A stretch of 64,000 bases of DNA, from positions 736,169 to 800,168 of the forward strand of contig NC_088297.1 of assembly GCF_032854445.1 (NCBI RefSeq). The letters are read 5' to 3'. A program made the translations under genes and the position numbers. Of the stretch, positions 1 through 64,000 are shown piece by piece. The stretch's first letter is position 1. Each line of letters starts with the position of its first letter. Source of the stretch: Liolophura sinensis (taxonomy: Eukaryota; Mollusca; Polyplacophora; Chitonida; Chitonidae). The notes beneath the pieces were generated by a model that ran no database searches, was not told the DNA's origin, and was given only the letters and a program-made list of their open reading frames with translations.

Positions 1-205
1 GGTTGACTCTATCAGTACGATGGCTCGGAAGGTGGGCTTACTTGCCTTCGGTAAGGTGTCTCAGTGAAGCAGCTCCAGATAAAAGAACGGTGGAAATCGG
101 TCCTGCAATAAGGAGGCACATTATATGCACTCCAAGGACTCTTTCGTCGTCATATGACTGAACAATTGTTATGTACAACATTAAACTCCAAGTACGCACT
201 CACTA
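1..205 (+). repeat. SINE-B (tRNA-type SINE), 5' end outside window
   Basis: The 3' part of the SINE family seen more fully at 10054, 15129, 45214 and 56277. It shares the internal GGTTGAC...ATGGCTCGG block, the CAGTGAAGCAGC block, the GGAGGCACATTA block and the ending TTAAACTCCAAGTACGCACTCACT. The tRNA-like head lies before base 1. I name this family SINE-B only for use in this annotation. Confidence 0.85.
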
Positions 206-640
206 TAGTTTTATTTTTTGCTCAACGATATCAGATTCGCAAAGCAGTAAAGATTGTAATTCAGAAGACTTCTGCGTACGTTTCTCAATAATTTCAGTTG
301 ACGTCTTCAGAATTCCATGGACAGGATGGCTTATCATCAAACGTTGTTATCGGGCAGGAGGATGCATTGTAGTACTGAAGAGCCAATTGCACAGTTTGCA
401 TTTTGTGTTGCGCACAAGGTCCAAATTCAATTCCAGCCTTGGATGGCAATAAGCAGTTGAAGGCACTAGTTTATAGGCTGTTTTTACTCGTTTCAGATCA
501 CCAATACAGAATACAGTGAAAAACTCACCTTGAGAAGCTCGTCAGTTGCCCTGTTTACTTGCCAAAAGGCGAGTGGTTTTACTCTGGTTTTTCATCCATG
601 AAACTGAGTGAAATATTCTTAATGTCAATGTGTGAACTCT
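206..640. other. Non-coding stretch, nothing recognised
   Basis: No exon, repeat or RNA gene recognised. The short open frames here have no family resemblance and are not taken as genes. Confidence 0.4.
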
Positions 641-671
641 TAATGCAACAGATAACACAACTCACCATAAC

Positions 672-820
672 ACAGCAAAAACCTGTGGATGGTGGTAGAT
701 TTCCAACTTACTCTGCCTGGTTTCCTCCCGCCATAATGCTGGACGTCATTGTATAGGTGAAATATTCTTGAGTAGGGCGTAAAACACCAATCAAATAAAT
801 AAATAAATAAAAAAATAAAA
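672..820 (+). repeat. SINE-A, 3' part
   Basis: A 5'-truncated copy of the commonest repeat of the window, here called SINE-A. It holds the TGCCTGGTTTCCTCCCGCCA block, the GTGAAATATTCTTGAGTA block and the tail CACCAATCAAATAAATAAAT. Confidence 0.85.
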
Positions 821-1171
821 AACATCAAAGAAAGGAAATAAGAAAGAGTTTTCATGGTTTGCAGAACATTTAATAAATCAGGCAGTTTACAAATAAATGA
901 ATTGTAAAACAAATTCTGTAATATGTATGCTGTAAATGTGAAGACCTTTATCTGAATTTTTGATCAATTTCAGCTGAATTTTATACTTAACATAAAATAT
1001 TATCCATTTTGTACAAAATACGTTTATTACAATATGTACATACACAAGACAAGTAGATACTGCTAACCATTTTATCACAGTTGATAGATCACAGAACTGA
1101 AAATCAGTATAACAGGGAGTTCAGTATAAAGCTATCAGCAGGTATCTCCAATCTAACGTTGACCTACACTG

Positions 1172-1436
1172 AGCCTCCGTGGCTCAGTTGGTTAGCGCGC
1201 CAGCACAGCATAATGACCTAGGAGTCTCTCACCAATGCGGTTGCTGTGAGTTCAAGTCCAGTTCATGCTGGCTTCCTCTCCGATCGTAAGTGGGAAGGTC
1301 CGACAGCAACCTGTGGATTGTCGTGGGTTTCCCCCGGCTCTGCCCGGTTTGCTCCCATCATAATGCTGGCCGCCGTGGTATAAGTGAAATATTCTTGAGT
1401 ATGGCGATAAATGCCAATCAAATAAATAAATAAAAT
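1172..1436 (+). repeat. SINE-A, full-length copy
   Basis: This copy shows the full family layout. The tRNA-like head GCCTCCGTGGCTCAGTTGG has an A-box-like TGGCTCAGTTGGTTAGCG, and a B-box-like GAGTTCAAGTCC lies about 60 bases on. A shared body follows (TGGGAAGGTC, GTGGGTTTCCCCCGG, CATAATGCTGGCCGCC, GTGAAATATTCTTGAGTA) and the tail is CCAATCAAATAAATAAAT. The pol III-type boxes and A-rich simple tail are typical of a tRNA-derived SINE. This copy lies just downstream of the KLHDC9-like gene. Confidence 0.93.
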
Positions 1437-1449
1437 AACTGTTTTTTTG

Positions 1450-1495
1450 TTTGTTTGATTGGTGTTTTAGGCCTTACTCAACTCCGCCTACGACT
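1450..1495 (-). repeat. SINE-A fragment, tail end
   Basis: TTTGATTGGTGTTTTAGGCC is the reverse complement of the SINE-A 3' end. Only about 45 bases are recognisable. Confidence 0.6.
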
Positions 1496-1540
1496 GCTTT
1501 GTGCGCGATGCCCCAGGATTGTATACATGCAGTTGTTGTC

Positions 1541-1546
1541 ATTATT
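1541..1546 (-). promoter_or_regulatory. Possible poly(A) signal of KLHDC9-like gene
   Basis: TTTATT on the plus strand reads AATAAA on the minus strand, about 135 bases past the stop of the KLHDC9-like frame. It is the nearest canonical hexamer. Chance occurrence is likely in AT-rich DNA. Confidence 0.3.
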
Positions 1547-1678
1547 TATTCTGTACACCAAAGATTTCCACATGTACATAAAGGAGGATGCCATGTAAAG
1601 TTCAGTGTATGACAGATTTATCACCTCTATCTCCACACACATCTTCAGAACCTGCCAGTCATCACCTCTATATCGCGG

Positions 1679-2640
1679 TCAGCTAATTGTCAGCTCTCTT
1701 ACATCTCCACATACTTGTCCACGGCCTGTCAGTCCTCCATGTAAGAGGACACGATTCCCATCAGTGCAGCACACATGGCCTGCTCGCCCTAAGCTCTGCC
1801 CTCGAACAGCAAACCACTGGACACTGGGCTTGATGGTGACTAGGTACATCTCCCCTACAGGCTCACGGATGCGCCCATCAAAAGTCTCCCCTCCGTGAAC
1901 AAAAATAAACCCAGGCCCAGAGAGAGCGATGTGATTTTTCCGACCACACGGGACTTTAGTCAGTGGTGTGCAAAGGAAGTTTGACAGTTTGGAGAAAATT
2001 GGGCCAGAGGAGGGAGGGAATGACGACGGTGAAAATCGCAACAGCCTCTCTAACAGCTGATCACCGCGTCCGCCGATGATGTACGCTGCGTTCCCCACAA
2101 TGTTTGTTGTATGGCCAGATCTGGAAGACACTGAGCTGGTGTAGTTACAATACTTACACACTCTCTTCTCCACGTCACATGACAGAATGTAGGCGTCACC
2201 ATGGCGACGCTGCATGTGAAGCCCGCCTTCGCGCCCTATCACGAGAATTTCTCCCGAGGGCTAACAACGAAGCTGTGTGTGCACTAAGGCCACCTTGATC
2301 AGAGAAGCCGAGGACTTGCGGCATAGTCCACTTTCGTTTATCTGTATCATATATGTACACAGCACTTGTGCGGACTTTACCATCCCATCCTCCGATCAAA
2401 ACAATGTAGCGGTTTTCAATCACAACACAAGCATGATGGCTAAGCGCAGGACTTCCTGCCTCCTGAAATTTCTATCCATTCCGACGTCGACATGTTGTAA
2501 CTGTGGAATTTATTTGACGGAGTAGGAGAGCTCTTTTCTTCAACTCCTCCATGAAGATATAAAACGTCGCCCAATATGCAACCTGCATGAAATGCAATCA
2601 GTGGACCAGCTGCAAGCGCCTCCCACTTGACTGTCTGCAT
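1679..2640 (-). CDS. KLHDC9: KLHDC9-like kelch protein, two frameshifts
   Basis: Three minus-strand frames join into one kelch-repeat protein of about 320 aa, colinear with vertebrate KLHDC9 (about 350 aa). The first ATG with family similarity is at 2640 (MQTVKWEALAAGPLIAFHAG), with an in-frame stop upstream at about 2710. Visible motifs in order are a kelch blade (YLHGGVEE), VLIGGWDGKVRTSAVYIYDT, the highly conserved GREGGLHMQRRHGDAYIL block, SRSGHTTNIVG, and a final FVHGGETF blade; the stop is at 1679. The frame changes near 2448-2456 (before SPALSHHAC) and near 2250-2262 (before GEILVIGREGG), each by about one base. There is no intron, whereas the human gene has several. KLHDC9 is a poorly characterised beta-propeller protein, also reported as a cyclin A1 partner (KARCA1). 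It is either an intact gene with assembly indels or a young retro-pseudogene. Confidence 0.82.
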
Positions 2641-2719
2641 GACCTCTGCATTGTGTTTTACAGCTGCAGTATGGTGCACTTTGAGGGTGCGGTCACTGTT
2701 TCTGATTTAAAGCCTTGCT

Positions 2720-3480
2720 GCCATAGATACATGTAGATGGCCCACTGACAACTATTTGTGAAACGCGTAATTTCACCACGAATCTGTGTCGGTTAAAGTT
2801 ACGAAGTTGCTTAACATCAGGCACATGTCCACAACTTGCCTGAGCTTTGATTCTGAAGTTTCATCTTCGCAATGTACAAGGCGTCTACACCCACTGCACG
2901 AGCACCATACTCCTCCGTTATATTCCTCTATGTTAATTAACCAATGTCATACACCTGACCCTCAGAGGCTGCACTGATTTTCCTTCTGACTAGAATATAT
3001 CTGCCATGTATTGTTACACTAGCCTGTAGAAACAGTAAAAATAAAAAGTAATGTTACAAACAACTGCTTTCAGTGGCATTTAGAGGTTGGTAAAGTCAAT
3101 ACACTAATAAGATGGATATGCAAGTATAATTTTCGTCCATGACTAACCTGCTCAGTTTTCCCCGATTCTGAGAGTTCTGTTGATTTTAGAAACGTCTTTT
3201 AGGTTTGCTTGGAACATGCAATGATGCTCTATGGGAAAATTGTAAATTTCAGCATCAAAAGTAGTATTTTGTGACATTTATTTGCCTCTAAAAATGCACT
3301 TTTGTGGGTGAAATTTTAGGCCATTTAGGGTAGTTATTGATAACATAGTCACTTGATAACGATGTTAGTAACTACATTGAAACGTTGTGTTAATAAACCA
3401 AGAAGTTCTATACCCACAAGGAACATTGTGTTTTTTTTTACAAATGTGCAAAAGTTTTCATTACACAGACAGTAACAAGA
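2720..3480. other. Non-coding stretch upstream of KLHDC9-like gene
   Basis: AT-rich DNA with no family-matching frame. It would contain the promoter of the KLHDC9-like gene if that gene is alive, but no specific element can be named. Confidence 0.35.
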
Positions 3481-3651
3481 CATGAATGTGATGGTTCACC
3501 TCAATACATAAATCAATACAGCCTTGCAGGAGGCACATGAATGCGAAGGTTCACCTTGATACATAAATCAATACAGCCGTGCAGGAGGCACATGAATGCA
3601 AACGTTCACCTCGATACATAAATCAATACAGCTGTGCAGGAGGCACATGAA
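3481..3651. repeat. 55-bp tandem array running into an assembly gap
   Basis: CATGAATG starts copies at 3481, 3536, 3591 and (cut by the gap) 3646, so the period is exactly 55 bp. Each copy includes TACATAAATCAATACAGC and GCAGGAGGCA. Copies differ by a few substitutions. Confidence 0.9.
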
Positions 3652-3851
3652 NNNNNNNNNNNNNNNNNNNNNNNNNNNNNNNNNNNNNNNNNNNNNNNNN
3701 NNNNNNNNNNNNNNNNNNNNNNNNNNNNNNNNNNNNNNNNNNNNNNNNNNNNNNNNNNNNNNNNNNNNNNNNNNNNNNNNNNNNNNNNNNNNNNNNNNNN
3801 NNNNNNNNNNNNNNNNNNNNNNNNNNNNNNNNNNNNNNNNNNNNNNNNNNN
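3652..3851. other. Assembly gap, 200 N
   Basis: Exactly 200 unknown bases, a conventional fixed-size scaffold gap. It interrupts the 55-bp array, so true array length is unknown. Frames reported across the Ns are meaningless. Confidence 0.98.
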
Positions 3852-4339
3852 ATGCCGGATAACACAGTAGCTATGAATGAATTTTGTGATCTATGGTAAT
3901 TAACCCAGACACAGGCATCAAGGACAAAACATCAAGGACGGGACATCCCTCTCGAGCTTCATGCCATTATGGGCAAAATGTGTAAACCCTGAGGTACCCC
4001 TTACTAACATCTTACATTGTGATCGGGATTCCAATTCACATCGACTTACCCGGTGATCAATTAGCAATTTATTAAGACGATTAATTAACAAACATGCATG
4101 TCATGAACAAAGGAATATACCCACAGTGATATTGTGCTTTTTATACATGTATGTAAAACCTGAGCTCAATACATGCAGAACTTTTTCAGATATCGCCCAT
4201 TTAACCAGGTCATATCAATCACCATGCAAGAGTTGTTTCCCCTTAGTGCTTCATTTCTGATTGAGGAGTTGAAAGAGAAACCTGGAAATTAGTGAAATTT
4301 CGTGAAAAGCAAATCCATAGATACACAAATAACTAAATT

Positions 4340-4450
4340 CTCTTCAACTGATTTATTTATCTAATTGGTATTTTACACCGTATCTCAGAATCTTTCGGTT
4401 ATACAACAGTAGCCACCTTTAGGCGGGAGGAAACTGGACAAAACCCGTGG
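4340..4450 (-). repeat. SINE-A, partial degenerate copy
   Basis: TTTATTTATCTAATTGGTAT, then TTACACCGTA and GGCGGGAGGAAACTGGACA, match the reverse complement of the SINE-A 3' half with many substitutions. The tRNA-like head is missing. Confidence 0.7.
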
Positions 4451-4491
4451 GAACCCAGCATCCTTTCTCTAGTCCGAGTACACTGACTGTT

Positions 4492-5182
4492 GGTCGAGAA
4501 ATATTTGGATATGACATATGCATGGCTGCTTAGCCTAAAGTCAGAGACCAGCACATTTGACTAAATGGTGTGGAACAGGTAGCTGCCCAAATACACACTC
4601 CACCTACCTCTAGCTGGTCAAATCCACGTCGTATCATCTCCCCTTTCAACTGCCACACAAAATTTTGCAATGATAATCCAATATTGTTTTACGCATAAAA
4701 TGCCTCCACGCCATACCGTTCCCAGTGACTTGAACACCACTGTCATTTGCCTCGTTGTTTGACTGGTCACGTGAATCGTCACCAACAGTCAAACTTACAG
4801 ACTCCATAATGTGAAGTTGACTTAAGCTAAGATAGTGCAAAATCATTATACTACATATAGCCCAATTCTAAAATCTTAAAAATTGTGTTTGCAAAAATAA
4901 TGCATGAGACTAAGGTTATCGGTACAAAAAAAAGTCTGCTTTTGGGCACTTTCCTAAAGTTGTATTCACCTATTTTAAATACATGGTGGCCATCCTGAAA
5001 ATAGGATGTTGCCACATGACCTTTATCATTACAAAAGTTTGTGTGGCAACTGGAAGGGGACATGTTACAAGGTGGATTTGACCAGCTAGACTACCTGTTC
5101 CACGCCATTTAACCCAATGCCCTGGTCTCTGACTTTAGGCTGGGCACACATGAATATGGCGTAGTCAAATGTTTCTCAACTT
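4492..5182. mobile_element. Fold-back element with long terminal inverted repeats
   Basis: The left arm (about 4492-4682) and the right arm (about 5020-5182) are reverse complements over 160-190 bases. Matching landmarks include GCCTAAAGTCAGAGACCAG, TGGAACAGGTAG, TAGCTGGTCAAATCCAC, TGCCACACAAA and AATGATAA. The loop is about 340 bases, with a small open frame but no recognisable transposase. This is a non-autonomous fold-back or MITE-like DNA transposon. Arms differ by small indels, so it is not recent. Confidence 0.8.
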
Positions 5183-5599
5183 TAAAAAGTTGTTGACTTT
5201 CAAAAAGTTTATGAACAAATATACTCATATCACTGCAATACGGGTGTATAAAACTGTTACACAACTGTTACACCAACAACAAACGAGTAAATGGGCATAA
5301 GTTTTGCCAATGAAAGTTTTAAATGAAATTTATGGCAAACTATAGAGCTATTTGTTGGCACAAAGTATTAACGTAAGAAAATTCCTATACCTGCGAGTTG
5401 TATGAAGACAGTGAAAAATGAAAGCTTGTGAACAGTTAGACCTTCCTTCCTGAGATTTGTCTTGGAGAGTTTTGGAGATTGTGAGATGAGTTTCTTGATC
5501 ATGTGTCTCTTCTTAAATGTCTGTTCATCAAGTTAGTGGTCCTGTTACTACCAGAAATCTGAAACAGTATTCGAAAACAAATGGGTAAGACAATATATT

Positions 5600-5800
5600 T
5601 ATTTATATATTACTCAAGAATAATTCACTTATTATCACATTTTGGTTTGAGGAAACCAGGGTAGAGCGTTGAGAAACCCATGACCATCAGCAGTTTGCCG
5701 ACAGACCTTCCGACGTAGAACCAGTATGACCCGGACTTGAACTCACGATGATCACATTGGTGAGATGGATCATTGTGCTGAGACAGATTACATCCCTCGA
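5600..5800 (-). repeat. SINE-A, very degenerate copy
   Basis: Pieces of the SINE-A reverse complement occur in order: TACTCAAGAATAATTCACTT, GAGGAAACCAGGGTAGAGC, GAGAAACCCATGACCATC, CAGACCTTCCGACGTA and ACTTGAACTCACGATGATCA. Confidence 0.65.
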
Positions 5801-5999
5801 TGTACCTTCTCGCGTCCACAGCTGAATTCAAACGAAAAAATCCACCACACTTAATGCATTTATGCATCAATAAATTATCCCACAGGAAGTTTAAAAAGTT
5901 TAACATTTTGTCTTTGAATTGCACCCACTGAAAACAAAATGAAAGCTCCACCACATATTTCATTTTAATGACTCAGGCACAAACTGTCTCTTGAACCCA

Positions 6000-6269
6000 T
6001 GATTTATTTATTTTATCTGATTGGTGTTTTACGCCGTACTCAATTCCATTTCACTTATGCGACGGCCGCCAGCACTATGGTGGGAGGAAACTGGGAAGTG
6101 CCTGGGGGAAACACACGGCCATCTGCAGGTAGCTGGCAGACCTTCCCATTTACGGCTGGAGAGGAAGCCAGCATGAGCTGCACTTGAACTCACAGCGAGC
6201 GCATTGGTGAGAGGCTCCTAGGTCATTACACTGCGCTAGCGCGCTAACCCAATTAACCACGGAGGCCCC
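6000..6269 (-). repeat. SINE-A, full-length copy
   Basis: Runs from tail (TTTATTTATTTTATCTGATT) to head (ACCACGGAGGCCCC). The B-box region reads CACTTGAACTCACAGCGA. Confidence 0.92.
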
Positions 6270-6777
6270 GTAGAATCCATGAACTCATCTGTATCCACTT
6301 ATGTTATCCAAACTCTGGTTTGCCTTTAACCATATGTGCTAGAGGTAGGAGTGACACAAAATCTTGTTTTGGTTGCTTTAAGATGGCGCATTCCATGGTT
6401 TTGTCAGAATCTCAGTTTAAAAATTGATTTATTTAGACACCAGATACATCTTGAAAAAAAGTAAAAAATTGACAGTTGTCCCACAGGTGCTTCCTGCCCT
6501 CTTCCCGATTAAAACAGATTACATTACTTGCTGTCTTTCCTTTTAAAATATAAAGTATCGTAACAAAAACTGAATGGTAACATAATGAGATGCTTCTAGC
6601 CCAGAAAACTGGTGGGAAAATACACACATGTACCTGACATGCTTGATGTACAGCCGAACCTGGAAAAAACTGCGAGATAGCATTTTAAATAACACACAGT
6701 ATCATTAGTTTGAATCAACAGCATTTTACCCTGACCGAGAACTGGCTGGGCTTGATTGATAATTGACCCACTTGGAT

Positions 6778-6950
6778 TTATGTATTTATTTGATGGGTGT
6801 CTAACACCGTGCTCAAGAATATTTCACTTATACCACGGCAGTAAGCAGTATGGTGGGAGGAAACCGGACAGAGCACGAAGGAAACTCACAACCATCCACA
6901 GGCTGCTGGCAAACCTTCCCACTTACAACCAAGCAAGCCAGCATGATACT
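6778..6950 (-). repeat. SINE-A, partial copy
   Basis: Contains TATTTATTTGATGGGTGT, CTCAAGAATATTTCACTTAT, TATGGTGGGAGGAAACCGG and ACTCACAACCATCCACAGG. The tRNA-like half is lost. Confidence 0.85.
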
Positions 6951-7439
6951 TGGACTTACACTTTCGCCAAATTTGTGGCAGTGAAGGCATGGAATTGTGG
7001 GCGTATTGTTACTTTATTAATGTTGTTCACTTCTCGCTGCATGACTCATGAAATTTGGCAGGCCTACCCATAATTTAATTTGGATCTCAGACTAAATGAC
7101 AGAAGGGGGGCAGTTTACAAAAGAAAAAAAAAGGTTGTGTGAAAGGTAAGTAGTTATACTCTTAATTGCGTTATCCCAGCCTTGTGTAAAGCTATGTAAG
7201 TTAATGTTGACTAGACACTATGTTTAAATACAAAATCAGAAAGCATACACCGGCTGTACACGAAGAATGATGGTGTTGTTGTTGACATGTGCGTCAGGCA
7301 AAGTCGCTGTCAAATTTCAGGAGACGCTTATTCGTGCACAGAAAGAATAACTGTTTCCTGGTAAATCAATGCATCAAAGCTTTGAGTAACTCTGCACAAT
7401 TTCACTGAGAGTATTACTTTTTTTCTCACGAAGCGTCCT

Positions 7440-7635
7440 CAAAGTGTCAAGTGTTTGCTCGTCTCTAGGCGCGTGCACACTGACAGAGCCCGGATGTGAA
7501 TATTACCCACAGTTCCCGGTGAGATCTGCACGAAGAAGAAGGGGAATGCTGGCGGAAGCGAACACAAAACCTCGACAGATTTCCCACGATTTTCTACCTT
7601 ACGGCGTCTCTGATTGACGTCATTGGTAGGTATAA
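7440..7635. promoter_or_regulatory. Promoter-like GC-richer island with CRE and CCAAT motifs
   Basis: A locally GC- and CpG-richer segment stands out from its AT-rich surroundings. Near 7615 it contains TTGACGTCATTGG, a full CRE palindrome (TGACGTCA) overlapping an inverted CCAAT motif. The downstream first exon cannot be identified. It could serve the ZNF800-like gene, whose 5' exons are missing upstream of 17.29 kb, or an unrecognised minus-strand gene. Confidence 0.35.
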
Positions 7636-8329
7636 GTGAAGTACGTGAAGTTTTTTACCAGGATGCATCCAGTTGAAGGGACTGGCATCGGTTTTTTAGC
7701 CAGAACAAGAAGTTTTTCCGATGGAAAATTGCGACGGCCCACCCGGCATTCGAGCTGATTGAAATGGAGATGCCTCGATGATACACGCAGAAATTTTCAC
7801 TGGCGTTTTTTTCTCGGCAGTTTATCACGTGCACAGAAAGTAGATCCATAATCAGTTTGCATAGTAAGGTATTCATATGTTCATTTTTTCCTGAAATTAA
7901 ACGTTGCACAAGATAAAAAAACACGGCTCATTTGTCCGATCACATGTGTATCCTAAATTTATATCAACGCCCATGTTAGGGATGATGTCGGCTTTCAAGG
8001 TTGGTCTGAAAGGATATGGTGCCACGTTTACTTCAAATAAATTCTCAGCATACTCAATAATGGTTTATTATTTCACTGAACATGATAGAGACTATACTGA
8101 TATAACATTCTGTATCTTGATCAAAGCACACAATTTTTGTTTCACTTTCAAATTTGTGCAGGCAGCTGCAGCTACCCAGTACTCGCTGTTGTTGGTTAGA
8201 TTCTAAAGAAAGCGCCACATGTGAATATGGTTGAATGAATGCTTTGGCAACTGCTTTAAGTCAGGTTTAGGATTAGGGATAATGGGTTGCTCTGGTTTCC
8301 TCAACCCATAAATCTGGCAATCTGTGTGT

Positions 8330-8575
8330 TTATTTTTTTATTTCATTGGTGGTACTCAAGATTCACTCCTACAACAGTCGCCGGTATTATTGGGGAGTGA
8401 AGGGGGGGGGGGGTAATCGGGCAGAGCCCTGGAGAAACCCACTACCATCCACAGGTTGCTGGTGAACTTCCACTTAAGGCTGAAGAAGTCAACATGAGCT
8501 GGACTTGAACTCACAGCGACCGCATTGGTGAGAAGCTCCTGGGTCATTGCAGCCGAGCTGGCATGCTAACCTCCT
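8330..8575 (-). repeat. SINE-A, degenerate copy
   Basis: Reverse-complement SINE-A pieces are in order: TTTTATTTCATTGGTGGTAC, CAGTCGCCGGTATTATTGG, CAGAGCCCTGGAGAAACCCA and TGGACTTGAACTCACAGCGA. It is interrupted by a G-run near 8402-8413. Confidence 0.8.
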
Positions 8576-8750
8576 CGGCTACAGAGGCTCATGGATCATT
8601 GTGCCGTGCTGGCGTGCTAACCTCCTCGGCCACAGATGTCTTTGAGTCATTGCACCGCACTGGCATGCTAATCCCTTCTGCGACAGACGTCCCTTAGTCA
8701 TTGCGCCGCACTGGCGTGCTAACTCCTTTGCCAGGGACGCCCTCGGCTAT
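8536..8750 (-). repeat. SINE-A head tandemly repeated, about 52-bp unit
   Basis: Four diverged copies of the SINE-A tRNA-like head follow one another. Each has GTCATTG(C/T), a CTGGC(A/G)TGCTAA core and a following CC or CT. Copies start near 8538, 8592, 8643 and 8695. Confidence 0.75.
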
Positions 8751-8814
8751 CCATGTGAATGCACATATACGCATTAAAATTATAAAGAAAGTTGGCCCAT
8801 TCATACACATGCAC

Positions 8815-9015
8815 AAGAAATTTGACTCGTACAGTGTCGGTCAGCGTTATGGTGGGAGCAAAGAGCAGAGCCCCAGGAGAAACCCACGAACATGTGCAGG
8901 TTGCTGATGGACCTTCCCATGTCCATCAGAGGACGTTGATGTGCGCTGGACTTGAACTTACAGAAATTGCATTAATTGTGCTGGCATGATAACCACCTGG
9001 GCAACAGAGGCCCCC
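8815..9015 (-). repeat. SINE-A, degenerate copy
   Basis: GGTCAGCGTTATGGTGGGAG, CAGAGCCCCAGGAGAAACCC and TGCGCTGGACTTGAACTTAC follow the SINE-A reverse-complement order. Confidence 0.7.
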
Positions 9016-9226
9016 ACTCAAATTATAAATGAAAACCCTGGAAAAGCACAGGGCTTGGATATTTATAGGTATTTCACAAATATGACACAGAAATCAGAGT
9101 AAAGCGCCATCCTTGACTAGGTTATAAACTTGCTCCAACCAAACCAGCATGGGCTGGATTCAAGCCGGTGACTGTGTTGAGCCAACAAGGGTCCTCTGTA
9201 CTGGTATCAAAGTATCTAGGCATCCG

Positions 9227-9373
9227 GGGTCACTTTCACTAAACTTTGTAAGTAATATTTCTGCGTAACATATTTCATAGAAGACTTTTTCTGGGTTATA
9301 GTGCCATAAGGGGACGTCATTTACAAGAAAAGTTAAGAAAAATTGATAAACAAAGTCTTGTGAAAGTGACCCA
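9227..9373. mobile_element. Short MITE with 23-bp terminal inverted repeats
   Basis: The left end GGGTCACTTTCACTAAACTT and the right end read in reverse complement (GGGTCACTTTCACAAGACTT) match over about 23 bases with few differences. The element is 147 bp with no coding capacity. Confidence 0.75.
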
Positions 9374-9374
9374 T

Positions 9375-10045
9375 TTTACATTTTCTGTCTTTCGGGAAAA
9401 TCTATCCGAATGTTAGTTCCTGTTCGGCTTTCATAAGAGCGGTACAAAACAAAACAGAATTGTGCACGTAACCCATGTAGTTTCTCACCTGTTTTACAGA
9501 GTCTTCAAGACACGGATGTGAATTGATTGGATTTTCCTCTGACTCTAACAGCCTGGTGTCGTGTGTGAAGTACATGAATGTTGAGGAAAATGTTGAGAAT
9601 GTTGTAAGTACCTGATAATAAAGAAACAACAGCTTCAGCTTCATGTCATTTGGATGGTCAGGTACCCAACAAATGAAGATCGTTTCTCATTTTCAGTAGG
9701 TGTAGACACGACAAACATGTTTTTGCATGGATTTCAGCATTCATACAGCAAAGCCACATCCCCTCGCAAGTCCACCCCAGTCACGATCCCACTGAAGGTT
9801 TCTGTCTAATGTTTCATAGCACGTTTTACTTTCGGGAGGCTTACCACCGTCTAAATTTCGTAACATTACAATTTTGTTGCTATTCAATTAATTCTGCAGT
9901 TGTAGACGGCATAATCAATAATTTTTATTCCATATGTGCATACAACACTATATTCATCTTTAAACATCTTTTCATGATGATGTCAGCTGAAAAAACTGGA
10001 TATTTTGCTCAATTGTTTCTAAATTCATATTCTTGAGATTTAAAT
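9375..10045. other. Non-coding stretch, nothing recognised
   Basis: Short frames on both strands lack family resemblance. No repeat or RNA gene seen. Confidence 0.35.
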
Positions 10046-10049
10046 AAGC

Positions 10050-10389
10050 GGCCCCAATAGCACAGTTGGTAAAGCGTCAGCTTCAAGAGGAGGTAGATCC
10101 AGGGTCAATCCTGGGTCGGGTCACACCTAAGTTGTAATTTCCTCGCTTGGCATTCAACATGAATGGGATAGTGCAACGATTGGTTGACCCGCATCGGTAC
10201 AATGGCTCGGGTAGGGTGGCTTACTTGCCTTCGGTAAGGCGTCTCAGTGAAGCAGCACTAGATAAAAGAGCGGTGGAAATCCATCCTGCAACAAGGAGGC
10301 ACATTACATGCAGTGTAAGGACTCCTCCATCGTCATACCACTGAAAAATTGTTAAGTACGCCGTTAAGCCCCAAACACTCACTCACTCT
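10050..10389 (+). repeat. SINE-B, near full-length copy
   Basis: The head GGCCCCAATAGCACAGTTGG carries an A-box-like TAGCACAGTTGGTAAAGCG, with a B-box-like GGGTCAATCC farther on. The body runs through TTCCTCGCTTGGCATTCAAC, ATGGCTCGGGTAGGGTGGCT and TAAAAGAGCGGTGGAAATCC, and it ends GTTAAGCCCCAAACACTCAC. Confidence 0.92.
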
Positions 10390-11140
10390 AAGAACAATAC
10401 AGTTCACTCACTTCTGCCACAGCACATGTACATATATTTACTCATCTTTAGTTACAGTATGCTTTGCCAAACTATAGTGTTATTTATAGGCAAGACCATT
10501 AACTTAAATTTCATAGGTCTTGAGTTGCTGGAAAAGGATTTCGAATTCATAATTATCAGTTGTAAACCTGTAGCTTGAATGTTTACTGAAGGAACTCGAG
10601 ACCTCTGTCTTGTACTTCACTCTCAGTATCGTGAAAACAATACCAGGGTTGCTGTTATCAGCTCTACCCATTCCGTGTGCAAACAGCGTATGGTTATGTA
10701 TCTGGGCTCCCTTCAGAGAAGCTGCGTTTCCATTTTACTCAAAATGTCTGGTTCAAACCCAGCCTTAGACAGGAAATTTGTAATGTAGATTCTCTCGCTC
10801 TCCCTGCTGTGTGACCTTGGTGACATTGAGCGGTCGACGACACTTCTGGGTGCATTGGTGCAGTCTATGTTTCCTCCACATTTCTTTTACCAATATGGTG
10901 TGCATATCTGTACGCAGTATGTGGGAAAGTTTGTCAGTTTCTTGTTGAAGGTCAGTGGTTTACACTTTTTCACCTTTTTTCAACCTTTTCAGGTTTCTTT
11001 AACAAGTTAAATAATCATATCAGTCAAATCATTGTCCATTAATATATTATTATATTATATATACATATTAACGTGCCTTTTGGTTTGTGTATAAATTAAT
11101 ACTTGTATATGAAACAATACAGAATTTTATACTGCACGAG

Positions 11141-11425
11141 CAGAGATGACAGGTGGAACAGTGTAAAAGATGCAGAGATGGCAGGTAGAACAATGTAAAA
11201 GATGCGGAGATGGCAGGTAGAATAGTGTAAAAGATGCAGAGATGGCAGGTAGAACAGTGTAAAAGATGCAGAGATGGCAGGTAGAACAGTGTAAAAGATG
11301 CGGAGATTGCAGGTAGAACAATGTAAAAGATGCGGAGATGGCAGGTAGAATAGTGTAAAAGATGCGGAGATGGCTGGTAGAACAATGTAAAAGATGCGGA
11401 GATGGCAGGTAGAATAGTGTAAAGA
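11141..11425. repeat. 32-bp minisatellite, about 9 copies
   Basis: The unit is AGATGCGGAGATGGCAGG followed by TAGAATAGTGTAAA (32 bp). Every copy contains GGCAGGTAGAA, which resembles a 5' splice site on the plus strand. Long open frames in the array come from its periodicity. Confidence 0.93.
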
Positions 11426-11429
11426 TGTA

Positions 11430-13410
11430 CTTTAAAGGTACCTGTAATTACTTTGAACTTGATGCAGTCTGTTACATAACAAACAGATGACTACAGTGCT
11501 TTTGTTCATATTTTCAGGCTGCCGACTGTTTAGGAGTAGCACATGTATAGTAACAGGCTGATACTTCCGTACATCACTTGGTAAGTAGAAGCAGATGAAG
11601 CTGCATATATTCACCGGAAAGGATACATAAAGTGCTTGGTTTTTATTTCTTAATACAGAGGATATGTTGAGATCTGATATGTATTGTCATAAAAAAGCTC
11701 CTCAGCTTTCTTCATGAGGTATAAAAATAAATTAAACCACAGTTTTTCTCAAGGCCCCTGTGGTCAGTACGGAAATTAAGCGACCTGCTGTGGTGACGTC
11801 AACAGTGATAGCTGGTAACATAACTTAGTTCAAGGGAGAGGTTACATAGGGTGTGCTAAACAGGTCCTCTATTCCTAGTATCCTGTGAAGTACTTAATTT
11901 TCGCGGATTTGCTTTCAATAATTCACCACGAAAAATAATTTCAGCGAACAAAATATCCAATATTGAATCATGTGCTACAGGTAGTCGTAAAAACGAAGTG
12001 AGATCTTTGCCAGGGTGAAGGATGTTGCGCTAAGAAAAGCCAGCTAAAGTTTTTAACAGCAGGGAAGCGAAATTATGGTTTAAATATATACAACCTCTGG
12101 TGCTAAGGCTTGGTGGGTATAAAACAAAGTGGAAGTTTATTCATCTTTAGTTTGATCAATCTGCGCTGTGCCTGTAAAGTGAAAGAAAAGTAGATACCAG
12201 CTTGTGCTGGCTTCTAATGAATGTCGCTCTGATACACGCTATCCCATTGGCTGTGTCTTTCCTGTGGTCCAATGAGTGAGCTTCGAAAAAACTGTTAAGT
12301 GTGTGCTAAAACACAATGGCCGTTTGACAGCTAAGGCAATGTTTGCGGTTTCTGACCTGCTAGAGAGGAAGGTAAAAAACTTAAAGCAATGCAAACCTTA
12401 CAGTGTTGCTTGAGAAAGAATGAGTTTCCACAGGAAACAAGGAAGGATTAAAGCCACCCATGATGACACCTGTGCTGGAATAATTTCGGCCATATTATAT
12501 CTTGGAAAATTGTAAGATTATAAGGTTTGTTTATCAGTATGCTCTTAATTGTGCGAAAATTGATTCCCGCGAAAGTATTTTTGGAGAAAATCTGTGAAAA
12601 TCAATTATTCCATTGAATAATAAGTACTTTACAGTATGTTTATCGACAATGTCGTTCCAGATATCTCTGACAATTGATACAAATTCTGTAAGACTCGACT
12701 GTTTTCATATTACACATGAGGAAGACAATCGAAGACTGTAAATCTCATGTGTTACTCCCTTTGGTGCGTGTGCGAAACGCTCACCGAGTGATGTAAATAG
12801 AACGGAAGAGGCCATTATAAAACGGGGTGTGGTTTTCGCTGACAAAAATGACTGGATAGATATTACATGCCAGGTGTAACACAACAAAGTGTTGCATTGT
12901 TTATTTCATTTTCTCATCGGCGAAAGCTATTGTGATGTGATGGTGTCACAGAAAAGTGATGCGTAATCAGTATATGACGAACGATTTGCACAGAAAGATC
13001 GAACGTGTATATGTACTAACCGGTGTGCTGCAGACGATATGACAGCATTTGGCGGCAGTGTTAATTTCATGCTGAGAAATGTGTCATGTGTCGAAGATTA
13101 CAAGCAGACTGCTACCATTGAATGCTTCACTGCTCAAAACACATTATTTTCAACAGACGCTTTTGCCATCAGTTTGATGTACTCGTCCAAACTGAAATCA
13201 GTGATTGTATAGACTAGCACCCCCTTTTGTCCACAACAGTGGATTTGCCTGGTGTGTATGACGTTTCAGGTCGCATGCTATGTAGAGTAACTTTGCTGGG
13301 ATTTTCCAATGCTACATCAGATATGGGTGTGAAAGTGTTTACATGACGGGAGTTTTTCATGTTTAATTATTAGATTACCCGCAGTAAATGTTTTGCAGAG
13401 AGTTATAGTA
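11430..13410. other. Two kilobases with no recognised gene
   Basis: AT-rich DNA with only short frames. It lies upstream of the ZNF800-like 3' exon and may be its intron. Confidence 0.35.
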
Positions 13411-13412
13411 TT

Positions 13413-13563
13413 GAAATAATGTTTCCTGCTAATGGTGTCTAGCGGCAGTTTTATAGTCAATAAGGTGGACAAAGTCAAACAATTTTAGGTTGAATTAATA
13501 ATCTCGTCCACCTTATGGACTATAAAGCTGCAGTTAGACACCCATAGCAGGAATACTATTTCT
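13413..13563. mobile_element. Inverted repeat with about 56-bp arms
   Basis: The left arm (about 13413-13470, ending AGTCAATAAGGTGGAC) and right arm (about 13506-13563, starting GTCCACCTTATGGACTATAA) are reverse complements with roughly 85% match around a 35-base loop. The arms share TTCCTGCTA, GGTGTCTA and TTTATAGTC landmarks. It is either a small fold-back element or a transcribed hairpin. No coding content. Confidence 0.75.
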
Positions 13564-14092
13564 GAATGGCATGTTATTAAGAAGTCTAAAAATTCCCTCA
13601 AAAATGAAAATTTTTTTGTTGATATCTTTCTTCATTTTTTGTACATCTATTTATAACCTTATTCTGTCGTTGTCACATGACAACTGAAATCACATGAAAA
13701 AAAAGCACAGCATAAAACTCCAAGCATACATACAATATAACCTTTCACAATATACTCCACTTTTTATAGTATGGTATTTTCATATATCCTTGGAACTGGT
13801 TACTGTTCAAAAGAAATTGCTTATTGAATATCTCCTGTGTTTTGAAGTTCTGCTCCTGCCTCACTGTTAAAAGCGAATAGAGAAAGAGAATGATCAAAAC
13901 TCGGAAACAGGATAAAGTACAGTTCAGAAGAATTGGATAGTTTCAAGTTAGAACTCTTTTATCATTGAAGGCAGAAAAAGTCCAGCTGTATCATGTGACA
14001 TGTCAAAAATGTTAGGCAACTATATTTGATCACATTCACTATAGTATGGGCTTCTGAAAATGTGTCACAAAAAGCAATTTAGAGTAGAGGAA

Positions 14093-14254
14093 TGATAGAG
14101 AAGATTGAGAATCTGAATGTGTGTGAACTTGAGAATCTCCTAAAGGAAAGAGGTGCCATTTGTAGCTCTGAAAAAATGGTTAGACAGCTGATAAGTAAAT
14201 TAATAGAAACAATGGTTGATTTGCTAGAAACACCTACCACACATGTACGTTGAT
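14093..14254 (+). CDS. Short SAP-like ORF, probably a relic
   Basis: A 53-codon plus-strand frame starting at ATG 14093 ends TGA near 14254. Its middle reads LNVCELENLLKERGAICSSE and then a K-x2-R-x-LI-x-KL pattern. This resembles the two-helix SAP motif (hydrophobic-x-x-x-EL-x-x-LLKxRG followed by LIxxL), a DNA-binding module found in chromatin proteins and some mobile-element proteins. No neighbouring domain, splice context or homologous flank was recognised. Most likely a chance match or the remnant of a larger reading frame. Confidence 0.22.
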
Positions 14255-15128
14255 AATAATTACACCCAAGGATAAGTTCAAGCCCATCTGTGATCCTGAA
14301 TAACATTTTGGTTACATGTACAAGGCATATCTCCAGATACTGTTCCAATTTTGTGTCAAGAAGCATATGACCAGAGTGTCAAAATGCCCCTTCTACAGTA
14401 TGTTTGGCAGAGTTATGTCCCTTCCCACCCTAAATAAATGTATTTGTACCCTGTAGAAAGAAATCTTGTCATTGCAGTCCTGCCCAGAGCTTTGGAATAA
14501 TTTCATTTGTTTTACCTCTCTGGAATGGAGTACTTTGGCGGTATTGTGTATCATATGGCACAGGTGCACATGTACATAGACTTGAGCAACTAGAAACATT
14601 ATTTTGGGATTTTTGCAACCTTCCATTAAGAGAGATTAAAAAGAGTGACATATCACATTATTGAACTTTGCCCTTCCCATGGTCCTGCAAGGTTTGAGGC
14701 TTGTCCAATGAGAAGCCACCATCTTCCTCATTAATATTTGTACTTATTCTGCTTAATGGTGCTTTGGTAGGGTGGTCTGTCATGTGGCTAACACAGGATT
14801 TTCACTTAGAATTGGAGGAGGAGGAGGTCAGAGTTCAAAAGTAGACAGCTGAATTGAAAGCAATTATGTCACAATTACTACTGATTTAGTAAGATAGTAA
14901 GAATATTCAAAGTAGGCGGCTGCCGGGATGGTAGTGGACAGCTGTCTGCAGCCTGCTACTTGCCCCTTTTTGAACACCCTGTAGTAATGTGCATTCCAAG
15001 AAGAATGGTAATGTAAAATTGAATATATTCATACACCCTATTTTGTGCTAGGCAAGAGATAGACGACTAAGCACGAGCTACTGTATGTCGAAATAATACA
15101 GAAAACCTCTTTTCTGAACAAAGTGACC

Positions 15129-15493
15129 GGCCCAGATAGCACAGTTGGTAGAGCGCCTGCTTCGGGACCGGTAGATCCAGGATCAATCCTTGATCGAGTC
15201 ACACCAAAGACTTTAAAAGAGGAAGTTGTAACTTCCTCGCTTGACGTTCAGCATGAAGGGGATAGTGCAACAACTGGTTGACCTGTATCAGTATAATGGC
15301 TCGGGCGGGGCGGCTTACTTGCCTTTGGTAAGTCGTCTCAGTGAAGCAGCACTAAATAAAAGAGCGGTGGAAATCCGTCCTGCAACAAGGAGGCACATTA
15401 CACGTACATGCACCCTAAGGATTCGTTCGTCGTCATATGACTGAAAAATTGTTGAGTACGACGTTAAACCCCAATCACTCACTCACTCACTCT
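15129..15493 (+). repeat. SINE-B, full-length copy with target-site duplication
   Basis: Head GGCCCAGATAGCACAGTTGG, B-box-like GGATCAATCC, body as at 45214, and end CACTCACTCACTC. TCTGAACAAAGTGAC lies directly before the element and CTCTGAACAAAGTCAC directly after it. This 13-15 bp duplication shows insertion by target-primed retrotransposition. Confidence 0.95.
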
Positions 15494-16585
15494 GAACAAA
15501 GTCACAACAGCATGAACAGTTGCATGAAAGGCGTGTGAAAATCCGCATTGTCACATCTTTTTCTTTCAAGTGGAAGTTTCAGGTCAGTTATCATGAGGCC
15601 AATTCCCTAAACAACGTTCAGCACAAATCACCAGAGATAATAAAAAAAAAAGTATATAAGTATGAAATTAAAATGGTTTTCAATGATGTTTGAAAGGTGC
15701 AAGGAGTGTTTTAGATGGATGAATTTAACCAAAGTCCCCAAATTGTGTTCTATGCTATTTTATACATGAAAGCTGTTGATAATTATATTATGTATATTAC
15801 AAGTGTCTCAGTTGCGCTTTCCAGATTCTTTATTTCAGTTTTTTTTTTGCGCTCTAAGGCGCTCCTTTGGATTGTCAAATTTTCAACTCTCTCATGTTCA
15901 TTTTATGGCTTATGAGACATCTTTTCAAAGCGATTTGTTATACTGAATTGAAACATGGCTTTACTACTGCACATTGCAGCTCAGGAGTGAGTTTCAGACC
16001 ATTTTCAAAACGTTGACCTGTATATATTCTGACAGCTCAGATTGTTCAGGGACATGAATTTCAAACAGCTCTGCCTTTTGATTTCCACACCTAGCATGAG
16101 GGCTTTTTCCTTGGAGTTTTTCCATTGAATTGGGGTAAACATGGCCATTGTATGCATACAAGGCAGACTGGGGACTATGTTTTTTCACTGTGGGGATTTT
16201 ACTTTTGACAGAGTTCCTTGTTGTTCTTTGGGCTAGCTCCTGAATGGATACCCACATATTATGTGTATTACTATAGAAACGTCCCATGGGGGATTATCAG
16301 CATCTGAGGGCTTTTGCTTGTTAACTTAAGGTGTATGCGTAAAGTTGTCTGATTTACCTGTACCTAGGTGGTGTGTGATTCAGAAAGAAACCGTTACAAT
16401 TTATTGTTTGATATTAAACCGAGATACAAGTGCTAAGGTAATCTCCTGACCTCCTCATTAAGCCTGATTTTCTGACTGGTGTTGCATTTATTCTTGTAAA
16501 TCATATCACGAAGAAAAAAAAAAACACCTGATAGAATGTTAGATTACGTTCTTCCACAGAAATGTGGTTATGTTTTACAACACCC
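15494..16585. other. Non-coding stretch, nothing recognised
   Basis: Short frames only; no repeat family of this window and no domain seen. Confidence 0.35.
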
Positions 16586-16587
16586 AT

Positions 16588-16750
16588 GTCAGTGTGAGTT
16601 CAAGTTCAGCTCATGCTGGCTTCCTCTCAGCTGGTACATGCCACCAACCTGCAGATGCTTGTGGGTCCACACAGCCCTGTTTCCTCCCACCATAATGCTG
16701 GCCACCGTTATTTATGTGAAATCTGCTTGAGTTAAATCAAATAAATAGTG
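16588..16750 (+). repeat. SINE-A, partial copy
   Basis: TGTGAGTTCAAGTTCAGCTC, CATAATGCTGGCCACCG and the tail ATCAAATAAATA match SINE-A. The tRNA-like 5' start is missing. Confidence 0.82.
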
Positions 16751-17038
16751 TGATCACTACCAGACTACAGCTCTTTTACATCAAACAATCCATGAGAAGC
16801 AAATGTAACTTGAAAATGAAGATTAATTTTATGTGGGAAAAGAAGAAAATTGTTGGCAAAAAAAGTAATTTTATTTTTTAGCTTACTTTTACTTATGTCA
16901 TACTTTGAGCGGTGGCATCGGCATCCAAAAACAAGGATAGCAATATTGAACAAAATTTGTTCAGTACTGCATGTATTGACCATATAAATTCCCATGACCC
17001 AATTGAGATGTTCCATCGCTGATGCTGATGTAGATGTT

Positions 17039-17157
17039 AATTACTGTAAAATACCAAATTCACGACTTCAGTGCTTTATGTACTGAGCTGAAGTTTTACT
17101 GTAAAATACCAAATTTGTGACTTCTACGTTATGTAAGGAGCTGACGTTTTGCATTTG
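17039..17157. repeat. Two-copy tandem repeat, about 60 bp
   Basis: TTACTGTAAAATACCAAATT occurs at about 17040 and 17097, followed in both cases by a GACTTC...TATGTA...GAGCTGA pattern. Confidence 0.75.
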
Positions 17158-17290
17158 AAAGGGCATTGATATTACACAGCCTTTAAGTGTAATTTCTCTT
17201 TGGTGTACTCAGGGATGATTGAAACATACGGCTGTTCTGACAAGAAAATATCCTTCGTTTCTTATCTTTCTTGCTTTTTGTGTTTTGCAG

Positions 17291-20200
17291 ATAGAACAAT
17301 ATGTCAGGGAAAGACAGCCGGAAGTGGACTTTTCCATGATCACCAGAGCCATCAAATGTGGCGGATCCACTGTGGACCAGATTCTCAATGGCATTCATTA
17401 CGGAACATCTGAAGTCCGTTGTCTACTTTTGGACGAATGTGACATTATCATTGAGTGTAAGGTGTGTCGAAGCCTGTTCAGGTCTCTCCCTAATTTCATA
17501 GCTCACAAGCGTGTTTACTGCTTGGATGCCTTCGAAGACCCCACTGAGGTCACAATCCCTTTACCTCAAGGAAGCCGTGAGGACAATACTGTTGTTGTTG
17601 TTGAACCCGTGACCCCTGAAGAAACCGCAAATGGTGATGGAATCCATTCCTCACTTGGTAATATCACAACCGGTGAAGAACAGGTGGGTGATGAAAGCAA
17701 AGTGACAGGAGCAACAAATATGTTAGATAAAACCATCCAACAGCTGCAAGAAGGTACTTTTGAAGGGACATCTGAGGCTTACAAGTTCTACACCAATGTG
17801 GTAGATAAGGTAGAGAGAAAGGAGATGGAGAGACAAACACATTTCATCCGACAGGAGACCATTCGCAGCAACCCTAATGCTGTACGAGTCTCCATTGTAG
17901 ATCCATCAGATGTTGAGGATGATGCAGTTCAACACGTCACACACCACAGAGACCCCATCTCTGAATGGCTCGCTTGCTGAAAAGGAAATTCACCCAAGGA
18001 AGCCAGTGAACCAAAGCAACCTTTATTAAGAAGTTGCGAGGATAAGAGAAAAATCTGACAGAATTAAGAAAAACTTGGAAAAAGCACATGAGGGGGGGTA
18101 AGGAAAAAACCTAAACCTAAGCCCAGTGTTTCTACGAAAGCTCGGATGAACCTGCGAGAAAGGGCTAAAACAATGTTTTTATTACCCCTTAGGAAAACTG
18201 CATTTGATCATAAAGATTGCAACATGAAGACAAAGACATGTTTAGTCTGTAATACCCAGTATTCTTCGATCAAATCGTTGAATTACCACATGAGATCGCA
18301 TCATGGTGAGACGAGACGTGTTCATCCATGCCCCAAGTGCAGCAACAAAGTTTATGCACATGTGGGGGCTGACAAGACATTTGAAGCGGACTCACAATCT
18401 AAGTAAAACTCAGGTGGACAAAATGAGAAACAGACTGAAAAGATTGGTTTACACTCTCCCGGTAAAAGACCAAAACCGGCACAAATCCGACTGTGAAGTC
18501 GGCTCACGAAAGGAAGATAATGGCGAGGAAATTAGCAAGAACAGTTTGAAAAGGGAATGATCAGAAATCACCAACTAAAGGAAAGAACAACGCTCAGCAA
18601 GCGAAAAGCCCCAAAATAAGTAGTAAAGTCAGAAAAACTCTTGCAGAACCGGCAAAAGTTGACCTAAAATCCACAGCAGTCCAGAATCTTTCCAAAGCCC
18701 TCAAGCCTAGTCTTCTTACAAGGTAATTCAGTAGAGAAGCCCAAAAAAGAATTCAGCGTTACAATATGCTCCAGAACTGTGACCAAGTCACCTCAGTTTG
18801 CAAGCGGACTGAGCATCACTCCCTGTCGCGTGTGTGGAAAAGCTTTTGCCAAGAAGGAAAGCCTGCAAGCGCATTCTTTAGTGTGTAAATCTGTCTCACC
18901 TACTGGTGTTTCCGAATCTACAAAGGAACGTATGTCGGCACTCAGGGCATCAAACAGGAGACGTCAGCTTAGCCCGTCGAAGATAGACAGAACTTCAGCC
19001 AGTCATGAGAGAGATTCATCTGAAGAGAGTGAAAATTCCAAGTTGAGAAGTGGCAAATGTTGCACTAAAGATACCGTGGTGAAAGACGACAGCAATATGA
19101 AGAATGCCAAACACGATAAGGAGTCAACCATGACTTCCAGCCCAGTAGATTCTTCTTTCAAATGTGAAATCCTCTCCAACTCTGTAGATAATTTTGCCGA
19201 TGCAGTGTTACCCGAAACGACGGTCAGCACTCCGACGACAGAGAAGCTCCTCAGAAGCCAGCGAAGGTAAAGATGCCGAGGAGCAGAAAGGCACTCGGGC
19301 CAAACCTTTGGCAGATGACCCGGTGGATACTCCAGAAGAGCCCAGACGCTCTATGCGATCATGTGGACAGATATCTGAGAAGAAAACGGAATGTTCCATG
19401 TCAAACACAGATGGTACGGCCGAAGACCAATCAGCCGAAAGCGCAGATCCTCATCCAGAAAGCAGAGCAGTCCTGCCAAGACAAGTGAACAGTGTGAAAA
19501 AGACGGGCCAGTGTAGAAAGCCTTCTTTATCCCCCAAGAGACCATGTGTCAGACGACAAACCAGTCCAGCTAACTCAGATGTGGTAGAGATGAGCGACGC
19601 TTTCGGTTTCACCGACGAGAAAGGTTACCCAACAGGACTGTAACGAGTTCTTCGGAGTTACACGAAAGTGAATCTAACGAAGAGGTTGCTTCTAATGCCT
19701 CAGAGGATTCTAGACGAACAAGATCTGCATCACAGCGACATCTGAGTCCACAGAAGGTTGACGGAGGTACAAAAGATTCACTTAGTGTTCCAGATAGACC
19801 AACCAAAGCGCCCAGTAACCCCGAGGTGCGAAAAACTAAAGAATCAAAGGCAGGAACGTCAGGTACTGAGGTGAATGATGGTGATACAGCTAACAAAGTA
19901 GACATGACAGATGACGAACTGATGCAGGTAAAACTACAGACAGAAGCAGAGCTTGATCGTCATATTAGCGAAGTGTCACGTGAATTAGGTGCTGTTGCCA
20001 ACTCTGGAGGTGGTGACCGCAGTATGCAGTGTGTGGAAGAGATCTGGGTTGGCAAGACACCAGGGCAGCCCACAGAAACCCTGAAATCTAATCGTGTATT
20101 TATTATTAAACCCCAGCTTGGGTCACAGAGGAAGACACTTCTGTCAGGATAGCAAAATAATCGATGCTCTGATAGACGAGAACAACCTGAAATGCTTCCA

Positions 20201-21149
20201 CTGTGGTGAAGCTTTTGCGAATGTATCCAACATCAGACGTCATGTGATTCGTCATCTTGGTTGGAAAAGATACCGTTGTAAGATGTGCACATACTGCAGC
20301 TATAACAGGTCCGAGATGAGAAGACACTTGGTGAAATCACATGGCATGGCGGTCACTCATATCACCGAGACATCACTTGACTTCTGCATCACAGATTTAT
20401 CGAAGGGAGCGTCACGGGCGAAGGCGAACAAGCGTCGTCAGACAGTGACCAATAGGCGAGCCGCAAGTTCTAGTGGTATATCGCGTGACAGGTCGCCATC
20501 CCCAAAACACACCGTAGGAAAACCTGAAGTCAGCGAGACCAATATAGTTGATTCCACCCACCCCAAACACTATAACATCTCTACCCGACAGTCGCCTCGT
20601 GTTTTTGACGTGCGACCTTTCAAGACTGCTGACGCGATGCAGACGCTTTTAACTAGGAAAGGATTTTACCCCAAAAGCACCAAAACTTCAAGTTCACCTT
20701 CAGTGAGCTCCACAAAAACTGACGACATGAGAACGTGTACCTCGATTGTCTCTGAGGGCACAGAATCAAGATCTGTCATTTCGGACTCTGTCAAACGCAC
20801 TAAAACTAAGTCTGTCGACTTCAGAAAAACCAGGAACAATGACAACCCGTGGGTGGACGGATTTTACAAGCGTCTCTCCGGCGGAACATTAGGAGCCCTT
20901 CGTAAGGAACAAGGGTTTCATTCCTTTCGAAAGCTTGGACGTTCGTCTACCGGCACGTTTACCACAAGCTTGTCAAATTCCTTTCGTGGCGGAGGAATCG
21001 CCACTCGTATCAGAAAACCCAAAGCTAACAGTATAAAACCCGTAAACCATGTAGTAAGTGAAACAGATTTGGGGAAAGAATCAGTGTCCTCAAACAAACA
21101 TTCAGTAAAAACTGCAGTCTCAGCTTGTGTCGAAAAGACTGCAAAATAG
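17291..21149 (+). CDS. ZNF800: ZNF800-like C2H2 zinc-finger protein, 3' exon, multiply frameshifted
   Basis: A splice acceptor (TTTTGTGTTTTGCAG) precedes base 17291, which is in phase 0; earlier exons were not found. The start reads ECKVCRSLFRSLPNFIAHKR, the hallmark N-terminal finger of ZNF800 (human [20 protein letters not shown]). Further C2H2 fingers lie at about 18237 (CLVCNTQYSSIKSLNYHMRS), 18328-18396 (CPKCSNKF...HLKRTH, split by a frameshift), 18824 (CRVCGKAFAKKESLQAH), 20190 (CFHCGEAFANVSNIRRH) and 20279 (CKMCTYCSYNRSEMRRH). Ser/Lys/Arg-rich linkers separate them. The frame changes near 17955, at least once in 17990-18115, then near 18350, 18555, 18722, 19245, 19630 and 20130; the last 1 kb is uninterrupted and stops at 21149. 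ZNF800 is a nuclear zinc-finger regulator. Either assembly indels or a decaying gene; finger residues stay intact, which favours assembly error. Confidence 0.85.
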
Positions 21150-21980
21150 TAACTGTCCAAAATGTGTGGACGGGACTTGTTTGATTCTGTCCAAATTTTG
21201 TATCTTTTTAAAAAAAACTGTTTTGTGAACACAATCTTGCGTGAAGAAGTTTGGCGATATGTACATACCTTATTTTGTGATACATCTTACGGAAAGGGAA
21301 TGCCTTCCGGTTAAACATGGGAGACTAATCCCTATGTTAACTCGCCATAGCTCCTTTGTTTTACCTGTGTCCATAATTACAGCAAAGTATTTGCATAGAT
21401 TTCATCCATGTGTCTAAAATTTACTACGGTACCGTCTGGAAAACAAACTTTGAAAATGAACAGATATGCAAAAAAGTATAGTACATGTATTTCGCCCATC
21501 CCCCTAAGAGTAGTAAGGCTGTTAAAAGAAGTGGAATAACGTATACTTCGACATTTATGAAGAGTTGGAGTGTTTCGTTCAACTGAACAAGATGGTCAGA
21601 TGTGTTGCTTAAATAGTTGTCTGTCTAGTCAAAATCACCTTGCCGTTTGGAAATCTAGTTTTAGCACTTCAGTTTTTGTTAGGATTTCGTTATTCATCAG
21701 CAATGTATTGTGTTGATGTCACAAGCCTCGGTTTTTCTTCGAGTTAAGAATTGAGACGAAGCTTGTCTCTTTTGTGTATGTTATTTGTTTTAATTGTTGT
21801 GTGTATGTGTTGTTGTTTTTTTATTTAATATTTATTGTTACTGTAACGCTTGCTTTTTCTATTTGATCTGCGCTACAGAATGTATAACATCGTACAAAAG
21901 CAGCTTAGGAACTCTGACTTTTTGACGTTTAAGTGCATTTTCAGCCGCTTAAATAAAGTGGTGAATCATTTACATATATA
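21150..21980 (+). other. Probable 3' UTR of the ZNF800-like gene
   Basis: About 800 bases of AT- and T-rich non-coding DNA follow the ZNF800-like stop and end with a canonical AATAAA. No other feature seen. Confidence 0.5.
21952..21957 (+). promoter_or_regulatory. Poly(A) signal AATAAA of the ZNF800-like gene
   Basis: AATAAA in CTTAAATAAAGTGG, about 800 bases after the stop codon, is the first canonical hexamer on this strand that I found after the stop. Confidence 0.5.
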
Positions 21981-22810
21981 CCTGTGATATGCACAAAGGA
22001 AGCCAATTATTTTTTTTCTTGATGACGCAAACGCTTATACTCGGAAAATCAGTAATCATCTGTACACCCCCGCCCGTTAAGATACCGTTACCTCCCAGGC
22101 ATGCGCCTCAATATTACCTTGCTTTTTTTTAAGAATTCACAATATATCTGCGGGGCGCTGCGTGAAAAATTAATGTCTTGCACCCAGCCACCCTTGTTAA
22201 GTGAATGGCACATCTTCGAAGACGGGATGTCCAAGTTTTGACCGACGTATCAAGCTACTTCATATAGTGAATGTTCCACTTACACAGACATTATATATAG
22301 ACAACGATTCAAGAATGGGCTCGGCTAGAAAATTTGCTCGATCAAAACAGTTTGCCGATTCAGTTAATGGCCATTGTTCATTTGTGACCTTTAGCTGCAT
22401 GTTCTTAACGGGCGAAGAAGACCTGCCTGGACATTGTGAAGAGGGCGCGAACGATAAAGTTCATGTTACGCGAAATTTTGCTTCTCAACATGGATGTTCT
22501 TCAAAATGATAAGATCGATGCGTGGTCACTAATCACGTGAAATCTCGGTCCAAAGCGTGATTTCGCCTTGCCTGAATTTCATACAATGATTCCACTCGTC
22601 GTTAAATGATTTATGGTGTGAAAAAAGATGGCTAACTTGAACCGTGATTTTATTTTCCACCTACTGCGGTGTTTATGTGTACTGCTTATGTAACACTGAT
22701 TACGCCTCTGATGCTGACCATCAAAATTTGGAGTGAAGGTACAACATTAAACTTAACCAAAAATGTCCCCTTTAAAAGAGCATCGTGATGGCAAAGAAAA
22801 CAACTCAGAA
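21981..22810. other. Non-coding stretch, nothing recognised
   Basis: A 102-codon frame at 22201-22509 has no recognisable domain and is not supported as a gene. Confidence 0.35.
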
Positions 22811-22811
22811 A

Positions 22812-22885
22812 TTAAGTTATTTCTTTATAATAGAATTTAAGTTGTTTCTGTGTAATAGAATTTAAGTTGTTTCTTTGTAATAATC
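22812..22885. repeat. Short tandem repeat, about 29 bp, three copies
   Basis: AAGTTATTTC / AAGTTGTTTC followed by TTTATAATAGAATTT-like sequence is repeated three times. Confidence 0.75.
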
Positions 22886-23357
22886 GAAAACTGAATTTTT
22901 TTCCAAAAAATAAAATATACCTAGCTGAATAAATAAATGCTCCCTCGTTGGGATCTGTATGCATCTTACAAAGCGCATCAGGACTGATGACTTTACATGC
23001 AATCTTTCCTGTCAGAATAGTATTCTAAGCCACAGGAAAAGATTGCATTTAATTGATTTTGTGTTCTGAATTCTTAATTTTTGAACTTTTCATTGTTGAT
23101 GACATTCAGCCTGAAATGATCTCATGTTATTAAATGTGATTAATGATAATGGTGAGGTTATCATCCATTATGTCGACTAGATGAGCTGCTATTTTGTAAT
23201 CGGAGACTTTGTGTGGAAAGGCCGAGCATGTATAGCTATAGTCGACACATTGCCAATCTTGTCGATCCACGTGGAAATAATTGTTTAATAAAGTTTTCGA
23301 ATATTTCATAAAATTCTCTTTAACATGTTTGCTGATTTTTGTCAAGAATTTAACGTT

Positions 23358-23562
23358 TTCGTTTGAAGCCTCTAAGGGTCGATACTACAAAGCCTTTCCT
23401 GACTTCTCAAAATTGAAAACCCCATGAAATTTTGACACATTTGTCTTCAGGCAATATTAATAAGAAGGACAGAATTTGATTTCTAAAGCCCAAAAAATAA
23501 GCTTTAAGATCGTATTTCAAATTTTGACTGAAGTCAGACATTGCAGAAATCGGCCCCAGTTC
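23358..23562. mobile_element. MITE-like element, family shared with 32035
   Basis: The left end ACTACAAAGCCTTTCCTGAC and the right end read in reverse complement (GGGCCGATTTCTGCAATGTC, then TGACTTCAGTC) form loose inverted ends. The internal AAAAAATAAGCTTTAAGATC and CGTATTTCAAATTTTGACTG match the copy at 32035-32250 in the same order. Length is about 205 bp with no coding content. Confidence 0.65.
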
Positions 23563-24212
23563 TAAAAACTCTACAAATGAATTCACCTATCCCATAGCGA
23601 TCAGAGAGTGAGTGTATTACTGTTTGATAGCTGATACCAGCAACCAATTTCTCCGATTACTTATGGGTGTACTGCACATGCCTGGTGAGTGCGCCCTGTC
23701 TGGTCTCCCGAGCACGGCACTTCGTACCATACTCCTTACAGCGCATGTGCCGCTCCCTACACCCTCTTCACATCACTGACACTATTAGACAAGCTTGGCC
23801 TGTAGAGCCGTTGCGACACTCGTAGGCTGTTTAGGCTTAACCTCACCACTGGTGTTCTCGCCTGGAGCTAGATAATCAGCATTCATGAACGAAACTGTTT
23901 CACATGTAGTTTAGAATGGATTTATTTGATTGGTATACATGTACTAAGAACCAAAAACGATCAATGACAACCGCACAAATTCACAAAATAAATCTTTTGT
24001 AGATCGTAGATGTACAGTGTGCTTGTTTGTACAATTTTCGCCGATAATTATGAAAGCCGGATGCGGCCGTACTCCCTCCTACACATTTCCCCAAAACATG
24101 AACGGCGATATTTAAACGACAGGACTAGATTTGGTTGAGAATTAAACACGGGAGGGAGATTCCAATGAGGATGCGAGATTCACTCCTATACATATACGCA
24201 TTTCTTATTCAC

Positions 24213-24425
24213 AGCACTCCCACCTATGCGGCCGCTGTGAGTTCAAGTCCAGCTCATGTTGGTTTGCTCTCCTGTCGTACGTGGGAAGGCCTGCCGGCAA
24301 CTTGCGGCTAATCGTGGGTTCCCCCGGACTCTGCTCGGTTTCTTCCCACCACAGCGCTGGCCGCCGTCGCTTAAGTGAAATATTTTTGAGTGCGGCGTGA
24401 AGCACCAATTAAATAAATAGATAAA
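24213..24425 (+). repeat. SINE-A, near full-length without head
   Basis: Starts within the tRNA-like part (CACCTATGCGGCCGCTGTGA) and runs through the B-box-like GAGTTCAAGTCC to the tail CACCAATTAAATAAATAGAT. Confidence 0.88.
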
Positions 24426-24954
24426 ATATTAAGACCACTTACGCGCTGTCGCTGACGGTTAAAGCGATGGCTCGCTGCAACTGAGGCTATTGGTCAGCGA
24501 GGTGGTGTGTTCAAATCCAGCTCTTGCGGACTCCCTTCCATCCCTACTACCACTTTCCCAAAAGCACCCCCAATCCCACCCCGGTAAATACCACACCAAT
24601 CAAATGAAATCGTTTCTTGTCGTGGCTTGGCATAGAGATGGCTACCAGGCGAAAAACCTACCTGCGGTTCGACCCGCAGAGCGCGGACAATGTATATACC
24701 TTCTGGCTGTAAATAGGTTTAGGCCTCTAGCCGTATGCATGATGGTTCTTACAATTTCTTTAAGACTTGATGAGTAGGTAGAACTTAAGTAGAACTTTGT
24801 GATTTAAGTGTCGCCATACCCATGCTTAAAATTTAAGAAATTCTTAAGATGTTCTGTGAATATAGTACAGAAGTGTTTTTGTTAATATAACAAAAAAATT
24901 AGAAAAATAAAAGTTTTTACATGTACTAGTATTTCCTAGCGTGAAGAAATTCTT

Positions 24955-25312
24955 ATGAAACTTACGCTTTCGCTTTACATCACTGCCAACAGTAATAAAA
25001 TTTTGTAGAGAAATCTTGAACAACGCCAAGGTCACCGAGGTCACGGTGATAAGGCAGGAAGTGATGTTAGAAAACACAAACAATCCGTCTCAACCTTTGT
25101 GTCTAATAATACTTTATACACATGCATTCTCTTAATCTAGGGTATGTACAACATGGTTCTAATCAAAACCTAACACAATTTTATTGATGAATGTTGATCA
25201 AATAGTTTTGTGCAAGGAGACCAGTGGAGAGGCTCAGCCTAAGCAAACCTACGTATGTCTCACAGGCTCCAAAGGTCAAACTTGTCTCGTGGTGGCAAGG
25301 AGTATGGGCGAC
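24955..25312. repeat. Unclassified dispersed repeat, copy 1
   Basis: This segment is colinear with 58730-59070. Shared landmarks in order are CACTGCCA, AAATTTTGTA, a GAGGTCAC-like block, AGAAAACACAAA, TATACACATGCATT, GTACAACATG, AATGTTGAT, AGTTTTGTGCAA, GACACCAGTGG-like and CCAAAGGTCAA. No tRNA-like head or terminal inverted repeat was found, and no coding domain recognised in either copy. Confidence 0.75.
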
Positions 25313-25751
25313 AATACAGACATTTGTATGCGTCACCCAGAATAGAGAGGCCTGATTGTGTCTACACACTACATTAGGGCTAAATACAGACAAGGAAGTT
25401 TAAAGTTTGTGACCTCTGACAGTAAAGTGGGATAGTTGCGCTCTTTATGTATGCTTGCCTGTACAGCAGGTATGTAAGATAGCACACTCATTCAGGCCTA
25501 TAGAGTTCGTCTATGTGCGTTTGGTAGGCGTTCTTAATGTGCAATATGTATACAGACCCGGTCGTCTAAGTACAGATACGCCTCGATGTTTCTTTATGAA
25601 GTTGGCCTACTATCTCCAATGCACCTATATTGCAGGCATAGTTATACCTACAAGTGTGAGTAGGCGTACAGGTGCAAGACACAGGTATTGGTAAGTTATC
25701 CACAGTATCGATGATGCCTCTGTCAGTGAATATAATAGTCACTTATGTGAA

Positions 25752-26002
25752 TATATTTATTTCTTTATTTGATTGAAGTTTTAAGCCCTACTGAAGAATA
25801 TTTCACTTATACGACGGCGACAAAAAACTGGGCAGAGCCCGGAGGAAACCCATGACCATCTGCAAGTTGGTGAGACACATTTCCCCGTACCACCAGAGAG
25901 GAGGCCAGCATGGGGTGGACGTCGACTCACAGTGATCACAATGGCTAGAGGCTTCCGTGTCCCTGTGCTGCGCTAGCGCGTTAACAACTCGGCCAGTCCC
26001 CC
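25752..26002 (-). repeat. SINE-A, full-length but diverged
   Basis: Runs from TTTATTTCTTTATTTGATTG to GTTAACAACTCGGCCAG, with GAATATTTCACTTATACGAC, GCCCGGAGGAAACCCATGAC and GACTCACAGTGATCAC between. Confidence 0.88.
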
Positions 26003-26165
26003 ACTCTGCGTGTGAATCGGTATATGTTTAACTGCACGTGTATGGAATGAAAGAATTAATGCTTATATTTTGACCTCACTTTCTACCATATAGGCCATAC
26101 ATGTATCCTGACAACTTACATTGCCCTCCACCGTTATCAAAAGTCTTCCAATTCGCTGAAGTTAT

Positions 26166-26262
26166 TAGCTCAGAAGGTCAGGAGTCAGGCGGTCAGGAGT
26201 CAGGTGGTTAGGAGTCAGGTAGTCAGGAGTCAGGCAATCAGAGGTCAGGAGGTCAGGATCTC
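26166..26262. repeat. Short tandem repeat based on GGTCAGGAGTCA
   Basis: GTCAGGAGTCAGG recurs with a period of about 16 bases, five to six copies with variants. Confidence 0.85.
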
Positions 26263-26264
26263 AT

Positions 26265-27455
26265 GAGTGGGAAGGTTTGTCCATGTACTTGACGATGGGC
26301 GTTGGTTTACTACCGGTTAACTCCGCTTCAAATAAAACAGAACTCAAATGAATGAAGATAAGTAAATATATTGAATACTCGACCACATTGGTTATTACAT
26401 GAAGCCTTTTCTTTTTTCTTATTTTTTTTCTTCCCCTGCCTCCACCTCCTCAAAAAACCTGAAAACGGCTCTGGGGCAACTCTGGATTGTAAAATGATCA
26501 GAGGTACACATCGGACCGTCTTTGTTATAATCGACTCAGCATGTATGAACGTGTGCTGTCATATTTACAGTACACACCCATGGGTATATCTCCATATGCA
26601 ATAGGGCCTAACTGTATTTGCTCAACCATTATATAGTCTGTTGGCTTCTATAATACTGGTGTAGGACGAACATTCGACCTATTTTCCACAAGAAAATATA
26701 TACACCTCGTATATGTAGTTCTATATGAATGCCTCCGAACTGAGCGATTCACGGTGAAGCGAAAGGCGATTGTGTTAAAAATTTGCACATCCACAGTGTA
26801 TCAGCGGTACACTGAGTACGGCCGTGTAATACATAATTTATGTACCCAGAATTTCTCAAAAACGTTATTATATATGTAGGCCTGTAGTCAAGATTGTTTT
26901 CTCAGAGAATGATACTAGCTGTCACCCCTGGGCATATGTGTTATCCGATTTAAATAGTAAATACACAAAAATATAGGAACCATCTCCCGTCCAAATATGT
27001 CGGTTCAGTTGGCTTGCCCTCGCAGCCATGTTGGATCTCTGACAGAAGAATTTCATGGTTTAGTGCACACAGTAAAAAGCACTCACCAGGAGGGACCATC
27101 GTATTCTTTTGTTAGAGATCCATGTAGGATCCATTCATTCTGTGCAAAAGTAGGGAAAACTCCGGTTTCACACGTTGAACAGTTTTGTGGAAAATTTCAT
27201 CGGCCAACCCCTATCAGGAATTTGACGGGGGTTGTCTTAGGAGACGAGGATTATCAGCTTTCAGGACAGTGCTGTTCGGACAAACGCTAAAATGTAAGTA
27301 AATGGAAAACCAATTGTGGACTGTGGCCATATGGCTGTAATGAAGGATACCCAAACCTCTTGAATTGAAGCCGCAGCCAAAACAGTGAGAGGTGGATTCG
27401 ATCTCTGGAGACCCCATTGGTCATTGGGTCGTACCGAGCTACCGCTTTAACCACC
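26265..27455. other. Non-coding stretch, nothing recognised
   Basis: A 97-codon plus-strand frame at 26997-27290 has no recognisable domain. No repeat family of this window is evident. Confidence 0.35.
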
Positions 27456-27458
27456 TTG

Positions 27459-27695
27459 AGGCCTGCGTGGCCGAGGGGTTAAGCACGCCAGCGCGGTGCA
27501 ATAACCCAGGAGCCTCTCACTAATGCGGTCGCTATGAGTTGAAGTTCAGCTCATGTTAGCTTCCTCTGCGGCCGTACGTTGGAAGGTCTGGCTACAATTT
27601 GCGGATGGTCGTGGGTTTCCTCCGGGCTCCGTCCGGTTTCCTCCCACCATAACGCTGGCCGCCGCCGTATAAGTGAAATATTCTGGGGTAAGTAA
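27459..27695 (+). repeat. SINE-A, full-length copy
   Basis: Head GAGGCCTGCGTGGCCGAGG, B-box-like GAGTTGAAGTTC, and body to GTATAAGTGAAATATTCTGG. The tail is shortened. The head differs from the usual GGCTCAGTTGG, resembling a different tRNA-like variant (GTGGCCGAGGGGTTAAGC). Confidence 0.88.
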
Positions 27696-27714
27696 ATTAG
27701 TAAATAAGTCAGGG

Positions 27715-30050
27715 GATCAAGGGAACACGAGGGTTCGGTTATTTTCTAGAAGAAGATCTTTTATTTTACTTTTAAATGGTGATGTTAAACTTATGGATTT
27801 AAGCGAAGATGAGAATTTATTCCATTCTCGAGGACAGCTCTGTAAGGTTGACTAAGGTTATGTAAAAAAGGGTTGGTAGAGAGTGTGCGGATTTGAACTC
27901 TGTCTTCTAAATTGGCGACGAATTTCAGCGGGGAGTTTAGCTTAGAGATATTTTCAATGTCATAAATAGAGGTTCATTGTGTTGATTTATTTATTTATCT
28001 GATTGGTGTTTTACTCCGTGCTCAAGAATATTTCACTTATGCGACGGCGGCCAACATTATGGTGGGTGGAAACCGGGCAGAGCCCGGAGGAAACCCACGA
28101 CCGTCAGCAGGTTGCTGGCAGACTTTCCTACGTACGACCGGAGAGGAAGCCAGCATGAGCTGGACTTTCAGTGTGTTGAAGTCTTGGAGATAAAGTTATC
28201 ACTCTGATAGCTCGTTTTTGGAGAAGATATAGGGTATAAGATGATGAGGAAATGTATTCCCACATAATGAATTAGCACAAGAGAGGTGAGGGTAAACAGA
28301 GGAATAGTACAGAATGAAAAATAGTATTATTATTGTCAACATTTTTGATATGACGTAGAATACCAATATTTCTGGATATCTGTTTATTAATACAATTTTT
28401 GCCAGATGCCCAAGAGAGTTTGGTATTTCGAATAGTACCAAGGAATTTAGACTCGTTGATCATGTCGATTTTGAGAGAGTTCCTAGTCAGAGGTGGAACA
28501 CTGGTTGAAATTGGTCTACGTGTGGGTTTGATTGTCATATTTTGTTTTGTTTACTTCCTTTGACAGACGATTTGTACATACCCAGTCTTGAATATTATTT
28601 AGGTCATTTTTGTATTGCGTCGGTGGTATTATTATCAGTGAGTGATATTCTTGTGTCATTTGTAAGTAATATGAAATTTAGAAGGTCAAATACCCTTGAA
28701 AGGTGTAAAAAGGTATCGATGCTGGATGTCTTTTCCTCCATATCTTGAACTATAGGATTTCATAAAGTGAACAGGTGGCATGCATTGTGGAATGCTACAT
28801 AATGTCATGTTTATCGAGATGTTCTCTTATTTCCTTGGCAGTTAATCTCACGTTTTTAAAAACTGGTGAAATTTTGGCGAGTTTCAAGGAGTCCGGAAAA
28901 TGGCCACATTAACAATTGTGGGCTAAAATATGATGTGACAGAGGCTTTAAAATAGACATGTTGACACCGTCAGTGCCTGGGGAGGTTGATTTTAAGGAAA
29001 GTCTGATTCATTAATTGCACTTAATCCAAAGTTGCTTGAATAGGATGGGTTTAAGATTAGCACACGTTCCTTGTACACGTTGGCATACTTTCTCTAAGAC
29101 TGTCAACAACGAAAGTAGAGTAGGCGTTAAAATGTTTTTCTTTTTCTGTGCTCTCGGAAATTTGCTTGTCGTCAACAGTAATGAATTGGAGTGTTTTCTT
29201 CTCTTTTTTTGTGTCCTTTTTAAGGTTCAAATCATCTGAACCAAGTTGATCTCGTTAAAGTTTGCTTTTGTGATGTATGGCTGTAAGGGGTTCCGGATGT
29301 TATCCAGGATTTAATTATTAGTCTTTGTCGTACAGAGGATGAAACAAGCGGAAAGTAGAAATCATAAATAAGGGAGAAAATTTTTAAAAATGTATTTAGG
29401 GCTTCTGATGGTGATGACTCGCTTAGTACGTTTCCATCTCAGAGCAGCAATTAAATTTTTCTGCGAAACTGGGTTCTGTTAATATATATAAGAAAGTGGT
29501 TTGTAATGTCCGTGAATTTCAAGCTGGATAGGTAATGATATTCATGAAAGTTGGTAAATATGTTTTCCTAGCTGGATGAGAACTTGCACGAGTTAGTTTT
29601 GTTATGCCAGGGGAAAAGTAATTTTGTTTACAGTTATTGAGGAACTCGTTTGATGTTGCCTGACTTGGCGTTTTAAATAAGTCAATATAAAAATCGCCAA
29701 CGATTATCGATTTTGTACCTCGTGGAATAAATTGCAGCTTTGAGGTTATCTGTTCATTGAATTGACCCACATTTTTTACCAGGAGGGTGATAAACTATGT
29801 TAGTTATATATTTGGTGTCAGTTTTGACGAGAACGGATTCACGTTCACCTATTTCCACTTGTCTTACTTTGCCAGACTTAACATCGTAATACACATATAA
29901 AGTAACTCCACCACGAGTTTTCTGAGATCGAGAAAAACTGTAGGTAGTGTAACCATGACTGTTATATAGATGCTCAGTGAAAGGAGATAACCAACTTTCA
30001 ATGAAACCTAGAACAGTGAATTTATTTTATCGAATGAGATCATATGAAAA
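27715..30050 (-). mobile_element. Decayed non-LTR retrotransposon (LINE), endonuclease plus reverse transcriptase
   Basis: Minus-strand frames, broken by indels and stops, give both LINE domains in order. The endonuclease part (about 30050-29519) has the ESWLSPFTEHLYNSHGYTTY-like and SRSQKTRGGVTLYVY stretches and IIVGDFYIDLFKTPSQATS. The RT part (about 29000-28200) has FPDSLKLAKISPVFKN, SPGTDGVN, a diverged catalytic block, INESKFLGTIRNTKLSW, ISRNIGILRHIKNV and a GNTFPHHLIPY/QKRAIRVIT tail. The C-terminal stretch (about 27950-27720) ends with FKSKIKDLLLE. The usual ADD of the RT active site reads TND (near 28655), so the element is dead. Domain layout fits the Jockey/CR1 type. A SINE-A copy is inserted at 27985-28167. 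Confidence 0.85.
27985..28167 (-). repeat. SINE-A inserted into the LINE
   Basis: Partial copy from the tail (TTTATTTATTTATCTGATTG) to GCCAGCATGAGCTGGACTTT. TCATTGTGTTGA precedes it and TCAGTGTGTTGA follows it, a target-site duplication that places this insertion later than the LINE. Confidence 0.9.
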
Positions 30051-32020
30051 ACGGAGAAGTATTGGGAGGATGTGGGAGTAGACTGGAGATGATCATGTAG
30101 TGTGGTCTGAGGACAGGTACACATATTTCTGTGAGTTAGCGGAGTTCCAGTGTTTTAATTCATACAGATTTCTTCTATTCTAAGTTGTTAAGATCGACCG
30201 GACAGAAACGCATATTGTCTTAGACATCAAGACTGATGGTGTTCGCTACCTCAGGAGGGGTGGGGGTTTATTGGATCGGTATCATGAAAGGGTAAAACGG
30301 CTGGGTGATTATGGTTAGCCCAGGGTATTTCACCTTCGTCGTAAGAACCGTTCTCATACATCATCAAAACAACGTACAATAAAGTTTGGTTCAAAAAAAA
30401 AAGAAAATTAGAATTTATATACATTAATAAAACCAATAACATATGATATTTACATGTATATTAAAGTAATTCCGGCGGAGAGAAAAGCCAGTCACCCCGG
30501 AAAATTATTAATGAAAAATTTAAGAAAGGGTAGTAACTGCTATGACAGTAGATATTAGGAGCACTTGGAACAGTCAGCTAATAACTGTAAGGATACTTCC
30601 GACAGGTTTGTTTGCATATCAAGTATAAGGTCAGTTTTACATTATTTTAAGGTTATAATTTATAATCTTCTAAATCATGGTTTATTCAGGCTATACAGTA
30701 TAATATAGGTAAGGTTATATACACAAGATGTTTAACTAGAGCACTAAATACTCAAGATTAGAAAAGTTATTAAATACTTTATGGCTGAATTACGCAGTAG
30801 ATTTATTCGTGTATACATCATATGATGTTGATAGCATTTTTATGTAGTTGTTCTCATACTTTTAGCCGAGAGCGGTAGAATATCGGGAAAATACATAAAA
30901 CACATTCTGCATAAAGCACTGAGAAATATTTAATTAAAGGGTGTCTTTGCACGTACAAACTAACAAGAAATTACATACACATGTATACTTTACTGTAACG
31001 CGGTTGTAATTCGTAGAACAAAAAGGTTACATATTCGTAGCCCTAAGCTAGCTGTTCAATACTTACGAAAGTAAGTGGGCTATATATGTAGGTCATCGCG
31101 CTCATAATATATACTGCATATCCTATTATCCGAAATTCTATAAATCCGTAATATGTAAATCGTAACCTGCATGCTGAGAATGGTTATATATATATGTTTT
31201 AATAATCGGTAAATACTATAAAGCAGATGGATGTAACAGTCATACAGTCAGTGTAACTTAACATGAGAGCACGACATCCTATGGACCCAAACACATTCGT
31301 AACATTACTAGAAGTTTGACTTTTTTGGAACATCTGCTCTACTCCTTATAGGCATACACGAATACGCATTTTCTCTTTTTCCACATGGTAAGTCTATCTA
31401 ATGAACGACATCTAAATATTTTATGCCATCTGTACTACTAATATCTGTCCCGAAGCTTAAAAGAATTACAGTACCTTTTAACCTGGGCCTCCTATTTTTA
31501 TATTGTGTGTAATTCATCTAACAAGATATACCTGAGCACAAGACAACGCGACATCCTATATTCAAAATATTAATCTGTTATACTAGCAGTATTTGACGTT
31601 TCGGTATTTGGACAAAATGTTAAGACAGTTCAGTTACACAACTTTTTGCGTATCCTAAATATGACAAATCAAATTCTTTCCAAATATTGAATCGTCAAAT
31701 ATGTGACTTCTCAGCTTTTTTTATTTAAGACCCTGACCCGTCGATGCTCTGTATACCATACGTCTCTATGTCATACGGCAAAACTGCACATCCAACTAAT
31801 CTGTGTGTCAGCTGTACAAAAATGGTGTAATTTTTAATGCTAAAAGTACACAAATCAGGTGCCACTAATTATGATACACATATTGTGGATGTGAAAATGT
31901 GTATCTTGGCTTTTGCATTAAGCTTTGAAGCGTTTAATTTAAGTCTTTGTCGTGAAACGCTGCTTGTAGGACCCCTTGCAAGAAACTGCCGACTTATGCA
32001 ATTTACTGAACTGAACTGAA
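30050..32020. other. Two kilobases with no recognised gene
   Basis: Strongly AT-rich. Only short frames on either strand and no known repeat family. The 30050-30200 end may still be LINE 5' sequence. Confidence 0.35.
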
Positions 32021-32034
32021 CTGAAATTAGGAAC

Positions 32035-32250
32035 CAATTCCTCAAAGTCACTTCTGACTTAGGCTAAAAATTAAGACCTCGTCAGAATGCTTAATCTTTG
32101 GTACTGGAAGTTGAAATTTTGACAGGTTTGTGTTAAGAAAAAGTTGAGGAGGTGTTAAGATTTTAATCTCAATAACCCAAAAATAAGTTACAAAATCGTA
32201 TTTAAAGTATTGACTTAAGTCAGAAATGGCTTCGTGTAATCGGCCTGGGT
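32035..32250. mobile_element. MITE-like element, family shared with 23358
   Basis: The left part (CTCAAAGTCACTTCTGACTT) and right end in reverse complement (CGAAGCCATTTCTGACTTAA) form imperfect inverted ends. Internal AAAAATAAGTTACAAAATCG and TATTTAAAGTATTGACTTAA align with the copy near 23358. Confidence 0.65.
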
Positions 32251-32259
32251 CCCCAATTT

Positions 32260-33540
32260 ATCATGCCTGATGTTAATCACAATTTACTAGACTAGAATTA
32301 CTCAAACTGCTGTGCTGTCATCACATTAAATAAACACATAAAATTAGGGACAAATTTGAATTGTCAGTCGACGGGCACCTTCCTGGTTCATACGACCTCG
32401 TCCTAGCCAACAGAGCGGGAGTCTGAGAACATACTAAATTTGACATAAAGTGAACTTTCGATATAGATAAATATATATGTATACTATAGTTCATTAGACT
32501 TATATAATAACATAAATGTGTAACAGAATTTATGCACAGTTGAGTTTTCCTAAAAACATATTAACCTTAAAAAGAGCAAAGTTCAAAGTTCAACCACTTC
32601 GTTGCCACGTGGTTCGCAGGCATTCAGTTGGTGAATCATTTTATATTCTTTTTTATTCAAAGCCTTCCTGCTTAGGGATAAAAAAAGATTATGTGTTTGA
32701 CATCCACATTCCTACAATTATTCAAGTTTTCCTGTCAGAGAGGAAGTATATGAAGAAAGTTTTAATACTCATATTTTTATTAATTATCGCAGATTTACAC
32801 AGTATGATATGACCCTGTGTACTATAAATAAAATACATATCTGAATAAGCTTAAAAGTTTTGATAACAGCAGAAAAATGTGGAAAATCTCTCCAATATGA
32901 CCACGAACACAAACAATATAACCGGATAAGTGGCGAGATTTTCAGAAGATGTAGAAATGTCTGCCAAGAAAAAAAAAAACAACATTTCCCAGGGGAGATA
33001 AACAGTTAAGCGGTTGCAGGCTTAAATGTCTGTATGGTGTTTTCTGTGTGGTGTAAACATGTGGGCATGAATTGGATTCGGCCTGCTTCTAGGAGACACC
33101 GTCGTGATTGGACGTAAATAGGTGCACCAAGCGATTAGTAAGTTAAACCCTAGGTCAAGCAAACAAGAAATTAACAAACAAACTGGAGATTGCTGTGTAA
33201 CGTTAGAAGACGGATTTCGACGTTCTATCGATAAACTGTCATGACGTTAAAAATGGCCTCACTACATTCGAGCGTTTGGCCTCACACACCCAGAGGCCAG
33301 AAAGGCAGTAATTATGCCTCGGTTATATGGTGTTAGTGTAAAGGGATTTGTCTCTATAGTTTGAAATGATGATCTTACAAACTCACCGGACATTGTAGTG
33401 GTTTATTGGCACAGTGAATCAGACCACAGAGGGTGAACACAAACCGGAATTCGATACTCAAATAGTAAGTGGAAACTCTGTGGAAGTCCTTCTAATGCCC
33501 TTGAGGATGTTAATTGCTGTCAAATTTAGACTTAGACTTT
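32260..33540. other. Non-coding, upstream of the CABIT gene
   Basis: No exon recognised. A 5' UTR exon and promoter of the CABIT gene are expected somewhere upstream of 33717, but nothing specific can be named. Confidence 0.35.
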
Positions 33541-33544
33541 GTTG

Positions 33545-33690
33545 GTCGCGCCCTCATGTTGGCTTCCTCTCCGGTGGTATGTAGGCGGGCCTGCGGGTCT
33601 CTCTCCGGTTTCCTCCCCCCATAATGCTCGGTGCCGTCGTATAATTAGTTTTGAGTACGGCGTAAAACACCAGGCAAATGAATAAATAGG
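33545..33690 (+). repeat. SINE-A, 3' part
   Basis: GCCCTCATGTTGGCTTCCTC through TTTTGAGTACGGCGTAAAAC to CAAATGAATAAATAGG. It lies directly before the acceptor of the first coding exon of the CABIT gene. Confidence 0.82.
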
Positions 33691-33738
33691 TATATAGTTT
33701 TCTTTTCTAACTGCAGATCGAGATAAATCCGTAAGACA

Positions 33739-36700
33739 ATGGCCAATCGTGTAGAGAGGATACTTTGGTCTCGGAGGAACTTATCTCTGGAAGACTTCCT
33801 GGAGACTCATGAAAAGAACCTGCCGAAAATAATCATCCTCAAGCAAAGTTCACCAGCCTTAGGTGACTTACAGAAGGAGCAGGTAAACCACACACACACT
33901 TCACCAGCCTTAGGTGCCTTACAGAAGGACCAGTTAAAACAAACAAACTTCACCAGCCTTAGGAGCCTTACAGAAGGACCAGGTAAACCACACACACACT
34001 TCACCAGCCTTAGAAGCCTTACAGAAGGAGCAGGTAAACCACACACACACTTCACCAGTCTTAGATGCCTAACTGAAGGAGCAGGTAAACCACACGCTTC
34101 ATTAGCCTTAGGTACTTTACAGAAGGACCAGTTAAAACAAACAAACTTCACCAGCCTTAGGAGCCTTACAGAAGGAGCAGGTAAACCACACGCTTTATTA
34201 ACCTTTGGTACTTTACAGAAGGACCAGTTATAACAAACAAACTTCACCAGCCTTAGGAGGCTTACAGAAGGAGCAGGTAAACCACACGCTTCATTAGCCT
34301 TAGGTACTTTACAGAAGGACCAGTTAAAACAAACAAACTTCACCAGCCTTAGGAGGCTTACAGAAGGAGCAGGTAAACCACACGCTTCATTAGCCTTAGG
34401 TACTTTACAGAAGGACCAGTTATAACAAACAAACTTCACCAGCCTTAGGAGGCTTACAGAAGGACCAGGTGAAGCAAACAAACCTCACCAGCCTTAGGAG
34501 CCTTACTGAAGGTCCAGGTAATGCAAACAACCCTCACAAACCTTTGGTGCCTTACAAAAGGACCATGCAAAGCCTACATACCTCACCAGCTTTAGGAACC
34601 CTACAGAAGAAACAAGTTAAATAAACAAACCTCACCAGCCTTAGGTGTATTACAGAAAGACTAGGTAAAATTATTATTATTAGACCAAAGAAACCGATTA
34701 TTGTCTTCATCAACTGACCGGCAGACAGATCAGACATAATCCACAGATTTAGGGAAGGGCCAGAGCGCTAATAGTTAAATTGAAAATGCATATTTCAGGA
34801 AAAAGCCATGATTTGTATGTGTACTGTACAGCTAACTGGTACTAAGCTAAGGCCATGTTCCTTGAATGAAAAGGTTTTAGTACATTTTAAGTTAACTGAC
34901 ATCGAAAAAACAAACCTGTACTTCTTACATTATACCATATTCTCGTTAGTAAAGCAGTAAAAGAGATATGTATGTCGGAAAAGGCCAGTCAGTCCTCGGG
35001 CCAAATATCGGCCCATGGAGCATATGTCAAATGTCGATAATGGCCTGCATGCAGATCTATGGTTTCTTTGTGCATGTGGTGATCTTCGCGGCCTCCGTTG
35101 CCTCAGTGGTTAGCGTTCCAACGCGACGCCATGACACAGTCTCTAACCAATGCGGTCGCTGTGAGTTCAAGTCCAGATCTTGCTGGTTTCTGTTTGCTTG
35201 TACGTGGAAAGGTCAGCAAACAATCTGATGATGGATGGATGTGGGTTTTCCCCGGGCTCTGCCCGGTTTCCACCCACCATAATGCTAGCCGCCATCGTAT
35301 AAGTGACGTATAAGTGAAATAACAATCTAACAAAATCCTTTGTGCGAATTCAACTCTGGCAAGTCTACCAGACTAACTTGGAACAACATCTAGCTAATAA
35401 ATGTTTAGTCAGCTGACAATATTTAAGCCTATGGTTATAAAAAGGAATCTTGGCTATCTTTGAACATGTCTTGTATTTCTCCATTCAGATATTACGTGTT
35501 CACAAGGTGTGCAAGCAACAACGACTGACAGCCAAAAATTCCAAAAATGAGGTGTGGTCCATTCCTCTGGATTATCACATCAAAGTTCGGGTACTCCGTC
35601 AGGGCCAGTACTTGCCGGGTAAGTGAACTTCATTCCCCGGATTATCAAACCATACGCCGGATACTTTGTCAGGACGAGAACTGTCCTGGTAAGTGAGGCC
35701 CATTGCCCCGGATTATCAAATCAAAATCCGGATACTCCGTCAGGACGAGTACTGTCCTGGTGAGATCCATTCCGACGGACTATCAAATCAAAGTGCAGAT
35801 ACTCCGTCATAGTCAGAACTCTGCGAGTAAATCTGTCAGGGCGAGTATTTTCCGGGTAAGTGAGGCCCATTCCCCTGGATTATCAAATCATAGGCCGGAT
35901 ACTCCGTCAGGGCAAGTACTGTCCTGGTAAGTGAGGCCCATTGCCCCCGATTATCACATCAAAATTCGGATGCTCCGTCAGGACGAGTACTGTCCTGGTG
36001 AAGCCCATTCCCGTGGATTATCACAACATTGTCCGGATACGCCATCAGAGTGAGTACTGTCCTGGTGAGTGAGGCCCATTGCCTCGGATTATCACATCAA
36101 AATCCGGATACTCCGTCAGAGCGAGTACTGCCCTGGTAAGTGAGGTCCATTCCCCCGAATTATCACAACAAAATCCGGATACTGCGTCGGGCGAGTACTG
36201 TCCTGGTAAGTGAGGCCCATTCCCCTGGATTTCCACATCAAAGTTCAGATACTCTGTCAAGCCGAACATCGAACAATGAAAAAACAAAAATTCTTTCTCT
36301 CTCATTTTGCAGCCCAAAACATTGCTGATATCTCTGAGGCTTTACCTGTCAATGTTCGATTTGAAGAAGAATTCGATGGAAAATTTCATTTTGCGGGAGA
36401 AGTTACCAATGTGGAGCTTGGGCTGTTGACAATTGAATCCCTGTCTGAAGAAACGTATCTTCTAGGAAACTGTATTAATAAAGGTAAGCAGAGCAGAATT
36501 CTCCGGGTTGACTCGGCGCCCTGGACGCCCGATCTCTGTCTTAATATTATTGTGTTATTTATTTATTTGATTGGTGTTTTACGCCGTACTCAAGAATACT
36601 TCACTTATACGACGGCGGCCAGCATTATGGTGGGAGGAAACCGGGCAGAGCCCGGGGGAAACCCACGACCATCCGCAGGTTGTTGGAAGACCTTCCCACT

Positions 36701-39700
36701 CACGGCCGGAGAGGAAGCTGGACTTGAACTCACGGCGACCGCATTGGTGAGAGACTCCCGGGTCATTACGCTGGGCTAGCGCAATAACCAACTGAGCCAC
36801 GAAGCCCCCTATTATTTATTTCATTGAGGTGAACAACACACCATTTTTGAGTAGACCGTCTAAAAAAATTGCAATGAACATCACTGCATTAATTAAACCT
36901 AATTCTGCTTAAGCCGTCATCCCAGAGGGCGTGTAAATTGATACTTTTTAGGCATCTACATGAACAGTTAGAATATAATCCAAGCTGATGTAAATGAACA
37001 AAAGGTCGTTAAACTTTAGGCTTGTCACGTGAACGGTGACGAGAATGTGTGTATCACCTTTGGAAGCTCTGTCTTTAAATCTTTATGTTCAAAATCTGTA
37101 ACATTAAGAAAATAACTGCCACCAAAGTTCAAAATTGATCAGTTCATTTCCAAGATAACGAAATTGAGTTGGAGCATAAAAATGTATATGCGGTCGTTGT
37201 GAGTTCAGGAAGTCCAGCTCTTGCTGGCTTCCTCTTCGGCCGTACATGAGAGGGTCTGCCTGCAAACTGCGGCTGTCGTGGGTTTTCCCCGGGCTCTGTC
37301 CAGTTTCCTCCCACCATAATCCAACCACCGTCGTATAAGTGAAATATTCTTGTGTACGGCGTAAAACAGCAATCAAGTAAATAAATAAATAAACAGCGTA
37401 TGCACCTCTCTTCACATTTTTATTGAAACTATGCGAAGTGTATCTTCGCTTCAAAAGCTTTTATCAGGAAATTGTTGAAAGATGAAAGAACCCGGAGTGC
37501 CTAGAGTAAACCAGCGACCTTCACCAGATTCAGATGTCTAAACCTCACAAGCAAGGGACAGGTTTGAACCTGCTGCCTCATTGCTTATTGCGGTTAAGGT
37601 GGTCCGCCCGTCATGGCTGGAGAGAGTGCAGCTTTGGGGTCTCCTGCTGATAAATCTACACCATAACGACTATCACGGAGCAGTTTGATATCATTCACTG
37701 AAACAGAAAGATAAATGCAAGATTTAACTGAAAGAAATAAAGAAACAATTAAATACTGACGTTTTATAACCGTGGCATTTCATCTCTAACAATAGGTACG
37801 GTAGATGGTCGCGTGGTTGCCATCCCCACAAACTGTGACGTCATTGTGGGCGTTGCGGAGGGTTTTGGGCGTGATGAAGCCATCAAGAAGGATTGGTTGA
37901 CATTTCAGAACATCCTCGCCTCCGTCATAGAGGAGTTCAATATGGGTCACGTGGCCGGCTGTGCAGGTAAAGGCGGAACGAGATATAGTTTAGAGCATAC
38001 CTTTCTAAAATGTTTTAAAAGAAAAGTCCGCAAGAAAATGAAGTGAGCATCAAGAAAAAGGCCATTGAAAAGCATCCCTGAAAATGTGGTTAGGTCTGCT
38101 TATGTTTTAGATGTAACCTTCACTGAATTAAATAAAGGAAAATGTTCTAATTGTAAGGTGGACGTACGAACTGTGATACCAGTGGCAAGTTCTCTGACGT
38201 CACGTCTTGTTTTGTTCTTTATATTCATCTAAAGGCGATTATTTTGTGAACATTATTTAAGCAATATTTTACTTGGTATAATAAGAGTTATTCCAACACG
38301 AAAACCTGTGCTGTGGTGTTTGATTGAGGTTGTACACACAAGGTCTACTGTGTTTCCGATTATCAACCGTGCAACCCAGAGTAAACACCTCAGACGAATG
38401 GCAATTACCTACTTTCGTATTATAATGACGACGTTGTTCGCCCGCCATGGCTTTATTTCGCATATTAACCAGTTTAGAGGGACACTTCTTTGGACACACA
38501 CAGGCATCGGAAAGAATCTCGATTTCTTGAACAGAAGCATTGTTTAGTAGAAAGAAGGCAGTTCGGCTTCGTCAGATATATTCAGTAATGATGCACGTAT
38601 CATGCATGTAATCACATCAACCAAATTCAAAACTACTAGAGAGAAACACGGACTCCGAAGCTATCAGTTTAGATCGAACCCGATGACAAGTGAAATCACG
38701 ATGAAACATATCCGCATGTGACATCTGTCAGAATATGTGCAAATCAGGATTTGACTCCATCTTTGTACATATCTTACACAGGACAACAACCAACCCATTA
38801 AAATGACCCTCAAGGCACATAAGATGCAGATTACACCGAACTTTGTCCTAAATGGACACAAGACTGTCTTACATGACACTTGATACATATCAGAAACAGA
38901 AAGATATTGAAAGAATCAACTTGTTCATACTGTTTAACTTTGTCCTAAATGGACACAAGACTGTCTTACATGACACTTGATACATATCAGAAACAGAAAG
39001 ATATTGAAAGAATCAACTTGTTCATCCTGTTTTCTTAGTACATAATTAAGTCAATCATAAATACTCATGATATATTTTGTGTACATTTGCTGTTTTATAA
39101 TTATTACTTTGAGTTTTCACTGAAGTAGGATACATATTTTTAGATATGTAATATTGGGAATCGCTTAAATACGTTGATCCTGCGCCCTCTTTAATTTTTT
39201 TTTTTTAAATTTACAGAAATCAGGAAAATTTCCCAGTCCAAGCCGACCACTCCAGACCGTGTGTTGTTGTGTACCCCAGACCCAGATAAAATCATCTCTT
39301 ACCCACAGGTTACCCTGGATGAGAGGCTACCCCCTGAACCCCCACCCGTCCGGCCATCCAGGCCCAGGGTAAGGGATCTTAGCCAATCTGCATCCTCTTG
39401 TATCATTTTATCCGTTATATCATGTGGGGGGTTGGGGTGTGGGGCTTATATGGCCGAGGTGGTTAGCGTGCCAGCGCGGCTAAATGACCCAGGAGCTGCA
39501 GGCCACCTTCGGATAGTCTTGTGCTTTATAGAGCTCGGTTTCCTCCCACCATCCTGGGCTGGCCTCCATCGTATAAGTGGAACATTCTTGAGTACGGCAT
39601 AAAAGAACAATCAAATAAATAAATAAATAAATAAATTTATATCATATCGCGGAATTTGACATGGTCCTGCATGACTGCCGTCAAATTTTACAGGTGAACA

Positions 39701-42700
39701 GTTCTTGAGAACGGCGTTAAACAAAGTTCAATAAATCGTTGAGTGCTTTTCTATTTCAGACGTTTGAAAAGATCAATGAGAACCGCGACGTGGCATGGTC
39801 GACTGAACACTACACCCTCAAGGAGTTTTTTGACAAGTTCTCCCAAAATTTACCCCAGATTGTTGTCGTCACTTCCGGTTTCTACGGGCTGACAGATTTA
39901 GAGACTTTCGGTGTTGACGAAGTAAGTTTAAAGGAGAAAAAAAAAGTGAAAAAGACATAAATTTCAAATGGAAGTGTATTCAAAGTTATTTACAGATATG
40001 GTCTTGAATGTATTTTTCTCGATGTTTTCTTGAGAGCATATTTATGCCTCAATATGTCCACCGTACGTGGGAAGGTCTGCCACCAACCTGCGGATTGTCG
40101 TGGGTTTCCTCCTGGCTCTGCCCGGTTTTCACCCACCATAATGCTGACCGCCGTCGTATAAGTGAAATATTCTTGAGTATGGCGTAAAACACAAATCAGA
40201 CAAATAAATAAATAGAGATCAATATGTCTAATTAATGTTATGGTCTCAAATACCCACCATATTTAAACTATTTTAAATTATTTTTCACAGCCTTTCATGT
40301 AAGTTTTCACCGTATATGTTTATGTTTTTTTCCTCTTCTATCGGCACACATATCCAGTGACCGGCACACATGTTTGATCGGCATACATATCCAGCGACCG
40401 GCACACATGTTTGATCGGCACACATATCCAGTGACCGGCACACATGTTTGATTGGCATACATATCCAGTGACCGGCACACATGTTTGATCGGCACACATA
40501 TCCAGTGACTGACACACATGTTTGATCGGCACACATATCCAGTGACCTTATAATTACATTCTGTTATACATGTATGTACACTTAGCAGAGTTATCGGAAA
40601 GAACTTCTGTTCTGTGTCAGCAACAGAATAATGTCATATTTTTTTACTCATCAGCAGTGCATACATCTTTCACGGAATATTCCTAACATTGTTTTGCTGC
40701 AGAATTCGGATACATTTCTGACAAAGCTCTGTTTCAGAATTCTGTTACATTCCCGATGTTCTGTTGCAGAATTCTATTACATTCCTGATAATGTTCTGTT
40801 GCAGAATTCTGTTACATTCCTGAATGTTTTGTTGCAGAATTCTGTTATATTCCTGATGTTCCGTTGCAGAAATCTGTTATATTCCTGAAAATGTTCTGTT
40901 GCAGGATTCTGTTAGATTCCTGAATGTTTTGTTGCAGAATTCTGATATATTCCTGATAATGTTCTGTTGCAGAATTCTGTTATATTCCTGATAATGTTCT
41001 GTTGCAGAATTCTGTTATATTCCTGATAATGTTCTGTTGCAGAATTCTGTTATATTCCTGATAATGTTCTGCTGCAGAATTTTGTTATATTCCTGATAAT
41101 GTTCTGTTGCAGTTGATTCTACTCTTGCTTCATTAAATAGAACAGACAGATTTCGTGACCTATTGATTATAGAGCTTCGCCTCGATGTCGGGAGACCAGG
41201 TATCAAAGACCGAAGATTTAAAAACTGGAACATCTACTTTTTGCAGCCTCGCTTGGCGTTCAGCATTGTGAGGTTAGAAAGCAGGACAGCTTGGCCCGGT
41301 GTCAGTATAGTGTAACTGCACGGGTGGAATGTCATGTCTGGTGTCTTCGGCATGATACTTCAGTGTCAACCAGTCCTGTCTCATCGCTCTAATATCTCAG
41401 TGCTGAACGCCAATTTAGGGAGCAGTAAGTATCATTTTTAATGTCTTTGGTATGAGCCAACCCGGGTTTGATCCCAAGACTTCGAGGCGAGCCGACCGCT
41501 CTAAACATTAGGATTAGGTCTAAATAATCTGTTAATTTTAACAGAAAGTGATGGTAGAATGCATTGTTATTGCAGAAGATTCGTTTGTAAAATAGAGCAC
41601 ACATATACTATTATTTCGACATAAAGGTTGTATAAGACTAGCAGAATGTTATGTTGAATATGACACAGTCTTATGTTATCATCAGGCAAAACAAGCATGC
41701 ATCACTCAGACAACAGGCTTTCTGTTAATATCCTTTTTTTTCTTTGAGTGTACCCCTCACTATTCTTATTTCCTTGTCAGATTGTCCGCATCAAGCAATA
41801 CGCCCGCCAGAAAAGGGTGATAGCCATGGATCCCACGGAGCAATATCTGAGCATCCCACTCACATACCCAGTCAAAATGGAGATCCTCAAGGAACATGGC
41901 AAAGGTACAAAACTAAACCTCTCCTATTCGTCTTATTTATTTATACATTTGATCTTTGTTTTACATTGATCTTTGTTTTACATTGATCTTGGTTTTACAT
42001 TTGATCTTTGTTTTTACATTTGATCTTTGTTTTACATTGATCTTTGTTTTACATTTGATCTTTGTTTTACATTTGATCTTTGTTTTACATTGATCTTTGT
42101 TTTACATTTGATCTTTGTTTTACATTGATCTTTGTTTTACATTTGATCTTTGTTTTACATTTGATCTTTGTTTTACATTGATCTTTGTTTTACATTTGAT
42201 CTTTGTTTTACATTTGATCTTTACATTTTGATTATCGACAACGTGTACACTAGCATGGTACACTATTCCGATAATGATTATATCCATTCGCTTTTATATC
42301 CAATCACGACTGTCTCTGAAGGTGTCTTATTACTTAGATACTAGATGTCCCCTGAGGGTCCAAACATTGCTACAAGGCAATTTGTAATTAAAAAAAAAGC
42401 AATTTGTAATAATTAGAGCCTTTTTGCATTTGTTTTGCAGAGTGTTTTGTGGTAATACCGTATTCCTTGAAAAAAACTTTTTCTAAAATTTTGTTCATAC
42501 TCGACCAAGCCTGAACGGGGAGATCGGGTCATTGAGAATAATAACAAAACTTATCTTCAAAAATATATTTGTTGAAAATTGTGATAGCCCTATTACAAGC
42601 TGCGTGTCAGATGTTTCCGAAATTTGTAAATTTGTGTTGGCGTTAAAAACCTTTTATAATTTACCTATAGTATATGTCTTAACTTTCATCATTTTTTTCC

Positions 42701-44917
42701 TCCTTAGTCTCCATACCAATATCCTTGGAAAGCATCATCAACAATTACAGCCTACCGATCAGAGTGAGGTTTTCAAGGAAGGATTCTGGGAATTTTGTCT
42801 CCCAAGCAGATTCGTCGTCTTACGCGATGAGGGAGCTCGAGCTCCAGGAGTGTTACAGCGAAACGTACTACCTTGGCAACAGCCTGTGTGCAGGTAAACG
42901 ATCCCTATTATATATTTATTTATTTATTTGGTGTTTTACGCCGTACTCAAGAATATTTCACTTATACGACGGCGGCCAGCATTATGGTGGGAGGATACCG
43001 GGCACAGTCCAGGGGAAACCCACGATCATCACATCAGTACGCTGCTGGCAGACCTTCCCACGTACGGCCGGAGATAGAGGCCAGCATGGGCTGGACTTAA
43101 ACTCACAGCGACCGCATTGGTGGGAGGCTCCTGGGTCTTAACGCTGCGCTAGCGCGCCGCTCCCTACTATGATTTAACTGAATTTCACCGATGTGGTCGC
43201 GGTGAGTTCAAGTCCAGCTCATGTTGGCTTTCCAGCCGAATATGCGAAGCCCTGCCAGCAAACCGCGGATGGTCGTAGGTTTCCTCCGGGTTTTGCCCGC
43301 TTTCCTCCCACCATAATGTTAGCTGCAGTCGTATATATCAAATATTCTTGAGTACGGTGTAATACAGCAATGAAATAAATAAATAAATACAAAAACGTCA
43401 TGATGTTAGGTGCATGTAACAGGCAAGATGCTTTAACGCTGAGAATTAAAACTATTAATAGAGGGATGTGCTTGAAACATTATTGAACACACATGGAAAT
43501 GAATTTACAATACCTTTGCAGGTGAAATGAACCCGAAAGTTACCATAATGCCTGTGTACATCGATATTAGCGTGGCGGTGGCTCAGGGCTGGAAAAAGAA
43601 ACCCGCCGAAGAATGGGAGAAATACTTACTGACCTTGGAAGAGAAATCGGCTGATGTTAATTACGATATACCAGCCATCGATAGGAGTAAGTATACAGCG
43701 AGTGAAATGAGGAAACAATCACAGAGGATTCTTCCCAGCTCGCGTTATAAGTTTTTTTCCTTCTGCGATGTTAATGTTTTTCTTCACGGCTGGCCGTGTT
43801 TGGATTTTTTGTTTACATGCTGGACTGAGATTTAAAGTTGCTCTCACTCTGTGGTGACGTTTTTGTCCATCGTATTTTCCAGACGTCACCGTTTTATTTT
43901 CTTTATTGTACGTGTTTGCCTGTCCAATTTTCCAGACATCGCCATTCTGTTTTCTTTACTGTACGTTTTTGTCTGCCTTATTTTCCAGACATCGCCGTGT
44001 ATTCGCCTGGGCAGGTTAACGCCGGTGAAAACATCTACGAGTACATCATCCCCAGTGACTACATCTCAATATTTGAGGAAGAAAAACCCCTAACATCTCC
44101 AAAGTCGCCGATGCCACACCCTTCAAATGTCAAGACCAAGGCTAAACCAGGTCCCAAAGCCAACTACGCGGCATTGGTCCCTCAACCGTCTGTCAAGAAC
44201 ACTTATGTCTCGCTGTCTCAAAAACCATCTGTCAGACCCCTTCCGGAAACACCGGGCGATGTTCCCAAGGTCAAGATAAGTCCCAAGATTTCGACGCTGC
44301 CAAAATCTTTTCCAACATTTTTTCCTCTAGAAGAGCCTGTTCCTTCCAAAACAACTTCTCCAGTTTCTCCGAACCCCACTTCTGCAGCTTCTCCCACTTC
44401 GCCCAAACCCGTATCTGAAACTGAGCTACGGAAACACAAGGCAAGTCTGAAAGGTATCAAGGTCTTACCAATGCCTTCCTCTGCAAAAGATACAACGCCC
44501 CGCACCAGAGTGAATGACTCAACTTTGGTGAATGATAAACGCCAATATTGCCCACACCAATACGCCAATAGCATTCGTGGGGGAGATATGAGCTTAAAAA
44601 CCCAAACGTGCACTGGAGCGCAGACAGGCCGACCGGGGTCCGTACCAGATGAATACTCCAAGATCTCGATCAAGAAAATTCAAGACATTCCACATTCCAT
44701 CTCCTATATCACTGTCGAGGAACTCTGCGACTGCTTAAAGCTGTTGCACCTGAACCAGTACGTGGACAGTTTCCGGAACCTCAACATAGACGGAAATTTG
44801 CTAATGGACCTAACCGTTGATGACTTGCAAAACGACCCGAATTTCCACATGTCAATCACAGAAGCTAAAATGCTGGTGCGATTTGCAAGAAACGGCTGGA
44901 GACCAAAGCATAGTTAG
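33739..44917 (+). CDS. THEMIS/GAREM-family protein: CABIT-CABIT-SAM, ten coding exons
   Basis: Coding exons are 33739-33882, 35489-35618, 36313-36483, 37796-37966, 39217-39368, 39760-39921, 41781-41904, 42708-42893, 43522-43686 and 43989-44917; all have AG acceptors and GT donors, phases agree, and the sum is 2334 nt (777 aa). An acceptor at 33717 and an in-frame stop before ATG 33739 indicate an upstream 5' UTR exon. CABIT 1 spans about residues 8-205 (LSLEDFLETHEKNLPKIIIL to GHVAGCAG). A linker follows with PPEPPPVRPSRPR. CABIT 2 spans about 265-490 (YTLKEFFDKFSQNLPQIVVV onward), then a Pro/Ser-rich tail with RPLPETP, a class I SH3-ligand pattern, and tyrosines in YDIP and YEYI contexts. 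The SAM domain is about residues 708-777, ending NGWRPKHS as in GAREM. Vertebrate THEMIS has two CABITs and GAREM one CABIT plus SAM; both act as GRB2/SHP2-linked adaptors. A cytoplasmic signalling adaptor is inferred. No frameshift. Confidence 0.88.
33836..34665 (+). repeat. 48-bp minisatellite grown from the end of coding exon 1, donor included
   Basis: The first copy is coding: the last codons of exon 1 (SSPALGDLQKEQ) with donor CAG/GTAAAC at 33883. About 16-17 more copies follow, each with CACCAGCC(TTAG), CTTACAGAAGGA and either a CAGGTAAAC donor-like end (type A) or CAGTTA(A/T)AAC (type B). From 34093 on, A and B alternate as a 96-bp dimer (CACGCTT at 34093, 34189, 34285, 34381). Confidence 0.92.
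35089..35316 (+). repeat. SINE-A in intron 1 of the CABIT gene
   Basis: Head GCCTCCGTTGCCTCAGTGG, B-box-like GAGTTCAAGTCC, body to GTATAAGTGAAATAAC. The 3' tail is replaced by a short duplication of GTATAAGTGA. Confidence 0.9.
35553..36265 (+). repeat. About 70-bp tandem array grown from the end of coding exon 2, donor included
   Basis: The first copy is the 3' end of exon 2 (coding IPLDYHIKVRVLRQGQYLPG) with its donor GG/GTAAGT at 35619. About nine or ten copies follow with a period near 70 bp, some shortened. Each has GGATTATCA, CCGGATACTCCGTCAG, GAGTACTGTCCTG and a donor-like GTAAGTGAGG or GTGAG. Donor-like ends occur near 35687, 35760, 35853, 35926, 35997, 36064, 36135 and 36205, all before the acceptor of exon 3 at 36313. 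Confidence 0.92.
36553..36807 (-). repeat. SINE-A in intron 3 of the CABIT gene
   Basis: Full length, from TTATTTATTTATTTGATTGG to CTGAGCCACGAAGCCCCC. Close to the family consensus, so relatively young. Confidence 0.95.
37190..37397 (+). repeat. SINE-A in intron 3, head missing
   Basis: TGCGGTCGTTGTGAGTTCAG through GTGAAATATTCTTGTGTACG to AAGTAAATAAATAAATAAAC. Confidence 0.9.
38839..39032. repeat. 97-bp tandem duplication, nearly identical
   Basis: AACTTTGTCCTAAATGGACA begins at 38839 and again at 38936. The two 97-bp copies differ at only one or two bases near their ends (TTCATACTGTTT against TTCATCCTGTTT). It lies in intron 4 of the CABIT gene. Confidence 0.93.
39440..39640 (+). repeat. 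SINE-A, internally deleted
   Basis: ATGGCCGAGGTGGTTAGCGT head, then a jump to TTTCCTCCCACCATCCTGGG and GTGGAACATTCTTGAGTACG, ending in AATAAATAAATAAATAAATT. The B-box region is lost. Confidence 0.8.
40058..40218 (+). repeat. SINE-A, 3' part
   Basis: CCGTACGTGGGAAGGTCTGC to CAGACAAATAAATAAATAGA. In intron 6 of the CABIT gene. Confidence 0.88.
40343..40545. repeat. 37-bp minisatellite, about 5.5 copies
   Basis: Unit CGGCACACATATCCAGTGAC plus CGGCACACATGTTTGAT; copies at exact 37-base spacing (GTTTGAT at 40372, 40409 and so on). The unit itself contains two related CGGCACACAT halves. Confidence 0.93.
40697..41113 (+). repeat. 35-bp minisatellite with acceptor-like motif, about 12 copies
   Basis: Unit CTGTTGCAGAATTCTGTTAT followed by ATTCCTGATAATGTT. 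Each copy carries TGTTCTGTTGCAG, which resembles a 3' splice site on the gene's strand. It lies in intron 6, upstream of the true acceptor at 41780. No coding exon follows the array. Confidence 0.92.
41935..42232. repeat. 17/18-bp minisatellite derived from a SINE-A tail
   Basis: ACATTTGATCTTTGTTTT (18 bp) and a 17-bp variant alternate about 16 times. The array begins with TTATTTATTTATACATTTGA, matching the reverse complement of the SINE-A 3' end (TTATTTATTTGATTGGTGTTTTAC). Confidence 0.9.
42905..43160 (-). repeat. SINE-A in intron 8 of the CABIT gene, near full-length
   Basis: TATTTATTTATTTATTTGGT through GGCGGCCAGCATTATGGTGG to CGCTGCGCTAGCGCGCCG. The outermost head bases are missing. Confidence 0.93.
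43192..43393 (+). repeat. SINE-A in intron 8, head missing
   Basis: GATGTGGTCGCGGTGAGTTC through GTATATATCAAATATTCTTG to GAAATAAATAAATAAATACA. It stands head to head with the copy just upstream, so the pair can form a hairpin. Confidence 0.9.
43870..44000 (+). repeat. Triplicated acceptor of the terminal CABIT-gene exon, 53-bp unit
   Basis: TTTTCCAGACATCGCC-like acceptor plus exon start occurs three times at exact 53-base spacing; the first exon base would be 43883, 43936 or 43989. Only 43989 keeps the frame into the SAM domain. Confidence 0.92.
43989..44917 (+). other. Terminal exon: Pro-rich tail and SAM domain
   Basis: 929 nt coding 309 aa. It opens with NIAVYSPGQ, then ENIYEYIIPSD, a long region rich in P, S, T and K (PSKTTSPVSPNPTSAASPTS), and ends with a 70-aa SAM domain: VEELCDCLKLLHLNQYVDSF, LNIDGNLLMDLTVDDL and MLVRFARNGWRPKHS. 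Confidence 0.85.
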
Positions 44918-44996
44918 ATTTAAAAAGTACCGGCGGAAATGCTGATGTGATTCTCCAGAAAGGACTGGAGACATGTTTTAGCCTGTACTTTGACTA

Positions 44997-45049
<53 letters not shown>

Positions 45050-45174
45050 TTTGGGTCTGTTAATTTGTTTTACAGGCTAAAATGCTGATGTGATTTGCCA
45101 GAAAGGACTCCAGACCCAAAACGCAATGTACTGACGAAAATGTTGATGTTATGTACAGCAAACGGCTGGATAAT
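44864..45174 (+). repeat. End of the SAM-coding sequence repeated three times in the 3' UTR
   Basis: The coding stretch at 44864-44909 (GCTAAAATGCTGGTGCGATT to GGCTGGAGACC) reappears at about 44935-44973, 45076-45117 (almost unbroken GCTAAAATGCTGATGTGATT, then CCAGAAAGGACTCCAGACC) and 45135-45174 (AAAATGTTGATGTTATG, GCAAACGGCTGGATAATG). Copies are non-coding and diverged. Confidence 0.85.
44999..45043. repeat. TA dinucleotide microsatellite
   Basis: Uninterrupted TA repeat of about 22 units, between the second and third copies of the SAM-end repeat, in the 3' flank of the CABIT gene. Confidence 0.97.
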
Positions 45175-45213
45175 GAAACTAGTTTCAGCTTCTGTTTCAG
45201 TGCATTGAGAACC

Positions 45214-45575
45214 GGCCCGGATAGCACAGTTGGTAGAGCGTCCGATTCGGGACCGGTAGATCCAGGATCAATCCTTGGTCGAGTCACACCTAAGACTTTA
45301 AAAGAGGAAGTTGTAACTTCCTCGCTTGGCGTTCAGCATAAAGGGGACAGTGCAACGACTGGTTGACCCGTATCAGTATAATGGCTCGGGCGGGGCGGCT
45401 TACTTGCCTTCGGTAAGTCGTCTCAGTGATGCAGCACTAAATAAAAGAGCGGTGGAAATCCGTCCTGCAACAAGGAGGCACATTATACGTGCATGCACCC
45501 TAATGATTCCTTCGTCGTCATATGACTGAAAAATTGTTGAGTACGACGTTAAACCCCAAGCACTCACTCACTCAG
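45214..45575 (+). repeat. SINE-B, full-length copy with target-site duplication
   Basis: Head GGCCCGGATAGCACAGTTGG, end CCAAGCACTCACTCACTC. CAGTGCATTGA occurs just before the head (45199 region) and just after the tail, a clear target-site duplication. This is the cleanest SINE-B of the window. Confidence 0.96.
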
Positions 45576-45738
45576 TGCATTGACAAGAATCTGCTGTAAA
45601 TGTACAAATTTCGTTCTTCAAAAGGGCACACGTCCTCTGCTAATTGCAAACGTTGAAATAGGCACATCTTGTGTTTTTATACAAAATCTGTCACCGTTCT
45701 TGACTAGGTTAAATGTATAGACCTAGACCTAATTTTGG

Positions 45739-45996
45739 GGCCTCCGTGGATCAGTTGGTTAGCGCGCTAGCGCAGCGTAATGACCCAGGAGCCTCTCACC
45801 AATGCGGTCGCTGTGAGTTCAAGTCCAGCTCATGCTGGCTTCCTCTCCGGTCGTACGTGGGAAGTATAGTCCATCTGGCAGGCAACCTGCGGATGGTCGT
45901 GGGTTTCCCCCGGACTCTGCCCATAATGCTGGCCGCCGTCGCATAAGTGACATATTCTTGAGTACGACGTAAAACACCGATCAAATAAATAAATAA
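45739..45996 (+). repeat. SINE-A, full-length copy
   Basis: GGCCTCCGTGGATCAGTTGG head, GAGTTCAAGTCCAGCTCATG B-box region, GACATATTCTTGAGTACGAC, and tail GATCAAATAAATAAATAATT. Confidence 0.95.
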
Positions 45997-45999
45997 TTA

Positions 46000-47070
46000 T
46001 AATTCTTTGACCTTATCACACTCTCCTCGGTCGATCAAAGCGCAGCTCTCGCTGATGGGCTGCCATGTTCACGTGCACAGTGAAATACGTTTATTTCAGG
46101 GGCTCGATTCCTACTAGACTGACGCCGTAGACGTAAAATATGGCGAGTAAGGCGTCAAATTATTATACCAATCAGTTCATTGTATAAACTGTATATCCAT
46201 TGGTCATTTTGAAGGTTGGTGCAAGACAGTCCATATGTATATTGTGCCGCGTAAAATATATATACATTACAGCTTCCACTGATGTTATATCAGCGTTGTA
46301 TTTCTTTTACTGAGTCTATATAGCAAGCATCCTAACATAGTATCATTCCTATAGCTGGAATCGGAATTTATGAAATTAACATTATGGTCATGTTTTTGCT
46401 TAAAGTCATGTACAAGAATTTTTCACTTAAAACTGCGGTCTTGTTTATGAGTGGAAAAATCCCGCTGTAAAACCACCGACTTTTGGTACGCTGCTGACAA
46501 ACTTTTCCACGTGTGACGTGTAAATATGCACACCATATTGGTGCTAGGCAGGTGGTCAGCGAACAACAGGCTATACAAACGGTAACACAAGCGTCGTGTC
46601 TCCATGGCGCCACGTGCAGTCAGAGAGATGACCTTTGCAAGGTCAAGCTTGAACTCGCACCTGGCCTCAGACCCCCATTAATTTTCCATAAACGACAATG
46701 TTAACGTCTAGCGTTGTAGCTCACTCCCAAACACTCCGTGGCCAATAAGCTTTGGTGCATACCTGTGAGAAAAGAAAGCCTTTAAAATCTTGACAAAGGT
46801 TGACCGTCAAAACCTGGACCTTTCCATGCCGGCAGCTGGGAGGCGTGCCTAGCAACGTCAAGGGGACGTCACTTGCAGCCTCATCACTACCTCACACCTT
46901 GTGTCCTCTCGCCCAGAATTTCAAACTTTCATCAATAAAGCTCATACCTTCTCAAAGTTTAGACAGTTTCCAGCATTTTACTACCAAGCATGCACCTGTA
47001 CACCAAACATGGCCGCCTGGGAGGAAAAAAAAGAAGACTTTATACCCTAAAATACACAGGACTACAACCG
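46000..47070. other. Intergenic stretch between CABIT gene and VPS11 3' end
   Basis: No gene recognised. A 114-codon plus-strand frame at 46800-47144 has no family resemblance. Confidence 0.35.
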
Positions 47071-47079
47071 TAATTCCGA

Positions 47080-47305
47080 AAAGCGGAAGTTGTAACGGGG
47101 GTCTGTGTCCACATCATAAAAGGGCGAAGCTCGAAAACACTTAAAGAGTGCAGGTCGAAAACCCGACTGTTTTCGAGTTTTCGCCCTTTGCCCTTTCGTG
47201 TTTTAGTGTTTTTGACCTTTTATTTATAAGGCTGACAGTAAGAAAACGCGAGTGGGCACAGCCGGCTCCCAGAAGTTGTAATGGGGGTCTGTGTCCACCT
47301 CGTGT
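47080..47305. repeat. Direct repeat plus inverted core
   Basis: AGAAGTTGTAATGGGGGTCT with GTGTCCAC at about 47270-47300 repeats GGAAGTTGTAACGGGGGTCT with GTGTCCAC at about 47085-47115. Between them AAGGGCGAAGCTCGAAAACA (47118) faces GTTTTCGAGTTTTCGCCCTT (47168), an inverted pair. The origin of this composite is unknown. Confidence 0.65.
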
Positions 47306-47374
47306 ATCCTAGCGATTCCTGGAAATGCAAAATGTTATCTTTTTGTTAATTTTCGCTTGTTTATCTTTTGTTGT

Positions 47375-47590
47375 GTAACGCTGTATTCAAGAATTCTTCA
47401 TTTATACGCTGGTGCTCACTTATCCGACAGTGCTCGCTTATACGCCGGTCCTCGCTTATACGACGGTTTTCGCCTATACGCCGGTGCTCATTTATACGAC
47501 GGTGCTCGCTTATCCGACGGTGCTTACTTATACGACGGTGCTCACTTATCCAACGGTGCTTACGGTTTTATGGTTGGAGGAAACCAGAGT
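47375..47590 (-). repeat. SINE-A copy with an internal 18-bp expansion
   Basis: The copy begins TTGTGTAACGCTGTATTCAA and resumes at TTTATGGTTGGAGGAAACCA. Between them the element's CACTTATACGACGGC segment is expanded into about nine 18-bp units such as CTCGCTTATACGACGGTG. Confidence 0.85.
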
Positions 47591-48374
47591 ACCCACACGC
47601 CACACTGGTCGCCCCTTCATGCCACTATGAAAGGTCTCATGAATAGACAGTGCAGCGGAATCCTACGTATTTTACAGCTAAATATTCCCATTAATGTGCC
47701 AGGGTTTCGTGTGACTTTGTATCTCTGTCACCCCCAAACCTAGTCACCTCACACCATAGTCATCTGGTATCATGCCATCATTCTCTCCCATATCTAGGTA
47801 CTGTAGGGCCCCCAGTGTAACTGTCAATGAAAGTCACGTTGCTCCATTTGCAGTATATAGGACAACTCTTTGTCCGAACTTGGAGGCTGATTACGAGATT
47901 CGGTAAAATCTCGAACTTAGTCTTCTCCGACTGATGATAGATCGTTTGTGGGTACTGTAATTCTTCATGTTTGGAAGGTGTTCATTCAAGCATATTCGGA
48001 AGGCATTATTCTGTGTTGAGGGATAAAATTATACCTTTCGCGAAGCCCTCCAGTTCTGTCTCCAAAATCGAATTCAAAATACACATAAATTGCACTGAAA
48101 GTTGCTCTTTCATATGCGCAAACGTTGACGAACTGGGGGTAGTTGAACAGTTATCACAATGAGTTGTTACTATAGATATTTGACACTTGAAGGTACTTAA
48201 AACTACGCAGTAAACTTACGGCGGATTTTTTTCAAATAATGTCTTGTTTACAAAATATTTTCACATATTTCAGGAAGAATTTTACAACGGAAAGGGGTAT
48301 AACATTACAACAAGACATTGTCATTAGTCCCAATCTTTGTGGCACAAGCCAACTACAGGTGACTTGTAACTTGT

Positions 48375-48580
48375 GGTTATTTATTTATTTCATTGGTATT
48401 TTACTCTGTACTCAAGATTATTTCATTTATACGACCGCGGCCAGCATTATGGTGGGAGCAAATGGGGCAGAGCCCGGGAGTAACCCATGAGCATTCCCAG
48501 GTTGCTGGTAGACCTTCCCACGTATGCCCCGAGAGGAAGCCCGCATGAGCTGGACTTGAATTCACAGCAACCCCGTACCA
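48375..48580 (-). repeat. SINE-A, near full-length
   Basis: TTATTTATTTATTTCATTGG through GACCGCGGCCAGCATTATGG to GCTGGACTTGAATTCACAGC. The head beyond the B-box is lost. Confidence 0.92.
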
Positions 48581-48854
48581 AGTGGTTAAATTAGTGGTTA
48601 ATGTACAACGTGACCGGATACAATATACCAAGGAACAAAGTGTACACAGAGCTATAGTTTTGTACAGGCATTCGGGACTCCTACACGCATAAACCACGCT
48701 CTGACCGAACTGCTACAGTTGAGAATTCTTCTTAAACACCAACCAATTACACAAATTACCAAATGACACACATAAACGAATTATGCTCTTGCATAGTATA
48801 GTAGTAAGAAGTCCACAGAATGACTGACTAACGCACAGAGTGATCAGTACACAC

Positions 48855-48995
48855 TCGTACCTGCGAAGGTCTTCCAGTAACCTGCGGATGGTCGTGGGTT
48901 TCCTCCCACCATAATGTTGGCCGCCGTCGTATAAGTGAAATATTCTTGCGTACGGCGTAAAACACCAATCAAATAAATAAATAAATAAATACACA
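48855..48995 (+). repeat. SINE-A, 3' part
   Basis: CGTACCTGCGAAGGTCTTCC through CATAATGTTGGCCGCCGTCG to CAAATAAATAAATAAATAAA. Confidence 0.9.
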
Positions 48996-49414
48996 CTCGT
49001 TCACTCATAACACCCAAATACCGCAGTGCCAGGAGGCTAATATATATTATTACATATATTTCAGACATGTACATACATACATTATATGATAAACTGACAC
49101 AGTCCTTCAGTTTTATGCTTAACTTAATGTTAATTAATGTTAATGTTAGAAAAAGAATGGACTGTATGCCTCTTTGGCACCTATCTTGTTAATCTGGACA
49201 TTAAATCGATCGGTTAGTGTAGATATTATCTCATGTGTGAGCATGTCAATATTTCTCGTCGCTTTGCAGAACAGGTACAGGATCTTCATCATATCTAACC
49301 ATGTCTAACCATGTCATTACAATATACTTGATCTTCTGCATATTCCTACATATTTTGCTTGTTGGCCTATGTCTCGATCAGTCCGGAAGTATTGGCATTC
49401 AGAATAAATCCATA

Positions 49415-49503
49415 AACATGTACATTATTTAAACATGTACATCATTTAAACATGTACGTCATTTAAAAGTGGACATCATTTAAACGTGTACATCATTTAA
49501 ACC
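49415..49503. repeat. 18-bp tandem repeat, five copies
   Basis: ACATGTACATCATTTAAA-type units with variants (ATTATTTAA, GTCATTTAA). It lies just beyond the VPS11 stop codon on the minus strand, probably in its 3' UTR. Confidence 0.88.
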
Positions 49504-49706
49504 TTTTAGGGCATGATTTCATTTTTTGGGGGTAAATTCCTTATCAGGTAATGAAAAAAGAAAAAAAAAAAAAAACAGATAGCGAAATTTACAGAGTGAA
49601 ACTTGTCACCAAATGAGCACATCTTCGTTACAATACAAGACCAAATTATACACAATTCTGATGATAAGGGTGCATGTACAAGTAATTGGATGGTTACTTT
49701 CACTGC

Positions 49707-52700
49707 TCACGAGAACGGATTAAGATCTGTGTTGTAGTCATCTCTTGTAACTGATTTCTGACGGACTGTAGGTGTGTCTGTTACCACAGTTACCTGAAAA
49801 AAAGACGACAATTTGATTGACAGCTTGAAGAAAGATGATATGACATAACATACATACTTTTTATTTCTTTAGCTAACACATTAAAAGCTTTTTTGAATAT
49901 TTTAAAAAGATTTGAGCAACTTTTCAGGGAATAGTGATTTCTATAAAAGTTTAGTCATTTGACTTAACCCATGCAGCCCGCGACAGATGATTGGCCCATC
50001 CATGAGGTCAGAGGTGGAATGATCCCAAAGTGTCACTAATTATGCTGTGGCTTTAAGTCAGAAAGTTTGTCAGGTACATGTATGAGGTGCAGACTTAGCT
50101 CGGTTTCCTCCATTTGCAAACTGACTGCCATGAAAAAGCAAAACATTCTAGCCTTTGGTGTTAAACCCTGAATGAAACACATGTAAATAAACAAACTAAC
50201 AAGCTGACTCCGGGAAGTAAGCATTGTACCTAGATATATATATATATATATATAATACAAAATGCAGAACACAAAAACTGAATTTATTTATTTCATTGGT
50301 GTTTTACGCCGTACTCAAGAATATTTCACTTATAAGACGACGACCAGCATTATGGTGGGAGGAAACCGGGCAGAGACCCAGTGGAAACCCACAAACATCC
50401 GCAGGTTGCTGCCAGACCTTCCCACGTACGGCCGGAGAGGAAGCCAGCATGAGCTGGACTTGAACTCACTGCACCCGCATTGGTGAGAGGCTCCTGGGTC
50501 ATTATGCTGCGCTAGCGCGCTAACCAACTGAGCTGTAGTTTTGTCTCTAAAATCAAATTAAGAATGTGCATAATTTGCACAGAAAGTTGATCTTTGATAT
50601 GCTAAAAAGTTTGAGGAATTAAGAAACATGCATTTCATATGAAGCTTCAGACTCACAGTTGTCCATGGATTCAATGCTTCCATGGGTTCAATGCTTCCAT
50701 GGGTTCAATGCTTTCATGGGTTCAATGTTTCCATGGGTTCAATCCTTCCATGGGTTCAATGCTTCCATGGGTTCAATGTTTCCATGGGTTCAATGCTTCC
50801 ATGGGTTCAATGCTAATAATGGAGACGTCAAGTCATGTACGTGTACATTTCAAATGTTACCTGAGCATTTGATCCTCGTGCCAGGATCTTTATCAAATGA
50901 TGTCATTTACTTGATATTAAATATCATGATGCGGATCGAATGCTTACATAATACCTGAAAGCAACAATGGAGACTTCCTTACTATGATTATCCTGATGTA
51001 AATTTGTAACCCCTGTTTTTTTGTTACCTTGTTGAAGACACCTCTGCCAAAGTATTCAGCTACCACAGAAAACCCATCTGGAGCCCGCTCAAGCTGTGAT
51101 AACAAAAGCAGATAAGCAATTAGAAATTCACAACACTCAGACATGTATTAGTTATTTATTTATCCCACTGAATGTTTTACATCGCACTCAAAAATATTTA
51201 ACTTATATGACGGCAGCCAGCATTATGGTGGGAGGAAACTTCTGCCCGGTGGAAATCCAGGACCATCTGCAGGTTGCTCGCAGACTTTCCCATGTACGAC
51301 TGGCACTCAGACATGAATGAAGCATTCTCCATACTGATGTAATTCCTAGATAACATTGAATTACAATGTCATGGCAGTATAAACTAGAGGGGATGTCTTT
51401 TGCTATTGTTTCTTTTATTTATTTATTAGATTGGTGTTTTACGCTGTACTCAGAACCCGGAAGAAACCCACGACCATCCACAGGTTGCTGGAAGACCTTC
51501 CCATGTACGACCAGGGAGGCCAGCATGAGCTGGACTTGAACTCACAGCGACTGCATTGTTGAGAGTCTCCTGGGTCATTATGCTGTGCTAGCGTGCTAAC
51601 CAACTGAGCCCCGGAGGCCCCGTTTTTGCTAGTGTAAAGTTGATGTGGCATGGCATCAATGACTGGGGGTCTGCAAACTTAACTTCACTTCACTTATAAA
51701 ATCGGCCATCATCAAATATTCTCAAACACGAGCAAAATATAAGAATAAAAAAAAAAACCTAATTTAAAAAAAAAAAAAAAAATTAACCACGAAATAAAAT
51801 AAAAAATTAAATATCTATTAAAGACTATTCTTATCTTCTTTTCAGCAAGAATTGCCAGTAGCTGCTCACCTGGTTATGGAAAAATTCATGCAGGTCTTTG
51901 CTCTGTTCCTGAGCTCGGATGAAATCCATGATTTTCCTGAACAACACAAAAATTATTATTATATAGTAATAGTAATAATAATATTATTATTAAAAATATT
52001 CATTATGACAGATAGCATGTCAACATCGTACCACAAGGTAGGATGCCTGAGCCACAGTGGCTGCATCATGACAGATAGCATGTCAACATCGTACCACAAA
52101 GTAGGATGGCTGAGCCACAGTGACTGCATCATGACAGATAGCATGTCAACATCGTACCACAAAGTAGGATGGCTGAGCCACAGTGACTGCATCATGACAG
52201 ATAGCATGTCAACATCATATCACAAAGTAGGATGGCTGAGCCACAGTGACTGCATCATTACAGATAGCATGTCAACATCGTACCACAAAGTGTGATGGCT
52301 GAGCCACAGTGACTGCATCATGACAGATAGCATGTCAACATCGTACCACAAAGTATGATGGCTGAGCCACAGTGACTGCATCCTGACAGATAGCATGTCA
52401 ACATCGTACCACAAAGTATGATGGCTGAGCCACAGTGGCTGCATCATGACAGACGTCAGTTGTATTGTGACCATATGGTTTACACCTGACGTCAGCTGTA
52501 TTGTGACCATATGGTTTACACCTGACGTCAGCTGTATTGTGACCATATGGTTTACACCGGACGTAGCTTTAAATATAAAACATACAAATGTCGTCACTCT
52601 GAATCAAAGTTAATGAACCTTGGACACTTTCGGCTAATGACCAAAAGGTACTAAATATTCTCTCCACATATAGTTGTTAGCTGAAATCTACCTAGTAAAG

Positions 52701-55700
52701 GAGAATTTGAATACAGGCTCAAACACCTGAGATAGGCAACTTTCTCGCAGGTGTTTTTTATTGTGTTTATTGGTTGAGAACTCTCAAGGCAATCACAGTC
52801 ACGGAATTTCTGACTTACGTAAGACACTTACGAACTTTATGTAAAAAATGAACTAATTGTATTTTGACACACAGAGCCAGGTAACATTTCCCAGATTCTG
52901 CTCCCTTGGAACAGTCTAATGCCCGTTTGGACAGAGCCTGTGTTCTTGTTGAGGGCTTCAACAGGGAACTTAGGATATAATTGAGGTAAACTGACAAGCG
53001 GCCAGATCTCAAACTGAGGTAAATTGACAAGCGGCCAGATCTCAAACTGAGGTAAATTGACAAGAGGCCAGATTTCAAACTGAGGTTAATTGACAAGTGG
53101 CCAGATTTTAAACTGAGGTAAATTGACAAGAGGCTAGATTTAAACTGAGGTTAATTGACAAGTGGCCAGATTTTAAACTGAGGTAAATTGACAAGAGGCC
53201 AGATTTCAAACTGAGGGAAATTGACAAGAGGCTAGATTTCAAACTGAGGTAAATTGACAAGAGGCTAGATTTCAAACTGAGGGAAATTGACCAGAGGCTA
53301 GATTTCAAACTGAGGTAAACTGACAAGCGGCCAGATTTCAAACTGAGGTAAATTGACCAGAGGCTAGATTTCAACCTGAGGTTAATTGACAAGTGGCCAG
53401 ATTTTAAACTGAGGTAAATTGACAAGAGGCCAGATTTCAAACTGAGGGAAACTGACAAGAGGCTAGATTTCAAACTGAGGTAAATTGACAAGAGGCTAGA
53501 TTTCAAACAGAGGGAAATTGACCAGAGGCTAGATTTCAAACTGAGGTAAACTGACAAGTGGCCAGATTTCAAACTGAGGTAAATTGACCAGAGGCTAGAT
53601 TTCAAACTAAGGTTAATTGACAAGTGGCCAGATTTTAAACTGAGGTAAACTGACAAGAGGCTAGATTTCAAACTGAGGTAAATTGACAAGTGGTCAGATC
53701 TCAAACTGAGGTAAATTGACAAGAGGCCAGATTTCAAACTGAGGTAAACTGACAAGAGGCCAGATTTCACACTGAGGTAAATTGAAAAGCAAATAGATTT
53801 CAAACTGAGGTAAATTGACAAGAGGCTAGATTTCAAACTGAGGTAAACTGGCAAGCGGCCAGATTTCAAACTGAGGTAAACTGACAAGCGGCTAGATTTC
53901 AAACTGAGGTAAACTGACAAGCGGCCAGATTTCAAACTGAGGTAAATTGACAAGCGTCCAGATTTCAAACTGAGGTAAATTGACAAGCAGCCAGATTTCA
54001 AACGGAGGGAAATTGACAAGAGGCTAGATTTCAAACTGAGGTAAACTGACAAGCGGCCAGATTTCAAACTGAGGTAAACTGAGAAGCGGCCAGATTTCAA
54101 ACTGAGGTAAATTGACAAGCAGCCAGATTTCACTGGTTACCAGTTGGTGACCATTTACCAGCTATGACACTGTTGTCACTGCCCTGGTTTACTCTCTCAT
54201 GTCTATGCTGTAGGTCTTTTGTATTAGGTAATTTATACCCAATGAGCTAATTCATAAGCTATACGAAGAAACTTGAACGACTAAATTAAATTCACTGAAA
54301 ACATATTAATCAAAATTGCATTCTTTGAGAGCAATAAATACATGTACCTCCAAACTATTAATTTTGGTGCTGAAACTCGTAACTTACTCAGTTGGATATC
54401 ACACTACCTTCCGAAAAGTATTCAAAACACCGTTTTAACTTTAAAAAGAGCTCTTAGATTCAGGCTAAATCTTCAACTTGGTCACAAACAAAATCGTAAT
54501 ATGAAATAAAAGGTCAATATGTGTGTGGTTTAGTTAATGATGGCGGCATTGACAGGTGTAGCCTGTCCATATCTCACCTGTTCTCTGGCATACAGGCAGG
54601 ACACTCGTTCTCATTTTCTGCGTAACTCTCGAAGCAGCTGTAAAACAAGAGTTTTAGTGTTTCTAAACAGAGCAAAATGAATTTTTCCATCTGACTATTT
54701 ATTTTACTGGTACCTTACAGTTTATTCAAGAATATTTTATTTAAACGGCCATCGATATGGCTGGAGCAAACTGTGAAAAGCTCTGGGGAAACCCAAGATC
54801 ATCAACATGTCTAACATTTCCACATATGATTAGAGAGGGAGCCAGCATGAGCTGGACTTGAACTCTCAGCGACTGTACTAGTGAAAGGCTAAACACTCGA
54901 CCACAAAGCCTCTGACTATAAAAGGTAGCAAACAATTCATCACTTCTCACACCACAGAAAACAACAACAACAAGAGAATATTATGCATGTAAGGATACAA
55001 ATCGAGATTTTTCAATTAAAAATCAAACTTGAAGAAATAGAACAGTTTTATTTAAAAAAGCATCTCAATCTGTGTAATGGGAATGTCAATGATTTTGCTT
55101 TTAAGCGAATTGAGGGACCACTCCCATACTAATGCACTTGTCATGCCACTGCAAGTTAAAGGAGAAGAAAACTTAAACACATGACACTATAGGCTGAAAA
55201 AAACACATTTTTTCTATCTGGTGGTGCCTACGGCAAAGGCTGCATAAATCGCTAAGTCCATCGCATCCTCCATCTTTAACACCCTGTAATCTGTGCTGTG
55301 GGTATGTTGCCTCTCAGCCAATGAGATTCGTTAAAACTGCCGTCTTGTTCGTGTAAACTCGGAACCTATGTCCATCATTCCGGTTACCCGATCATCAAGT
55401 GGAAAACAAACTGTACCATTGGCTTACTTCTAGGAAGAAAAGTACTATCGGAAATGTACGAACTGCACTTCTGACGGCAATTCTCCTCCTAACAAAGAAG
55501 ACTTCAGGACTACTTCTTAGGCAAAATGGAGTCGCCCAGGGCAGATGTTGGCGAGGACTTTATTTATAATTTATCACCTTGAGGTACACATTAGAATTTT
55601 TTTTATGGCATGATTGATATTTAAATTTTCTTCTCCTTAAAAAAAAAATGTCGCTGGATGTTGGGATTTACGCTAACTTACTGTAGGTGATAGGAGTGTG

Positions 55701-58082
55701 GTTCACACAGGAAGTGGACAGACGGGACTTCCAGTGGGTGGTTACAAATACTGCACTTAGATGCCTGGAAAATCTTGGCTCTAAAATGAGGAAAGCATAT
55801 AAGTGTTACAGTATGTTATTAGATGCAGTATGAATTCATGGTATCATGCTATGTTAATGAAACATTAAAGGGACATACTGCCAATGTTGAAAAAATTGTG
55901 CTGTTATTTTAGAGCTCATCTGCATAAAGTTGAGACTTCCAGAAGCTACTAACACGTATCTGACTCTGAGACAATGATCGAATGTTTAGTTCTATCCGGG
56001 GTTTCCCTTCTACCATCAAATCACTCAAAAAGCTATTTAAAAAGTCAGACTTTTTTTACTCAGTTACCTCCCCTTGTTGTCTAGACGACGGGAGATGTTC
56101 AGTGAACTTGAAATGTCATATATGGCACTGCATGTAATTATGCGATCTACTGTGTAACTGCATTGGCATTTACAAGTACTTTATAAAACATTATCAACAG
56201 AAAGGAAGATCGTATTTGATTTACTGGACTTCTAATTTGCTTTCAATCTATCGTACTGTTTACATGTGCGATCACAGGCCAGGATAGCACAGTTGGTAGA
56301 GCGTCCGCTTCGGGAGCGGTAGATCCAGGATCAATCCTGGGTCGAGTCATACCTAAGACTTTAAAAGAGGAAGTTGTGGCTTCCTCGCTTGGCGTTCAGC
56401 ATGGAGGAGATAGTGCATCGACTGGTTGACCCGTAACAGTATAATGGCTCGGGCAGGGCGGCTTACTTACCCTTACGCAGCACTAAATAAAAGAGCGGTG
56501 GAAATCCGTTCTGCAAGAACCCTAATGATTCCTTCGTCGTCACATGACTGAAAAATTGTTGAGCACGACGTTAAACCCCAAGCACGCACTCACTCACTCA
56601 CAGGTGTGATCCACAATCGAATGTTGCATTATGGGGATCTTTGCACGGCCTCATTTGCATGTTGTCTCATTGGGCAGGCAGTTTAAACCGGTTACAGATT
56701 TTTCCTTTAAATTCTTTTAATTGAAATTTGTGGAAAATATAGGCCCATGGGGTTTAGTTAGGAGTCAAATGCCACTCATTTCTGTTTTTAGCTGAATTTC
56801 TTTCGACAGTATGTCCCTTACCTCTCTAAAACAAACTATTAGTTTAATGTAATGTTATGAAAGGACAATTCATGTATATGCTAACAGAAATCCCGACACA
56901 TTTTCATTATCTTTCATTTTAAATCTTCTTGTTATGAATACACCTATGACAATGTAAAGGATATTTTAGAACGGGGTTGCTGTTGATCAAAACTATATAT
57001 TTATTTATTTATTTGGTGTTTTACGCTGTACTCAAGAATATTTCACTTATACGACGGCGGTCAGCATTATGGTGGGTGGAAACCGGGCAGAGCCCAGGGG
57101 AAACCCACGACCATACGCAGGTCATCATCTTTCAAACAGTGACATTTATGGAAACAGATTGCCAACTGCCAGTTTATTTATTTATTTATTTATTTATTTG
57201 ATTGGTGTTTTATGCCGTACTCAAGAATATTTCACTTATACGACAGCGGCCAGCATTATGGTGGGAGGAAACCGGGGGAAATCCGCTGGTTACTGGCAGA
57301 CCTTCCCACATACCACCAAGATGAAGCCAGCATGAGGTCCACTTCAAATCACAGCGACCGCATTGGTGAGAGGCTCCTGGGTCATTACGCTGCGCTAGCG
57401 CACTAACCAACTGAGCCATGCAGGCCCCTATTATTTATTTCATTGAGGTGTCTAATGCTATACACAGACATCCCCATGTACTGCCTGAGAGGAAGCCAGC
57501 ATGAGCTGTGATCAAAACTAGAAATGCATCCTAAAGCAGGACTGATGAAATTCCTATAGTCCTATTCCAGAGACGTGTGCTTACGAAGTTTTAAGCTCCT
57601 CAATCTGTGCTCTTGTCCTCTCGGTATCCTCGCGATATTGCCGAATCAATCGCTCATCTTCTGATATCTGGTCATTCTCCATCTGTAGCCTTCGGATGAT
57701 ATAATCCTACAGAAAAAAACAAACAAACAGTCAGACATCTGCTTGTCACCCGCCTGTTTCACAATTAACAATGAGTTTAAACTGCACTGCAATGGCTGGG
57801 TGCTTTGAACACGATAATTCCTTCACACTGTTTATTCAAGCAAATTTTCATGGTATTATTCTGAGAAGTCCTAAAATTGTCAAAACAAACCTGAACCAAT
57901 GTAGTTTTGTGTCGAAAATCAAATTTAAAAGGTCTGCCATAAACGTGCGGAGGGTTGTGGGTTTCCCCTGGGCTTTGCCCAGTTTCTTCCCGCCATAATG
58001 CTGGCTGCTGTCACATAAGTGAAATATTCTTCAGTAAGGAATACAACACCAACCTAAACATAAATAAATAAATAAATAAATA

Positions 58083-58117
<35 letters not shown>

Positions 58118-61100
58118 TTTAAAAGGTGTGCACGCCACATAGAAGTTTGCTCTTTCATGTGAGAAAATGTTGGGGAGTTAAGGGAGAGGATTTGCTCCAC
58201 AATGGCCATGTGATTCTCAGCCAGGTGAATTTGTATCAAGCTACATGTATCTAAAAACATACCAAAATCCAGAGATCAAGAGCAAGACAATATTTTCTCG
58301 CTCTCTGAGTACAAACTTTTACTAGGGTACATTTTACTTGGGGACCCACATGGCCAAGCGCTTAGCATGCTAGCGCAGTACAATAACTAAGGAGCATCTC
58401 ACCAATGTCCAACTCATGCAGAGTGTCTATCCCTATTCTATGTGGGAAGGTCTGTCAGCAACTTGCAGATGGTTGTGGGTTTCCCCGGGTTCTGCCTGGT
58501 TTTCTTCTATCATAATGGTGGCTGCCGTCATGCATCTAATTAACACCCTGACTCATGCGCCAGCTTAACCAGCAAAAGCTGGATTTACTTATATACTTAT
58601 CTAATTGGTGTTTTACGCTGTACTTAAGAATATATCACTTATATGACGGCAGTCATCATTAAGATGGAAAGCTGGATTACTACTTATTTGGAGAGACGAA
58701 ATAGCTGCCTAAGCAATTTGAATGTATTTTTGCATACTCCTTACAGCGCATACGTCCTCTACATTCACTGCCACAAATTGCAAATTTTGTACAGAAATCC
58801 TGAACTACGCCGAGGTCACTGGCGTGGTGGTGATGAGGCAAGAAGAGGTGCCAGAAAACACAAAACCTCCGTCTCAGCCTTTGGTTATAATAACACAATA
58901 TACACATGCATTTTATTCATCCAAAGTGTGTACAACATGTGTACACATTTATTAAAGAATGTTGATAAAACAGTTTTGTGCAAAGACACCAGTGGGATGT
59001 TAAGCCTAAACATGCCTTCCTGCATCGCACTGGTTCCAAAGGTCAAGTTTGTCTAGTGGTGGCAGTGTTGTATAGTGAACTAGACAGCGATGCATACGCT
59101 GTCAAGAGTATGGTATTTTTATAGTTATTATAAAGCTGGTCAGGTTTTTGGGCAGGGGAAACCGGAATGCCTGTTATACACCACTGACAATATCCAGCTA
59201 AATGTACTTGTGCATGGGAAACCAGAATGCCTGTAGTGCACCATCGACATTATCCAGCTAGATGTACCTGGGCAGGGGAAACCGGAATGCCTTTAGTACA
59301 CCACCGACAATATCCAGATAGATGTACTTGGGCAGGGAAAACCAGAATGCCTATAGTACACTACCAACATTATCAAGCTAGATGTACCTGACAATTTACC
59401 TCTGAACTTAAACAAAACCTTGCCAAATGCCGAGGCAACAAATCCCCTTACCTTGACCACGGATAGTGTGGCTGTAGAGTTATGAGCCAGAGTCTGAATA
59501 ACCAACAAGGGAGGTAATAAATTCTTCTTGTCAATATTTGTGAAAGGTTAAGGATATCACTGGCAAATATATTCTTACAAAATAATTTATGGACAACTGT
59601 ATATTCATAGTTTATGATCACAACTATACAGCAGCAAATGGGACCATGAGCAGCTAGAAACAAACAAAAACTGACCTTCCAAGGTGTTAAACTGCCACGT
59701 CATGACAGTCAACATACATATACACGAAGCTATATATTAAATACTGTACTTCCTCTGAAAATTAACTCAAAAATATGCACTTCTAGAAGCAAATAAAGGT
59801 AACACAATGTTACATTTAAGTTGAAAATTAAATTTTCAAGTAGGATATCATCCTACCATTTCTAATATCAATAGAACTCTTAGAATCACGCAAAATGAGT
59901 GACTCAGTCGCATAGGGTTAGTCAGCTACGTGTCCACCCATAGAATCATAGGTTTAGTCAGCTACCTGTCCACCCATAGAATCACAGGGTTAGTCAGCTA
60001 CCTGTCCACCCATAGAATCTTAGGGTTAGTCAGCTACCTGTCCACCCTTAGAATCACTGGGTTAGTCAGCTACCTGTCCACCCTTAGAATCACAGGGTTA
60101 GTCAGCTACCTGTCCACCCATAGAATCACTGGGTTAGTCAGCTACCTGTCCATCCATAGAATCATAGGGTTAGTCAGCTACCTGTCCACCCATAGAATCA
60201 CAGGGTTAGTCAGCTACCTGTCCACCCATAGAATCATAGGGTTAATCAGCTACCTGTCCATCCATAGAATCATAGGGTTAGTCAGCTACCTGTCCACCCT
60301 TAGAATCATAGGGTTAGTCAGCTACCTGTTCACCCATAGAATCATAGGGTTAGTCAGCTACCTGTCCACCCACAGAATCATAGGGTTAGTCAGCTACGTG
60401 TCCACCCATAGAATCATAGGGTTAGTCAGCTACGTGTCCACCCATAGAATCATAGGGTTAGTCAGCTACCTGTCCACCCTTAGAATCATAGGGTTAGTCA
60501 GCTACCTGTCCACCCATAGAATCACAGGGTTAGTCAGCTACCTGTCCACCCATAGGATCATAGGGTTAGTCAGCTACCTGTCCACCCATAGAATCATAGG
60601 GTTAGTCAGCTACCTGTCCACCCATAGAATCATAGGGTTAGTCAGCTACCTGTCCACCCTTAGAATCACTGGGTTGGTCAGCTACCTGTTCACCCATAGA
60701 ATCATAGGGTTAGTCAGCTACCTTTCCACCCATAGAATCATAGGTTTAGTCAGCTACCTGTCCACCCATAGAATCACTAGGTTAGTCAGCTACCTGTCCA
60801 CCCATAGAATCATAGGGTTAGTCAGCTACCTGTCCACCCTTAGAATCACTGGGTTAGTCAGCTACCTGTCCACCCCTTAGAATCATAGGGTTAGTCAGCT
60901 ACCTGTCCACCCTTAGAATCATAGGGTTAGTCAGCTACCTGTCCACCCATAGAATCATAGGGTTAGTCAGCTACCTGTCCACCCATAGGATCATAGGGTT
61001 AGTCAGCTACCTGTCCACCCATAGAATCATAGGGTTAGTCAGCTACCTGTCCACCCTTAGAATCATAGGGTTAGTCAGCTACCTGTCCACCCTTAGAATC

Positions 61101-63288
61101 ACTGGGTTGGTCAGCTACCTGTTCACCCATAGAATCATAGGGTTAGTCAGCTACCTGTCCACCCATAGAATCATAGGTTTAGTCAGCTACCTGTCCACCC
61201 TTAGAATCACTGGGTTAGTCAGCTACCTGTCCACCCATAGAATCATAGGGTTAGTCAGCTACCTGTCCACCCTTAGAATCACTGGGTTAGTCAGCTACCT
61301 GTCCACCCTTAGAATCATAGGGTTAGTCAGCTACCTGTCCACCCATAGAATCAAAGGGTTAGTCAGCTACCTGTCAACCCTTAGAATCACTGGATTAGTC
61401 AGCTACGTGTCCATCCATAGTCAGTGAGGTCAGAACTATATATTTATTTATTTATTTGATTGGTGTTTTACGCTGTACTCAACTTTGGGGTCAAACACAG
61501 CCTATAATCACACATATTCCATCCAAAGCAATTTCAGTACTAACATTCCAATATTACATATTTTCTATGCAGGCATCTGGCCTACCACTGGGAACTGACA
61601 AAGGATATGAGTAAGGACTTCCATCAGTTGAGTCTTACAGTTGTCTTCTTTCCGAGCAAAGTACGCCAAGGCCTGTACCCACAGATTTGGATCTTGTGAT
61701 CTGAAGACATACACATGTACAGTATATGTGAAACAATGAACTCAATCTCCAAATAGTTTTCACTTGTCACTGCTTGTATTTCTCCTATTATTTATTTGAC
61801 TTATTTATTTATTTGATTGGTGTTTTACGCCGTACTCAAGAATATTTCACTTATACAACGGCGCGCAGCATTATGGTTGGAGGAAACCAGGCAGAGCCCG
61901 GATGAAACCCACCACCATCTGCAGGTTGCTGGCAGACCTTCTACTTATGGCTGGAGAGGAAGCCAGCATGAGCTGGACTTGAACTCACAGTGACCGCATT
62001 GGTGAGAGGCTCCTGGGTCATTACACTGCGCTAGCACGCTAACTGAGCCATTTATTTGATTGAGGTGTCCAATGCCATACACAAGAATTTTTAACTTACA
62101 TATGTATACACTGACAGTCCGATATATGGGTGGAGGAAGTTTCGAAGTCATTCATTGCACTTTGCCAGGTACTAACAGCAAGAGCTGAATTCGAGCATGT
62201 GACCTCACTGGTAGACAGCCTAAGAGTGAGCGAGTGATTGGGGTTTAACGTCGTACTTAACAATATTTCAGTCATATGATGACGAAGGAATTCTAGGAGT
62301 GCATGTAATGTGCCTCCCTGTTGCAGGATGGATTTTCACCGCTCTTTTATCTAGTGCTGCTTCACTGAGAAGACTTACCAAAGGCAAGTAAGGTGGATGA
62401 ATCAATTAGAATCAAGAAAAATGTCTCTCTTGAAAAATTCTAAACTTTAGGTGAAATACGGTAATAATTTAATAACGTGTGGTAAATCTACAACGTGCGG
62501 TAAATCTACAACGTGCGGTAAATCTACAACGTGCGGTAAATCTACAACGTGTGGTAAATCTACGTGCTGTAAACCCACGTGTGGTAAATCTACAACGTGC
62601 TGTAAATCTACAACGTGTGGTAAATCTACAACGTGTTGTAAATCTACAGCATGTGGAAAATCTACAACGTGTGGTAAATCTACAGCATGTGGAAAATCTA
62701 CAACGTGTGGTAAATCTACAACGTGTTGTAAATCTACAACGTGTGGTAAATCTACAACGTGTTGTAAATCTACAACGTGTGGTAAATCTACAACGTGCTG
62801 TAAATCTACAACGTGCGGTAAATCTACAACGTGTGGTAAATCTACAACATGCTGTAAATCTACAACGTGTGGTAAATCTACAACGTGTGGTAAATCTACA
62901 ACCCTGCTTCTGTACTCACATGCTGACACATACCTGAAGCTATAATTTGTTTTGGTAACATTTGTGTGTGTTCATATTTAACAGGAAACATACATAACAC
63001 ATGTATCACTAACTGTGACACAATGTGTGACATTATCTGTGACACAATCTGTGACATTAACTGTGACACAATGTCCACTTACCCGAAGCATTTACAAGCA
63101 TCAATAACATACATAACACATGTATCATTAACTGTGACATTAAATGTGACACAATGTGTGACATTAACTGTGACACAATCTGTGACATTAACTGTGACAC
63201 AATCTCCACTCACCCGAAGCGTTTACAAGCGTCAATAACATGAGAATGTTCATCATGTTCCATATGGTAGCGCAGAATCTGCTGATAC
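49707..63288 (-). CDS. VPS11: VPS11, C-terminal nine exons (5' part outside window)
   Basis: From 5' to 3' on the minus strand the exons are 63288-63214, 61700-61586, 59522-59452, 57706-57585, 55780-55682, 54637-54578, 51936-51870, 51093-51028 and 49793-49707. The joined product aligns throughout with the end of VPS11: YHMEHDEHSHVIDACKRFG, QDPNLWVQALAYFARKEDNC, LLPPLLVIQTLAHNSTATLS, a coiled coil beginning DYIIRRLQMENDQISEDERL, the RING (KIFQASKCSIC to CPACMPENR), IMDFIRAQEQSKDLHEFFHN, and DGFSVVAEYFGRGVFNK before a 28-aa tail ending NPFS. VPS11 is a core subunit of the HOPS and CORVET tethering complexes acting on endosomes and lysosomes. Donor and acceptor sites and phases fit everywhere. 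The weak spot is the 61586/59522 junction, where the acceptor is poor and the model has about five extra residues. No frameshift seen. Confidence 0.92.
50234..50255. repeat. TA microsatellite
   Basis: About ten TA units. Confidence 0.9.
50280..50535 (-). repeat. SINE-A, full-length copy in a VPS11 intron
   Basis: TTTATTTATTTCATTGGTGT through GACGACCAGCATTATGGTGG to GCGCGCTAACCAACTGAGC. Confidence 0.95.
50665..50816. repeat. 17-bp minisatellite, about 9 copies
   Basis: Unit CCATGGGTTCAATGCTT, with ATGTTT and TCCTT variants. Short open frames here are periodicity artefacts. Confidence 0.93.
51150..51305 (-). repeat. SINE-A, partial copy
   Basis: TTATTTATTTATCCCACTGA, CAGCCAGCATTATGGTGGGA, ACCATCTGCAGGTTGCTCGC. 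The tRNA-like half is missing. Confidence 0.85.
51412..51622 (-). repeat. SINE-A, internally deleted copy
   Basis: TTTATTTATTTATTAGATTG, a deletion of the mid body, then CGGAAGAAACCCACGACCAT to CAACTGAGCCCCGGAGGCCC. Confidence 0.92.
52005..52456. repeat. 63-bp tandem array, about 7 copies
   Basis: Unit ATGACAGATAGCATGTCAAC, ATCGTACCACAAAGTAGGAT, GGCTGAGCCACAGTGACTGC, ATC. A period of 63 (21 codons) gives open frames on both strands that are not genes. In a VPS11 intron. Confidence 0.95.
52452..52564. repeat. 36-bp tandem array, three copies
   Basis: GACGTCAGCTGTATTGTGAC followed by CATATGGTTTACACCT, three times, directly abutting the 63-bp array. Confidence 0.93.
52976..54130. repeat. 33-bp minisatellite, about 35 copies
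   Basis: Unit AAACTGAGGTAAATTGACAA plus GAGGCCAGATTTC. The 341-codon minus-strand frame (repeating LSLKSG-LSIYLSLKS) is an artefact of a period of 33 without stop codons. On the minus strand each unit reads TTTACCTCAG/T, resembling a splice acceptor. In the VPS11 intron between exons 54578 and 51936. Confidence 0.96.
54693..54915 (-). repeat. SINE-A, degenerate copy
   Basis: TATTTATTTTACTGGTACCT, TTCAAGAATATTTTATTTAA, GAGCTGGACTTGAACTCTCA and the CTCGACCACAAAGCC head occur in family order. Confidence 0.78.
55156..55642. mobile_element. MITE-like element with about 22-bp terminal inverted repeats
   Basis: Left end TTAAAGGAGAAGAAAACTTA; the right end in reverse complement reads TTAAGGAGAAGAAAATTTAA. 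Element of about 485 bp without coding content, ending 40 bases from the RING exon donor at 55682. Confidence 0.78.
55866..56821. mobile_element. DNA-transposon remnant with terminal inverted repeats, split by a SINE-B
   Basis: Left end TAAAGGGACATACTGCCAAT; right end in reverse complement GTAAGGGACATACTGTCGAA. Without the nested SINE-B (56277-56602) it is about 630 bp. No transposase frame. Confidence 0.75.
56277..56602 (+). repeat. SINE-B nested in a DNA-transposon remnant
   Basis: Head GGCCAGGATAGCACAGTTGG, B-box-like GGATCAATCCTGG, end CCAAGCACGCACTCACTC. Two internal deletions: after GGCTTACTTACC and after CTGCAAGAACCC. Confidence 0.93.
56998..57125 (-). repeat. SINE-A, 3' part
   Basis: TTTATTTATTTATTTGGTGT through CGGTCAGCATTATGGTGGGT to ACCCACGACCATACGCAGGT. 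Confidence 0.9.
57175..57428 (-). repeat. SINE-A, full-length copy
   Basis: TTTATTTATTTATTTGATTG through AGCGGCCAGCATTATGGTGG to AACTGAGCCATGCAGGCCCC. The second SINE-A in the same orientation within 430 bases. Confidence 0.94.
57935..58118 (+). repeat. SINE-A 3' part with an expanded tail microsatellite
   Basis: GCCATAAACGTGCGGAGGGT through CATAATGCTGGCTGCTGTCA, then six AAAT units that change into nine AATC units (58080-58115). Confidence 0.9.
58345..58545 (+). repeat. SINE-A, degenerate copy
   Basis: ACCCACATGGCCAAGCGCTT head, TATGTGGGAAGGTCTGTCAG, TGGTTGTGGGTTTCCCCGGG, ATCATAATGGTGGCTGCCGT. Confidence 0.78.
58585..58665 (-). repeat. SINE-A fragment, 3' end
   Basis: TTATCTAATTGGTGTTTTAC and GACGGCAGTCATCATTA; only the terminal 80 bases. 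Confidence 0.75.
58730..59070. repeat. Unclassified dispersed repeat, copy 2
   Basis: Colinear with 24955-25312 over about 340 bases in the same orientation (see that entry for landmarks). A 137-codon plus-strand frame overlapping this copy is not open in the other one, so it is not taken as a gene. Confidence 0.75.
59150..59392. repeat. About 61-bp tandem array, four copies
   Basis: Unit GGGCAGGGGAAACCGGAATG, CCTGTAGTACACCACCGACA, TTATCCAGCTAGATGTACCT, G. On the minus strand it lies just downstream of the VPS11 exon at 59452. Confidence 0.9.
59915..61425. repeat. 36-bp minisatellite, about 41 copies
   Basis: Unit CATAGAATCATAGGGTTAGT plus CAGCTACCTGTCCACC (36 bp, 12 codons). It keeps long frames open on the plus strand (316 codons of a YLSTHRIIGLVS pattern). 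Variants CTTAGAATCACTGGG and ATCATAGG alternate and suggest higher-order copying. One extra base near 60875 breaks the frame. In a VPS11 intron. Confidence 0.97.
61440..61485 (-). repeat. SINE-A fragment, tail end
   Basis: TTTATTTATTTATTTGATTG followed by GTGTTTTACGCTGTACTCAA; it ends there. Confidence 0.8.
61797..62051 (-). repeat. SINE-A, near full-length copy
   Basis: TGACTTATTTATTTATTTGA through ACGGCGCGCAGCATTATGGT to GCGCTAGCACGCTAACTGAG. Confidence 0.94.
62226..62398 (-). repeat. SINE-B, 3' part
   Basis: GAGTGAGCGAGTGATTGGGG, TTTAACGTCGTACTTAACAA, CAGTCATATGATGACGAAGG, TGTGCCTCCCTGTTGCAGGA, TTTCACCGCTCTTTTATC: the reverse complement of the SINE-B 3' half. The only minus-strand SINE-B seen. 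Confidence 0.93.
62476..62902. repeat. 18-bp minisatellite, about 24 copies
   Basis: Unit ACGTGTGGTAAATCTACA with CGG, CTG and TTG variants. Open in all three plus frames and on the minus strand because a unit of 18 has no stops; the Cys-rich TTCGKS product is not a real protein. In a VPS11 intron. Confidence 0.97.
62988..63245. repeat. Tandem repeat that includes a copy of a VPS11 exon edge
   Basis: ACATACATAACACATGTATC occurs at about 62989 and 63108; TGTGACATTAACTGTGACAC is repeated between. The real exon end and donor (ACTCACCCGAAGC to GTCAATAACAT, 63208-63242) is matched by ACTTACCCGAAGC to ATCAATAACAT at 63077-63111, with four differences. Confidence 0.88.
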
Positions 63289-63289
63289 C

Positions 63290-63870
63290 TGAAGAAAAAT
63301 CAGGCAGACAGAAGTAAATAAACAGTAGCTATAAAACACACAAAACAACAGATACCCTAAATTTATTAATTTATTTATTCAATTAGTGTTCAGAAACTCT
63401 CAATGACCTAACATTTCGCCCACAAAGTGCATTTTCAGAGGCCGATAAATGTCACAGAAATATTGTTTTTGGTGCTGAAACTCACAATTTTCCAGTACAG
63501 TATCATTCCATTTTCCAAACAAACCTCAAAACACCTTTCTAAAATCAATAGACCTCCCAGAATCAGGATCAGTTAGTCATGGACGAAATTTATGGTCACT
63601 GAGTTTTCATAGTTGCACAAGTGAGAGCTGGACAGAATACCTGAAATGATTATCAAACTCCATAAAACACTCTTATTTTCTCAAAACTTGATCGCTTTAA
63701 CATGGGACCAAAAAAAAAAAAACATGAAATTTACACCATTTTTTTTACATGTAGACATATAAATTTCAGAATATCCAATTTTCTGGAATGATTTGGTTGG
63801 TGTCTGGAAATCTGTGCATACTGTCGAGGAAAAGACAGCTGGAATTTACTACTTGGTGTGTACTCATGTA
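63290..63870. other. VPS11 intron, nothing further recognised
   Basis: The next upstream VPS11 exon is not visible before 64000. Contains an A-run at 63710-63722. Confidence 0.4.
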
Positions 63871-63975
63871 ATATTTTACTCGTACCAACGGTAGGTTTAT
63901 GGGTGGTGGAAATGTGAAGGCCTGGAGTAAACCATCACCCTTGGGCAAGTTACTGATAAACTTTCCTACATGAAA
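63870..63975 (-). repeat. Possible very degenerate SINE-A
   Basis: CAACGGTAGGTTTATGGGTGGT, a GGAGTAAACCATCACCCTTG-like stretch and GATAAACTTTCCTACAT keep the SINE-A body order. Confidence 0.4.
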
Positions 63976-64000
63976 CACAGATAAGGAAAGACAAAGACAA

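What the first reader, a model, noticed from the sequence alone, without database searches (positions are those of the whole stretch)
33717..63288. Recurrent exon-edge tandem amplification: a possible genome-level mechanism
Five exon boundaries in two genes seeded tandem repeats that include the splice site or stop-proximal coding end, with unit sizes of 48, about 70, 53, irregular, and about 120 bp. Chance placement of this many arrays exactly over exon borders seems unlikely. Candidate causes are replication slippage or break repair at R-loop- or spliceosome-associated sites, or a process copying spliced-edge RNA back. I know of no named mechanism that predicts this, and this is inference from one window.
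Basis: inference. Interest (0 to 1): 0.85.

Follow-up and report, generated by a model that had tools for sequence, protein, structure and literature searches.

The report
Minisatellites that swallow exon edges
In this minisatellite-rich genome, short tandem duplications fall on exon edges about as often as on equally GC-rich intron DNA, leaving about one sampled edge in twenty beside spare copies of its own splice site; no special edge-copying mechanism is needed to explain it.

Summary
Observation: partly confirmed. Four edge-spanning repeats are real (4 of 24 tested edges of two genes, CABIT-SAM and VPS11).

The pattern recurs: of 500 exon edges from five Pfam families, 24 (4.8%) carry local copies spanning the splice site.

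It is not shown to be edge-targeted. Against plain intron points the excess is 1.96-fold (P 0.002). But array seeding rises steeply with GC, and edges are GC-richer than introns. Against GC-matched intron, 24 observed meets 20.7 expected (ratio 1.16, 95% interval 0.74-1.72). The junction has no fixed place in the unit (KS p 0.74).

Best reading: blind tandem duplication, tolerated where the exon-attached splice site keeps working; copies diverge like neutral DNA. Still striking: of 139 spare splice sites, 123 keep GT/AG, 82 score at least as well as the original, and 2 would keep an open frame, a natural test of how splicing picks one of many similar sites.

The parts
33717..33882 (+). CABIT-SAM gene, exon 1 (start codon within; donor CAG|GTAAAC)
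   Evidence: continuous spliced frame; Pfam CABIT
33840..34670 (+). 48/96-bp array whose unit holds up to the last 43 bp of exon 1 plus the donor; 14 spanning copies
   Evidence: TRF; edge comparison
35489..35618 (+). CABIT-SAM exon 2 (donor CGG|GTAAGT)
35552..36259 (+). 71-bp array (two TRF stretches): last ~67 bp of exon 2 plus GTAAGT; 8 spanning and 2 exon-only copies
   Evidence: TRF
36313..36483 (+). CABIT-SAM exon 3, no edge copies
42708..42893 (+). CABIT-SAM exon 4, no edge copies
43522..43686 (+). CABIT-SAM exon 5, no edge copies
43874..43996 (+). 53-bp array spanning the exon 6 acceptor (about 10 bp of exon per unit)
   Evidence: TRF
43989..44917 (+). CABIT-SAM exon 6 with SAM domain and stop codon
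63214..63288 (-). VPS11 exon whose donor side is duplicated
   Evidence: continuous frame; Pfam PF23356
63006..63241 (-). two-copy duplication, offset 131 bp, 28 bp of exon + donor + 76 bp of intron, 93% identical
59452..59537 (-). VPS11 exon; its donor is not duplicated
59148..59390 (-). 60/120-bp array wholly inside the intron, about 60 bp past the donor: not an exon-edge array
   Evidence: TRF; no edge copy

Best explanation
The arrays are ordinary minisatellites seeded by blind short tandem duplications in a genome where minisatellites cover 13% of the window and 21% of sampled gene bodies. Seeds are found mostly in DNA of moderate or high GC, which includes exon borders. A seed wholly inside coding sequence is removed by selection. 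A seed that spans an edge is tolerated because the copy attached to the exon keeps the splice site and reading frame; the further copies join the intron, drift as neutral DNA, and can multiply. Shown: recurrence, a rate that fits GC-matched intron, no register with the splice site, neutral-like divergence of copies. Inferred: the duplication step itself, removal of wholly coding arrays by selection, and use of the exon-attached splice site.
For: Array coverage 12.8% of the window and 21.1% of the myosin regions. Edge copies at 10 of 184, 10 of 250 and 4 of 66 edges in three samples. GC-matched expectation 20.7 against 24 observed of 500. Exonic share of the unit even in 23 arrays (KS p 0.74); unit length modulo 3 spread 5, 7, 11 (p 0.30). 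Copy-to-original mismatch 0.077, 0.078, 0.118 at codon positions 1, 2, 3; 0.113 on the intron side; 0.071 at GT/AG: third positions match intron and the others lie about a third lower, as expected if only the exon-attached copy is under selection. Of 217 exon midpoints, none is covered by an array inside the exon; 3 are reached by edge arrays. In the three window edge arrays that TRF finds, adjacent copies match at 76-84%, which assembly stutter would not produce.
Against: Against plain intron points the edges are in excess: 20 against 9.1 (P 0.001; 0.002 averaged over a bootstrap), and 24 against 12.2 in all three samples (P 0.002); only GC matching, tried last, removes it. GC may be a proxy for something tied to exons, and control points inside arrays carry the GC of the array itself. 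Array boundaries are about twice as dense within 60 bp of an edge as at 60-300 bp (P 0.015); that comparison was not GC-matched. The window itself is somewhat rich (4 of 24).
Confidence: 0.8

Rival explanations
1. Exon edges are preferred seeding sites (R-loops, U1 or spliceosome-associated breaks, replication-transcription conflict), raising tandem duplication there above composition-matched DNA.
For: About twofold excess over plain intron, in the same direction in each of three samples; denser array boundaries within 60 bp of edges on both sides.
Against: GC matching leaves a ratio of 1.16, 95% interval 0.74-1.72. No register with the junction. Donors and acceptors do not differ clearly (13 of 210 against 7 of 224 in the first two samples, p 0.17; 2 of 33 each in the third).
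Confidence: 0.1
2. The extra splice sites are selected for, giving splicing redundancy or regulated alternative transcripts.
For: 123 of 139 copies keep the GT or AG and 82 of 139 score at least as well as the original.
Against: Only 2 of 139 would keep the frame without a stop. The copies' GT/AG mismatch (0.071) is close to that at codon positions 1 and 2 (0.077, 0.078), as for neutral loss. Unit lengths are not preferentially multiples of three (5 of 23).
Confidence: 0.05
3. The introns themselves were born from tandem duplication of exon segments (the AGGT model).
For: Exon-end sequence repeats into the intron, and published cases exist (PMC4974935 passages).
Against: In the window only one splice site of each of the four introns lies in the repeat; the partner site shows no spanning copy. 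No relative was available to show intron absence.
Confidence: 0.03
4. Assembly or consensus artefact.
For: Tandem arrays are hard to assemble; no reads were available.
Against: Adjacent copies match at only 76-84% in the three TRF-detected window edge arrays, and the same pattern appears at 24 sampled edges on nine contigs.
Confidence: 0.02

Closest known systems
Internal tandem repeats at exon-intron boundaries of human segmental-duplication genes (PMC2812944; passages read)
   Same: Minisatellite units overlap an exon-intron boundary and can supply splice sites.
   Different: There reported in recently duplicated human genes, with repeat-number variation and transcript evidence; here about 5% of sampled edges in conserved genes of another eukaryote, with no transcript data.
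IFI6/6-16 minisatellite with multiple splice donors (Turri et al. 1995; title seen only in the reference list of PMC4526556; content recalled)
   Same: A tandem array at an exon end repeats the splice donor.
   Different: A single human gene; here many genes, with unit lengths mostly about 31-140 bp.
[quoted passage not shown] passages read)
   Same: Tandem duplication of DNA holding a splice site or exon edge.
   Different: There a new intron results; here, in the window cases, only one of the intron's two splice sites lies in the repeat.

Membership tests
Minisatellite at an exon-intron boundary | Tandem copies of a unit of 10 bp or more | tested here: met
   TRF for three of the four window cases; the VPS11 case is a two-copy duplication found by blastn
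Minisatellite at an exon-intron boundary | The repeat unit spans the splice junction | tested here: met
   4 of 24 window edges; 24 of 500 sampled edges
Minisatellite at an exon-intron boundary | Copy number varies between individuals or paralogues | not testable with these tools
   one assembly, no reads, no related eukaryote genome
Minisatellite at an exon-intron boundary | Alternative use of the repeated splice sites | not testable with these tools
   no RNA data
Intron gained by tandem duplication (AGGT model) | Both splice sites of the intron come from the duplicated segment | tested here: not met
   partner splice sites of the four window introns show no spanning copy; not tested for the sampled genes
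Intron gained by tandem duplication (AGGT model) | Intron absent from relatives | not testable with these tools
   no related eukaryote genome held
   24 against 20.7 GC-matched; but 24 against 12.2 unmatched
   KS p 0.74 for 23 arrays; boundary density within 8 bp of junctions 0.41 per kb against 0.38 at 60-300 bp

The most novel reading that the evidence does not exclude
In this lineage splicing reliably picks the exon-attached site by position out of up to some thirty near-identical, often equally strong neighbours. At acceptor arrays that is the last, most downstream AG, contrary to a simple first-AG rule, and it is done at roughly one exon edge in twenty. This would imply an unusually strict exon-definition rule, or heavy clearance of mis-spliced transcripts, that lets the genome carry so many minisatellites.
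Probability: 0.15. Interest if true: 0.65.

Novelty: new member of a known kind. Interest (0 to 1): 0.4.

Why it matters
It replaces a proposed new mechanism with a measured null: tandem duplication here is not seen to distinguish exon edges from equally GC-rich intron DNA. The by-product is useful. If the 4.8% rate of the five sampled families held genome-wide (an extrapolation), thousands of exon edges would carry several near-identical splice sites side by side, a ready natural experiment on splice-site choice that RNA reads could settle. It also suggests that gene prediction in such genomes may add false exon extensions at these arrays.

Tried and rejected
Rejected: (1) edge-targeted amplification, on GC matching, lack of register and no clear donor/acceptor bias. 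(2) TE dilution as the cause of the unmatched excess: masking 16-mers shared by four or more loci changed little (9.3 expected, ratio 2.16). (3) Better detection of old arrays at constrained exons: requiring 85% or 90% identity left ratios of 2.40 and 2.33. (4) Counting expanded arrays as available length: correcting this lowered the two-sample ratio to 1.91. (5) Reading the 59148-59390 array as an exon-edge array. (6) The L001 repeats of whole myosin exons (offsets 441 to 1087 bp) look like ordinary alternative exons; these edges stayed in the denominator but, with a weak hit 910 bp away at another L001 edge, fall outside the 300-bp rule and were not counted as positive. An earlier control without the 300-bp limit gave 2.8% and 2.2% per point in the first two samples, that is about 10.8 expected.

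Weak rows kept in the count: L007 exon 5 (8 bp of exon, 70-74% identical), L117 donor at 1191 (one copy 279 bp away), L124 donor (edge placement uncertain). Without L007 the two-sample P against the length-corrected unmatched control is 0.011 instead of 0.005.

Limits: edges were set by splice-site scores, frame and Pfam matches, not RNA; a few are probably misplaced, and 24 of 274 edges in the second sample and 4 of 70 in the third could not be placed. The myosin sample holds 64 of the 81 listed matches, from clusters I chose. The second sample took matches without stops and of 105 bp or more down three lists to a cut I chose (137 of 284 listed). The third took 35 of 58 by the same rule, leaving out one 1,134-bp match. 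GC matching was the last of several controls, devised after seeing the excess; GC was taken from 80 bp round each point, which inside an array is the array's own GC. The uniformity test used unit and exon lengths that I entered by hand (19 of 20 sample arrays plus 4 window arrays), and the detection rule (8 bp of exon, 4 bp of intron) cuts off the extremes. Pooled mismatch rates are dominated by arrays with many copies; averaged per array they are 0.052 (GT/AG), 0.089 (exon side) and 0.129 (intron side). Boundary density uses the first two samples; divergence and copy counts use these plus the window arrays; none of the three uses the third sample.

Full report
What was checked. The window is C3:736169-800168 of a 609-Mb, 632-contig genome held as G000. 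It looks to me like a mollusc or other lophotrochozoan from its SINE-like elements, which is recall and untested. Tandem Repeats Finder gives 42 rows; arrays of period 10 bp or more cover 12.8% of the window.

Genes. Joining exons at canonical sites gives a continuous 574-aa frame on the plus strand with CABIT (PF12736) and SAM domains. On the minus strand six exons join into a continuous frame that matches the VPS11 Pfam family PF23356 and a PDB chain named PEP5. Both frames use the copy of each repeated edge that is attached to its exon; of the 24 further copies at the four window edges none would keep an open frame. One VPS11 intron is joined at an AT...AA pair, with a U12-like ATATCCTT start and TCCTTAAC near its end (the motif names are recalled).

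Edge test. Each of 24 edges (11 CABIT-SAM, 13 VPS11) was compared by blastn with the same strand within 2.5 kb. Four edges have copies spanning the junction: CABIT-SAM exon 1 donor, exon 2 donor, exon 6 acceptor, and one VPS11 donor. The array at 59148-59390 is intronic. A further VPS11 exon near 51.9 kb was seen but not put through the test, nor were the other genes of the window.

Genome samples. Exons were taken from Pfam matches in the same genome: myosin head (13 regions, 92 exons, 184 edges), then kinesin, AAA_6 and HECT (137 exons, 250 edges placed), then SNF2 (35 exons, 66 edges placed). With one criterion (at least 8 bp of exon and 4 bp of intron in a same-strand copy, the nearest within 300 bp), 10 of 184, 10 of 250 and 4 of 66 edges are positive: 24 of 500, or 4.8%, on nine contigs. 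The effect is therefore not confined to this window.

Null model. An array can include an exon edge only if its founding unit did, so intron points were weighted by one over the number of copies found. Plain intron points give 9.1 expected for the first 434 edges against 20 (P 0.001, or 0.002 averaged over a bootstrap of loci). Correcting for length added by expansion gives 10.4 (ratio 1.91, P 0.005). With the third sample, 12.2 are expected against 24 (ratio 1.96, 95% interval 1.26-2.92, P 0.002). Masking shared repeats and restricting to young copies does not remove the excess. Matching on GC does: the intron seed rate climbs from 0.5% per point below 30% GC to 7.4% at 46-50% GC (5.3% above 50%), edges average 41.6% GC against 37.3% for control points, and the matched expectation is 20.7 against 24 (ratio 1.16, interval 0.74-1.72, P 0.26). 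This matching was devised after seeing the excess and should be repeated genome-wide.

Register. If splicing machinery or RNA copying set the unit, its ends should keep a fixed distance to the junction. The exonic share of the unit is spread from 0.14 to 0.94 (23 arrays, KS p 0.74; 19 sample arrays alone p 0.54). In the first two samples array boundaries within 8 bp of a junction run at 0.41 per kb, against 0.38 at 60-300 bp; within 60 bp on the intron side they run at 0.73 and in the last or first 30 exon bases at 0.80. The edge itself is thus not clearly denser than the intron beside it; the higher density near exons was not GC-matched.

State of the copies. Over 24 arrays (20 sample, 4 window), copies differ from the exon-attached original by 0.077, 0.078 and 0.118 at codon positions 1, 2 and 3, 0.113 on the intron side and 0.071 at the GT or AG (pooled). 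That is what drifting copies of a constrained original would give. Of 139 copies, 123 keep the dinucleotide, 82 score as high as the original or higher by a simple splice-site score, and 2 would keep an open frame if used. Of 217 exon midpoints none is covered by an array within the exon; 3 are reached by edge arrays, in line with removal of wholly coding arrays.

How it most likely works. Short tandem duplications arise all over the genome, found mostly where GC is about 40% or more. Where one covers an exon edge, the exon-attached unit still provides the edge, the remaining units become intron, and the array may grow. Which splice site is used was not shown; RNA is needed.

Literature. Passages of PMC2812944 report repeats at exon-intron boundaries in human duplicated genes. 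Passages of PMC4974935 describe intron gain by tandem duplication. Turri 1995 and Zhuo 2007 were seen only as titles in reference lists. A paper on intronic minisatellites and alternative splicing in C. elegans (PMC4039745) was seen only as a listing. In eight searches I saw no listing about the genome-wide frequency of edge-spanning minisatellites in an invertebrate; four papers were opened, the other listed ones were not.

Noticed in passing
window 59538-61608 (minus strand, VPS11 intron): A likely U12-type intron: starts ATATCCTTT, TCCTTAAC close to the end, and the frame was joined with an unusual AT...AA pair. The class is recalled, not tested.
   Followed up: partly
window 59903-61427: A 36-bp unit array of about 42 copies (59911-61420) is open on the plus strand as two long frames (325 and 189 aa); the weak Pfam matches of the first look like repeat artefacts.
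   Followed up: no
sampled introns (L001-L149): Minisatellite seeding depends steeply on local GC, eleven- to sixteenfold between below 30-34% and 46-50% GC. The cause is unknown.
   Followed up: partly
L001 5296-6493: Three tandem versions of one myosin-head exon (and, at 3168-3716, two of a neighbouring exon), probably alternative exons.
   Followed up: no
window 3480-3851: A 55-bp repeat array (3480-3651) abuts a 200-base run of N (3652-3851), a gap or a withheld stretch.
   Followed up: no
window, e.g. 36545-36810, 42910-43170, 61800-62050: Several copies of a dispersed SINE-like element, seen by eye (name recalled, not tested); ARAGORN finds no tRNA gene in the window.
   Followed up: no
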